From: Hypomesus transpacificus
Taxonomy: Eukaryota > Chordata > Actinopteri > Osmeriformes > Osmeridae
Reading direction: 5' to 3'
DNA: 64,000 nucleotides
Assembly: GCF_021917145.1 (NCBI RefSeq)
Contig: NC_061078.1
Span: 879,895 to 943,894 of the forward strand
Shown here: positions 1-64,000 of the stretch, piece by piece
How the letters are laid out: every line of letters begins with the position of its first letter
Numbering within the stretch: position 1 is the stretch's first letter
Notes under the pieces: model-generated
What the model was told of the DNA's origin: nothing
The model's database searches: none
The model's input: only the letters and a program-made list of their open reading frames with translations
Translations under genes and position numbers: made by a program

Positions 1-183
1 TTTCCCTGCTGTGGCTCTGTCAAACACACACCTGTCTCTCTCACACACACACACACACACACACTTGTCTCTCTCTCACACACACATACACACACAAATT
101 CAACCCACAAAGTTACAGTAACAACTTAATTGATTTTTCTGCTTGATGCGTGGAGGTTTGACCCTGTCTGTGTTCTCCCCCAG

Positions 184-360
184 TCAGCGGGGGGCAGTGT
201 GGGGGGCAGCGTGGGGGCGGGGGCCATGCAGCTAATGGAGACCTCCTTCTCCAGGACCCTGGCTCCCATGGTGGACCTGCACCTGCACCATCAGAAGAGC
301 ATCCCAGCCTTCCTGTCTGCCGTGACCCTTGACCTCTTCAGCCGACAGACCAGCGTCTGA
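184..360 (+). CDS. mad1l1: mad1l1, last coding exon (partial gene)
   Basis: MAD1 is the spindle-checkpoint protein that brings MAD2 to unattached kinetochores; its C-terminal domain helps bind BUB1 and kinetochores. Only the last exon is in the window. It opens after a pyrimidine-rich tract ending in AG at 182-183 and runs in frame to TGA at 358-360. The ending, which includes [19 protein letters not shown], closely matches the vertebrate MAD1 C-terminus as I remember it (LTLELFSRQTVA). The start of the exon is Gly/Ser-rich and looks lineage-specific. The neighbour elfn1 fits the human 7p22 order MAD1L1-ELFN1, which supports the call. Earlier exons lie left of the window. Confidence 0.88.
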
Positions 361-590
361 CCCTCTGGTTCTCTGTCCAGCTGGCAGGAGAATCTGCTGT
401 TGCTGCAGACCCCCATCACCCCTGGAGAACTTCTAGGAGACCACCTGGAATTTATTTTGAGTTATTTAGTTTTAGTCTAGACTGAACTGGACTGGACTGT
501 CTCCCACAGACAAATACACACACACGCACAACTTTGTTGTGGTTTTACCTGTCTGGTTGGGTTAATAAAGAGATCTCTTGAATCCATGAT
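361..590 (+). promoter_or_regulatory. mad1l1: mad1l1 3' UTR with AATAAA poly(A) signal at 564-569
   Basis: Non-coding tail after the mad1l1 stop. AATAAA at 564-569 is the only canonical signal before the (GT)n tract that follows, so cleavage is expected at about 580-595. Confidence 0.65.
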
Positions 591-649
591 TCTGTGGGTG
601 TCTGGGTTTGTGTGCCATCTAGGAACTGTGTGTGTCCGTGTGTGTCCGT

Positions 650-654
650 GTAGT

Positions 655-747
<93 letters not shown>
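650..747. repeat. (GT)n microsatellite
   Basis: Nearly pure GT dinucleotides of about 90 bases, just after the mad1l1 poly(A) site. Reading frames across it are artefacts of the repeat. Confidence 0.95.
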
Positions 748-750
<3 letters not shown>

Positions 751-1144
751 CGGTCTGATCCTCTGACATTCATCTCCTTTAAAAGCTGTCTCCCTCCTCT
801 TTCTCTCCTCCTCTTCTCCTTCTCCCCTCTATATCTCTCCCCCCTTTCTTTCTCTCCCTCTCTATCTCTCTTCCACCTTTTTATTCATCCTTTAATCTTT
901 ATTTGATCCCTGCACCAGTGCTGCGTGTGGCTGAATCATCAGTGTGTAAGGAGCCCTGGATTCTGAGAGAGACAGAGCGGCTGTTGGACTGCTGGTGTGT
1001 GTGATAAGATTTGGTGTGTGTGATAAGTGAAGTGTAGTTGTATAATTCCTCCCAGTGAGGGCAACTGTATAAAATGGTTATATTTTGTTATAACCACTAT
1101 ACACTGTGATATACCGTGAGGGGAGGGGAGGTGATGAGGAGTAG

Positions 1145-1830
1145 AAGAGATTCTCTCCTCCCCTCTGTTCCTCTCCTCTGTTCCTCCCCTCTGCTCCTCC
1201 CCGCTGCTCCTCCCCGCTCCTCTCCTTCCCTCTGCTCCCCTCTGTTCCTCTTCTCTCCTCTCTGTTCCTCCTCTCTTCCTCCCCTCTGCTCCTCTCCTCC
1301 CCTCTGCTCCTCTCCTCCCCTCTGTTCCTCCTCTCTCCTCCCCTCTGTTCCTCCTCTCTCCTCCCCCTCTCCTCCCCCGCTCCTCCCCTCTGTTCCTCCT
1401 CTCTCCTCCCCCTCTCCTCCCTGCTACTCCCCTCTGCTCCTCCTCCCCTCTGTTCCTCCCCTCTGTTCCTCCTCTCTCCTCCCCCTCTCCTCCCCGCTCC
1501 TCCCTCTCTCCTCCCCCGCTCCTCCCCTCTGTTCCTCCTCTCTCCTCCCCCTCTCCTCCCTGCTACTCCCCTCTGCTCCTCCTCTCCTCCCCTCTGTTCC
1601 TCCTCCTCCCCTCTGTTCCTCCTCTCTCCTCCCCCTCTCCTCCCCGCTCCTCCCTCTCTCCTACTCTCTCCTCCCCTCAGTTCATCCCCTCTCCTCCCCT
1701 CTGTTCCTCCTCTCTCCTCCCCCTCTCCTCCCTGCTACTCCCCTCTGCTCCTCCTCTCCTCCCCTCTCTCCTCCTCTCTCCTCCCCCGCTCCTCCCCTCT
1801 TCTCCTCTGCTCCCATCCTCCTCCCCTCCT
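1145..1830. repeat. Pyrimidine-rich minisatellite (CTCCTCCCCTCTGTTC type)
   Basis: About 690 bases of irregular C/T repeats built from CTCCTC, CCCCTCTGTTC and CCCCGCTC blocks. The strand is almost free of purines, so triplex (H-DNA) formation is plausible. No gene is supported inside; the long open frame on the + strand is low-complexity Pro/Ser/Leu. Confidence 0.9.
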
Positions 1831-3420
1831 TGGTGTTTTCTTCATTAAGAGACTGCAGGACATCAGAACTTTTGGAAACAAACAAACTGTCCAGGGACTG
1901 CAGGAAGCTGTCGTCAGGGTTGCCAGGGGATACGGACTCTGACGTCATCGGTGAATACTGGCATGTGGCATCTATGTTGGCGGAGCCTAGCATGTCTGGC
2001 TACCATTAGTGGATCAATGAGAAGGTATTGACTGTAGGCCCTCCTGTTGTCACCACAATAAATGTTCTGTTAGAGAGCATGTCTGTGATGGAGTGTGTGT
2101 GATGGTCCAGTACTTCATGACTTTGAGCTTGTAAGTGGGTCAAGGCTGCTCCTCTCAGAGACACAGTGATTGGTGGATTTACCCTTCAGCTAACTGCCCC
2201 ATGCACACACACACTGGCACACTCACACACACACCTTGACACACACAGAAAGGAAGGTGGATGAAAGGTGATTGGGTGGATCTCCTCCCTACGCTAAAAA
2301 ACTCAAATGAAACATTTATCTTAGGAAGGTACTTCGGTATGCAGTCAGAATACACACAGACAAAAAAATACTACACACACAGCTCGCCCATACACCTACA
2401 CACACACTGAGAGGAGGCAGGCAGCTTGTGTGTGTGTGTGTGTGGGCGGTATATGACAGCCTCTGCTCTGACCTCATGTCCCCATCTTCACTCTGACTGA
2501 CTGTGAGGTGCGTTAGTGTGTGTACCCTTTAACACCAGGAGAGGAGAGTGTTCTGGCTGTCAAGTTGCCATTTAAACTGCCAGCCTCCCTCTCTCAGACA
2601 CCAGCCTCCTTCTCCACGTTAACCTGCCAAGCTAAAGGCTTGTTCCTATGAGACTGTGTTAGCGTAGTAAGTTAAAGGCCAGATCTCAGTTCTCCTCTCA
2701 GCCATGCCAACTGAACTAGCTCTGTATTATTAATGCAGTTGTAGCTTCTGAGTGTATGCACACACACACTCACACACTTCGTTGAACAGCATAAAAACAT
2801 TGTATAACACATAAGTGAGAATGTTCGCTGTCCCCCTTCTTCCAGGTCCTTTGAGTAAGTGCCAATTGGAATATGAAACAGTGTGTGTGTGGGGGGGGGG
2901 GCTGTGTATGTGTGTATCTGTAGGATAGAACACCACCTCTATTTCACTATGGTGTGTGTGTGTGTACGTGTACACATAGGCCATACATGAATGCTTCTGT
3001 TCAGGCTTGTGTGAGTTGCCACAGCATGTCCGTGTGCTATTGTTTGACTTTGATGCTAATGACAAATTATACATAATAACAATTTTTTTTAATGACACTG
3101 ATATTTTGTGTGAGACACCACTAAGCACCTTTCTGTGTTCATCCTGGTTTCCAGTTACCCAGAATGCTCTACTGCTCCATACCTGATCATCTCCTGTGGT
3201 TCCTGCTCCTGGTTCAAACTGGAGAGAGAAAACACGACAAGACCAATCACAATCTGTGTTTTAATGAAGCTCGTCTCTACCTAGTTACCTGCTTCAGTTA
3301 CCTGCTAGTTAAGAACCATAGAAAAACACCAGATGACAAAGACAACCACCAAGACCTTTTAATCGAGCCCAGAGCAGGTCTAGACAGTTTAAGGCTGTGG
3401 TTGATTTAGTGGGTCTGGAT
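1831..3420. other. Intergenic, no gene recognised
   Basis: Mixed unique sequence with short CA/GT runs. Short open frames (for example 3164-3409) have no recognisable domain or gene structure. AATAAA at 2059-2064 has no associated coding sequence. Confidence 0.6.
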
Positions 3421-3429
3421 GAGTGTATA

Positions 3430-3590
3430 TACAGGTCTAGACCAGGACCCAGACCATGACCCAGACTAGACCAGGACTAGACCAGGACCTAGACTAGACC
3501 ATGACCTAGACTAGACCAGGACTAGACCATGACCCAGACTAGACCAGGACTAGACTAGGACCTAGACTAGACCAGGACCAGGTCCAGCTC
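3430..3590. repeat. Minisatellite of AGACCAGGACTAGACCATG-type units
   Basis: Six to eight imperfect units alternating 'agaccaggacc', 'agactagacc' and 'atgacc'. No coding potential. Confidence 0.85.
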
Positions 3591-3744
3591 CTCCTAGAAC
3601 CTCAGCTGGGTTCTCCTCCTGGCAGGGTTGGTTCTAAGAGTGTGGTCGCTAGCCAATCCCAGCCCTCCTTTTGGGGTCGTGTCACAGTTGTAGCTTGGTC
3701 TAAAGGACCAATCAGAGAGCGTCATTATGGGGTAGGTATCCTAT

Positions 3745-4327
3745 AATAGGTGCGTTCGACATGGACTGACTTCATGCAGCGCTGCAGCCGGCTGCAGGCG
3801 GCTGACTTGAGACAATGAATTCTGGTTAGGCTTTTTGTCCGACTTGGGACGGCGCCGACGTCACTGTGACGTAGCCATCAAAGTATCGTGAGATCGATTT
3901 GAGAACTGCCGGCTGTGTAGCCGAGCGCTTATTCTCAAGAGCAACTGCACGGGTTCTAGTGACGACACAGCTATTTCATGATTGGCCAGACTCACACACG
4001 ACAACTTTGACGCGTGTTTTGTAATTATTCTGACACCTTCAGTTTCGCCAATGCTCAAATCCGGACCAAACTGTTTAATTGAACTACGAATTTGTTGAAG
4101 AAAGGGTTTTAGTACGCCTCTTCACTAACTGAAAGGTTAACTATAAATGAAGTAGCCTAAAGTAAGCAAACAGCGCTTGATCGGCCATGACTGATGACAA
4201 CGCAGCAAACCAGGAGAAGCTGGAATGTCCGACTTCACAGAGCCGTTTTCAACTCCTCCCCGACTGCAAGCGGCTACTCTCGCCGGTCGTTTCATGCAGC
4301 CGCAGTCCATGTCGAACGCACCTATTA
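3745..4327. mobile_element. MITE-like non-autonomous DNA transposon, ~583 bp
   Basis: The left end reads TAGGTGCGTTCGACATGGAC. The right end at 4301-4327 is its inverted complement over at least 22 bases, followed by looser inverted similarity (TTCATGCAGC at 3771-3780 and 4291-4300). There is no transposase frame. The terminal motif recalls PIF/Harbinger-type fish elements, but I could not fix an unambiguous target-site duplication, so the superfamily is open. Confidence 0.75.
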
Positions 4328-5565
4328 CTACAACGGAGTCACAGTATCTGGTTACCATGGTAGCGAGCTGGAGAAGGTTCAGGGCATAGATATATATATC
4401 TATGGTTCAGAGAGTCAGCTGACCTAAACGTGATGATGATGAGGAGGAATAAGCTCTGCAGAGTTCTATAAACCTTCAGCTCAGTCTAAAACACTGTTTA
4501 ATTATGCAGAGATAAAAGATTACATTCATATGTTGCGGTGTGTGTGTGTGTGTGTGTGTAGAGAAGGGATTGGGCTACAGGGGCTACCACAGCACTTTGG
4601 TCATCATGTGATTGGAGGGGAGCAGGGAAGCAGCCAGCCAATGGGAGTGGTTGGTTCAGTATTGTGCCTTTTGATTGGTGATTTAGCTAAATATTCTCTT
4701 GGTAAATGGAAGGGGCATAGAGAGGTGCATTGTGGGAAACAGAAAGACTTGTGCAGTGTAAGCTCCACCCCCCCGCGTTGCAGCAGACATTCACAGATCA
4801 GAGTTGTTGTTGTTTGTGAAATTTGTTTGTTTACAAATAAACAAACAAAAACAAAACAATGAGGCAGGGGGCCTCCCCCCCCTCTGGAGTTTTCTTAAGA
4901 AAAAAAAACTGGTTGTCGTAGAAACGATACGGCTGCTGCAAATATAGAACTTCTCTTCATTTGTACAGTGTTCCATCGCCCGTCGCCATGGAAATGAGAG
5001 TCAATGTGTGTATTAGTCCAGAGAGACAAGAACAGGAGGAGGTTCTCACATGAAGAACCCGGTTCCAACGTTCTCTGGTAAACAAAAATGTTGACATTAC
5101 CCGACGTGATGTCGTTTGTTGTTGTTGACAAAGTACATGTGTTGTTGATGAGTACGCAACAACAGTCTATCCACATTTCACTGTACAGGCCCATGCGATA
5201 TTCAAATAATACTAAAGATAACAATAATATTGATAATGAGAATAATAATGAGAATAATAATCAATAGTAAGAATAACATGTATTCTAATGTTTGTAAGTC
5301 TTTAAGTACATTATCTAAGTAGAAAAGAGATCTTTAGTCACATGTTCTCCACAGTGAGAATGCTACTATAATATATAGTATAGAATACTATAATCTACCC
5401 AGTTACACAGTCGGTCATCCAGCTTCTCCCACACCAATGGTGGGTCATGTCTAATGGCTACAGGTTCTGATTGGTCCGTGTGTATAGAGACAGAGCTGAT
5501 TGGTGTGTGTGGGGTCCCAATACTGCCTTTTTCAATGTGTGTGTGTGTTTGTCTATACATTACCC
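4328..5565. other. Intergenic, no gene recognised
   Basis: AT-rich unique sequence with a short GT run near 4538-4560. Open frames are short and lack recognisable domains or splice structure. Confidence 0.55.
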
Positions 5566-5780
5566 TAAACCTGTCTATACATTACCCTAAACCTGTCTAT
5601 ACATTACCATAAACCTGTCTATACATTACCATAAACCTGTCTATACTTTACCCTAAACCTGTCTATACATTACCCTAAACCTGTCTATACTTTACCCTAA
5701 CCTGTCTATACATTACCCTAAACCTGTCTATACATTACCCTAAATCTGTCTATACTTGACCTTAACCCTGTCTACATTAG
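5566..5780. repeat. 22-bp minisatellite (CCTGTCTATACATTACCCTAAA)
   Basis: About ten tandem units of a 22-base motif (CTGTCTATACATTACCCTAA core), with variants TACTTTACC and ACCATAAAC. Several units end in CCCTAAAC, a chance resemblance to telomere-like motifs. It lies just before the 35-bp minisatellite. Confidence 0.92.
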
Positions 5781-5884
5781 AGCAAGTGTGTGTATTCATA
5801 CATTGATGTGTGTCTGTGTGTGTATACCGCTACATGTATGTATGTGTGTGTGTCATTGTTTGTATCAGTGTGGATGTATGCATG

Positions 5885-8220
5885 TGTGTATCAGAGTGTG
5901 TATCTATTAGTCAAGTGTGTGTGTCTAACTCTGTGTGTGTATCAGAGTGTGTATCTATTAGTCAAGTGTGTGTGTATCAGAGTGTGTATCTATTAGTCAA
6001 GTGTGTGTGTCTAACTCTGTGTGTGTATCAGAGTGTGTATCTATTAGTCAAGTGTGTGTGTATCAGGGTGTGTATCTATTAGTCAAGTGTGTGTGTATCA
6101 GAGTGTGTATCTATTAGTCAAGTGTGTGTGTATCAGAGTGTGTATCTATTAGTCAAGTGTGTGTGTATCTATTAGTCAAGTGTGTGTGTATCAGGGTGTG
6201 TATCTATTAGTCAAGTGTGTGTGTATCAGAGTGTGTATCTATTAGTCAAGTGTGTGTGTATCAGGGTGTGTATCTATTAGTCAAGTGTGTGTGTATCAGG
6301 GTGTGTATCTATTAGTCAAGTGTGTGTGTATCAGGGTGTGTATCTATTAGTCAAGTGTGTGTGTATCAGGGTGTGTATCTATTAGTCAAGTGTGTGTGTA
6401 TCAGAGTGTGTATCTATTAGTCAAGTGTGTGTGTCTAACTCTGTGTGTGTATCAGAGTGTGTATCTATTAGTCAAGTGTGTGTGTATCAGGGTGTGTATC
6501 TATTAGTCAAGTGTGTGTGTATCAGGGTGTGTATCTATTAGTCAAGTGTGTGTGTATCAGAGTGTGTATCTATTAGTCAAGTGTGTGTGTATCAGGGTGT
6601 GTATCTATTAGTCAAGTGTGTGTGTATCAGAGTGTGTATCTATTAGTCAAGTGTGTGTGTCTAACTCTGTGTGTGTATCAGAGTGTGTATCTATTAGTCA
6701 AGTGTGTGTGTATCAGGGTGTGTATCTATTAGTCAAGTGTGTGTGTATCAGGGTGTGTATCTATTAGTCAAGTGTGTGTGTATCAGAGTGTGTATCTATT
6801 AGTCAAGTGTGTGTGTATCAGGGTGTGTATCTATTAGTCAAGTGTGTGTGTATCAGAGTGTGTATCTATTAGTCAAGTGTGTGTGTCTAACTCTGTGTGT
6901 GTATCAGAGTGTGTATCTATTAGTCAAGTGTGTGTGTATCAGGGTGTGTATCTATTAGTCAAGTGTGTGTGTATCAGAGTGTGTATCTATTAGTCAAGTG
7001 TGTGTGTATCAGAGTGTGTATCTATTAGTCAAGTGTGTGTGTATCAGGGTGTGTATCTATTAGTCAAGTGTGTGTGTATCAGGGTGTGTATCTATTAGTC
7101 AAGTGTGTGTGTATCAGAGTGTGTATCTATTAGTCAAGTGTGTGTGTATCAGGGTGTGTATCTATTAGTCAAGTGTGTGTGTATCAGGGTGTGTATCTAT
7201 TAGTCAAGTGTGTGTGTATCAGGGTGTGTATCTATTAGTCAAGTGTGTGTGTATCAGAGTGTGTATCTATTAGTCAAGTGTGTGTGTATCAGGGTGTGTA
7301 TCTATTAGTCAAGTGTGTGTGTATCAGAGTGTGTATCTATTAGTCAAGTGTGTGTGTATCAGAGTGTGTATCTATTAGTCAAGTGTGTGTGTATCAGGGT
7401 GTGTATCTATTAGTCAAGTGTGTGTGTATCAGGGTGTGTATCTATTAGTCAAGTGTGTGTGTATCAGGGTGTGTATCTATTAGTCAAGTGTGTGTGTATC
7501 AGGGTGTGTATCTATTAGTCAAGTGTGTGTGTATCTATTAGTCAAGTGTGTGTGTATCAGAGTGTGTATCTATTAGTCAAGTGTGTGTGTATCAGGGTGT
7601 GTATCTATTAGTCAAGTGTGTGTGTATCAGGGTGTGTATCTATTAGTCAAGTGTGTGTGTATCAGGGTGTGTATCTATTAGTCAAGTGTGTGTGTATCAG
7701 AGTGTGTATCTATTAGTCAAGTGTGTGTGTCTAACTCTGTGTGTGTATCAGGGTGTGTATCTATTAGTCAAGTGTGTGTGTATCAGAGTGTGTATCTATT
7801 AGTCAAGTGTGTGTGTCTAACTCTGTGTGTGTATCAGTGTGTGTATCTATTAGTCAAGTGTGTGTCTAACTCTGTGTATGTATCAGAGTGTGTATCAGAG
7901 TGTGTATCAGTGTGTGTATCAGAGTGTGTATCAGAGTGTGTATCAGTGTGTGTATCAGAGTGTGTATCAGAGTGTGTATCAGTGTGTGTATCAGAGTGTG
8001 TATCAGTGTGTGTATCAGAGTGTGTATCAGTGTGTGTGTATCAGAGTGTGTATCAGTGTGTGTGTATCAGAGTGTGTATCAGAGTGTGTATCAGTGTGTG
8101 TATCAGAGTGTGTATCAGAGTGTGTATCAGTGTGTTTATCAGAGTGTGTATCAGTGTGTGTGTATCAGAGTGTGTATCAGTGTGTGTGTATCAGAGTGTG
8201 TATCAGAGTGTGTATCCTAG
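5885..8220. repeat. 2.3 kb minisatellite, 35-bp units, at the 3' end of elfn1
   Basis: Units contain TCTATTAGTCAAGTGTGTGT followed by GTATCAGRGTGTGTA; successive copies are 35 bases apart (7021 and 7056). A variant with CTAACTCTG recurs at 6435, 6661 and 6887, exactly 226 bases apart, showing a higher-order duplication. From about 7868 the array collapses to short GTATCAGAGTGTGT units and stops at about 8218, 13 bases beyond the elfn1 stop codon on the opposite strand. Long open frames here come only from the repeat. Confidence 0.95.
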
Positions 8221-8232
8221 CCCCCCGCCAGT

Positions 8233-11200
8233 TCAAGCCTTCTGCTGAGAGGACACCCCCTTCCAGTAGTCCAGGATGTCGTGCAGGTCCTCATCCTGGG
8301 CCAGCTGCACCTTCCTGCGGAGGGCGTGTCCGGCCGCCACGTACTCCTCCTCCTGCCGGTGCCTCCTCCGGTGCATCTTGAAGCGCTGCCAGAGGCCCCT
8401 GCCCGGCCCGCAGGACGCCTCGGGGCTGGAGCCCGCGCTGGAGCTCAGGCTCTGGTAGTGAGGCGACAGCGGAGGGTAGGGGGGCTCCGCCCGGGCAGCG
8501 CGGCCCAGGGAGAGGGCCTGGAGGTGGGGCGGGAGGTCAGGAAGAGCTGGGAGGTCTGGGCAGAGCCCCAGGGGCCCAGGGTAGGAGTGCCGGTGCTCGT
8601 GGTACTGCCGGAGACGCTGGGCTTCCGCACGCAAGATGGCCGCCGCTGGCGTCACGGTGAGGATTGGGTCTCCGGCACCGCCTGCTGGGCTGGAGGTTTG
8701 GTCTGAGTACCTGGAGGGGGGAGGAGGGGGAGAAGTGAGGTCACTTCCTACATCCTGTCTGTGTGAGGTTACTTTCTACATCCTGTCTGTGTGAGGTCAC
8801 TTCCTGTGTGTGCGTACCGTAGGTCGTGGGTGGAGGCCCCTGGGGGCCGGTAGGACCGCGGGCTCCGGGCTGACCCACTGGACGAGACACTGGGGCGCTT
8901 TGAGGGCGGAGCCTCCATGCTGTGGTGCCGCTGGATTGGATGGTGGTAAGCCCCGCCTTTATACACCGGGGACAGGAAACCGCCGCCTCCCCCGCTTCCT
9001 GTCCCGCCCCCTGCTTTGCTGGGTTGGTCGGAGATCAGCATTAGCTGGGCGTCGCGGCCGGGGGAGGAGGTTGGCATGGCGCTGGGTTTGGCCCCACCCC
9101 CGGTGGCGGCCTGGAAGGAAGTGGACTCGGACTTGAGCGCGTCAATGCAGTTGTTGATGATCTGGTTAACCTTGTCCACCTCCTTGGCGATGGTCGAAAT
9201 CTCTGCAACCGACCCCTGAGTGGGAGGAGACATCCCCCTCTCCCTCTCTCTCTCTCTCTCCCTCTCTCTCTCTCTCTCCCTCTCTCTCTCCCTTTCCCTT
9301 TCCCTCTCTCTTTCCCTCTCTCTATCTCTTTCCCTCTCTCTTTCCCTCTCCCTCTCTCTCTCCCTCTCTCTCTCCCTCTCCCCTCCGCCTCGCACCTCCA
9401 AATAGCTGGCCTTGTTCTTGGGAGTCTCGATGATCTCCTGGATGGTGTACTGTTCCAGCTCTCCTCCCAGGTAGGGCAGGCGCGACAGACTTTCCCCAGC
9501 CGAGAGGCCCTGTTTCTGGGAGAGCTGGGAGAGTGAGCCCCTGCCTCCCTCCAGCTCGCCCACACCCCCTCCTCCGTACTTCAGCTCAATGAGCGTGCGC
9601 TGGATCCTGTTCCAAACAAGCATCACATCAAACAGTCAAGCGCACGCTTCATTAGACCTAACTAAGAATTGTTTTGTAACTTTTAGGTGTGTTAGGGTGC
9701 ATACTGCCCCAACATTCTGCGACCCACCTCTCCATCTTCCTCTGCTTCTCCTCACGATGTCTCCGCCTCCTCAGACAGTGGCAGGCCACGCCCAGGACCA
9801 CCACCATGCCAAACAGACATCCCAGAATACCCATGATGTACAGCGTCGCCGACGACTGGGTGACGGCAGGTCCGGGCCCGGCCTTGCCTCCTACTGTGAG
9901 GGTGAGGCAGGTGTGGTTGTGGCGCAGGGCGTGGCGCACCGACACCACACAGTAGGTGTAAAGCGTGTGGGGCTTCAGGTCCCTCAGCTCCACGTCCTCC
10001 TGCTGGCTGTGCAGCTTCTGGATGTCTGTGGAGAAGCTGTTGTTGTACAGGGCCAGGGTGTACATCTTCCTGAAGGGCTGGGGGATCCGGACCGAGAGCA
10101 CCGCGCTGGTGGGAGTCACCTGTGTCACCCGCATGTCCGGCCCCGAGTCCAGGGAGGTGGGGCCGATGCTGATTGGCTCCTCGGGAACAGGGGGCGGGTC
10201 CCCGGAGTAGCAGTCGTCCAGTGCACATGGCGGGGGGCGGGGGGGCCGGGTGGTGGCGTCCAAGACCCCCACGATGTACGGGGGGCCGCTGCTGTCCTCA
10301 CACACCATACTGAGCACGTGCAGAGCGTTGCGGAAGGCGGGCTGCCGGGGGTTCTGGCTGACCAGGAAGTAGCCGTAGAAGCCAGTGGGCGTGTCGCAGG
10401 CCATGCGCTCGTTGGTGCGGTTGGGGAACAGGGCTAGCCAGCGCAGGAAGCCCAGCAGCTCACAGGAGCAGTTGAAGGGGTTAGTGTACAGCTCGCACGT
10501 GCTCAGACGGGACAGGCTGGAAAACACAGCGCCATCTAGCTGCTGGATCCTGCAACAACAGGTACCATATTAAACAACTACAGTAACTAACACTATAATA
10601 GTTCTATGTAAAACAACACTTGTATACAGTGTTGGGGGTAACGCGTTATGCAATATAACGAGTTACATAATATCATTACTTAAGGGAGTAACAAAGTAAC
10701 AAAACGCATTACCTTTTGACATTGAGTAATATTACAGACATCCCAAATCTCCCGGAAGGTCCGGTAGTCTCCCTCATTTCTCCCTGACGCCCGGAAATGC
10801 TATACAATCTCGCGGAAATTGTGGATTTTGTATTTCGAGCGAGCAAGAGGGGGGGGGGGGTATACGTGCTGGTTGAGGGAGTACTTCATGTGTCCGGATT
10901 GCATCCCGGGGGGGGGGGGGGGGAACCTCCCGGAAATGAGTCTCTGCAGGTTGGGGCTGTCTTATATTATTACAGTTACTTATTTAAGTAACTTGCGTTA
11001 CTTTTCCAAGTTACTGCATGAATTCAACAAAATAGCCTTATAAATATAGATTGTTGCCTAAAGGACACTTCCTGGGCACAGTAGCCTACTGTTTGCCTTT
11101 GATTCATTTTTTACATTGATGTGGCCTCTTCATTTTGCTCTCAAAGTTTGACAAAACACACAGATAACTTTGGTCCCATTCAGAATCTTATTGGCATCCA

Positions 11201-13048
11201 TTTTGGCGTCTCGCGCTCGCCATCCACTCAAAACGTAACGTTAGCCTACTACTCTTTGGCCGGCTCGTAAGCCCAAACAAGTGTGTGCGGCGTGCCTGTT
11301 GTTCTGTTTCCGGTCTAGCTACATCCGGTGTGGTGTTGTAGTTTTTCTAACGTCAGTAGTTGTTGCAACAGCATGTGAAAAAAACTACAAGGTTTGCTAG
11401 GCCAAAAAGAACGTTAATCTCGCGATAAAAAGAATTACGCCGTTAAAATGGGTTTGCTTTAACGCTGTTAATAACGCGTTTAACTGACAGCACTAATATA
11501 CAGCACATTTTGATGTTATACATGTATATATTATATTATGTAATATATAATGTTTGTTATATTTGATGTTATATTTGATATTATATTTTATTTATATTTT
11601 ATTTATATTTACATTATATAGATATAATTGATTGTAATATTTTCTGTAGCTAAATTATATAAAAAATATATAATATATATATATATTTCCAGTATTCCAG
11701 TGTTGATGATGAGGTGAGGCAGCACCTGTTCATGGAGAGGTCGATGTTCTCGATGTTGGGACACTCCTCGAAGGTGTTGGGGCTCACGCTCTCGATCAGG
11801 TTAGCCTGCAGGTAGAGGTACTGCAGCCTCCCCAGGCCCCGCAGCATGCCCTCAGTCAGGTTCCTCAGCCTGGGGACACCCAACACACCTGGACACTAAT
11901 ACACCCCTACACACACACCTGGACACCCCTACACACACCTGGACACCCCTACACACACCTGGACACCCCTACATACACCTAGACACCCCTACACACACAC
12001 CTGGACACCCCTACACACACCTGGACACTAATACACCCCTACACACACCTGGACACCCCTACACACACCTGGACACCCCTACATACACCTAGACACCCCT
12101 ACACACACACCTGGACACCCCTACACACACCTGGACACTAATACACCCCTACACACACCTGGACACCCCTACACACACACCTGGACACTAATACACCCCT
12201 ACACACACACCTGAACACCCCTACACACACCTGGACACCCCTACACACACCTGGACACCCCTACACACACACCTGGACACTACACACACCTGGACACCCC
12301 TACACACACACCTGGACACACACCTGAACACCCCTACACACACCTGGACACCCCTACACACACCTACACCCCTACACACACACCTGGACACTAATACACC
12401 CCTACACACACCACCCCTACACACACACCTGGACACTAATACACCCCTACACACACACCTGGACACCCCTACACACACCTGGACATCCCTACACACACCT
12501 GGACACACACACACCTGGACACTAATACACCCCTACACACACCTGGACACCCCTACACACACCTGGACACCCCTACACACACCTGGACACCCCTACACAC
12601 ACCTGGACACCCCTACACACACCTGGACACCCCTACACCTCTACCCCCCCCCCCCTCACCTGTTGAAGCCCAGCTGCAGCACCTGCAGGTTGTATTGGGC
12701 TGAGAAGGCCCCGTCCTCTATGTAGGATACGTCATTCTTGGTGAGGTTGAGGTAGGTGAGGTTGGAGAAGCGTCCCAGGGCGGAGAACAGCACGGAGCGG
12801 ATCTTGTTCTCGTTGAGGCGCAGGTCCAGGATGGTGTTGTTGATGTGCTGGGGGATGCTCTCATACGGGGGCTGGTTCTGGCTGCAGATGGCCAGCCACA
12901 CAAAGCCCTTCTCCCCCTCGATCAGCCAGCAGTCGCCCGTTGCCCCCGGGAACCGCATGAGTGACAGGAGGGCCAGCCAATAGACGGCAGTGGCCGCCGC
13001 AACGGTAAGAGAAGCCCCGCCCGCCAGAGTGGGAGTGCACGTTGTCAT
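8233..13048 (-). CDS. elfn1: elfn1, synaptic LRR/fibronectin-III adhesion protein, five coding exons
   Basis: ELFN1 is a postsynaptic single-pass membrane protein that recruits presynaptic group III mGluRs in trans; its tail is reported to bind PP1. Coding exons: 12660-13048, 11726-11869, 9728-10549, 8818-9606, 8233-8710, all in phase, 873 residues (human about 828). Order: signal peptide (~1-38), GDCWLIEG start of the mature chain, LRRs including NLTYLNLTKNDVSYIEDGAF and YLYLQANLIE, Cys-rich LRR cap, FN3 region, membrane helix IMGILGCLFGMVVVLGVA, and a cytoplasmic tail ending DEDLHDILDYWKGVSSQQKA. The protein matches ELFN1 throughout, more closely than ELFN2. As I recall, mammalian ELFN1 coding sequence is a single exon, so the four introns are notable. 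The tail carries an (Arg-Glu)n tract at 9230-9395. Confidence 0.92.
9227..9398 (-). repeat. elfn1: (GA)n tract inside elfn1 exon 4: in-frame (Arg-Glu)n or a small intron
   Basis: On the coding strand this is (GA)n with a few AAGG/TAGA interruptions. The frame stays open for its full length, linking the segment ending ASYLEV to the conserved SVAEISTIAKEVD. Human ELFN1 has a charged Glu/Arg stretch at this place, which favours coding. Alternatively GTGCGAG at ~9399 and CCACTCAG|GGGTCG near 9220 could act as a phase-0 intron. Confidence 0.7.
10626..11505. mobile_element. Degenerate hAT-like repeat(s) in elfn1 intron 2
   Basis: The block opens with ACAGTGTTGGGGGTAACGCG and closes with AACGCGTTTAACTGACAGCA, end motifs that recall common fish hAT-type elements. 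The inside is a mosaic with two poly-G runs (10849-10860, 10909-10922). No intact transposase frame. One element or two adjacent ones cannot be decided here. Confidence 0.5.
11885..12648. repeat. Minisatellite in elfn1 intron 1 (CCTACACACACCTGGACACC)
   Basis: Roughly 40 units of about 20 bases; some blocks are expanded to include 'ctaatacacccc'. On the gene strand each unit reads GGGGTGTCCAGGTGTGTGTA, resembling the true exon-2 acceptor GGTGTCCCCAG just beside it at 11870-11880, so the array presents many weak AG acceptors. Confidence 0.93.
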
Positions 13049-14984
13049 GACTTCCGCCGTGATGACGCCAGGTGTGTTGCCGTGGTTTTATGTGTGTCTG
13101 TCAGTCTGTCCGTCTTCCTGTCTGTCTGTCCGCCTCATTGGCAAGACTTGTTCTGATTGGACGGGGCTGGGCAGGTTTCATCTGATTGGCTGGCGTTTGG
13201 GGTCAGGAGCGGGTGCAGCACTGTGTTATTCCTCGCATCCAATTGGTTGGAGTTAATTTCCTCTTTGGGTGTCGGCATCTCTGATTGGATAACAGTCTGT
13301 GCTGCTGCCTTCTCATTGGTGCTGGAGAGAGAAATAAACACACCTGCTGTTTAACACGTGTGTGTGTGTGTGTGAGAGAGAGGGAATGTGTGTGGGTGTG
13401 AGATAAAGAGAAGGTGTGAGTGTGAGAGAATATGTGTGTGTGCGTGTGCGTGTGTGTGTGGGGGGGGGTAGCTATGCTTCCAGCAGTTAACTGGAGTAGA
13501 GGGAGACAGACCTGGCCAATTGCAGACACTATTAAGCTGAATATGGATGCTCCTTTTACTACACACACACACCACACACACACCACACACACCTAACGAA
13601 GCTCTCCACTCAGTTACTCATTAATTAGTCTGCAGCACTACCCTGGTTACCACATGCAAGAGTACCATGTCAACAGCTGCTGAGGGGAGGAGGGGAGAGA
13701 GGATGGGAGGAGAGAAGAGAGGTGGAGGGGAGGAGAGAGGAGGGGAGGAGAGAAGAGGGGAGAGGAGGAAACAGGGGGAGAGAGGAGAGGAGGGGAGTAG
13801 AGGAGAGAGGAGGACAGGGGAGAGGGGAGGAGAGAGGATGGGAGGAGAGAGGAGCGGAGGAGAGGAGAGGGGAGAGGAGGAAACGGGGAGAGAGGAGAGG
13901 AGGGGAGTAGAGGAGAGAGGAGGACAGGGGAGAGGGGAGGAGAGAGGATGGGAGGAGAGAGGAGCGGAGGAGAGGAGAGGAGAAAAGAGGAGGGAAGGAT
14001 AGGGGAGAGGAGGAGAGAAGGTGAGGGGAGGAGGAGGAGCCTCAGACCTGACGCCAACATAATGTACAGGAAGTGATGTCATTGCTGGCTGAGATTAAGT
14101 AAGTGGAGGATGAACAAATCTGCTGTGTGTGTGTGTGTCTTCCATCCAGTCAGCACAATCTATTATTGATGGTGTGACTTCCTCCTACATAGCATGCGAC
14201 TAACTCCACATGAGTTCACAAGAGGCACACACACACACATACACACACAGTGACCTGCTGTTGTCCTGGGGTGAGAAGAGAACAGAGGGAAGAAGTGATA
14301 AAAGCTATAAAAGGAGAAGGGAGGAGCAGGTGGCAGATACACAGTGGTTTCATTCTGAGTAAACCCTCCCACACACCCATGCTTCACCTCAAACACCTCT
14401 GACCTCAGTGGGAGGTTCATCTCCATGAATATGTAGCTCCGTTCCTTCTCTCCTTTCCTCCTCTCCTTTCCTCCTCTACTCCTCTCCTCTCCTCTGTCAT
14501 CTCCTCCTCTGCCCTCCTTTCCTCTCCTCTCTCCTATCTTCTCTCTAACGAACACACACAAAAACACTCACACAAGCCACACACACACCATCCTGTCTTG
14601 TAAGATGTACAGAGAAGGCACAGGTACAGGTACACACAAACACACAAACAAACACAACTCACTTGCACACACTACAAACGTACACAGTCACACAGACACA
14701 CACACATACAGTTAGGCTTTCTCGTGCTTGGGCAAAAACGACACGTGAGATTTGTTAAATCGATAAATGACTCATTCAGATTAGATTATAGAGAGATAAA
14801 CCAGCTCCCAGGCTGTGTGTGTGTGTTTGTGTATGTATGCTTGAGGGTGTGTGTAAGTAAGTGTGTGTGTTTGCATGTGTCACTATCCAAAAAAGGAAAC
14901 CAATTTTATTTGATTTTGTAGTCTCTCTCCTCTTCCCTCTCTCTCCTCTCTCATGAAAGTGTGATGGATAGATTTAAAAAAGGA
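13049..14984. other. Upstream of elfn1: purine-rich block and unique sequence, no gene recognised
   Basis: 13340-13460 holds GT/GA microsatellites. 13679-14040 is a G/A-only array of GGAGGGGAGAGG-type units containing an internal duplication of about 118 bases (13777- and 13895-). 14041-14984 is unique sequence with CA and GT runs. The elfn1 promoter and any 5' non-coding exon should lie here, but I see no clear TATA box or exon. Confidence 0.55.
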
Positions 14985-15800
14985 ATATTCTAGAACACAG
15001 CTCTGTGTGTGATGGACAGGGCTCTAGAACACAGCTCTGTGTGTGATGGAGAGGGTTCTAGAACACAGCTCTGTGTGTGATGGAGAGGGTTCTACAACAC
15101 AGCTCTGTGTATGATGGAGAGGGTTCCAGAACACAGCTCTGTGTATGATGGAGAGGGGTTCTAGAACACAGCTCTGTGTATGATGGAGAGGGTTCTAGAA
15201 CACAGCTCTGTGTATGATGGAGAGGGTTCTAGAACACAGCTCTGTGTATGATGGAGAGGGTTTTAGAACACAGCTCTGTGTATGATGGAGAGGGCTCTAG
15301 AACACAGCTCTGTGTGTGATGGAGAGGGTTCTAGAACACAGCTCTGTGTGTGATGGAGAGGGTTCTAGAACACAGCTCTGTGTATGATGGAGAGGGTTCT
15401 AGAACACAGCTCTGTGTGGGATGGAGAGGGTTCTAGAACACAGCTCTGTGTGTGATGGAGAGGGTTCTAGAACACAGCTCTCTTTGGGATGGAGAGGGTT
15501 CTAGAACACAGCTCTGTGTGGGATGGAGAGGGTTCTAGAACACAGCTCTGTGTGTGATGGAGAGGGTTCTAGAACACAGCTCTCTTTGGGATGGAGAGGG
15601 TTCTAGAACACAGCTCTGTGTGTGATGGAGAGGGTTCTAGAACACAGCTCTGTGTGTGATGGAGAGGGTTCTAGAACACAGCTCTGTGTGATGGAGAGGG
15701 TTCTAGAACACAGCTCTGTGTGACGGAGAGGGTTCTAGAACACAGCTCTGTGTGTGATGGAGAGGGTTCTAGAACACAGCTCTGTGTGTGATGGAAAGGA
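14985..15800. repeat. Minisatellite, ~34-bp units (TTCTAGAACACAGCTCTGTG)
   Basis: About 23 tandem units with core GTTCTAGAACACAGCTCTGT followed by GTRTGATGGAGAGG. The unit contains the palindromes TTCTAGAA and ACACAGCTCTGTGT, so each repeat can fold. No gene. Confidence 0.95.
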
Positions 15801-15911
15801 GATGAGGAAGGGATGTAAGAAACAGAAGGAGAGAGAGTTTGAATGATTTTAAAATCAGAATGTATGAAAATGAACATCATCCATGTAACCCCTAATACCC
15901 TCTTCTGTCCC

Positions 15912-15954
<43 letters not shown>

Positions 15955-16052
15955 TATGAGAAATTAATGATATCTCTGGGCGAAGGGCCTACTGCAAGCC
16001 TTGCCGCTAGGTATGTCTGTCAATGCCATGACTGTTAAAACCTTACTGTATA

Positions 16053-18302
16053 TTACAGTTTTTCTCAATTGGTTTGGCTCATTTCACGAAACAGAAATTA
16101 CATTCTCAAAACAACACGTGCAAACCTCCAAACCGCTGGGCTCTTGTTCACAACAGATTGGAATTGTTCATTTCTTTAATCAAATTGCAATTGTATTAGC
16201 ACATCCTTGTAAATGACAAGTGCAATTGCCTACAGTTTGCACACATTTTAAATGATTTAACACATCTTTGAAATGGTTAGGTATAATTGCCTTCAATTAG
16301 GCCAACTATCAATTGAAAATATCTTGCTGGTCTAAACTGACTGTTATTTCTCAGTCAAGTGGTTGTTCTCTGCAAAACCTATTGGCATAATTTCCTTGTG
16401 TACATCATCACCTGCACAATAGTTCACTCCACTGTCAAAATATATCATGCACATAATACCATGAAAAACATAATGGTATATACTGTAATATGGATCTCTT
16501 GGATCATCTGCTTACAGTGATTGTCAGGTGCAACTAGAACTTTACAAAACAAGGGGACACATCCGATCACCAATCACACAGTAAGTTTAGTTAGCTGACA
16601 GGAGCAATGCAGCAGTATAAATGCTTCCATCAAATATATAGAGCTTGTCACAGGCCAGCTCGGGGGAAACATCACTGTTTCTGCTGCCATTTCAGAGAAT
16701 GGTGTAGTCACCCACATTCCCAGTCTTGGCCCATACAATACCCAGACACTCCTGGTGTCCTTGGACCGCCTGCACTCCGATTTTATCCCTCTACATGAGA
16801 GGGGTTTGGTAGGGCCTCACTTTCTTACATTTGTCGAGGATGAGCAGGAGAGTGAGGACGACAACTAGTGAAACTCCAGCTTTGCTTTACTTTCTTATTG
16901 TTTCCTTCTTGCCATGAAATGCACCCTCTGCAACTCTGACTAGGAAGGGGTCACATGATTGAGAAGTACCGTGGTTACTCATACTAGTCCCTTCAGTGTA
17001 CAATAGGAATCATTTGATGCTGGGATATACAAAACAGACAATAGAGGAGGTGCATTTCATGCCAGGTTTACTGTAATGCACCCCCTGCTAACTCTGACTA
17101 GGAAAGTGTCACTTGCCTGAAACTTACTGTGGTTACTCATACTACTAGAGTAGGTTATACATAATGTTAATTTTGATGTGCTTATTGTATGACAGTATAT
17201 TGTGCTGTACACATTTCCTGTTACAGTAACCATGATGTATGGCAATTACAGTAACAATTTCCATGGCAGTGTAAGTGCAATATGTGATGTGTCACCTTGT
17301 AGGCTACTTTTGAATTACTGTAATCCTTTTGCTGTTTGATACACATTTACATTTTACATGTATTCATTTAGCTTTTATTCAAAGCGACTTCCAAGAGAGA
17401 GCTTCACAAAAGTGCATAGGTCAATGATCCTAAACAACGAGATAACATTGTGGTTGGCCAAAACATGAAGCATACATTACAGTATTGTTGCTTGCTTTTG
17501 TACAGGTACACTCTTGCACTTTTGAGGTTCATGTTGTTTAGTTGCAACTTGTTTGGCTACATGCTGTTATGGTTCTTCTCTTTGGCACTTACTGTATTTG
17601 GGTTTTTCACAATGTATGCTTCATGTTTTGGCTACCCGAAATGTTTGGGGCTATCGCGTTGTTATGATCAGTGACCTATGCACTTTTGTAGTAGTCGCTT
17701 TGGATAAAAGAATCTGCTAAATGAATAAATGTAAATGTAGATTGAGACACATTGTATTCTGGAAAGAAAACATCTACTACAGTAACTGTAGCACATTGCA
17801 CATAAGGGATATTTCTAAGGTTCACTGCCATACTGACAAAACATCTAAACATTTTGACCTGCAGTGTTTACACAATGCCAATGGGACTTTTCATTTTGGG
17901 GGCACTGACTATTTGTATAAGAAAAGGATTTAGTTTTGACTGATAAGTTGTCTGTTTTAGGAAAGAGATGACCCTTTGCAGGTGTTCTATGGTGTTTTGC
18001 TGAACCATCTGGGTTATTTTGGCAAATGTATTTAAAGGTTTGAGAATGTTCTTTTTTTTCTCGAGAAATTAGCCAAAGCAATCGAGAAGGAACTATTCAT
18101 TTTGGGGGCACTGACTATATATATGAAAAAATGATTTGGTTTTGAAGCATGAGTTAACTGTTTTGGGTGAGATATGACCTTTTGAAGGTGATCTATGTAG
18201 TTGTGCTGAACTTTATAGGCTATTTCGCTAAATGCACGTGGAGCTTTGAGAATGTAATTTCTGTTTCAAGAATTGAGCCAAAGCAATTGAGAAAAACTGT
18301 AA
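16053..18302. mobile_element. Decayed DNA transposon with inverted ends, ~2.25 kb
   Basis: The left end begins TTACAGTTTTTCTCAATTGG and continues TTTGGCTCA. The right end at about 18272-18302 is its inverted complement, with one or two mismatches over 33 bases. The right end is preceded by two ~210-base tandem copies of subterminal sequence (17887- and 18097-, each starting near TTTTCATTTTGGGGGCACTG). A ~155-base direct repeat lies at 16922 and 17076. A remnant frame near 16740-16860 (LDRLHSDFIPL) looks like a broken transposase. The superfamily is not resolved. Confidence 0.7.
17341..17740. mobile_element. Nested palindromic element with SINE-tail-like ends
   Basis: The left end (ATTTACATTTTACATGTATTC, then AAAGCGACTT) and the right end (AGTCGCTTTGGATAAAAGAA, then AAATGTAAATGTAG) are inverted complements resembling the 3' tail of the fish tRNA-SINE seen elsewhere in the window. 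It sits inside the 16053-18302 transposon, so it inserted later. Confidence 0.6.
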
Positions 18303-18589
18303 CATACATTTATGTGTTACTGTTACACTTACTATGCTACTGTTATTTTGCCATATTATTATTGTTAGACTCCTTGTTAAATGTTTTAATATACATGTTA
18401 AAATGTCCTTTCAATATGGACTTCTTTGGCAATACTGCTCAACCCGAACTGTCATGCCAATATAGCATTCTGAACTGAACTGAACTGAGAGAGAGGGAAG
18501 GAGAAAGAGAGAGAGTGTGTGTAGGTGTGTGTAACAGGCTTTAGGCCAGAAAAGGATTTAGCTCAGTTAATAGGATTTCACACTGAGAC

Positions 18590-18905
18590 AAACACAGCAC
18601 ACACACACACAAATACACACACACACAAATACACACACAAATACACACACACACAGATTGAAATAAATGGTTCAGCCTAGATACTACATGAATTTATGGT
18701 CAGAATTATTTACTGTGCAATTACAGCTTCCCTGAATATGTCTGGAAGCTACTCACACACACACACACACACTCACACACACACACACACACTCACACAC
18801 ACACTCACACACACACACACATACAGCCTGTTACACTGACACACACACTGACACACAACACATTTATACAGACAGCCTGTCACACAAACACTAAGTCACG
18901 CACAC
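18590..18905. repeat. (CA)n-rich microsatellite cluster
   Basis: CACACA runs broken by 'aaatacacac' and 'actcacac' units on both sides of a short unique stretch. No gene. Confidence 0.85.
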
Positions 18906-19029
18906 ACACACATACAATCTCATCCAATCTTTAATACACACATCATCCATCACTCTCAGCCCCACAGCTGGAAGGTTCAACAGAAATCTGAGAAAAACAA
19001 CCACAACCTCAGGGGTTCTCTGGTAGATA

Positions 19030-19905
19030 AATACAGAGTGTGTACTGTACTGCACACACAGTGTGAGTGTGTGTGTGAGTGTGTCTCCTGTGTGTGTACT
19101 GTACTGCACACACAGTGTGAGTGTGTGTGTGAGTGTGTCTCCTGTGTGTGTACTGTACTGCACACACAGTGTGAGTGTGTGTGTGAGTGTGTCTCCTGTG
19201 TGTGTACTGTACTGCACACACAGTGTGAGTGTGTGTGTGAGTGTGTCTCCTGTGTGTGTACTGTACTGCACACACAGTGTGAGTGTGTGTGTGAGTGTGT
19301 CTCCTGTGTGTGTACTGTACTGCACACACAGTGTGAGTGTGTGTGTGAGTGTGTCTCCTGTGTGTGTACTGTACTGCACACACAGTGTGAGTGTGTGTGT
19401 GAGTGTGTCTCCTGTGTGTGTACTGTACTGCACACACAGTGTGAGTGTGTGTGTGAGTGTGTCTCCTGTGTGTGTACTGTACTGCACACACAGTGTGAGT
19501 GTGTGTGTGTGTCTCCTGTGTGTGTACTGTACTGCACACACAGTGTGAGTGTGTGTGTGAGTGTGTCTCCTGTGTGTGTACTGTACTGCACACACAGTGT
19601 GAGTGTGTGTGTGAGTGTGTCTCCTGTGTGTGTACTGTACTGCACACACAGTGTGAGTGTGTGTGTGAGTGTGTCTCCTGTGTGTGTACTGTACTGCACA
19701 CACAGTGTGAGTGTGTGTGTGAGTGTGTCTCCTGTGTGTGTGCTGTACTGCACACACAGTGTGAGTGTGTGTGTGAGTGTGTCTCCTGTGTGTGTGCTGT
19801 ACTGCACACACAGTGTGAGTGTGTGTGTGAGTGTGTCTCCTGTGTGTGTGCTGTACTGCACACACAGTGTGTGTGTGTCTCCTGTGTGTGTACTCTACTG
19901 CACAC
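19030..19905. repeat. 54-bp minisatellite, about 16 copies, open in several frames
   Basis: Units contain GTGTCTCCTGTGTGTGTACT and GTACTGCACACACAGTGTGA, with a period of exactly 54 bases (GTGTCT at 19081, 19135 and 19189). Because 54 is a multiple of three and units lack stops, frames of nearly 300 codons stay open on both strands. Composition and repetition give no reason to call a gene. Confidence 0.95.
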
Positions 19906-20024
19906 ACACCATAACTCTCTTTTAGTGTGTGTGTCTCCTCTTCACCCTGAAGTACAGTTGGACTTCATAACTCACTGTTGCTATGCTGCCTAAGCTAAGC
20001 TGAGCTAATGTTCGTTTGAACAGC

Positions 20025-20215
20025 GCTAACTCTAGCCTAGCATCAGGCTAACTATGTTTATATATGCACAGCTAATGCTAACTAATCTAGCATCAGGCTA
20101 ACTATGTTTATATATGCAAAGCTAATGTTAACTAGCCTAGCATAAGACTAACTATGTTTATATATGCACAGCTAATGCTAACTATGTTTATACATCACAG
20201 CTAATGCTAACTAGG
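20025..20215. repeat. Minisatellite of GCTAATGCTAACT / ATGTTTATATATGCA units
   Basis: Four or five imperfect units of about 50 bases combining 'tagcatcaggctaactatg' and 'tttatatatgcacagctaat'. Confidence 0.85.
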
Positions 20216-20783
20216 ATGGACCCAACTCCTACTTGCTATTCCAACATACCTAAAGAATCTCAATGTCAAGACGCGCACATACACACACACACACTCACAC
20301 ACACACTCTTCCTCCCAGCTGGTCAGAGGAGGATGCTCTGATCGTTTAGTGTGCCTTTGTCGTTGCTCATGCATGCACTTATAGTGATGTGTCAGCAACA
20401 CAACACACACACACACACACACACAGCCTGCCATACATAGACACACATACATAGATACACACACACACACAATAAAGGAACTCCTGAGGGACCAGCCAGG
20501 CTGGAGGATAGTGCTGGATAATTTAATCACAATCCTTTTAATAGAGAGAATGAAAGAGAGACAGAGAGAGAGAGAGAGAGAGTGTGTGTGGGTGTGTGCG
20601 TACTGTACGTTGATGAGTGTGTATGCGTACTCTATGTTGAAGTGTGTGTGAGTGTGAGTAAGAGATTGATGGAGAGGTTAATCATAGTGGACAAGAGTGA
20701 CGAGTGTGTGTGTGTGAGTGACTGTATGTGAGTGAAAGTGTGAGTGAGTGTGTGTGAGTGAGTGACTGTGTGTAGCAGCACTG

Positions 20784-20971
20784 TACATTTACATGTAGTC
20801 ATTTAGCAGACGCTCTTATCCAGAGCGACTTACAGTAAGTACAGGGACATTCCCAGGAGGCAAGTAGGGTGAAGTGCCTTGCCCAAAGACACAACGTCGT
20901 GTGCACCAGCCAGGAATCGAACTGGCAAACTTCAGATTAGTAGCCCGATGCTCTACCCGCTCAGCCACCTG
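20784..20971 (-). mobile_element. tRNA-derived SINE, reverse orientation, cut by the assembly gap
   Basis: On the - strand it starts CAGGTGGCTGAGCGGGTAGA (tRNA A box) with B box GTTCGATTCC, then the conserved body (GGGCAAGGCACTTCACCCTA) and tail (AGTCGCTCTGGATAAGAGCG, TCTGCTAAATGACTACATG). Other copies lie at 22885, 41051 and 61494. The 5' end abuts the Ns, so a mis-join at a SINE is possible. Confidence 0.88.
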
Positions 20972-21071
20972 NNNNNNNNNNNNNNNNNNNNNNNNNNNNN
21001 NNNNNNNNNNNNNNNNNNNNNNNNNNNNNNNNNNNNNNNNNNNNNNNNNNNNNNNNNNNNNNNNNNNNNNN
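20972..21071. other. Assembly gap, 100 N
   Basis: Exactly 100 Ns, the usual placeholder for a gap of unknown length. It interrupts a PDE4 exon: the first base after it falls within the codon before the conserved Asp-Val-Asp-His motif. Confidence 0.99.
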
Positions 21072-24000
21072 ATGATGTTGACCACCCTGGAGTCTCCAAC
21101 CAGTTCCTCATCAACACTAGTGAGTTCACACTCACACACACACACACAAACTGTGCACACGAACATTGGGCAGACACACAAACCACACACAGCAATGTGT
21201 GTGTGTGTGCAGACTCGGAGCTGGCCCTCATGTATAACGACTCGTCGGTCCTGGAGAACCACCACCTGGCCGTGGGCTTCAAGCTGCTGCAGGAGCCCAA
21301 CTGTGACATCTTCCAGAACCTTCCCAAGAAGCAGAGACAGTCCCTCCGCAAGCTTGTCATTGACATGGTGAGACTCACACAAACACACACCTCCACCTAT
21401 CACAGCCCAGTCTGCAGGGAGGAGGATGGGCCTCCACCTATCACAGCCCAGTCTGCAGGAAGGAGGAGGGGCCACCGATGAGAATGCTGGGACTTTGTGT
21501 TCATAATATTTCATGATAAAAAGATTGGGCCTCATTCTCGAACATTTTCTGAAGTTTCTTCTGAATTGTTTCTTACGGGCTTCGGAAAAACAACGTAAGA
21601 AAAAGACATCCGCCAAATTCATGAACGCTTGAAAATGTGTTCCTACGCAGCAGAAGTTTTCTGAGCTGTGCTCCCCGGGAAGAGTTGTCTTGAGTTGAAA
21701 GCGCGTCCTCGTGCTCCTGAAAAAACCACAAGGATCAAAGGAATCGCATTTAAGAAAAACTCTCTGTGTTTGAAGTGTTAATAAAGTTATGAGAAATCGT
21801 TGGTGATTGAGTTCACATCAACTCTACAGACTATGGCAAGCCGTTTTATCATTTAACCAATGAATTGTTGACATCCAAAATTCGAATTCTGAATATCAAG
21901 AATTGCATTTTGGATATCAACAATTCGAATTTTGGATATCAACAATTCATTGGTTAAATGATCAAACGGCTTGCCATGACAGACATCCTCGGATTTAAAT
22001 AATGATAATATTTAACCTTTCTTAGTGTGCACACTGTTAGATCCAGTGGAGAACAATTCCACTGCTCATCTTACTGGTATGATGTTGCACCTGTGCACCG
22101 GTTGCTTTTCGCTTGGACATAACTTGCGTTCCTGTTGCTTTCCTAATTGTGTTGATTCTGACTGCACACGTCACTGCTGTTGCGTGCCATTTTAAGGAGC
22201 TGTCGGGGCGTGTATGTATGCAAATTCAGGAGCACGAGGACGCGCTTTCAACTGAAGAAAACTCTTCCCGGGAAGCACAGCTCAGAAAACTTCTGCTGCG
22301 TAGGAACACATTTTCAAGCGTTCATGAATTTGGCGGATGTCTTTTTCTTACGTTGTTCTTCCGAAGCCCGTAAGAAACAATTCAGAAGAAACTTAGGAAA
22401 ATGTTAGAGAATGAGGCCCAATGTTTCCATTCTGTAGAAATGTAAAGAGTTTGTAGTTTGCACATTACCCTGTGTGTGTGTGTGTGTGTGTGTGTGTAGG
22501 TCCTAGCTACTGACATGTCCAAGCACATGACCCTGCTGGCTGATCTGAAGACCATGGTGGAGACCAAGAAGGTGACCAGCTCAGGAGTTCTGCTGTTAGA
22601 CCAGTACACCGAACACATCCAGGTGGGTCTGTGTGTGTGTGTGTGTAGGTCCTAGCTGCTGACATGTCCAAGCACATGACCCTGTGTGTGTGTAGGTCCT
22701 AGCTGCTGACATGTCCAAGCACATGACCCTGTGTGTGTGTAGGTCCTAGCTGCTGACATGTCCAAGCACATGACCCTGTGTGTGTGTAGGTCCTAGCTGC
22801 TGACATGTCCAAGCACATGACCCTGTGTGTGTGTAGGTCCTAGCTGCTGACATGTCCAAGCACATGACCCTGTGTGTGTGTTAGGGGGGTCAGATGGCGG
22901 TTAGGGAATCAAGCTACCAATCAGAAGGTTGGTTCGATTCCCGGCCGTGACAAATGATGTTGTGTGGGCAAGGCACCCTACTTGCCTCTGGGGAATGTCC
23001 CTGTACTTACTGTAAGTCGCTCTGGACAAAAGTGTCTGCTAAATGACTACATGTAAATGTGTGTCGGTCCTAGCTACTGACATGACCCTGTGTGCTTGTA
23101 TGTGTTTGTGTGTGTGTGTGTGTGTATGGTGTGTGTGTGTGTGTATGGTGTGTGTGTGTGTGTAGGTGCTGAGGAACATGGTTCACTGTGCAGACCTCAG
23201 TAACCCCACAAAGCCCCTGGCTATCTACCGCCTGTGGACAGAACGCATCATGGAGGAGTTCTTCAGGTTAGAGAGGGACGGAAGGATAGATAGATTTTTT
23301 GTTCCAAACTTTTTTAGATTTTTTTTTCAACCCCCAACACATTATTCCAACACGACACAAAAAAAATTCAAACGTTGTTTTTAAAATGTTAAACCTTTCC
23401 AAACTTTTTTTCCAAAACTTTTTTTTTTGAAAGGAGAGAAAGATCATGCCACCAAATACAGATTAGAACTAAAGTCTGTCTTGAATATTTAAGAGATAAG
23501 ATATTTAACAACAGTGTAACAAACAACAGTGTAATGACATAACAGTGTGACCACAGTGTGACCACAGTGTGACCACAGTGTAACAGCAGTGTAACAGCAG
23601 TGTAACAGTGTAACCACAGTCTAACCACAGTGTAACAATAGCGTAACAGTGTAACCACAATGTAACCGCAGTGTAACCACAGTGTAACAGCAGTGTAACA
23701 GCAGTATAACCACAGTGTAACCGTAATGTAACCACAGTGTAACAGCAGTGTAACCGCAGTGTAACCGCAGTGTTAAAAAATCTGAAAAATAAATTGTAAT
23801 GTACTGATACCAGAAAAATCTACTAAGTACAGTCCATCTTTGTTGATTGGTTGATATGTCTTCCAGGCAGGGGGACAAGGAGAGGGAGCAGGGGATCGAG
23901 ATCAGCCCCATGTGTGACAAACACACTGCTTCTGTGGAGAAGAGTCAGGTGACACACACACACTCGTCTCAGTCTCCCTGCCTTCCACCCTCCTCTCCCC

Positions 24001-24961
24001 TCCCCTGCCCTGCTCCTCCCCTCCCCTCCAGGTGGAGTTTATAGACTTCATCTTTCTGTCATCCTCCTCTCCTCTCCAGGTGGGGTTTATAGACTACATT
24101 GCCCACCCCCTGTGGGAGACGTGGGCAGACCTGGTGCACCCAGATGCCCAGGAGCTGCTGGACACCCTGGAGGACAACAGGGAGTGGTACCTCAGCACCG
24201 TGCCCCAGTCGCCCTCTCCTCCCCCGGACAGACACCTCCAGCACAGGCCCCGCTTCCAGTTCAGCATGGAGGACCTGGAGAACGGCCACAGCCATGCCTA
24301 TCACAACCAGAATGGGGGGTTGAGGAGGGGGGAGGAGGTGGGGGAGGGAGAGGAGCCAGGAGGAGACGGAGAGGAGAAGATGGAGCAGCACCAAGATCAG
24401 GAGAACCACAATGGAGAATTCTATTGTTGTGGTGCGGAGGCAGGAGGGGAGGAAGAGGGAGAACGAGAGGGGGAGGAGGAGGGAGGAGGAGAGGGGGAGG
24501 AGGAGGGAGGAGAAGAGGGGGAAGAGGAAGGAGGAGGAGAGGAAGGAGAGGGGGAGGAGGAGGGAGGAGAAGAAGGGGAAGAGGAAGGAAGAGGAGAGGA
24601 AGGAGAGGGGGAAGCAGAGGGAGAAGAGGAAGGAAGAGGAGAGGGGGAGGGGGAGGGAGGAGGAGAATGGGAGGATGAGGAAGGAAGTGAAGGGGAGGGA
24701 GGAAGAGAGGTTGAGGAGGCAAGAGACGCATGGGATGGAGGAGAGGAAGATGACTTGGTAGAAGTAGGAGAGGAGGAGAAAGAGGTGGAGGAGGGGAAAG
24801 AGGAGGGTGAATGGGAGGAGGAAGAGGAGGAGGATGTGGAGGGTGAACAGGAGGGAGAGAAGGAAGAGGTGAAAGAGGCAATACAAGAGGAAGAGGAGAA
24901 CGATGGTGAGAAGGAGGAGGAGGGGAAGGAGGGTGAAGAGGAAAATGGGGAGGAAAGCTAA
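21072..24961 (+). CDS. pde4c: PDE4-type cAMP phosphodiesterase, C-terminal half (best match pde4c), 5' incomplete
   Basis: PDE4 enzymes hydrolyse cAMP to AMP in the cytosol. Exons in phase: 21072-21119 (partial), 21213-21367, 22500-22622, 23166-23266, 23867-23948, 24080-24961. Visible family marks: the metal-site [46 protein letters not shown] with the metal-binding Asp, and the invariant glutamine of ASVEKSQ followed by [38 protein letters not shown] and an acidic tail favour PDE4C over A, B or D, but the paralogue is an inference. The tail after FQFSMEDLE is about 230 residues of Glu/Gly-rich repeat, longer than usual. UCR1/UCR2 and the first catalytic histidines are missing: none of their exons is seen between 13 kb and the gap. 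The intron ends are unusual (see findings). Confidence 0.9.
21534..22422. mobile_element. MITE with ~200-bp inverted arms and a nested palindrome, in a pde4c intron
   Basis: The left arm starts ATTGGGCCTCATTCTCGAAC at 21534 and runs to about 21735. The right arm (about 22225-22422) is its inverted complement with a few differences, ending GAGAATGAGGCCCAAT. Between them, 21833-21977 is a second, nearly perfect palindrome with arms starting ATGGCAAGCCGTTT. No coding capacity; probably one hairpin-type element nested in another. Confidence 0.85.
22637..22880 (+). repeat. Array of five copies of a pde4c intron-exon junction
   Basis: Units of about 47 bases repeat GTGTGTGTAGGTCCTAGCTG and CTGACATGTCCAAGCACATG, which is the 3' splice site plus the first ~37 coding bases of the exon starting at 22500 (which reads CTAGCTACTGAC). 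The copies lie in the next intron, each with the acceptor intact; a degenerate copy is at about 23064-23090. Confidence 0.93.
22885..23060 (+). mobile_element. tRNA-derived SINE in a pde4c intron
   Basis: A-box region CAGATGGCGGTTAGGGAATC, B box GGTTCGATTCCCGG, body GGGCAAGGCACCCTACTTGC and tail GTCGCTCTGGACAAAAGTGT. Same family as the other SINE copies here. Confidence 0.88.
23345..23830. repeat. Dispersed repeat interrupted by a CAGTGTAACCA minisatellite
   Basis: The flanks (ACACGACAC, then GATCATGCCACCAAATACAG, and AATGTACTGATAC ... AAATCTAC) match the block at 61250-61487, so this is a dispersed repeat, perhaps hAT-like. Its middle (about 23515-23770) is a tandem array of CAGTGTAACCA / CAGTGTAACAG units absent from the other copy. 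Confidence 0.65.
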
Positions 24962-26061
24962 TTATTGATAGATCATAAAAAGGAAGCTTGATAGATGAGA
25001 ATGTGAAGGATGGGAGAAAAGAGGGAGAGAGAAAGTATGGAGAGGGAGAGAGGGAGAGAGCTAGATAGGAAAGTGAAGGAGGTGAGAGAGCGGGACAGCT
25101 GGAGAGGTGAAGTGACAGTGGATGGACTGAAGATGACAGAAGACATGAAGAGAAAAAACGGGAGGAAAAAACGGGATGACTACAATTTGACTACAATACA
25201 CATCGTGCATCTGTACAATCATCACTGCCATGGGACCTAGGGACGAGGGGGAACTTGTTTTATCAACCTTTTGTAGCACTCTGGACCATAAACAGTGAAA
25301 CACACACTCTTGTAAGAGCATGCAAAAGCTGGAGGTGTTCCCTGCCGGACACACACACACACCATGACACTCAAGAGACACTCTGACCAGTGTCCTTTGT
25401 TTTTTTTCTTCCATTTTTGTCGGAACAGAAAATTCATAAGATATTCAAGAACTTCATGAATGTTCTAGAACTGTGAAGGGTTGTCCTGGTTGTGCCTGTT
25501 AGAGCCTGCAGGGTATAACAGCTGATCCAATACCTGCTTTTGTCCTGGGATGAACACACGAAGGAGCAGATGTTTGGTGATTACTGGAATGAACACATGA
25601 AGGAGATGTTTGGTGATTACTGGGATGAACACATGAAGGAGCAGATGTTTGGTGATTACTGGGATGAACACATGAAGGAGATGTTTGGTGATTACTGGGA
25701 TGAACACATGAAGGGAGATGTTTGGTAATTACCGATGAGCCTTTGAGTGTTTTGAGAAAGTGTTTTGCTCATGGACACGGACATGGGGCCAGTGTTGGCT
25801 ATTTGGCTAACCTGCTACCTGGCTAACCTGCTACCTGGCTAACCTGCTACGTGGCTAACCTGCTACCTGGCTAACCTGCTACCTTGCTACTTCAGTGCAT
25901 TGTGGTTGATTGAAAGGATGAGCAAAAGTTAGCCTTTAGCTAATTTAGGTTTCTGTTGCTATGGGTGATGAGTTTGCACTGGTCCCATGACGTTCTCTTT
26001 GCGATGACGTCATTGTCTCAACCTTGATATATTCACCCTAGTCTACACCTACATCAATAAA
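24962..26061 (+). promoter_or_regulatory. pde4c: pde4c 3' UTR with minisatellites; AATAAA at 26056-26061
   Basis: The 3' UTR begins with purine-rich sequence. 25540-25735 holds five 36-39-base units (GATTACTGGGATGAACACAT, GAAGGAGATGTTTGGT), and 25797-25880 has six GGCTAACCTGCTACCT units. AATAAA at 26056-26061 is the likely signal; a second at about 26381-26386 lies near the gga2 end, so the two genes converge tail to tail. Confidence 0.65.
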
Positions 26062-26414
26062 GCAATGCATCATGGGACTGTTAGGGGTGTGTGCGAGAGA
26101 GAAGGGGTGGGGGGTAGATTGTGTGTGTGGAGGGGTTGGATGTGTGTGTGTGTGGTGTATGATAGGGGTTGTGTGTGTGTGTGATAGGGGTTGTGTGTGT
26201 GTGTTTGAGGAGGGGTGGGGGGCAGGGAAAGTCTTCCTCTACTGTGTTTCTATTGTTAATCTGTGATTGGCACTTTACCCACCCCTGTACACACACGTCC
26301 TGAGATCCATGTCTTGTTATTACATATGTGTTACACACATTTACTGAATAATAATTGTGTATTTTAATCTGCTGATGTCAATAAATAATAATGAACATGC
26401 CTCAGATAAAATGT

Positions 26415-26691
26415 TTTATTAATGAGCTCATAAAAGAACCTGAGACACACACACACTTCCTCATTCAGCAGTCAGGTGACCAAACAGGTCCTGCTGGTTG
26501 GCTATAGGGGGTTTTGGCATCAAAGCGTAGTCATGCAGAGACACACATACACACACCCCATCCCTCCTCACACACACACACAGTACCAAAAGGCATAGAA
26601 AGAGATGCCAGACAGACTGAATAGCAGGATGAACACTTCAAATATTAAATAAATAGATGTTGATCTCAGAGCTCTACAAGTCTGCTAGGAG

Positions 26692-26725
<34 letters not shown>

Positions 26726-27348
26726 GTTTCCAGAACATGACTTCATTAAGTTTCCAATACTGTCTTCATTTGAGGTTGGAACTGTTCCACATTGGAGTTG
26801 TGGAAGGTCCTAGAAACTGCTTGGCGCGGCTCTGAAAGGTTTTGCTTGGATTATAGAAAGTTCTTTGGGTGTTCTGGAAGATCTGGTCAGGGTTCAAGAA
26901 GGGTCAAGGTACAGGTTTTGGAGAATAAGAGTTCAGGGTTCTAGAAGGGTCAGGCCAGGGTTCTAGAAGGGTCAGGCCAGGGTTCTAGAAGGATCAGAGT
27001 TCAGGGTTCTAGAAGGGTCAGGTCAGGGTTCTAGAAGGGTCAGGCCAGGGTTCTAGAAGGGTCAGGTCAGGGTTCTAGAAGGGTCTGTTCAGTATTATAG
27101 AAGGGTCAGGTCAGGGTTCTAGAAGGATCAGAGTTCAGGATTCTAGAAGGGTCAGGTCAGTGTTCTAGAAGGGTCAGAGGTCAGGGTTCTAGAAGGATCA
27201 GAGTTCAGGGTTCTAGAAGGGTCAGGTCAGGGTTCTAGAAGGGTCTGTTCAGTATTATAGAAGGGTCAGGTCAGGGTTCTAGAAGGATCAGAGTTCAGGA
27301 TTCTAGAAGGGTCAGGTCAGTGTTCTAGAAGGGTCAGAGGTCAGGGTT
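26415..27348 (-). promoter_or_regulatory. gga2: gga2 3' UTR: poly(A) signal and minisatellite abutting the stop codon
   Basis: TTTATT at 26415-26420 is AATAAA on the - strand. From about 26935 to 27350 the UTR is a minisatellite of 20-30-base units GGGTTCTAGAAGGGTCAGGT with variants. The last unit provides the CTAG in which the gga2 stop codon lies (27349-27351). Confidence 0.75.
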
Positions 27349-28421
27349 CTAGAGTCCGACCCAGCAAGACCAGTCTGGAAACTCCTCCAGCTCCCCGGTC
27401 TCTCTGAGCAGCTGGTTGCCATGGAGAAGAGACACCCTGTACCGCAGACGCACCTTACGCTGGGGGGGGGGGGGGGGGGGGGGGGGAGGAGGGGGCACTG
27501 TTACACTCTGTCTGGATATAATATTCATTTACCCTGGCCAAAAGCAAACCCCTTTCTACTCACCCTCTGGGGATTGGCCAATAGGAGTATCTGGGAGAGA
27601 GAGGCAGGGGGGAGGAGGGGCTTGTAGGAGGGCAGGTCCTGGCCAGGCGGGGGCTGCAGCTTCACCTGCATTGTCTGATTGGAGGAGGAAGGTGTCAATC
27701 AAAACAGAAAAGATGGAGCCACTATAGGAAGGGTCTGACGAAATACAGGGTCGTTGGTCAGCTGACGTCGTTACCTTGGGAACAGCAGCCTGGAACATGA
27801 AGTCTTTCACAGGAAGAGGGGAAGTGTTCACTGTGGAGACGATTACCACGGCAACGTTTGAGTGTCCTGGGGGCGTATCCTTGGCAAAATGTAGGGAGAC
27901 ATGGACCCCGCTCTGGTCGAAAACCGTGATTGGCTCCAGTCGGCCTATCAGAGACAACCAGGAAGAAGACATTTTCTGAAGGGGGATGTCGCGCAATCAC
28001 ATTTTCCCATTTATTTATCTCCATCACATCAACTTGATTTTAATTCAATGTAATCTTTTATCAAATGTATTTTTACAAACATTTATATATTTCATGAAAA
28101 TGTTATGAACTTACTAGGTCTAATGGACTGCAGAGGAACATGGATATCTGCTAGAGAAACCCTCATTGGCTGGCTAGATCCTGACAAACTGATTGGTTGA
28201 GTCGGAGGAACCGCCCTGGAAAGAGAAGAGCCAATCATGTGGGAATGTGTATAAAAAAATTAACGAATGAAAACCCTTGATGTTTCCCTCTCTGTCACTC
28301 TTCTCATCGCTCTTTTCATTCTTCCTTCCTACTCTGCCTCTTTTCTCTCCCCCTTTTTCCTCTCTCTCTTCACCCTGCCCTCTCTCTCTCTTCCCCCTGG
28401 CCTGTCTCTCACTTCACGCTG

Positions 28422-28459
<38 letters not shown>

Positions 28460-28465
28460 ACCCTG

Positions 28466-28496
<31 letters not shown>

Positions 28497-31400
28497 CACC
28501 CTGCCCTCTCTCTCTCTTCACCCTGCCCTCTCTCTCTTCACCCTGCCCTCTCTCTCTCTCTTCACCCTGCCCTCTCTCTTTCTTCACCCTGCCCTCTCTC
28601 TCTCTTCACCCTGCCCTCTCTCTCTCTCTTCAACCTGCCCTCTCTCTCTCTCTTCACCCTGCCCTCTCTCTCTCTTCAACCTGCCCTCTCTCTCTCTTCA
28701 ACCTGCCCTCCCTCTCTCTCTCTTCACCCTGCCCTCTCTCTCTCTCTCTTCACCCTGCCCCCTCTCTCCCCCTCCCTCCTGCTCCCCCTCTCCCCCTCCT
28801 CACCAGCAGTCTTCCCAGGACCCGCCCCCTTCTTCACCTCGAGCCACCAGGCAGGGCTCTGTCCTCCTGGACACCCCCTCCCTGCAGAGGGCCCTCTCTC
28901 CAGCCTGCTCAGACACAGAGCCACACAGCTACAAGGGGGGAATCAGAGATTATGATCACAGTTGGGCCAAGACAACTTTATAGTCTTAATACTATCTTTG
29001 TATTTCAGTTTACGTCTCCTGAGAAGGACCTGATGCTCCCATCAGCTGACTCAGTTACCTGCAGCAAGTCTCCTGAGAAGGACCTGACGATCCCATCATC
29101 CAGACCTGAGAGAGAGAGAGAGAGAGGGAGAGGAAGAGAGAGGAGAAAGAGATATAGAATGAGAAGGTGGGAAGAGAGAAAGGGAGAGAGAGAGGCAGAG
29201 GGGAGAGAGAGGGAGGAGAGAGGGAGAGAGAGGCAGAGGGGAGAGGGAAAAAGGGAGGGAGAGAGGGAGGGAGAAAGGGAGGGAGGAGAGAGAGAGGCAG
29301 GGGAGAGAGGGAGGGAGATAGAGTGAAAGAGAAAGAGGGAGAGAGAGGCAGAAAGACAGAGAGAGACAAAGAGAGAGCATCTCCACACCTACCCAGAGTG
29401 TTGAGTTCTTCTTCCAGACTGAGAAGGTTGCTTTCCAGCCGAGGGCGGAAGGTAGGAGGGGGGAGGGAGGAAGATAGGGGGAGGGAGGAAGAGGGGGGGA
29501 GGATGCTGGAGGGGGGAGGAGGGAAGACTGAGTCCAGAGATGACAAGTCTATCAGGTGGTAACTCTTTATCTCTTTGGGACTGAGGGAATCTGGAAAGAG
29601 AGAGGGGGTGGAGGGAGGGGGAGAGAAGGAGAAACAGAGAGGGTGAACCCTTGTGGAGGAGAAAACAGGAAAACACACACACATAAATAAGGATATAAAA
29701 ACATCGACCAACCTCTGTTATCATGGCTACCATTCTGCTTGGCCCCTCCCCCCTTCCCACTGGTCGCCACCCTGTCTCTGTAGGCGTTAACCGCCTGCGT
29801 CAGCTCGTCATTGGCCGAGAGGATCTGAGCCAGAGCCGAGTCATCGTCCACAGTGTCGCTGGCCAGGCGGAACAGGTTGGGCCGTAGCCTATCACAGCGC
29901 TCGTACAGGAGCTGCAGGAAGGGGGCGGGGCCACCGTGCACACAGGTGTGTGTGTGAGGCCGGGGGAGATTACACACAGCAGGGGGTCGTCCACACACAC
30001 ACACACACACAGCAGGGGGTCGTCCACACACACACACACACAGCAGGGGGTCGTCCACACACACACAGCAGGGGGTCGTCCACACACACACACACACACG
30101 CACACACCAGGGGGTCGTCCACACACACACACAGAAGGGGGTCGTCCACACACACACACAGCAGGGGTCGTCCACACACACACAGCAGGGGGTCGTCCAC
30201 ACACACACAGCAGGGGGTCGTCCACACACACACACACACACACAGCAGGGGGTCGTCCACACACACACACACAGCAGGGGGTCGGCCACACACACACACA
30301 CAGCAGGGGGTCGTCCACACACACACACACACACAGCAGGGGGTCGTCCACACACACACACACAGCAGGGGGTCGTCCACACACACACACACACAGCAGG
30401 GGGTCGTCCACACACACTCTCAAAAGTTTTCACACACAAACACCAATGACATCAATTTCTCCCACACAGGAAGCGTACACACACACACACACACCTTCAT
30501 GTGCTCGGAGTGCAGTGTGGTGTCTCCAGAGTCCAGCAGAGTTGTGAGTTCCCTGGTGCAACATTCCACTTCCTCCAGCACACACACACGCCTGGAGACC
30601 CTGTCCACACGCTCCTGCTCCTGCACACACACACACACACCAAGATTGCTATGGTGAACTAAAAATAAGATGTGAACTGAAATAGACAGGGACCACAACT
30701 AAAGCAATATGTGGTTCCGCACAAACTAAAATACAAATAATGTAGTGTCCATTGCTGTGGTTTGGTTGGCACTTCCATTCAAAATCCCCTCAAAATAATT
30801 GGGACTATTTTCAGTATACATCACAACCAGCTCACATTGTAAGGGGGGGGGGGGGGGGCCTCACCTCTTTAATGGTATGCTTGATCAGTCTGTTGGCTGT
30901 TTGTAGGTCTTCTGCACGATTGCTGTTCAGTAACCTTGCCAGTAACTAACACACACCATCACACACACGCACAATGTTATCTACAGAAAACAACCAGAAA
31001 TTCACATTCATATATTATAGTAGCCCTTACTCACCCTGACACACACACACCATGACACACACACCTTGGCCTTGTCTTCCTGGTCAAAGACAGAGTCCTG
31101 GGTCCTCTTGGAGGGGGGGGGCATCACCATGGTGACTGGCAGCACAGGGTCCTTCTTCACCAGACCTGAGGACACACACACACACACAAGCATGCACTAT
31201 TTGTACGTCACTTTAGATAAAAGAATATGATGAGTTAAGAAAATATCAATGTAGAGAGCTCTACATAATGTTCTTCAGGGTTCTAGTGTTGCAGTGTACC
31301 TTGTTTCTTTAGCATGCTGTAGGCCTCCTGGACCTTGGGCAGATCCTTCAGCCACACAGTCCAGCTGTACAGAACCTCTCTCACCTTCTCCTTCACCTGC

Positions 31401-32987
31401 TCTGGGCTCCACTGGCCCAGGTACTGGCACCACAGGACAGACACACACAGGACACACAGGATACACACAGGATACACACACACACAAGTACAAGCACTCA
31501 AACACACACACACAGAACTCTTCGCTAGAGTGACCACTCTTTAAAGTCCTGTGGTTGGTGCATCATGGTCATCATGTCATCATCTCAGTTCAGCTCTCAT
31601 CTAATCAAAGTATTAAGATTCCTATAGGGGTTAGGTGTCACTGCAAGTTTAAGCGTCAGGGGTCAGGGCTACCTTGGGAGAGAGGACTTTTATCATCTCG
31701 TTGAGGAAGCGGAACTTGGTGGCCTCACTGTGGAACCGCTGGCCACAGTTGTTCATACACGCCTCCAGAACCTGGAGAACACAGGAGAATGCTGGCATGA
31801 GACACACACACACACAAGAACAGGAAGTGATGTGAGGGTTCTACAGGAAGTGATTTAGTGTCTGCATGATCCAAACTGGAAGTTACGACCTTACATTAAC
31901 CATCACCTGACTATCCAGAGACAGAATTACTGATTACCATGACGAAAAAAGATAACCATGACAACCCTGTGGAAACACTGGAATGTTGGGAATATCAGCC
32001 TTGACAATTAGCCATGTGTTTATGGTGTGTGTGTGTGCATGTGTTTACGGTGTGTGTGTGTGCATGTGTTTATGGTGTGTGTGTGTGCATGTGTTTACGG
32101 TGTGTGTGTGTGTTCTTACAGTGAGAGCTTGCAGAGCCTCTCTGGCTTGAGGAGACTGGATCTTGTGTGCCAGCAGTCTGGTAGCTACCTGGGGACTAGA
32201 CACACACACACACCTAGTATATATATATATACTGCCATAGAACACACACAGACATGTGGTACACACACCCACACACACACCCTGTTCTGGCCCTCTCAGA
32301 CACTCTCGTCTCACTACTGTGACACAACTCAGTTGCTACCTGCCTGTCTGTCTGCTACCCGCCTGTCTGTCTGCTACCCGCCTGTCTGCTACCCGCCTGT
32401 CTGCCTGTCTACTACATGCCTGTCTGTCTGATAACTGCCTGCCTGTCTGTATGGTACCTGCCTCTCTGTCTGCTACCTGCCTCTCTGTCTGTCTGCTACC
32501 TGCCTCTGCTACCTGCCTCTCTGTCTGTCTGCTACCCGCCTGTCTGTCTGCTACCTGCCAGTCTGTCTGCTACCCGCCTGTCTGACTGCTACCTGCTTGT
32601 CTGTCTGCTACCTGCCTGTCTGCCTGCTACCCGCCTGTCTGTCTGCGACCCGCCTGTCTGTCTGCTACCTGCCTGTCTGCTAACTGCCTGTCTGTCTGTC
32701 TGTCTGCTACCCGCCCGCCTGTCTGCTAACTGTCTGTCTGCTAACTGCCTGTCTGTCTGCTACCTGCCTGCCTGTCTGCTAACTGCCTGTCTGTCTGCTA
32801 CCTGCCTGTCTGCATGTCAGCTACCTGTCTGTTTGCCCCCTCCCTCCCTGTCTCACCCAGATGTGTGTGTGTTGACCAGCTGGTAGAATCCCTGGATGCA
32901 GTCCCATCTGAGCTCTAGGTTAGAGGGGTCTGTAGCTTGGTCTGGGGAGAGAGAGAGAGAGAGAGGGAGAGAGAGAGGAAGAGGAAG

Positions 32988-33053
<66 letters not shown>

Positions 33054-33079
33054 GAAGGAGGAGAGAGAGAGAGAGGAAG

Positions 33080-33172
<93 letters not shown>

Positions 33173-33279
33173 AGGAAGGAAGAGAGAGAGGGGTGGGGGG
33201 GGAGGAGAGAGAGGGAGAGGAAGGAGGAGAGAGAGAGAGGAAGGAGGAGAGAGAGAGAAGGAGAGAGAGGAAGAGGAAG

Positions 33280-33346
<67 letters not shown>

Positions 33347-33379
33347 GAGAGAGAGGAAGGAGGAGAGAGAGAGAGGAAG

Positions 33380-33432
<53 letters not shown>

Positions 33433-34240
33433 AAGGAGGAGAGAGAGAGAGGTAGGGAGGGAGGGGAAGGAAGAGAGAGAGGGAGGGTAAGGAGGAGAGA
33501 GAGGGGGGAACGGGGGGGAGAGAGAGATGAAGGGAGAGAGAGAGAGAGGGAGAGGGAGAGAGAGAGGGGGGAAGGGGGAGAGAGAGAGGAAGGGAGAGAG
33601 ACAGAGAGAGGTTTGCATTTCAGTAGGTTTGGGGTTATCTGGAGGTACTCGCGCAGCTGTGCCTCCTGAGCACAACTTACGCGTGGGCTTCACAACAACG
33701 AAATGCAGAAATTACAGGGACAGGGGGACGGGGTAATATTGGTTGAAGCGCATGCACGACGGGGCGCACGGTAGAACTTCCTGTTCCAAATATGATATAG
33801 CTAGATGTCCGTAAACAAAACCGTTTACGAAATCAAATCTTCAAAACCAACTCGTGCGTAAAGGAATAGAGGAAATGGTGCGATGGTTGTAATCACATGG
33901 TAAAGACTACGAGAGTTTTATAACATGGTGTTCAACGTTATAAGACGATGCCGAACTTTGTTGGAGAATTGTCAGCTGACAACTATGCTGGCAGACGTCT
34001 GCAGACAGAACTTCCTCAATTCACGCGCACTTGTTATTGAATATAATATCTTACTCATGTTGAACAGTAGGTTCAGCAAATAACTTATTCTGATCCAGTC
34101 TCGGTCCATATACGATGTGTCAAACAAAACAACACAATACAGAAAGGGGAAATGAACAACTTGTAAGAAGTTTTACTGCGGTTTGATTTTCACTTACTGA
34201 GCCACGACTCTAACGTTTCTCCACTATCGCCCGTCGCCAT
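27349..34240 (-). CDS. gga2: gga2, Golgi-localised gamma-ear-containing ARF-binding protein, 16 exons
   Basis: GGAs are monomeric clathrin adaptors that move acidic-dileucine cargo such as mannose-6-phosphate receptors from the trans-Golgi to endosomes under ARF control. Exons: 34198-34240, 32857-32941, 32120-32195, 31673-31771, 31300-31423, 31065-31165, 30865-30945, 30495-30620, 29713-29911, 29393-29590, 29059-29105, 28804-28928, 28115-28215, 27775-27944, 27564-27674, 27349-27459; 598 residues. VHS: VATRLLAHKIQSPQ, VLYSWTVWLKDLPKVQEAY. GAT: LLARLLNSNRAEDLQTANRL, RCDRLRPNLFRLASDT. Pro/Ser-rich hinge: HLIDLSSLDSVF. Gamma-ear: ITVFDQSGVHVSLHFAKD, VKLQPPPGQDLPS, ending LEEFPDWSCWVGL. Called GGA2, not GGA1 or GGA3, because ears2 lies directly upstream as in human 16p12. 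The start ATG at 34240 is the first in frame. Hinge exon boundaries are the least certain. Confidence 0.9.
28405..28765. repeat. (CT)n / CTTCACCCTGCCCTCTCT minisatellite in a gga2 intron
   Basis: Units of CTTCACCCTGCC followed by variable CTCTCT runs, about 15 copies. On the gene strand it is purine-rich. Confidence 0.9.
29108..29385. repeat. (GA)n-rich purine tract in a gga2 intron
   Basis: G/A-only sequence with AGAGAGGGAG units, directly before the acceptor of the exon starting at 29105 (gene strand), where it provides a long CT polypyrimidine tract. Confidence 0.9.
29983..30420. repeat. Minisatellite in gga2 intron 8 (CAGCAGGGGGTCGTCCACAC)
   Basis: About 15 units of CAGCAGGGGGTCGTCC plus a variable (AC)n run. 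No exon sequence is included. Confidence 0.93.
32336..32830. repeat. Minisatellite in gga2 intron 2 (TGTCTGCTACCTGCC units)
   Basis: About 25 imperfect units of CTGCCTGTCTGTCTGCTACC with lengths between 16 and 28 bases. Confidence 0.9.
32945..33612. repeat. ~660-bp (GA)n/(GGAA)n purine tract in gga2 intron 1
   Basis: Almost uninterrupted G/A sequence with GGAAGGAGGAGAGAGA blocks, ending at the acceptor of gga2 exon 2. On the gene strand it is one very long polypyrimidine tract. The Arg/Glu frames are artefacts. Confidence 0.95.
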
Positions 34241-34630
34241 GGCCGTAGCCTACTGTCCTCTCCGTTGCTCCTCGGTGTCTTCTTATCGGTCTTCAAACCG
34301 TCTCTCCGAACAGCAGTGTCACCTAGCGAGCCCAACCCAGAGCGCGACATGTGACTCCCGTTCCGCCAAGTCTGAAGTCAGACGCTTAACCCCGCCTTCT
34401 AGCTAGGGCATGACAAATATCGTTCGAAACGGATGAACGGTTTAAACTTGTAAACAAAAGAGGAAATACGGAGGTGGTTTTTCGCAGAAGTCACACTTTA
34501 GACTATGAAATGCCACACAAATATAACGTTTAGATGAATATCACGGGATACGCACGAGCCCCAAACACCACAGTGAAACTTTAACTTTCATACAAACACC
34601 AAAACCAACTAAATACGTTTTTTTGTAAGT
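34241..34630 (-). promoter_or_regulatory. gga2-ears2 intergenic interval, candidate gga2 promoter
   Basis: 391 bases separate the gga2 ATG from the ears2 stop. The part near gga2 is GC-richer, with no obvious TATA box. Since ears2 appears to terminate here, the gga2 promoter must overlap the ears2 3' end. Confidence 0.5.
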
Positions 34631-34636
34631 TTTATT
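34631..34636 (-). terminator. ears2: ears2 poly(A) signal AATAAA overlapping the stop codon
   Basis: On the - strand the end reads CAA TAA AAC, so the TAA stop (34632-34634) forms the middle of AATAAA. No other AATAAA is seen before the gga2 start. Confidence 0.6.
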
Positions 34637-35366
34637 GTGTTTGAGTCTGTGAGAGCTGCAGAAGTTTCTGGAAGCGATGTGTGACTTCTGAGGGGCCGAG
34701 ACAAACCATCATCTCTGCTACGCTGGGGCCTTGCTGTGGGGAGAGAGAGGGGGTAGAGAGGGGGTAGGATTTAGAGAGGAGAGCAGAGAGGGAGGAGATA
34801 AAAAGAGTGATGGAGGGAGGTAAAGGAGATGGAGGGATGAGAGAAAGAGGTAAGGCATAAAGCACTACTTCACATGGTATCTGTTCGACCTCTAGTGTGT
34901 GTGTGTGTGTACCTGCAGACCGCCGAGAGCTAGGCGCAGCATGGTGTGTGTGTACCTGCAGACCGCTGAGAGCTAGGCGCAGCAGCTTCATGGTGTCTCT
35001 GTACTTGGTTCTTCTGGTCTTCTGAGACAGAGCCTTAAGCTCCGCCCCCAGGGGCTCCACCGACCACTGACCTCCCTGCTCCTCCACCAACCTACATACA
35101 CACCATAACACTCAATACTGTATACTCAGTGTGTGTGTATATAGGTGTGTGTGTGTATATGTGTGTGTATGTGTGTGTGTGTATATAGGTGCGTGTGTGT
35201 GTGTTTATATAGGTGTGTGTGTGTGTGACCCACCGCAGGGCCAGAGAGGTGATGTGTCCGGGCTCTGGACTGAGTGCTGCCACCTGCTGGAGGGAGAGGG
35301 CGGGGCGCAGCCACAGGTAGCTGTACTGAGGAGACAGCAGCTCTGACAGGGAGGAGATATGACCCT

Positions 35367-35404
<38 letters not shown>

Positions 35405-38400
35405 TAGGAGAGACAAGAAGAGGAAAGAGGGATGAGAAGAGGAGAGACAATCTCAGGAACATTGGGTGAATGAGTTGGGCATGTGTGATATCGTCGTCGT
35501 GGTTACCTTTCGCAGGTGGAGAATGCGTGTGATGTAATCCATGTGGAGCACTTCCTGTTCCACTCCCTGGATCTGGGTTCCGTAGGCCTGCTGGACACGC
35601 CCCCGGAGATCTTTCACCAGCCAATCACAGCGCTGCTCGTCCTCGATCAGCTGCTGCAGGTGGATCCTGGAGAAAAGACAGGTTACCATGGAGACGGAGG
35701 GGTATGTGTGTGTGATTTGAGAGAGTGAGTGTCTGTACAGGTGTGTGTGTGAGAATGTGTGAGAGAGAGAGTGTAAGTGTGTATACATGTGTGTGTGTGT
35801 GAAAGTGTGTGTGTGTAGACATGTGTGTGTGAGTGTGTGTGAAAGTGTGTGTGTGTAGACATGTGTGTGTGAGTGTGTGTGAAAGTGTGTGTGTGTAGAC
35901 ATGTGTGTGTGAGTGTGTGTGTGTAGACATGTGTGTGTGTGTGTGTGTGTGAAAGTGTGTGTGTAGACATGTGTGTGTGTGTGAAAGTGTGTGTGTGTAG
36001 ACATGTGAGTGTGTGTACCTGCTGAACTCAGGTAGTTTGTTCAGGTCCAGCAGCGCAGAGTGGGTGGTGATCTTAGAAGGGTTGAAATCTGAGACCAGTT
36101 CCTGCAAGCTGCGGCCCATACGATGAGCTGAAACACACACACACACACACCACATCACACACACCACATCAGACACACATCATACCACACACATCACACA
36201 CACAACCCTTAACCCAAGCCCCCCCTCCTCACAGGTGAAGCCAGACCCCCCTCCTCCTCACAGGTGAAGCCAGACCCCCCCCCCCCTCCTCACAGGTGAA
36301 GCCAGACCCCCCTCCTCCTCACAGGTGAAGCCAGACCCCCCTCCTCCTCACAGGTGAAGCCAGACCCCCCCCCTCCTCACAGGTGAAGCCAGACCCCCCT
36401 CCTCCTCACAGGTGAAGCCAGACCCCCCTCCTCCTCACAGGTGAAGCCAGACCCCCCCCCCCCCTCCTCACAGGTGAAGCCAGACCCCCCTCCTCCTCAC
36501 AGGTGAAGCCAGACCCCCCTCCTCCTCACAGGTGAAGCCAGACCCCCCTCCTCCTCACAGGTGAAGCCAGACCCCCCTCCTCCTCACAGGTGAAGCCAGA
36601 TCCGCAGAGTGTGATGGTGTCCAGCAGGGCCTCAGGCAGGACTCCCTCTGCCCGGTACCTCTGGACGCTCACGTCCCCCTGCCTCTTGGACAGCTTGCTG
36701 CCATCCTGGTTGGCCAGCAAAGGCAGGTGGGCGTAAGTGGGCGGGGCCTGCTCCAGGGCGCGGTGCAGCAGCAGGTGTTTGGGGGTAGAGATGAGCCACT
36801 CAGAGCCTCGCAGAACGTGGGTCACCCCCATCAGGTGGTCGTCCAGCACGCTGGCCAGGTGGTAAGTGGGGAAGCCGTCTGCCTTCAGCACCACCGGGTC
36901 TCCTTCTACCTGACACACACACACACACACACAGGTATGAAACACACACACACACACACAGGTATGATACACACACACAGGTAAGATACACACACACACA
37001 CACAGGTAGGATACACACACACACACACAGGTTATGCTATCCACCTCCATCCCGGGCTGTCTGACCTGAGCCACCTCATGTCGCGTCCACCCAAACACCA
37101 GGTCCTGGAAGGGTTCCACCCCTGGTTCTAGACGGAACCTGACAACGTGAGGAACCTCCTGAGAGAGCCTGTCCTCCACCTGCTCAGCTCGCAGGTGGCT
37201 GCACCGGTTATCATAGCTGACACACACACACACACACACCATACCGTGAGGGGAGAAGGGGGGTGTACCATGGTGTGTGTGTATGTACCGTGGTGTGTGT
37301 GTATGTACCGTGGTGTGTGTGTAGTGTGTGTGTGTGTGTATGGTGTGTGTGTGTGTATGTACCGTGGTGTGTGTGTGTATGTACCGTGGTGTGTGTGTAC
37401 TGTGTGTGTGTACCGTGGTGTGTGTGTACTGTGTGTGTGTGTACCGTGGAGTCTGTCCCAGTCGTACAGCTTCTCTCTTCAGAAGCTCCAGACGCTGAAC
37501 GGTGCAGAAACAGCGGTAGGCATGGCCTGACTGCACTAGCCTATCAGCAGCCTTGGCATAGAGCGGCAGCCTATGGGATTGCAGGTAGGGCCCATAAGCC
37601 CCGCCTCTACGGGGACTCTCATCTGGAGGGATACCTGGGGGGGGGGGGGGAGTGAAAAGGATGGAGATTAAAGTATATTATTTAAAAGCACAAGATCAAC
37701 AACCAAAAGATGTTCAATGTTCAAGTCTTTTATTTGTCAGGTACACAGAACAACACAAGGTTAGACTGGGCACTGAAATTCTTAAGACAAGACTATACAT
37801 ACAATGTATCTGCCAATAGTACCACTGTGTGTGTGTGTAGGTATGTCTCTTACCGGCCCACTCCAGCATGTCTTCAATAGACTCCGCCGCCCCCGGTACT
37901 AGCCGGGTCTGGTCTGTGTCTTCCATGCGCAGGATAAACGTTCCTCCGTACTTCTTCGCGAACAGGTAGTTGTACAACGCGGTGCGGAGCCCGCCCAGGT
38001 GAAGCAGCCCTAGAGGCAGACAGTCAACAATTGGTTGATAAACGGCACATTCGGAGATGTTTAACGAGCAAACTGCTGGATTTGGGGATTAAACGGAGTC
38101 GTCACGTGCTGGTTCTTACCTGTGGGACTCGGGGCGAACCGAACCCTGACTTTGGTAGGTGACTCGGTAGAACTGCTTCTCATCGAGGGGACTGTGCACC
38201 GGAGGTCCGAACGCCGGTTCTCTATGCGGTGTACTGGCAGTGATGTGTTCGTTAGTGCCGGTGGACCGTGAACTCTTCGTACTGCAACATTAAGATAGCA
38301 TCGCTTGCACGTTTCTAGGAGGAGGCACCGATTCGGTGCTCCGGTTTGCATAACGGTAAACTGGAACGCAATCATCATACTGTAAACTTTACTGTTGAGG

Positions 38401-38429
38401 TTGCCGGACGATACAGAGAACCGAACCAC
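34632..38429 (-). CDS. ears2: ears2, mitochondrial glutamyl-tRNA synthetase, 10 exons
   Basis: Charges mitochondrial tRNA-Glu (and tRNA-Gln in the indirect pathway) in the matrix. Exons: 38120-38429, 37854-38009, 37445-37634, 37066-37216, 36588-36909, 36019-36127, 35507-35666, 35234-35364, 34956-35091, 34632-34733. Class I signatures: VRFAPSPTG joined across intron 1 to [20 protein letters not shown] (HIGH-type motif) and [11 protein letters not shown] (KMSKS type). Also [46 protein letters not shown] and a C-terminal anticodon-binding part ending near RFQKLLQL. 588 residues from the first ATG (human 523); starts at 38378 or 38351 are also possible and would shorten the presequence. Head-to-tail with gga2 as in human. 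Confidence 0.93.
35367..35402. repeat. Poly-G tract of 36 at an ears2 acceptor
   Basis: On the gene strand this is C36 ending directly at the AG of the exon starting at 35364, so the polypyrimidine tract is pure C. The G strand could form quadruplexes. Confidence 0.9.
35720..36010. repeat. GTGTGTAGACATGTG minisatellite in ears2 intron 6
   Basis: Units of TGTGTGTAGACATGTGTGTG and GAGTGTGTGTGAAAGTGTG, starting at the donor of the exon ending at 36019. It contains no exon sequence. Confidence 0.88.
36229..36600 (-). repeat. Array of 13 copies of the ears2 exon-5 donor junction
   Basis: On the gene strand each ~29-base unit reads TCTGGCTTCACCTGTGAGGA, that is the last ~10 coding bases of exon 5 (GGC TTC ACC T) joined to its donor GTGAGG. 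Thirteen copies including the true one at 36588. Units differ mainly in the length of a C run. Confidence 0.95.
37262..37448 (-). repeat. Short array of the ears2 exon-3 donor (CCACGGTACACAC)
   Basis: About seven copies of ACCACGGTACACACACACA on the gene strand. CCACG is the exon 3 end and GTAC its donor (exon ends at 37445); intervening blocks are (CA)n. Confidence 0.8.
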
Positions 38430-39183
38430 AAACAGTGAAACAACACAGACACGCGGTGTCCGCGTCAGCCGGGAATCGTCCTTGAGGGAATCATGTTCCT
38501 TAAAATGTCCAAAGAACGCACTCTACATCTAAGAAGTGTAGGCAAAATGTTTTTAAACATACAGAATAAACACTCAACTGTGACCGTCAATTGTACTTCT
38601 CTATGTTGTTGAATGAGGTAACGTAACTTCCGCTACTTCCGCTAAAGCGCAGCGATTTTCTTTCTTCAAAATAAAAGTCTCCGTGAAACTCGTGAAGGGT
38701 GTTGGTCTAACGATAACTAAGGCAACGACTGCAACCGAGTGTGAGTGTGTGTGTTGGGGGGGGGGGGGGGGGGCAAGACAGATGGGGCCTTGTTAGCCTA
38801 ACCAGATTAAGCAGGACCATGTGCTACTCATTTCAGGGAGAAACTGAAACTGCGAGAGACATCACACACTCACACACACAGCACACACACACACTCTGTC
38901 TTACACTCAGGCTGTAACAGAGGTATGTCTCGTGTTTCTAATGAATGGAATCAGGAAACACAGAGAAGAGCTTCTTCCAAAGCTACTGTCCAAAGTTCTA
39001 ACACTGTAGAGGGGCTGAGGGAGGGAGGGAGAGAGGGAGGTAGAGAGAGAGAGAGGTAGGGAGGGAAGGAGGGAGGTAGAGAGAGAGAGAAAGGGAGAGG
39101 GAGGGAGGGGAGGGAGAGATGACAGTTATTTTCTTCCTGTCAGTTGGTCAAGACTACAGAACCCTGAATCCACAGACTTGTTC
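38430..39183. other. Divergent interval between ears2 and the LITAF-like gene
   Basis: The likely shared upstream region of two divergently transcribed genes. It contains a poly-G run (38757-38773), a CA run and purine-rich sequence before 39118. No TATA box could be assigned with confidence. Confidence 0.5.
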
Positions 39184-40385
<1,202 letters not shown>

Positions 40386-40531
40386 CACACAGACATAATG
40401 TCTCCCTCCCGCCCTCACCAAACCTTGAATACTTGTTAAATCTGTCTGGGTACCTGCAAAATCTCTCTTTCAGGAGAAGAACCACATTAACCAGCATGCT
40501 TTGCTGAATGCAGCAATATTGTGTGACGGAC

Positions 40532-40537
40532 AATAAA
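40532..40537 (+). terminator. Poly(A) signal of the LITAF-like gene
   Basis: AATAAA, 365 bases after the stop and followed by unique sequence. Confidence 0.7.
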
Positions 40538-41050
40538 AGAGATTGTATGACATCTGATGAGTGACATGTTTCTCTTTATTTGATGACAGATTCAGAATAT
40601 AAGGAAGGTGGCAGTGACATCACAGAAGGACAGTGGTGATGTCATACTTACAGGAAGTTCTATAGTGTTTAACCCTTCATTTACCCTTTACACTTTATAC
40701 AATATTATGAATATATTCTCTCTGAATATATTCACTCGCTCTGGATAAGAGCGTCAACTAAATTAACTAAATGTATATTCTACATACCAGATTTCCAGGG
40801 TTTAAGGCTCCAGAAAGTGGATTTCAATTAATACAAAACAAAACAAAAACATTTGGCTCCCACAGATGGTATTATTATTATTATTATTATGAACAAAACA
40901 AAATCAGGAAAAAGAAAACACAGCATACATAACAGAAGAAGATTTGTTCTGATTTGTTTCGGACAACAGAGGGTTTTTGTGAACTGTATATGGTTTTGTT
41001 TTTCATTTCCTTTGATTAGAGTCTGGTTAATCACTAGAATACATCCTTCA

Positions 41051-41218
41051 TTATGGCTGAGCGGTTAAGGAATCGGGCTATTAATCAGAAGGTTGCTGGT
41101 TCGCTTCCCGGCCGTGCCAATTACAATATGTCCTTGGGCAAAGCAGTTCACCCTACTTGCCTTACGGGAATGTCCCTGTATTGTAAGTCGCTCTGGATAA
41201 GAGCGTCTGCTAAACGAC
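41051..41218 (+). mobile_element. tRNA-derived SINE
   Basis: A box TGGCTGAGCGGTTAAGG, B box GGTTCGCTTCCCGG, body and tail GTCGCTCTGGATAAGAGCGT. It lies about 80 bases beyond the stop of the mesothelin-like gene; 41219-41300 repeats GACAGGGCTGTGACATCACT three times. Confidence 0.9.
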
Positions 41219-41300
41219 AGGGCTGTGACATCACTGAAGTGCGTGTACACGACAGGGCTGTGACATCACTGAAGTGCGTGTACACGACAGGGCTTTGACA

Positions 41301-41383
41301 TCACTGAAGTATGTGCAGGATGAAGAGCGGGAGAAGAAAAGGGAGGAGGATCTGAGAGGGTGAGATTCTGCCAACTCCACTTC
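41301..41383 (-). other. Last exon of the mesothelin-like gene: GPI-anchor signal
   Basis: Acceptor CTGCAG|GAAGTGG, 26 codons, TGA at 41301-41303. It encodes a small-residue start (SGVG), then the hydrophobic [20 protein letters not shown], typical of a cleaved GPI-attachment signal, the anchor type of human mesothelin. Joined to the donor at 41492 (ACTACTG|GTGAGT). Reading through that donor instead gives an alternative hydrophobic end ([10 protein letters not shown]). Confidence 0.78.
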
Positions 41384-44300
41384 CTGCAGAACACAGAACA
41401 CAACTTCAATGAGAACACATCAGAACGTCTAACTTAATCTAATAGTGAGAACGTACTAGTGACAAAAAAAACAAGAGCGGAACCAACTCACCAGTAGTGG
41501 CAGTAGATCCTGCAGTTGTGATAGAACCAGCAGTAGGTCCAGCAGTGGGTCCAGCAGTGGGTCCAGCAGTAGGTCCAGCAGTGGGTCCAGCAGTAGGTCC
41601 AGCAGTAGGTCCAGCAGTGGGTCCAGCAGTGGGTCCAGCAGTAGGTCCAGCAGTGGGTCCAGCAGTAGGTCCAGCAGTAGGTCCAGCAGTAGGTCCAGCA
41701 GTGGGTCCAGCAGTAGGTCCAGCAGTGGGTCCAGCAGTGGGTCCAGCAGTGGGTCCAGCAGTAGGTCCAGCAGTAGGTCCAGCAGTTAAACCAGCAGTAG
41801 GTCCAGCAGTTGAACCAGCAGTTGAACCAGCAGTTGAACCAGCAGTAGATCCAGCAGTAGAACCAGCAGTAGGACCAGCAGTTGAACTGGCAGTAGATCC
41901 AGCCATGGAACCCGTAGTGGAGGCCAGAGTGGTGTTGGGGATGAAGATGGTTCCCACCCCGGTGGGTGTGGGGTCAGCCTTGCCGCCGGTCAGGCCCAGA
42001 CCCAGGGTGTTGAGGTCTGACTGGTACTGCGTGGAGACCCAGCTCTGGACCACACTCACGTTCTCATAGCTCCTCAGCTGGGGCAGGTTGGACCCCAGCA
42101 GGCCCTGCACCTCACTCACGCTCAGGGCCTGCAGTTACACCCACACGCAAACACACAAAAACGCACACACACCCACACACATACACAAGCACACACACAT
42201 AAAGTGAGTTTAACCAGTTCATCTTGCAGGTTACATGTGTGGCTGTGTACTGACAGTGTCCAGACTGAGGCTGGTGTGTGTGTGTTTGTGTGTACCAGGA
42301 CAGTGTCCAGACTGAGGCTGGTGTGTGTGTACCAGGACAGTGTCCAGACTGAGGCTGGTGTGTGTGTGTGTACCAGGACAGTGTCCAGACTGAGGCTGGT
42401 GTGTGTGTGTGTGTGTAGCAGGACAGTGTCCAGACTGAGGCTGGTGTGTGTGTGTGTCTACCAGGACAGTGTCCAGACTGAGGCTGGTGTGTGTGTGTGT
42501 GTGTGTGTACCAGGACAGTGTCCCGACTGAGGCTGGTGTGTGTGTGTGTGTGTGTGTACCAGGACAGTGTCCAGACTGAGGCTGGTGTGTGTGTGTGTGT
42601 GTACCAGGACAGTGTCCAGACTGAGGCTGGTGTGTGTGTGTGTGTGTACCAGGACAGTGTCCAGACTGAGGCTGGTGTGTGTGTGTGTGTGTGTGTGTAC
42701 CAGGACAGTGTCCCGACTGAGGCTGGTGTGTGTGTGTGTGTACCAGGACAGTGTCCAGACTGAGGCTGGTGTGTGTGTGTGTGTGTGTACCAGGACAGTG
42801 TCCAGACTGAGGCTGGTGTGTGTGTGTGTGTGTGTACCAGGACAGTGTCCAGACTGAGGCTGGTGTGTGTGTGTGTGTGTGTGTGTACCAGGACAGTGTC
42901 CAGACTGAGGCTGGTGTGTGTGTGTGTACCAGGACAGTGTCCAGACTGAGGCTGGTGTGTGTGTGTGTGTGTGTAGCAGGACAGTGTCCAGACTGAGGCT
43001 GGTGTGTGTGTGTGTGTACCAGGACAGTGTCCAGACTGAGGCTGGTGTGTGTGTGTGTGTGTGTACCAGGACAGTGTCCCGACTGAGGCTGGTGTGTGTG
43101 TGTGTACCAGGACAGTGTCCAGACTGAGGCTGGTGTGTGTGTGTGTGTGTGTGTGTACCAGGACAGTGTCCAGACTGAGGCTGGTGTGTGTGTGTGTGTG
43201 TGTACCAGGACAGTGTCCAGACTGAGGCTGGTGTGTGTGTGTGTGTGTGTACCAGGACAGTGTCCCGACTGAGGCTGGTGTGTGTGTGTACCAGGACAGT
43301 GTCCAGACTGAAGCTGGTGTGTGTGTGTGTGTGTGTACCAGGACAGTGTCCAGACTGAGGCTGGTGTGTGTGTGTGTGTGTGTACCAGGACAGTGTCCAG
43401 ACTGAGGCTGGTGTGTGTGTGTGTGTGTGTACCAGGACAGTGTCCAGACTGAGGCTGGTGTGTGTGTGTGTGTGTGTGTGTGTGTACCAGGACAGTGTCC
43501 AGACTGAGGCTGGTGTGTGTGTGTGTGTGTGTGTGTACCAGGACAGTGTCCAGACTGAGGCTGGTGTGTGTGTGTGTGTGTGTGTGCACCAGGACAGTGT
43601 CCAGACTGAGGCTGGTGTGTGTGTGTGTGTGTACCAGGACAGTGTCCAGACTGAGGCTGGTGTGTGTGTGTGTGTGTGTGTGTGTACCAGGACAGTGTCC
43701 AGACTGAGGCTGGTGTGTGTGTGTGTGTGTGTGTGTGTGTACCAGGACAGTGTCCAGACTGAGGTTGGTGTGTGTGTGTGTGTGTACCAGGACAGTGTCC
43801 AGACTGAGGCTGGTGTGTGTGTGTGTGTGTGTACCAGGACAGTGTCCAGACTGAGGCTGGTGAAGGTGGCCAGGTCCATGCTGATGTTAGAGGCTGACAG
43901 ACTCTTTATGTAGGAGGGGGTGGCGCCACCTGGAGGACAGACCAGGAACACACTCAGCTGGTCAAGACAGGGAGCTGGGATGAAGAGTGTCTGTGTGAAG
44001 AGGGTTCAGTGTAGATGTGTGTGTACCCAGGTATGTGTGTGTGTGTACCCAGGTATGGCTGTGTGTGTGTGCGTGTACCCAGGTATGGCTGTGTGTGTGT
44101 GTGTGTACCCAGGTATGGCTGTGTGCGTGTACCCAGGTATGGCTGTGTGTGTGTGTACCCAGGTATGGCTGTGTGTGTGTGTGTGTGTACCCAGGTATGG
44201 CTGTGTGTGTGTGTGTGTACCCAGGTATGGCTGTGTGTGTGTGTGTGTGTGTGTGTACCCAGGTATGGCAGTGTGAGCTGGTAGCTTGTGGCAGACACAG

Positions 44301-47300
44301 TTCCAGCTTTGGTTCTGAGGAAAGCAGATGTTGCCGTGGTGAACAGAATGTTCTTCTTCTCTTGAGAGCAGGAACCCTGGCTCAGCGCTGGGGCCTTGCT
44401 GCAGGGAACACAACATGTCTCCATCACATACAGAACATCACATCATCGAACCTCATCACATACAGAACATCACATCATCGAACCTCATCACATCTCCTAT
44501 TATAACATGTCATAGCATCTTAGCACAAGTCATCGCACCTCATAACATGTCATCACAAATCCTTGTATCTCACAACTCCACTCAACCCTCAATGAACAGA
44601 ACATGTCTACTAGCCAGAACATCTCTCTGAGGATCCTACAGAGCCCCCTACCCTGACCCCTGACCCCTGATCGCTGACCCCTGACCTGAGGCTGTCTGGG
44701 GTGATGCTCTGTAGAACACTGGCGTCCAGGGAGCACAGATTGGCTCCTCCAATAGCAGTCAGCTCTGCACTGCCCAGGCTCCGCCCACTGCTCAGGTACT
44801 TGGAGATGATGGCCTTGGCCTGGCACACAGGCACACACACAGGCGAACACAGACCCACACACAGGCAAACACAGACACACACACACAGACGAACACAGAC
44901 ACACACACACACAGGCGAACACAGACACACACACACAGGCGAACACAGACACACACACACAGGCGAACACAGACACACACACACACAGGCGAACACAGAC
45001 ACACACACAGGCAAACACAGACACACACACAGACGAACACAGACACACACACACAGATGAACACAGACACACACACACACACGAACACAGACACACACAC
45101 ACAGGTGAACACAGACACGCACACAGGCGAACACAGACACACACACAGGCGAACACACACACACACACACAGGCGAACACAGACACACACACACAGGCGA
45201 ACACAGACACACACACACAGGCGAACACAGACACACACACAGGCGAACACAGACACACACACACAGGAGAACACAGACACACACACACATTTTTTATACA
45301 TATTTGTTGGCCTTTTTATGGCTTCATTGGACAGAGATAGGAAATGTATGCAAGAGAGAGAGGGTGCAGAAATGGCCTGAGCCTGCATCGAGCACATTTG
45401 ATAAACTATTATCCAAAGCAATATACAAGTGCTGCCCAGCGCCAGATGAATGATATGTAAGTGTGAACCAGTCAGAACCGGTCGGTTACCATGGGAGCAG
45501 GCCAGTCTCCATCGGCGGGGTTCATGAGGGCGGAGAGCGTGTCGATCTTGGTGATGTTCCACATGCTGATGTCATCACTAGTGGCCAGGCGGGAGGCGGG
45601 GCCAAGCACCTGGACGCTCATCTCTGGGATGGTGGGGGAGTAGGCCTGGACCAAGGCATCACAACAGTCAGCACTTCCTGTCTGAGAATAGGCTCCTCCA
45701 TCCTCCTTCCTCCCTCCTCTTCCCCTTCCCTCCTTCCCTCCCCCATCCCATCCACACACCCTGTCTGTGTTCAGTATGATGCTCAGGTGTTCCTGCCTTT
45801 CTGTGTTCAGTATGATGCTCAGGTGTTCCTGCCTGTCTGTGTTCAGTATGATGCTCAGGTGTTCCTACCTGTCTGTGTTCAGTATGATGCTCAGGTGTTC
45901 CTGCCTGTCTGTGTTCAGTATGATGCTCAGGTGTTCCTGCCTGTCTGTGTTTAGTATGATGCTCAGGTGTTCCTGCCTGTCTGTGTTCAGTATGATGCTC
46001 AGGTGTTCCTACCTGTCTGAGTTTGTTCAGTACGATAATCAGGTGTTCCTACCTGTCTGAGTTTGTTCAGTACGATGCTCAGGTATTCCTCCTGGTCCAC
46101 CTTAGCAGTGATGGCTGCCAGGTTGTCCCTCACCACGGCAACACTGAGGCAGCTGTTGAACTGGGCCACGTCGTAGTCGAAGGGGAAGGCGTCATCGTTG
46201 ATGATGATCTGGTTGATCTCCCCCACCATGCAGTCGTCCATCTTCGGGACTGGAGGGGGGGGGCACCAAACAACCAGTCAGACTGTGTTTACTGCAGTCA
46301 GAGTGTGTTTTTGACAGTCAGACTGTGTTTACTTCAGTCAGACTGTGTTTATGACAGTCAGACTGTGTTTATGACAGTCAGACTGTGTTTACTGCAGTCA
46401 GACTGTGTTTTTGACAGTCAGACTGTGTTTACTTCAGTCAGACTGTGTTTATGACAGTCAGACTGTGTTTACTGCAGTCAGACTGTGTTTATGACAGTCA
46501 GACTGTGTTTATGACAGTCAGACTGTGTTTACTTCAGTCAGACTGTGTTTACTTCAGTCAGACTGTGTTTATGACAGTCAGACTGTGTTTACTGCAATCA
46601 GACCATATTTCCGAGAGCGCGGAGGGAGGGGGGATAAACAGAACAGCCAGCGTGTACCTATGTCCCGTTTGGCCAGGCTCTTGTTGGACTGGCGGATGGC
46701 AGTCTTCATCCTCCTCCTCTTCCTCCGGCTCAGGCTGTTGTTTATCAGGAAGGACTTCAGGAACGCACGCTTCGTCGCCTGGCAGAGGAACACAGTTTAA
46801 CACTCATGCAGGTACACACACGTATGGCTACTCCTCTTCAATTCAGTCTCATTCAAAATCCTGTTTACCCTAACACAAGCACACCCTCTCACCCTGTCGA
46901 AGCGCTGGTAGAAGTTGCTGCTGAGGTAGAGAGGCAGAACACCCAAATCATCTAGAGTCTTCCTGCCCCAGGAGGACGGGTTCCTGACAACAACATCAAC
47001 AACAAAAGCAACAACATCAATACAACAACGACAACAAGCTGTCAACACCAAGGCAACAAGAGAAAGGAGAGGAGAGGAGAGGAGAAGAGAAGAGAAGAGA
47101 AGAGAAGAGAAGAGGAGAGGAGAGGAGAGGAGAGAAGAGGAGGAGAAGAGAGTAGAGGAGGAGAGGAGGAGAGGAGGAGAGGGGGAGAGGAGAGGAGGAG
47201 GGAAGAGGAAAGGAGGAGAGGAGGAGAGGAGGAGGGAGAGGAGGAGGAGGGAAGAGGAAAGGATGAGAGTAGTAGAGGAGGAGGAGGGAAGAGGAAAGGA

Positions 47301-47670
47301 TGAGAGGAGAGGAGGAGGGAGAGGAGGAGAGGAGAGGAGGAGGAGGAAAGGATGAGAGGATGAGAGGAGGAGGGAGAGTTGGAGGAGGGAAGAGGAGAAG
47401 TGTCCACTTACCCATACTGCGTTGTCCCTGACAGCAGCAGTGTTTCCATGGCAGCCACCTGACTCTCCGTCAGGTCGGGGCAGTTCTTCAGGTTCTCCAG
47501 GATCAGAGGGTCAGAGCTGGGGATGAAGGACGCATCCAGAACGCACACCATGTTCCCTAGAACCACCACGCTGTCCCGGCTCAGAGCGGAGCCAGCGACA
47601 CCCTGCACACACACGGCTGGGTCACAACTGGGTAAAACGGCAGTGTGCATGTGTGTGTGTGTGAGAGAGT

Positions 47671-47741
<71 letters not shown>

Positions 47742-50700
47742 TAAGGGACTGACCAGGCAGCTCTTGGCATTGTCCAGCAGAGCGGAGCGTTTGTAGCTGA
47801 GTGCGGAGGAGAAGAGGGAGAAGTCTGCCTCTCCCAGCTGGGTGAAGTAGGACCTGCAGGAGCCGTCAGGAACCAGCGAGTAGCTAGGAACACAGGGAGA
47901 GAGTTTAGACCAGGGGCCAGGGTTAGTCAAGGGCTAGTCCTAGTCCAGGATTATTTCTAATCCAGGGCTAGTCCAAGTCAAGGGCTAGGTCTAGTCCAGG
48001 GCTAGGTCTAGTCCAGGGGCTAGGTCTAGTTAGGGTACATACTCGTAGTACAGCAGCAGGTCAGGAGGGTAGAGGCTGTAGTTGGTGGCGTTGCTGTCAT
48101 CCTTGATGTAGTTGTACATGCAGGTGAGCTGGAGCAGAGCGGAGAGACACTGTCAGTAACCCTCTCCCACACCCCTCTCCCTCCTCCACCTCCCTCCTCC
48201 ACCTCCCTCCTCCCCTCTCCCTCTCCCTCCCCCCTACCACACCCCTCTCCCTCCCCTCTCCCACACTCCTCCCCTCTCCCACACCCCTCTCCCTCCTCCC
48301 ACACCCCTCTCCCCCCCTCCACCTCCCTCCCCTCTCCTCCTCCCCTCTCCATCCTCCCCTCTCCCCACCTGTGTCTCCTCCCCCTCCCCTCTCCCCTCCC
48401 CCTACCTGTGTCTCCTCCCCCTCCCCTCTCCCCTCCCCCTACCTGTGTCTCCTCCCCCTCCCCTCTCCCCTCCCCCTACCTGTGTCTCCTCCCCCTCCCC
48501 TCTCCCCTCCCCCTACCCGTGTCTCCTCCCCCTCCCCTCACCTGTGTCTCCTCCCCCTCCCCTCTCCCCTCCCCCCTACCTGTGTCTCTTCCCCCTCCCC
48601 TCTCCCCTCCCCCTACCTGTGTCTCCACCAGGGTGACTCTCTGGCTCCCCCTACCTGTGTCTCCAGCAGGGTGACTCTCTGGCTCCCCCTACCTGTGTCT
48701 CCAGCAGGGTGACTCTCTGGCTCCCCCTCCTCCTGCAGGCTCTGACCAGGCCTGTGATCTTCACGCGGCTCAGAGTCGACACTCTGGTGCAGGTGAAGCC
48801 CTGGAGCACCGAGGACGATATGCTGCACGCACACACACACACACACAACATTATAGTTGAGTGAGACATGGAGGGAAGGAGGAGGAAGAGAAGGAGGAGG
48901 ACAGGGAAGAGGAGAAGATCGTACCTGTCAGGGTTGTCAAACTGCACCGCCACTGTGTCGAAGAACAGAACAGCCTACACAGAAGCAGAGCGTTAGAGTT
49001 TGTGTACGTCAGAGTATGTGTGTGTGTCATAGAGAGAGTGTGAGTGTGTCATAGAGAGAGTGTGTGTGTGTCATAGAGAGGGTGTGTGTGTGTCATAGAG
49101 AGAGTGTGAGTGTGTTAAAGAGAGTGTGTGTGTGTCCCACCTGCTCTTGCTTCCACTTCTTCTTGTTGAGGGTGGTTGCCACGGCGCCGCTCTGTGAGAA
49201 CCCTAATAGCTGCCCTCGAGGGATCTCCGTTGCCATGTTGTCAGGAACGTTCTGGATGATGCTCTCTGCGTTGCTGTTCATCAAGATGATCTGGTGCAGC
49301 CAGAAAATTCAGAGTCAGATTCCGAACCAGAATAAAGGTGTGACACCTGGGGAGGACTAAAGGTGTGACACCTGGGAAAGACTAAAGGTGTGACACCTGG
49401 GGAAGACTAAAGGTGTGACACCTGGGGAAGACTAAAGGTGTGACACCTGGGGAACACTAAAGGTGTGACACCTGGGGAAGACTACAGGTGTGACACCTTT
49501 AAGAGTAAAGGTGTGACAACTGGGGAAGACTACAGGTGTGACACTGGGGAAGACTACTGAACACACTCTGCACCAGGTGTGTGACACTGTACCTGGGTGA
49601 CAAAGGTCTGCTGGAGGATGATGGGAGTGTTGATCAGGTTGGCGAGGAATGAAGGATTCTGGGAAGACAGGATGAGCTCCTGACCGCTGATGGCACCCAT
49701 TGTTGCCACGGGAACGCCCCCCAACAGAGTTCCCAGCATGAGGAGAGTGGAGGAGCTGTTGATCTGGAGAGAGAGAGATCATCCATGTACTTGTCTTCCC
49801 CTTCAGAGATTTATACCAGCCTTTCAGCTTATCATCCCCATCAGAGATTTATATACAGTCATGTTATCCATCTATCCCTCCATTCCTCCCTCCACATACC
49901 TGCAAGGATCCAGACATGAGCAGTGATTGGATGATCATCAGCGACTGTCCCTGGTTCCAGTCAGTCAACAGGCTGAGCATGTGCAGTGATGCGAACAACA
50001 CTGTGGGCGGAGCCAGCATCAGCTGACCAGTGCTGAGCCCGGTGCTGCTATTGCCGAGGGCAGCGAAGGAGTTCTCCGTCAGAGAGCCGTCCATGTTGCT
50101 GGCTAGCTGAGCTGACACCTGGGACATACACACACGTTTAATACACACACACACACATACCTGCTGTGTGTGGAGCTGAGAGTTCTCTGAGTGTGTGTGT
50201 GTGTGTTGTACCAGTGGGTCCAGGTTGGAGCAGATGCTCAGGTTGAACAGAACGATGTTGCTCTGCTCTGCAGTCAGCTGAGCAAAGGCCTGAGGAGGAG
50301 CAACACACCTGCACTGGAGGGGGAGACTGGGGGGAGGAGGGGGGAGGAGGAGGGGGGAGGGGGAGGGGGGGGGGGGAGGAGGAGGGGGAGGAGGGGGGGG
50401 AGGGTTGGATGAAAAGAGAAAGGCAGTTGTTTAAACATGTTATTCAAAATTCATCAAACAAAACATCACAAGTGTGTGTGATGGTGTGTGTGTGTGATGG
50501 TATGTGTGTGATAGTGTGTGTGTGATGGTATGTGTTTGATAGTGTGTGTGTGATGGTGTGTGTGTGATAGTGTGTGTGTGATGGTATGTGTGTGATGGTG
50601 TGTGTGTGATAGCGTGTGTGTGATGGTGTGTGTGTGATGGTGTGTGTGTGATAGTGTGTGTGTGATGGTGTGTTTGTGATAGTGTGTGTGTGATGGTGTG

Positions 50701-53700
50701 TGTGTGTACCTACAGCAGAGGGCTGAAGGAGCTGTCCTGCTGGTAGATCAGATATGTGTAGTAGTTGGTTAGGTTGACCGGCAGGCTGGAGTGGTTCAGA
50801 AGGGCGATGTTGACTGGGTTCACTGTAAACACCTGCAACACCTGGACACACACACACATCACACACACACGTCATGTTGTATCCACACACATCAGTACAC
50901 ACACATCACACACACACATTATCCCTCAAGGATGGCAAACTAAGAAAATGTTGACCATAACTTCAGTTGGTTTAGGGTTAAAGGTTCAGGTTAGGTTTCT
51001 GGGCCATGGTGTTGGTGCAGCACCTGTGTTGATCCAAAGGTGTTGAGGGCTTCCAGAGTGAGGAGGGGCATGAAGGGCCCCAGGTAGTCAGAGAACCAGG
51101 CTGTGGAGTTCAGGACTGGGTCAGTGGAGCTGTAACACCTGGGCACCGAGTCTGGAGGAGGAGAGGATGTTTCAGATTAACAGGTGAAGGTAGAGATATG
51201 GTGGACGTGGTACTGAGGTTGTCTCTATGAGTGCGAAAGAAACTGCTGGTTTGATCCAAGATGGCCGACCTGACTTGAGGTACGTTCTGATGGTGTCATA
51301 CACGTCTGAGGTTCCAAAGTCTGCAGCGCTGTAGTTATGGTTACCCATCACTGCCACCCTGCAACAACCACACACATACCACTTTATCAAAACAGAAAAA
51401 CATCTTCACACACGCTACCTGTCTCAACTGATGCTACCTGATTAAATGCTTATGTGTGTGTGTGTGTGTGTGTGAGTGAGGGTATGTGTTTGTATGTGAG
51501 TGTGTGTATGTGTGTGTGTGAGGGTGTGTGTGAGGGTGTGTGTGTGTGTGTGTAGACCCTACAGCTTCCTGAAGGCAGGACAGGTGGCGTTCTGCACAGC
51601 GGGGGAAGTGAGCAGGCTCTTGGACAGGAAGCCCAGGTAGTCACGGAGACGGAGGTCGAACCAAGCGTTGACCTCTGACCCCCGGGTTGAGCTTAGGGCC
51701 ACTGGCCACACGCAGGGCAAGGTGAGACGGCCCACGGCCGCAGGCAGTCTCTCCTGGAGAGAGGGAGAGGATGAGGGTGTGTGTGTGTGTGTGTGGATGA
51801 GAGATTGTGTGTGTGTGTGTGTGGATGAGAGATTGTGTGTGTGTGTGTGTGGAAGAGAGATTGTGTGTGTGTGTGTGTGTACCTTCTCCAGCAGCAGAGG
51901 GGTCAGCATGTATGTGCTGTAGAGAAGACAGAGTTGTGTGTTGTCGTCAACGCTGTTTGGCCTTCGTAGGAAACTAGCCAGGTCTGACGGTGGCATGGAG
52001 TTTATCAGCTGGGGAGGAAGACCACCATCATCACAATCATCCTCCCCACACTCCCCCCTCCCTTCCTGTCCTTCCCTCCCTGTCCCTCCCTCCCTCCCTG
52101 TCCCTCCCTCCCTCCCTGCCTCCCTGCCTCCCTCCCTGTCCCTCCCTCCCTCCCTCCCTGTCCCTTCCTCCCTCCCTCTCTCCCTGCCTCCCTCCCTCCC
52201 TCCCTGCCTCACTCCCTCCCTCCCTGCCTCCCTGCCTCCCTCCCTACCTGTTCCCTGCGGTTGCTGGGCATCAGGGACATGAAGGTGGTCAGGTTGGGGA
52301 ACTGAAAGCCCATGAATGTACTCTCCAGGTAACCATAGAAACTGTGGTTGTAGTTGTCACCGTAGCAACGCAGCGGTGTGGGTCCTGAGGGGCAAGAGAC
52401 AGTGTTTGTGTGTTAGGGTGTGTGTGTTAGGTTGTGTGTGAGGGTGAGTATGTGAGGTTGTGTGTGTGTGTGAAGGTATGTCTGTGTCACAGTATTATTG
52501 TGTTTGTTCGTAGTGTTGTGGTTATTGTTGTTTTTGTGTGTGTCTACTAGAGGCCACCCTCCCTTCCTACCTCGGAGAGACTCCACCATCTGACTGAAGA
52601 TCACACTCTTGGTGTCGTCATGGAGACTGGAGATGGTAGAGTTAAGGAGGTCCATTCTAGAGAAAAGGAGATATAAGGAAGGAGAGATGAACACAGAGAG
52701 AGAGGGAGAGGTGGAGATGGAAATAGATACCGGTAAATATGAGTAAGAAAGAGAGATGGAGCAGAGGATTAGAAAGTGGAGATAAAGAGAGATAGAGGGA
52801 GGGAGAGAGAGGGGTGTAGAGAGCAAGAGATAGAGAGAGGGAGGTAGAGAGAAAGGGAGACAGAGAGATGGAGAGAGAGGGAGGTAGAGAGAGATAGAGA
52901 GAGAAAGGGAGGTAGAGAGAGACAGAGAGAGGGAGGTAGAGAGACAGAGACATGCAGTGTGACTCTCACCCCTGCTGCTGGGTGCTGCAGTTCCTTTGTG
53001 CCAACACACTGAAGTAGGGGGCGACGTGGAGCGCAGACATGTCCACCAGTAGGGGGCGGAGCCTCACATGCAGCCACAACAGCACTTCCTGGTCATCCAC
53101 GGCAACTGGGTTGGAGAGGTTGCCGCGGGAGAAGATGATCTGGAGGAAGGCTGACCTCACTGAGGGGGGGAGCATGGTCACATGACCCTGGAAGGGAGGG
53201 AGGGATAGAGAGTCGGAGGGTGAAAAGAGGAGAGAGAGGATTATTAAATAGTTACAAGGTTGTCTTTATCCTACAGTACTGCTTGTTTGAAGCATGGTTT
53301 GGAATCTGGTTACCATGACGGCGGGAGAGAAGTCTGAGAAGAAGGAGGTAAAGAGGTGGTCCGGGACGTTGTTCATCACCATGGTAACCTGGGCGGGGCT
53401 GGTGAGCTGGCCCGGGGTGGAGGACACCTCCGCCAGCTGTCTGACGGCTAGCACACTCACAGCCTCCATCTGGTGACACACACACACTGTTACTACACCC
53501 TCACAGCCTCCATCTGGTGACACACACACTCTGTTACTACACCCTCACAGCCTCCATCTGGTGACACACACACACTGTTACTACACCCTCACAGCCTCCA
53601 TCTGGTGACACACACACTGTTACTACACCCTCACAGCCTCCATCTGGTGACACACACACACTGTTACTACACACGCACACCCTCACAGCCTCCATCTGGT

Positions 53701-55184
53701 GACACACACACTGTTACTACACCCTCACAGCCTCCATCTGGTGACACACACACTGTTACTACACCCTCACAGCCTCCATCTGGTGACACACACACTGTTA
53801 CTACACCCTCACAGCCTCCATCTGGTGACACACACACACTGTTACTACACACACACAGCCTCCATCTGGTGACACACACACACTGTTACTACACCCTCAC
53901 AGCCTCCATCTGGTGACACACACACTGTTACTACACCCTCACAGCCTCCATCTGGTGACACACACACTGTTACTACACCCTCACAGCCTCCATCTGGTGA
54001 CACACACACACTGTTACTACACCCTCACAGCCTCCATCTGGTGACACACACACTGTTACTACACCCTCACAGCCTCCATCTGGTGACACACACACACTGT
54101 TACTACACCCTCACAGCCTCCATCTGGTGACACACACACACTGTTACTACACCCTCACAGCCTCCATCTGGTGACACACACACTGTTACTACACCCTCAC
54201 AGCCTCCATCTGGTGACACACACACTGTTACTACACCCTCACAGCCTCCATCTGGTGACTCACACACACTGTTACTACACACACAGCCTCCATCTGGTGA
54301 CACACACACTGTTACTACACCCTCACAGCCTCCATCTGGTGACACACACACTGTTACTACACCCTCACAGCCTCCATCTGGTGACACACACACACTGTTA
54401 CTACACCCTCACAGCCTCCATCTGGTGACACACACACACTGTTACTACACCCTCACAGCCTCCATCTGGTGACACACACACACTGTTACTACACACACAC
54501 AGCCTCCATCTGGTGACACACACACACTGTTACTACACACACACAGCCTCCATCTGGTGACACACACACACTGTTACTACACCCTCACAGCCTCCATCTG
54601 GTGACACACACACTGTTACTACACCCTCACAGCCTCCATCTGGTGACACACACACTGTTACTACACACACTGTTACTACACACACACAGCCTCCATCTGG
54701 TGACACACACACACTGTTACTACACCCTCACAGCCTCCATCTGGTGACACACACACTGTTACTACACCCTCACAGCCTCCATCTGGTGACACACACACAC
54801 TGTTACTACACACACTGTTACTACACACACACACCCTCACAGCCTTCATCTGGTGACACACACACACTGTTACTACACACACTGTTACTACACACACACA
54901 CCCTCACAGCCTTCATCTGGTGACACACACACACTGTTACTACACACACACACACACTGTCACTACACACACACACACACTGTTACTACACACACACACA
55001 CTGTTACTACACACACACACAATCACAGCCTCCATATGGGGACACGCACGCCTAGTTTGACACGTACCGCAGAAAAGTTGGAGTTTAGTCTTTGGAGATC
55101 AGGGAATGAAGCCAGAGCAGAATATCTCCCCAGGTTCTTCAGCAGCCAGTCTCCACTGTCCACACTGCCCACCACACAGCTGGC

Positions 55185-55240
<56 letters not shown>

Positions 55241-58200
55241 ACCAGATGAGCTTTCAGGTGTGTGAGCAGGTATACAGTGCCCTCCAAAAGTATTGGAACA
55301 GTGAGGCCAATTCCTTTATTTTTGCTGTAGACTGAAAACATTTGGGCTTGACATCAAACGATGAATGTGAAACCAGAGATCAACGTTTCAGCTTTTATTT
55401 CCAGGTATTTACATCAGGATCTGATGCACAAATTAGAAAATATCACCTTTTTGTTCGAACCCACCCATTTGTCACGTGAGCAAAAGTATTGGAACATGTG
55501 ACTGACAGGTGTGTTTTGTTGCCCAGGTGTGTCCTATTACATACATTATTCAATCAATAAATACCACTGAATGTCTACACTCAGGTTCAGATTGGGTAAG
55601 ATAGGTTTTGTCTATGCAGACTGTATTCAGAGGTGAAAACAACATGAAAACCAGAGCGCTGTCTTTGGGTGAAAAACAAGCAATTGTGAGTCTTAGAGAA
55701 GATGGAAAATCAATCAGAGCCATTGCAGAAACATTGGCCATAGCCAGTACAACCATTTGGAATGTCCTGAAGAAGAAGAAAACTACTGGTGTACTAAGTA
55801 ACAGACGTCGAACAGGTAGACCAAGGAAAACATCAGCAGTTGATGACAGAAACATTGTGAGAGCTGTAAAGAAAGACCCTAAAACAACTGTTAGTGAGAT
55901 CAGCAACAACCTCCAGATGGCAGGAGTGAAGGTATCACTATCTACTGTTCGCAGAAGACTTCATGAACAAAAGTACAAGGGCTACACCAGAAGATGCAAA
56001 CCACTCATTAGCAAGAAGAATAGGAAGGCCAGGCTGGAATTTGCCAAAAAGTACAGAGATGAACCTCAAATTCTGGGACAAAGTTTTATGGACTGATGAG
56101 ACAAAGATTAACTTTTACCAAAGTGATGGAAAGGCTAAAGTTTGGAGAAAGAAAGGAACTGCTCATGATCCCAAACACACAAGCTCATCTGTGAAACACG
56201 GTGGAGGTAATGTCATGGCTTGGGCTTGCATGGCTTCTTCTGGGACGGGCTCATTAATCTTCATTGAGGATGTAACACATGATGGCAGCAGCAAAATGAA
56301 CTCGGAAGTCTACAGAAACATTTTGTCTGCCAATTTAAGGAAAGATGCAACCAAACTGATTGGCAGAGCCTTCATCATGCAGCAAGATAACGACCCAAAA
56401 CACACTGCCAAAACAACAAAGGAGTTCATCAGGGGCAAGAAATGAAAGGTATTAGACTGGCCAAGTCAATCTCCAGACTTAAACCCTATAGAGCATGCAT
56501 TTTACCTGCTTAAGAGGAGACTGAAGGGAGGAACCCCACAAAACAAACAACAACTGAAAGAGGCTGCAGTGAAAGCCTGGGAAAGCATCAAAAAGGAAGA
56601 ATGCAAAAGTTTGGTGACGTCAATGGGTCACAGACTTGCTGCAGTTATTGAAAGCAAAGGATTTGCAACTAAATATTAAGTCTTATTCACTTAAATATGT
56701 TTTAAGTATATCTGTTCCAATACTTTTGATCACATGACAAATGGGTGGATTCAAACAAAATGTGATATTTTCTTAGTTGTGCATCAGATCCTGATGTAAA
56801 TACCTGGAAATAAAAGCTGAAACGTTGATCTCTGGTCTCACGTTCATTATTTGATGTCAAGCCCAAATGTTTTCAGTCTACAGCAAAAATAAAGGAATTC
56901 GCCTCACTGTTCCAATACTTTTGGAGGGCACTGTATGTGCAGGTGGGAGACCAGGTGTGTGTATAACTAGGAATGTGATCAGATGAGTTACCTGTGGTGT
57001 GATTCCTGGTAAGGAACACCTGTATCAGTTGTGTGTATACAGAAAGGCTCCTAGAGAAGCCCATGGCTGGCTGCTGCTGACTCAGGATCTGCACCCTAGG
57101 GTCAGAGGTCAGGGCTCAATCAGGGCTCAATCAGGGCTTAATCAGGGGTCAATCAGGGGTCAGATGACTATAGCTTTTGGCTGGTTATAAATAAAACAAG
57201 GGTACAAAACAACTTTAATTTCCATCATTAATAATATGATGTAAACATATCTCCTACAGGCTCTGATAGGTCTGACAGCTGAAGTTCTTGGTGCTCAGGC
57301 AGGACAGGAAGCTGACCGACACCGCAGGCAGGAAGGGGCGGAGTCTGGTATTAAACCACAGCTCAATAAAAGCTTGTTCTCTGAAGTTCGTCATGGTGAA
57401 ACTGTCCAATCGGAGCTCTGTGATTGCATCCAGAGCCAAAGTCACCGCAGGGTTAGCAGAGTTCAATGTCTAGGAAATTAAGTGGGAGGGGTTAAAGGTC
57501 AGGGATTAAACTACTCAACAGACAGGCAGACAGACAAACAGGTACACAGACAGACAGACAGACAGACAGACAGAAAGTACCGTGTTGGAGAGCAGGTCCA
57601 GAGCCGCATCCAGCACGATGGAGGTCTTGTACAGGAACAGCTTCCAGGTGCCTCTGGCCTGGGTGGAGTTAGCTGGCCATGTGCCTGAAGTCACCTGGGT
57701 GGAGTTAGCTGACAGCTGACACCTCAACACGCCAGCCAGACTCTCCGCTGTGACCGCAAAGAGCTTGAGGAGCGGAGGAAAGAGGAAAAGAGGAGGACGG
57801 GGACAGGGGGAGGAGAGGAAGAGAGGAGGACGGGGACAGGGGGAGGAGAGGAAGAGAGGAGGACGGGGACAGGGGGAGGAGAGGAAGAGAGGAGGAGGAG
57901 GACAGGGGGAGGAGAGGAAGAGAGGAGGACGGGGAGAGGGGGAGGAGAGGAAGAGAGGAGGACGGGGACAGGGGGAGGAGAGGAAGAGAGGAGGACGGGG
58001 ACAGGGGGAGGAGAGGAAGAGAGGAGGACGGGGACAGGGGGAGGAGAGGAAGAGAGGAGGACGGGGACAGGGGGAGGAGAGGAAGAGAGGAGGACAGGGA
58101 CAGGGGGAGGAGAGGAAGAGAGGAGGACGGGGACAGGGGGAGGAGAGGAAGAGAGGAGGAGGAGGATGGAACAGTGTTATTGTGTGCAGTTCAGCTCCAT

Positions 58201-61200
58201 GGTGCAAACATGCTTTAGGATTTGAGAAGTTGAACAACAACAAGTGCAAACTTGAACATACTGAAGCACAGGCAAAGTCCCTGATGCTGTGGTCACATAG
58301 AGTGCTTCCTGTCTGGCTGTTGTCAAGGAGACGCTGAAGTGCTGAGCTTAAGTAAACAAAGTGAGACCCAAAGATGAGAATATTCAAGAAATGAACAATA
58401 TATTAATTAAATAATTGGGTACATTAATCTATAAATAATTGAGTAAAAACAAATCAGAGTTCCTACCTGTCCACCCCAGCACAGATCTCCGTCTCTGTGG
58501 ACAACAGACGACATCATGAGCTAGTACCACCACTGGTTCATCATGAGCTAGTACCACCGCTGGTTCATCATGAGCTAGTACCACCACTGGTTCATCATGA
58601 GCTAGTACCACCACTGGTTCATGATGATCTCACTGTGTTGTTTGACAGTCAGGTGACCAATAGGGGATGTCTTACCGTTGTAGGATGTGATGCTGCAGTC
58701 TCCACTGTAGACGATGCAGCCTAAACAACACGGACAAGAAACAAGCTGTGTCAGACAGGAAACAGGAAACAAGCCGTGTCAGACAGGAAACAGGAAACAA
58801 ACTGTGTCAGACAGGAAACAGGAAACAAGCTGTGTCAGACACGAAACCTGTTTACTGTCTGACATGGCTTGTTGGGGTCAGGGGTTAAGGTTAGGGTCAG
58901 AGGTTAGGGTTACCTTGTGGTGCCTGCTGTAGCAGAGCTATCTTGCTGGAGGATACAACAGCTTCCACTGCTAGAGGGACTGTGGGCATGGCTATGTCCA
59001 GACGGCCGATACTGGGGACAGAGAGGTGGTCAGGGTAAGGGTCGGGATAGGGGCCAGGGTAAGGGTCGGGATAGGGGCCAGGGTAAGGGTCGGGATAGGG
59101 GCCAGGATAGGGGCCAGGGTCAAGGTTAGGGTCTGGTCAGGGTAAGATTCAGGGAAAGGGTGGGGGTTGAGGTTCGGGTGGGGGTCAGTGTTCGAGGATA
59201 CTCTGCGATGGATGGAACTTACATGGTCCTATAGGAGGAGCAGGGGACGGTCATCTGCAAAAAAGGAGAGAAGTTCCTGTTGTCAAGCCAACTCCCACAT
59301 CCTTTCCTCAACTGAACTACATCAACAGCAAAGCTAGAAATAGCTACCCCTGACCCTTGAACCCTGCCCCCCAAAACAACCACATCCGGACGCAGCAGAG
59401 TGTTAGAGCACAGAAAGATCGTTCGCACCTCCTGAGACATGTTGACGAGGTGTAGCAGGACTTCTGGAAGCTTCCTCTCTTCTGGGGACTCAGTCAGGAA
59501 GTCAAACACTCTGTTGATGACATCATCTTTCTCTGGAGGAACAGGAAGAGGAAGCAGCAGCAGCTCTGCAGTCTGGTGTGGAGACAGGACCTCCAGGGCC
59601 TCCAGCTGCACACCACAGAAGAAGACACACTTCAGAACACAAACCAACACAGCGTGTCCACACCTTGCCTGGTGGGTCTAAGCAGGGGTGGTGGAGGAGT
59701 CTTGGAGAAGATGTACCGGGGAGAAGAGAGGGTTTGTGGCCAACAGGTCCCTGAGGGTCACCAGCACGGAGAAAGCCCCCCAGTTGCTCCTCAGCCAGTC
59801 TGTACTGCTGTTGGAGCTGGACACACATCCAGGCTCTGCAGGGGAGACAGCAGGATGGAGACGTCGAGAGACACAGGTCAGTAGAGTCAACATGTCGGTA
59901 GTCCACTTTAGTCGTGTAGGGAGAGAACCCAGGTTGCCTGCTCCTTACCTGAGGAGTTCCTGGTCAGGAAGGGCTGGATGAAGTATCTGACCACCAGCTC
60001 TCGTCTGCTTTGGTCCATGAGCTGGGACTGACGGCTCAGCTCCATCACACTGGAAGAACACAATAACATCTGAACAACAATTACCATTTCCTGACAACAA
60101 CAAATGTGTTCCTACTGGAGACCTACATGTGCTGGTCACTACTGTGTTCCTACTGGAGACCTACATGTGCTGGTCACTACTGTGTTCCTACTGGAGACCT
60201 ACATGTGCTGGTCACTACTGTGTTCCTACTGGAGACCTACATGTGCTGGTCACTACTGTGTTCCTACTGGAGACCTACATGTGCTGGTTACTACTGTGTT
60301 CCTACTGGAGACCTACATGTGCTGGTCACTACTGTGTTCCTACTGGAGACCTACATGTGCTGGTCACTACTGTGTTCCTACTGGAGACCTACATGTGCTG
60401 GTCACTACTGTGTTCCTACTGGAGACCTACATGTGCTGGTTACTACTGTGTTCCTACTGGAGACCTACATGTGCTGGTCACTACTGTGTTCCTACTGGAG
60501 ACCTACATGTGCTGGTAGGAGGAGCAGCTGAGGTTCCTGCTGGAGAGGCAGTGGAGGAACCTTCCTGATGCTGACGGCAGGAAGAGCCTCAAACGCCCTG
60601 AGAACCACCTCATGATGACATCACTGTCTCTCAGCTGATCCTCGCTCAGCAAGGACACTCTCATCTCTCCAATCACGTCCAGCGCCGTCGATACTGACGG
60701 ACCAATCACGCTCATGTTCTAGGAGACAGAAGAGAGCACAAGGAGAGGAGAAGAGACAGTCTTGAACAAAACATATTTGGCAAATCATTGGAACAAATTG
60801 TGGTCTGTGTCAGAGATATATGTGGCCTGTATCAGAGATATATGTGGTCTGTAGCAGAGATATATGTGGTCTGTATCAGAGATATATGTGGTCTGTATCA
60901 GAGATATATGTGGTCTGTATGAGAGATATATGTGGTCTGTAGCAGAGATATATCCGATACTGTATATCCGGTCTGTACCATGCTGGAGAGGAGGTCCAGG
61001 GCCTGGTCCAGGCCAGCGGACGCTCTGGTGAGGAACAGTTTCCAGGTCTCCCGAGGGTACGAGGAGTTTCCAGCCAGCCAACACCTCAGCAGCCTGGACA
61101 GCTGCTCTGCTGTAAGCTCCTTTAGCTGCGGGGAGGACACCACTCGTCACATCACTCATCCTGACCATCACTTCTAACACCTTGTTTACCTGGTCCTAAC

Positions 61201-64000
61201 TGTATGCAGGCACTGTGTTGATGGATAATATACATACATATACATACATATACAACACGACACTAAACGTTTCAAGTTTTTGTCAACTTTTTTTAGTGTA
61301 CTTTTCTTTTTTTTCTTTGAGATCATGCCCCAAATACAGATGAAAACTTAACTTAAGTAACGAGTCTGGCTTGAACATTTAATTAAAAAGTACAGATATT
61401 TGTGTAAAAAATGCAAGGAGTGAAAGTAAAAAGTTGTCAGAGAAATAAATAGTAACGTAAAGTACTGATACTAAAAAAATCTATTTAAGTAGTCAGGTGG
61501 CTGAGCGGTTAGGGAATCGGGCTAGTAATCAGCAGGCTGCCGGTTCGATTCCCGACTGTACATAATGACGGTGTGTCCTTGGGCAAGGCACTTCACCCTA
61601 CTTGCCTCGGGGGGAATGTCCCGGTACTGACTGTAAGTCGCTCTGGATAAGAGTGTCTGCTAAATGTAAATGTAAGTAGATTCCAATCTCTGGTCAGGAG
61701 AGCATTTATTGGCTGCTGCAGTTTAGGCTCCTCCTACCTGAGCACAGGCATACTGTGTGATGGTGAAGTCACAGAGAACAGATGATTGGTTCCCCGTATC
61801 TAGGCGCTGCTGGAGGGCGGAGCTACAACACAAGACAGACAGGAGCAATCAATTGTCAAACCCACAACCAAGACCTTTTTTAACATTAGGTCTTGTGATT
61901 CACAAGCCATAATACAACATGTTTTATTGAACCTATAGTCATACAACTAAACTAAATGACCTGGTATAACACTGAGATTATATGACAAGTGGTGTACACT
62001 GGTAAACTGAACAAGGTTGATTGTTCTGTGATTGGCTAACTGGTCTGAACAGGATCTCACCTGTCCACCCCAGCACAGACTCTGGTTGCTAAAACACACC
62101 AAAGAAATGCAGAGTTAAGAGTTACAATGTGGTTGGTTTGGACTATTTAATAGAAGGACATGATTATTTGAGTCTGGTATTGATGTTTACTACAGTGAAG
62201 GTCTAACTGGAATTGATGTTTACTACAGTGAAGGTCTAACTGGTATTGATGTTTACTACAGTGAAGGGCTAACTGAAGTAACTTACCGTTGTGAGAATAT
62301 ACTAGACACTGGGGGTTTACCGGTACCAGAACACAACCTAGAGGTCAAATACATTTGACAAGACGTTAAGTATGTTGATATTTCATTGGATTTATTCAAC
62401 ATTTTAAACTAATTTGTGCTCGCTATCAGCAAGGCATGCTATTGTTAGCTCACATACTGTATATATTATTAATTTACTATCATACAAAACCTAAATGGTC
62501 CCACGTTTTGCACAAAGTTGAACATTATGGACATTTGGGAATACCTTTACTGGTTTGGAGGTGATGTAATTAAACAAACTGCTCCAGCTGAAGAATCTGC
62601 AAGGACACTTCACAATTCCCCCAGAAATGGTACCCTCTCTTGTTTAAAAGAGTCATTTTGATGCTGTCGAACAGTCATCCATGATTGGAACCTGCTTGAA
62701 CAAAACAGCAACAGAATTCTCTCCTGACTCACCTATTGGAGTAGATTCTGTGAGGTCATAGATTGCAGACCAGATCATTGGCTGCATCTGGTTGGGGAGG
62801 CGGATCATGGAGTCGTACAGCCTCTTGAAACTGTTCAAACCACAAAACTAAACTGTTAGACCAAGAGGACTACCACTAGATGGGAAGTCCATAGGGTCTT
62901 AAAACAAGAATGACTCATCACAAGACTGTGGTTCTTTGCCACCTCTGCCACACCTGGCTCACTAGTAATCACTAGGCCAAAAGACTCTCATTCTCCTCCC
63001 TGTGGCGTGACTTACATTGTCTGGTACACGGGGCAGCTAACTGGAATCTGAAGACAAGGAGCACACAGGAACATCATCACCTCAATGGTAATCATGCTAT
63101 GTATCTACCATATTTAATAACATTTCTTGACAATACCTTATCAGGGATTAAAATGAAGTATCATTGCAGTTCATGGAAAGGTGGGGGAGTGAATGAGATG
63201 AAAACAGAGTTACCTCCTGGGCAATCTTCACAAGGTGTAGCAGGACTTCTGGAAGCTTCCTCTCTTCTGGGGACTCAGTCAGGAAGTCAAACACTCTGTT
63301 GATGACATCATCTTTCTCTGGAGGAACAGGAAGAGGAAGCAGCAGCAGCTCTGCAGTCTGGTGTGGAGACATGACCTCCAGAGCCTCCAGCTGCACACCA
63401 CAGAAGAAGACACACTTCAGAACACAAACCAACACAGTGTGTCCACACCTTGCCTGGTGGGTCTAAGCAGGGGTGGTGGAGGAGTCTTGGAGGAGATGTA
63501 CCGGGGAGAAGAGAGGGTTTGTGGCCAACAGGTCCCTGAGGGTCACCAGCACGGAGAAGGCCCCCCAGTTGCTCCTCAGCCAGTCTGTACTGCTGTTGGA
63601 GCTGGACACACATCCAGGCTCTGCAGGGGAGACAGCAGGATGGAGACGTCGAGAGACACAGGTCAGTAGAGTCAACATGTCGGTAGTCCACTTCAGTCGT
63701 GTGGGGACAGAACCCAGGTTGCCTGCTCCTTACCTGAGGAGTTCCTGGTCAGGAAGGGCTGGATGAAGTATCTGACCACCAGCTCTCGTCTGCTTTGGTC
63801 CATGAGCTGGGACTGACGGCTCAGCTCCATCACACTGGAAGAACACAATAACATCTGAACAACAATTACCATTTCCTGACAACAACAAACGTGTTCCTAC
63901 TGGAGACCTACATGTGCTGGTCACTACTGTGTTCCTACTGGAGACCTACATGTGCTGGTCACTACTGTCTTCCTACTGGAGACCTACATGTGCTGGTTAC
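41301..64000 (-). CDS. Giant mesothelin-like GPI-anchored glycoprotein, 49 exons, 5' incomplete
   Basis: Member of the mesothelin/stereocilin/otoancorin superfamily. Exons 5'->3': 63734-63834, 63502-63620, 63214-63390, 63016-63047, 62733-62830, 62287-62337, 62061-62088, 61738-61822, 60979-61125, 60507-60718, 59949-60049, 59717-59835, 59429-59605, 59223-59254, 58914-59011, 58676-58720, 58467-58494, 58262-58346, 57581-57763, 57258-57469, 56992-57095, 55068-55186, 53314-53469, 52970-53187, 52571-52656, 52248-52384, 51883-52008, 51563-51753, 51270-51358, 51024-51151, 50710-50841, 50212-50289, 49900-50118, 49593-49763, 49141-49290, 48925-48974, 48693-48822, 48043-48128, 47754-47883, 47412-47602, 46893-46983, 46658-46778, 46053-46249, 45490-45645, 44686-44819, 44259-44398, 43835-43929, 41492-42128, 41301-41383. 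Phases join throughout. [29 protein letters not shown] and [12 protein letters not shown] match mesothelin. Many N-x-S/T sites. One in-frame TAG ends the exon at 50710. Confidence 0.82.
41510..41895 (-). repeat. Coding 12-bp minisatellite: (Gly-Pro/Ser-Thr-Ala)n stalk
   Basis: About 30 units translating to GPTA or GSTA, in frame inside the penultimate exon between the mesothelin core and the GPI exon. A Thr/Ser/Pro-rich stalk of this kind is expected to be heavily O-glycosylated. Copy number is likely polymorphic. Confidence 0.9.
42262..43862 (-). repeat. 1.6 kb array of ~34 copies of a mesothelin-like exon donor junction
   Basis: On the gene strand each 40-55-base unit reads ACCAGCCTCAGTCTGGACAC, then TGTCCTGGTACACACAC: the last ~28 coding bases of the exon ending at 43835 plus its donor GTAC and a (CA)n run. 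The intron is almost nothing else. Confidence 0.96.
44020..44266 (-). repeat. Array of nine copies of the donor junction of exon 44259-44398
   Basis: Units of 22-38 bases read AGCCATACCTGGGTACACAC on the gene strand: the exon end (CCA TAC CTG G) plus donor GTAC and (CA)n. The genuine copy is at 44259. Confidence 0.93.
44825..45290. repeat. CACAGGCGAACACAGACACA minisatellite beside an acceptor
   Basis: About 18 units of roughly 24 bases directly upstream (gene strand) of the exon starting at 44819. It contains no coding sequence; it supplies GTGTGTTCGCCTGTGTGTG before the acceptor. Confidence 0.92.
45765..46085 (-). repeat. Array of nine copies of the donor junction of exon 46053-46249
   Basis: Units of 36-40 bases read CCTGAGCATCATACTGAACA, then CAGACAGGTAGGAACA: the exon's last ~30 bases (CTG AGC ATC GTA CTG AAC AAA CTC AGA CAG) and donor GTAGGA. 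Several copies mutate the donor to GCAGGA. Confidence 0.94.
46272..46605. repeat. 20-bp minisatellite (CAGTCAGACTGTGTTTACTT)
   Basis: About 16 units of 20 bases with variants TATGA, TTTGA, ACTGC and ACTTC. Intronic; no exon sequence. Confidence 0.95.
46710..46727 (-). other. Putative furin cleavage site RRKRRR in the mesothelin-like protein
   Basis: The polybasic run follows LINNSLS and precedes [11 protein letters not shown]. Human mesothelin precursor is cut by furin after RPRFRR just before the mature domain. Here the site lies a comparable distance upstream of the mesothelin-matching part, so processing into an N-terminal fragment and an anchored C-terminal part is plausible. Confidence 0.65.
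47050..47395. repeat. Purine-rich (GGAGGAGA) tract in an intron
   Basis: G/A-only repeats with AGAGGAGAGG and GAGGAGGAGGG blocks, mutually similar over 40-60 bases. Confidence 0.92.
47639..47745. repeat. (GT)n microsatellite in an intron
   Basis: GT runs with a few GA and TTT interruptions between exons 47412-47602 and 47754-47883. Confidence 0.9.
48366..48730 (-). repeat. Array of ~10 copies of the donor junction of exon 48693-48822
   Basis: Two copies nearest the exon carry AGAGAGTCACCCTGCTGGAG and ACACAGGTAGGGGGAG (about 38 bases of exon end plus donor GTAGGG). The more distal copies keep only GGAGACACAGGTAGGGGGAG with purine filler. All read into the intron. Confidence 0.93.
49325..49560. 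repeat. 24-bp minisatellite (AAGGTGTGACACCTGGGGAA)
   Basis: About ten units. On the gene strand each contains TCTTCCCCAGGTGTCAC, a good acceptor look-alike, in the intron before the exon starting at 49290. Confidence 0.92.
50300..50710. repeat. Purine tract (50318-50405) and GTGTGTGATGGTGTGTGTGT repeats
   Basis: Intron between exons 50212-50289 and 50710-50841: G-rich GGAGGAGGGG sequence, then 24-28-base units of TGTGTGATGG / TGTGTGATAG that end at the donor of the 50710 exon. Confidence 0.88.
52030..52247. repeat. CCTCCCTCCCTG repeats in an intron
   Basis: C/T-rich repeats CCTCCCTCCCTGCCTCCCTG between exons 51883-52008 and 52248-52384. Confidence 0.88.
52660..52960. repeat. (GA)n-rich repeat in an intron
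   Basis: GAGAGAGGGAGGTAGAGAGA units between exons 52571-52656 and 52970-53187. Confidence 0.88.
53455..54930 (-). repeat. 1.45 kb array of ~35 copies of an acceptor junction
   Basis: On the gene strand each 36-40-base unit reads TAGTAACAGTGTGTGTGTCA, then CCAGATGGAGGCTGTGAG: the 3' splice site plus the first ~14 coding bases of the exon starting at 53469 (ATG GAG GCT GTG AG). The array fills the intron upstream of that exon. Confidence 0.95.
55275..56933. mobile_element. Tc1/mariner transposon, complete ends, 1,659 bp
   Basis: TA target duplications (55273-55274 and 56934-56935) flank inverted repeats of about 220 bases starting CAGTGCCCTCCAAAAGTATT. Each repeat carries the outer and inner direct repeat CAAAAGTATTGGAACA, the IR/DR layout of fish Tc1 elements. 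It lies in the intron between exons 56992-57095 and 55068-55186 of the mesothelin-like gene, in antisense orientation to it. Confidence 0.96.
55644..56679 (+). pseudogene. Tc1-type DD34E transposase, inactivated
   Basis: Starts at ATG 55644 with an N-terminal paired-like helix-turn-helix region ([20 protein letters not shown]) and a GRPRK-type hook. A -1 frameshift near 56065-56080 moves the frame just before VLWTDETK. The first catalytic Asp (WTDE), second Asp (QQDNDPKH) and Glu (DLNPIEH) are all present. A TGA at 56443-56445 interrupts the second frame where the family normally has Trp. With only these two obvious lesions, the copy is fairly young. Confidence 0.93.
57770..58172. repeat. 33-bp purine-rich minisatellite (GAGGACGGGGACAGGGGGAG)
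   Basis: About 12 units, ending exactly at the acceptor of the exon starting at 57763. On the gene strand it makes a long C/T tract. Confidence 0.93.
58500..58625. repeat. Minisatellite (CATCATGAGCTAGTACCACC)
   Basis: Four and a half units of about 31 bases just upstream (gene strand) of the 28-base exon at 58467-58494. Confidence 0.92.
58740..59135. repeat. Short tandem repeats around exon 58914-59011
   Basis: 58740-58850: four 28-30-base units of GACAGGAAACAGGAAACAAG. 59030-59135: six 18-26-base units of AGGGTAAGGGTCGGGATAGG. Both are intronic. Confidence 0.85.
60105..60525 (-). repeat. Array of 11 copies of the donor junction of exon 60507-60718
   Basis: A 38-base unit, nearly identical between copies, reads ACCAGCACATGTAGGTCTCC on the gene strand: the exon's last 10 bases (ACCAGCACAT) and donor GTAGGT, then AGTAGGAACACAGTAGTG. 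The same array begins at 63895 in the duplicated copy. Confidence 0.96.
60795..60958. repeat. 22-bp minisatellite (GTATCAGAGATATATGTGGT)
   Basis: Seven units directly after the donor of the exon ending at 60979. The first intron bases (GTACAGACCGGATATA) resemble the unit, so it may derive from the intron start. Confidence 0.9.
61250..61487. repeat. Dispersed repeat, second copy of the 23345-23830 element
   Basis: Shares ACACGACAC, GAGATCATGCCCCAAATACA and AAAGTACTGATACTAAAAAA with the pde4c intron copy. It ends at the SINE that follows. Confidence 0.65.
61494..61676 (+). mobile_element. tRNA-derived SINE in the mesothelin-like gene
   Basis: The best-preserved copy of the family: CAGGTGGCTGAGCGGTTAGG (A box), GGTTCGATTCCCG (B box), TTGGGCAAGGCACTTCACCC and the tail GTCGCTCTGGATAAGAGTGT. 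Confidence 0.92.
63234..64000. repeat. Near-identical duplicate of 59449-60215
   Basis: The two stretches align without gaps at a constant offset of 3,785 bases and differ at only scattered sites. They span three exons with their introns and the start of the 38-bp junction array. Outside the left limit (63233 / 59448) similarity drops abruptly. The duplicate continues past the window end. Confidence 0.95.

Follow-up and report, generated by a model that had tools for sequence, protein, structure and literature searches.

Do minisatellites that join the end of a coding exon to its own splice site reveal a process acting on exon-intron junctions, or are they what would be expected where tandem duplication is frequent in the surrounding sequence? 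The question was raised by a stretch of 64,000 nucleotides from Hypomesus transpacificus (NC_061078.1, positions 879,895-943,894; hereafter the window), a species with a genome of 437 Mb in 376 contigs. A preliminary description had listed 12 such arrays in four neighbouring genes.

Genes and splice junctions of the window

On its plus strand the window carries a PDE4 gene, whose joined exons aligned with human PDE4D over 216 residues with 0 gaps. On the minus strand lie gga2 (domains VHS, GAT and adaptin-C), ears2 (tRNA-synt_1c), a mesothelin-like gene (Mesothelin, PF06060) and, at 8233-13048, a gene that we presume from its LRR sequence to be ELFN-like. These domains bore out the names first given to gga2, ears2 and the mesothelin-like gene. 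The name pde4c held for the PDE4 family but not for its letter, as the top PDB match was PDE4D (441 bits, vs. 420 bits for PDE4C). At least seven PDE4-like loci were found in the genome, the window's own included, and the six others carry the exon compared below for an extra intron. A run of 100 N at 20972-21071, either an assembly gap or a withheld stretch, adjoins the PDE4 catalytic exons. Between mesothelin-like exons, open frames at 55930-56680 resemble what we take to be a Tc1/mariner-type transposase; Rfam returned two UnaL2 LINE ends from the window and nothing else.

In total, 79 junctions of the window (38 donors and 41 acceptors) were annotated by reading, with simple repeats and dispersed elements left out. 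Authentic splice sites were assigned from homology, reading frame and GT-AG, and are least certain for the mesothelin-like exons. A mechanical copy test then flagged every junction whose 18-base word (12 exon and 6 intron bases for donors, 6 intron and 12 exon bases for acceptors) recurred within 3 kb with at most three mismatches. Two flaws of the annotation concern junctions that this test left unflagged: donor 46893 is off by one base, and a pair of mesothelin-like exons was assigned to a segmental duplicate (63834, 63733) when it belongs near 60034.

Anatomy of the junction arrays

Base-by-base reading supported 11 of the 12 listed arrays. In the PDE4 gene (plus strand), 22636-22881 holds 5.2 units of 47 bp (TRF, 100% matches), each composed of (TG)nTAG and the first 33 nt of the exon starting at 22500, that is (TG)nTAG/GTCCTAGCTGCTGACATGTCCAAGCACATGACCC, with the slash marking the exon-intron boundary; the source exon differs by one base. 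This acceptor-type array lies behind donor 22623 and thus in the next intron, and the copy test flagged acceptor 22500 accordingly as copied. The second PDE4 case (24031-24079; read from the sequence and flagged) is a single decoy acceptor that carries about 20 nt of copied exon and precedes the authentic acceptor (24080) by 48 bp; six other loci share the authentic site.

The ears2 arrays (minus strand) are all of the donor type and were recognised both by TRF and on reading. At 34901-34984, two copies of a 43-bp unit consist of the exon end and GTACACACACAC (first intron base 34955; flagged). The array at 36219-36600 has 13 units of 29 bp, TCTGGCTTCACCT/GTGAGGAGGAGG, behind donor 36587, and GT was kept by 12 of 12 decoys. 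Units of about 20 bp at 37264-37444 (donor 37444; flagged) read CCACG/GTACACAC..., the exon part being merely about 5-7 nt long. The doubtful case is that of gga2 (29014-29105, minus strand), where the sequence shows an exon interior duplicated once just past the exon, giving two copies. Reading revealed no clearly copied splice site there and the copy test left it unflagged; the genes with firm junction arrays are therefore three (PDE4, ears2 and mesothelin-like) rather than four.

The mesothelin-like gene (minus strand) carries the longest series. Its array at 42252-43862, found by TRF, comprises 34.5 units of 47 bp, CACCAGCCTCAGTCTGGACACTGTCCTG/GTACACAC..., following donor 43834, with GT kept by 31 of 33 decoys. 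The remaining arrays of this gene were seen both by TRF and on reading. Those at 44016-44275 (about nine units of 22-38 bp, GCCATACCTGG/GTACACAC..., donor 44258) and 60105-60516 (10.8 units of 38 bp, ACCAGCACAT/GTAGGTCTCC..., donor 60506) kept GT in 8/8 and 10/10 decoys, respectively, the former being also flagged. At 45760-46094 (about nine units of 36-40 bp, donor 46052), the exon end ...CTCAGACAG/GTAGGAACACCTGA is repeated with GC in place of GT in most decoys (GT kept in 2/7). A composite donor array at 48337-48728 (donor 48692; flagged) starts with three copies of GGGGGAGCCAGAGAGTCACCCTGCTGGAGACACAG/GTA, which merge into an array of GTAGGGGGAGG.... In the acceptor-type array at 53452-54949, the authentic acceptor (first exon base 53469) is preceded on its intron side by 33 decoys, TGTGTCACCAG/ATGGAGGCTGTGAG, of which 32 have kept AG. 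Thus, as had been described, donor-type arrays run into the downstream intron, one acceptor-type array lies upstream (53452) and another in the next intron (22636).

Copy number could be compared within a segmental duplication that is 98% identical and contains two mesothelin-like exons (59427-60951 vs. 63212 onwards, locus L039). The array at 60105 has 10.8 units and its duplicate (63891-64000, continuing to 64453 beyond the window; minus strand; TRF) 14.8. For a neighbouring 22-bp array the numbers were 7.0 and 18.3. A difference of four units between such similar duplicates shows that the arrays are unstable and change quickly in length, as seen for one junction array, between two duplicates within one assembly.

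Junction coverage relative to repeat density

The copy test flagged 8/38 donors and 3/41 acceptors: three of nine donors in ears2, 5/15 donors and 1/17 acceptors in the mesothelin-like gene, and two of four acceptors in PDE4. No junction was flagged in gga2 (0/15) or in the ELFN-like gene (0/8). The number of flagged junctions exceeded the level of random sequence but not that of the local repeat density. Minisatellites (TRF, period of at least 9) make up 34.5% of the window, and TRF arrays occupy 34.0% of 21072-64000. When the array mask was rotated 2000 times over the latter interval and 8 bases were considered on each side of a junction, arrays covered 8/71 junctions compared to an expected 22.5 ± 4.3. 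Donors accounted for seven of 34 (expected 10.8 ± 2.5) and acceptors for one of 37 (expected 11.7 ± 2.6).

Because the rotation ignores the protection of exons, the profile of locally copied 18-base words is the fairer test. In the window, copied words amounted to 2% in exon interiors, 3% at word start −42 and 33% in introns overall. Across donors (word starts −12 to −6) the proportion was 21-27%, and 30-45% at starts +18 to +90, with the maximum of the window (42-45%) at starts 18-30 bases inside the intron. Across acceptors it was 7-14% (starts −15 to +6), with 0/22 at −18. The profile showed no duplication peak at the junction itself; donors remained somewhat under the intron level and acceptors well under it. 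Both tests, run within the window, rejected an enrichment of arrays at junctions. The argument that the cases are too many for chance was thus not borne out, and the comparison with shuffled positions that had been proposed as a check gave, inside the window, fewer overlaps than repeat density predicts. Donors and acceptors differed by TRF overlap (7/34 vs. 1/37, p = 0.024); by word copies the corresponding comparison (8/38 vs. 3/41) gave p = 0.11, and 0.057 after rough pooling with the PDE loci described below.

Junction arrays at other loci

Beyond the window, twenty loci of 9.9 kb with PDE-domain exons were sampled, with exon ends common to several paralogs taken as junctions. Donor arrays were found at two of the 70 donors with at least two supporting paralogs, namely at L015 (GCCCTGCGCTGGAG/GTACACAC, eight copies at 44-bp spacing) and L018 (AGTTCTACCAGCAG/GTACCTCT, 14 copies at 33-bp spacing), both of which lie above the median in array density. 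The recurrence of junction-containing arrays therefore extends outside the window. None of the 84 acceptors with the same support carried an array. Excluded from these counts as spurious, despite such support, were donor flags at L010 (one distant copy with three mismatches) and L019 (a microsatellite) and an acceptor flag at L021 (one distant copy with three mismatches). Donor 2461 of L025 (one supporting paralog, one distant copy) was also left out. Acceptor 2828 of L025 has three copies at 52-bp spacing and one supporting paralog only.

The sampled loci were poorer in repeats. Copied words reached 10% in their introns and 0.2% in their exons, compared to 33% and 2% in the window, and the minisatellite share ranged from 0.6 to 29% among the 20 loci. 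Donors of the window were richer in copies than those of the sample (8/38 vs. 2/70, p = 0.003), as were its intron words. Among the 16 loci on contigs longer than 3 Mb, array density rose with GC (rho 0.76, p = 0.0007) and decreased away from contig ends (rho −0.55, p = 0.028); the window itself is GC-rich and lies about 0.9 Mb from a contig end. This trend would fit recombination-rich chromosome ends, with the reservation that a contig may stop short of the end of its chromosome.

Origin of the arrays

Taken together, these results make it likely that the arrays are mirages, the term used for similar structures in amphioxus: a by-product of frequent tandem duplication that spills over gene edges, is tolerated over donors and is purged from exons and most acceptors. 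Very frequent duplication, by slippage or unequal exchange, would strike the non-coding sequence of a GC-rich, array-rich region, and CA/GT runs beside donors may help it. Where a duplicated segment crosses a donor and takes in some tens of bases at the end of the exon, the authentic exon-donor unit would stay first and the further copies would become intron; falling in the intron, they would do little harm, and the array could persist. Duplications fully within exons would be eliminated. At acceptors, the extra sites would come ahead of the authentic one and would mostly be lost, the array at 53469 being an exception. Splicing is most likely held on the authentic site by exon definition favouring the shortest exon, with decoys that are mostly equal in sequence score but farther from the partner site. 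Some observations speak against this account. The 22636 array in the next intron is not explained by one simple tandem duplication, the 33 decoys upstream of acceptor 53469 are of the kind it would deem harmful, window donors were copied more often than those of the PDE sample, and L019 and L021 have arrays as dense yet no junction array.

A mechanism tied to the splice site itself, in which for instance (CA/GT)n at the donor leads to preferential duplication at exon-intron boundaries, is an alternative. A CA/GT run within the first 16 donor bases was found in 5/10 array donors compared to 12/98 others (Fisher p = 0.008), counting two spurious matches as non-array donors (6/12 vs. 11/96, p = 0.003, before these were moved), and the duplication maximum of the window lies just inside the intron. 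This excess lends modest support to the seeding by (CA/GT)n that had been suggested. However, such a run is missing from half of the array donors, the association within the window alone was 4/8 vs. 7/30, the junction itself shows no peak, and overlaps with junctions were fewer than under rotation, so that we consider a junction-targeted process improbable. Still less probable, and indeed hardly to be expected, is an artefact of assembly by which repeats were inflated or collapsed. Copy numbers of arrays are hard to assemble, and the run of 100 N lies in the window, but the units differ from one another by independent point differences, like structures occur on other contigs, amphioxus offers precedents, and contigs of up to 21.5 Mb suggest a long-read assembly.

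The quality of the decoys bears on whether they serve a purpose. In the 10 donor arrays that were scored (eight of the window, L015 and L018), GT was kept in 103/111 copies, and the median decoy score equalled that of the authentic donor in 8/10 arrays, being higher at 37444 and lower at 46052, where five of seven copies have lost GT. With AG kept in 32/33 copies at 53469, the arrays do present rows of decoy splice sites with matching exon sequence, as originally described. Such conservation would be expected if the repeated donors and acceptors regulated alternative splicing or dosage and were kept by selection. But recent homogenisation of near-identical units explains the retention of GT without selection, and the search favours similar copies: allowing up to 6/22 mismatches and including four copies seemingly outside arrays, it leans towards GT retention. 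Furthermore, unit lengths (20, 29, 38, 43, 44 and 47 bp) are mostly not multiples of three, except for 33 bp at L018 and, often, 36 bp at 46052; the decoys of the 53452 array, if used, would lead into a stop codon inside the unit; the 45760 array has kept so few of its GTs; and near-identical duplicates differ in copy number. We therefore regard functional decoys as very unlikely, and spill-over of tandem duplication as the better explanation.

Introns absent from paralogs

The ELFN-like and PDE4 genes contain introns with no counterpart in their paralogs of this genome. The ELFN-like paralog (C17:3680246-3681751) is a single frame without the four GT-AG introns of the window gene (minus strand). 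Intron 1 (11870-12659, 790 bp) is nearly all a 20-bp array with repeated CAG/GTGTGTG, intron 2 (10550-11725, 1176 bp) contains an approximately 325-bp dispersed repeat, intron 3 (9607-9727, 121 bp) matched itself alone in the genome, and intron 4 (8711-8817, 107 bp) has a 28-bp repeat in 2.5 copies. Introns 1-3 were found by a scan and intron 4 by hand only. In the PDE4 gene (plus strand), an intron of 600 bp at AG/G (23267-23866), with an inner 11-bp array and dispersed-repeat matches over its positions 130-581, is absent from the six other PDE4-like loci. L024, which was weak and compared against the window only, was left out, and L027 vs. L011 gives no polarity because only one paralog is available. 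The reading frame is kept in both spliced genes. Absence from paralogs, GT-AG borders and the intact frame point to four gains in the ELFN-like gene and one in PDE4, with polarity taken from same-genome paralogs only. In humans, the coding sequence of ELFN genes occupies a single exon. In addition, 33 other places with LRR matches in open frames of at least 500 aa were found in a list with only the best candidates scored, which shows that long unsplit LRR frames are common in this genome. A 151-bp GA-rich array at 9236-9386, within an ELFN-like coding exon, encodes in-frame Glu-Arg repeats and is missing from the paralog. Elsewhere, at C6:12348042-12350066, a whole myosin head domain lies within a single open frame of 1980 aa, apparently an intronless myosin heavy chain gene or a retrocopy.

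Hypermutable GC-rich regions near chromosome ends might be nurseries of gene structure, where runaway tandem duplication makes both mirages and introns. If so, a single process in a vertebrate would give rise to mirages as well as to new introns, as proposed for amphioxus globins. ELFN-like introns 1 and 4, being tandem arrays, speak for this idea. The best exon matches of the five extra introns, however, lay within the range of shuffled sequences, while a control mirage intron exceeded its shuffles in the same test. An exon-derived origin was thus rejected for the five introns and the tandem-duplication route is not supported for them, decay of old copies being possible. Nor was there a sign of an introner-like family among the introns tested, ELFN-like intron 3 matching itself only and the PDE4 intron matching dispersed repeats over much of its length. 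We regard the nursery idea as rather unlikely. Intron gain is known from ray-finned fishes, with slc26a1/2 and MC receptors as examples (PMC12357937; PMC3151243), and lineage-specific introns, including that of ATP2A1, are in part at proto-splice sites and in part transposon-like (PMC4974935; PMC12357937; PMC3151243). The five window introns resemble these cases in being lineage-specific and differ in having no detectable exon-derived copy. Adjacent genes with introns absent from paralogs make the link between duplication and intron birth testable against related fishes.

Comparison with known systems

No fish case of junction arrays was recognised among the matches listed from the open-licence literature. 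Among these matches was a paper on duplications in a seabream myostatin-2 gene (PMC3045353). The preliminary description knew of no system of this kind, a view that the mirages of amphioxus contradict, since they share the structure. There they are reported from Adh3, troponin C, the globins BflGb6 and BflGb9, and PGBD5, as length-unstable arrays that reportedly leave splicing undisturbed and are a proposed origin of new introns (PMC3087553; PMC3902484); they were suggested to be possibly general in cephalochordates (PMC3087553). Dense mirages in a fish would extend the phenomenon beyond amphioxus and suggest that they also arise in other lineages once tandem duplication is frequent enough. 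They also constitute natural tests of spliceosome choice, setting one authentic donor against up to about 30 near-identical ones.

Human segmental duplications offer a second parallel. Internal tandem repeats at exon-intron boundaries have been described there and are said to form novel introns (PMC2812944). The fish arrays are alike in being tandem repeats at boundaries, but the human repeats were found between recent paralogs and are RNA-supported, whereas those of the fish are located within introns of the gene itself. Likeness to the amphioxus mirages, judged by their published description, is closer: the repeat unit spans the exon-intron boundary (11 of the 12 listed arrays and, by the copy test, 11 of the 79 junctions), splice signals are retained and copy number is unstable. 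The differences are that the host is a fish genome, that 11/79 annotated junctions are affected within one 64-kb window, and that one fish array (22636) sits in the next intron.
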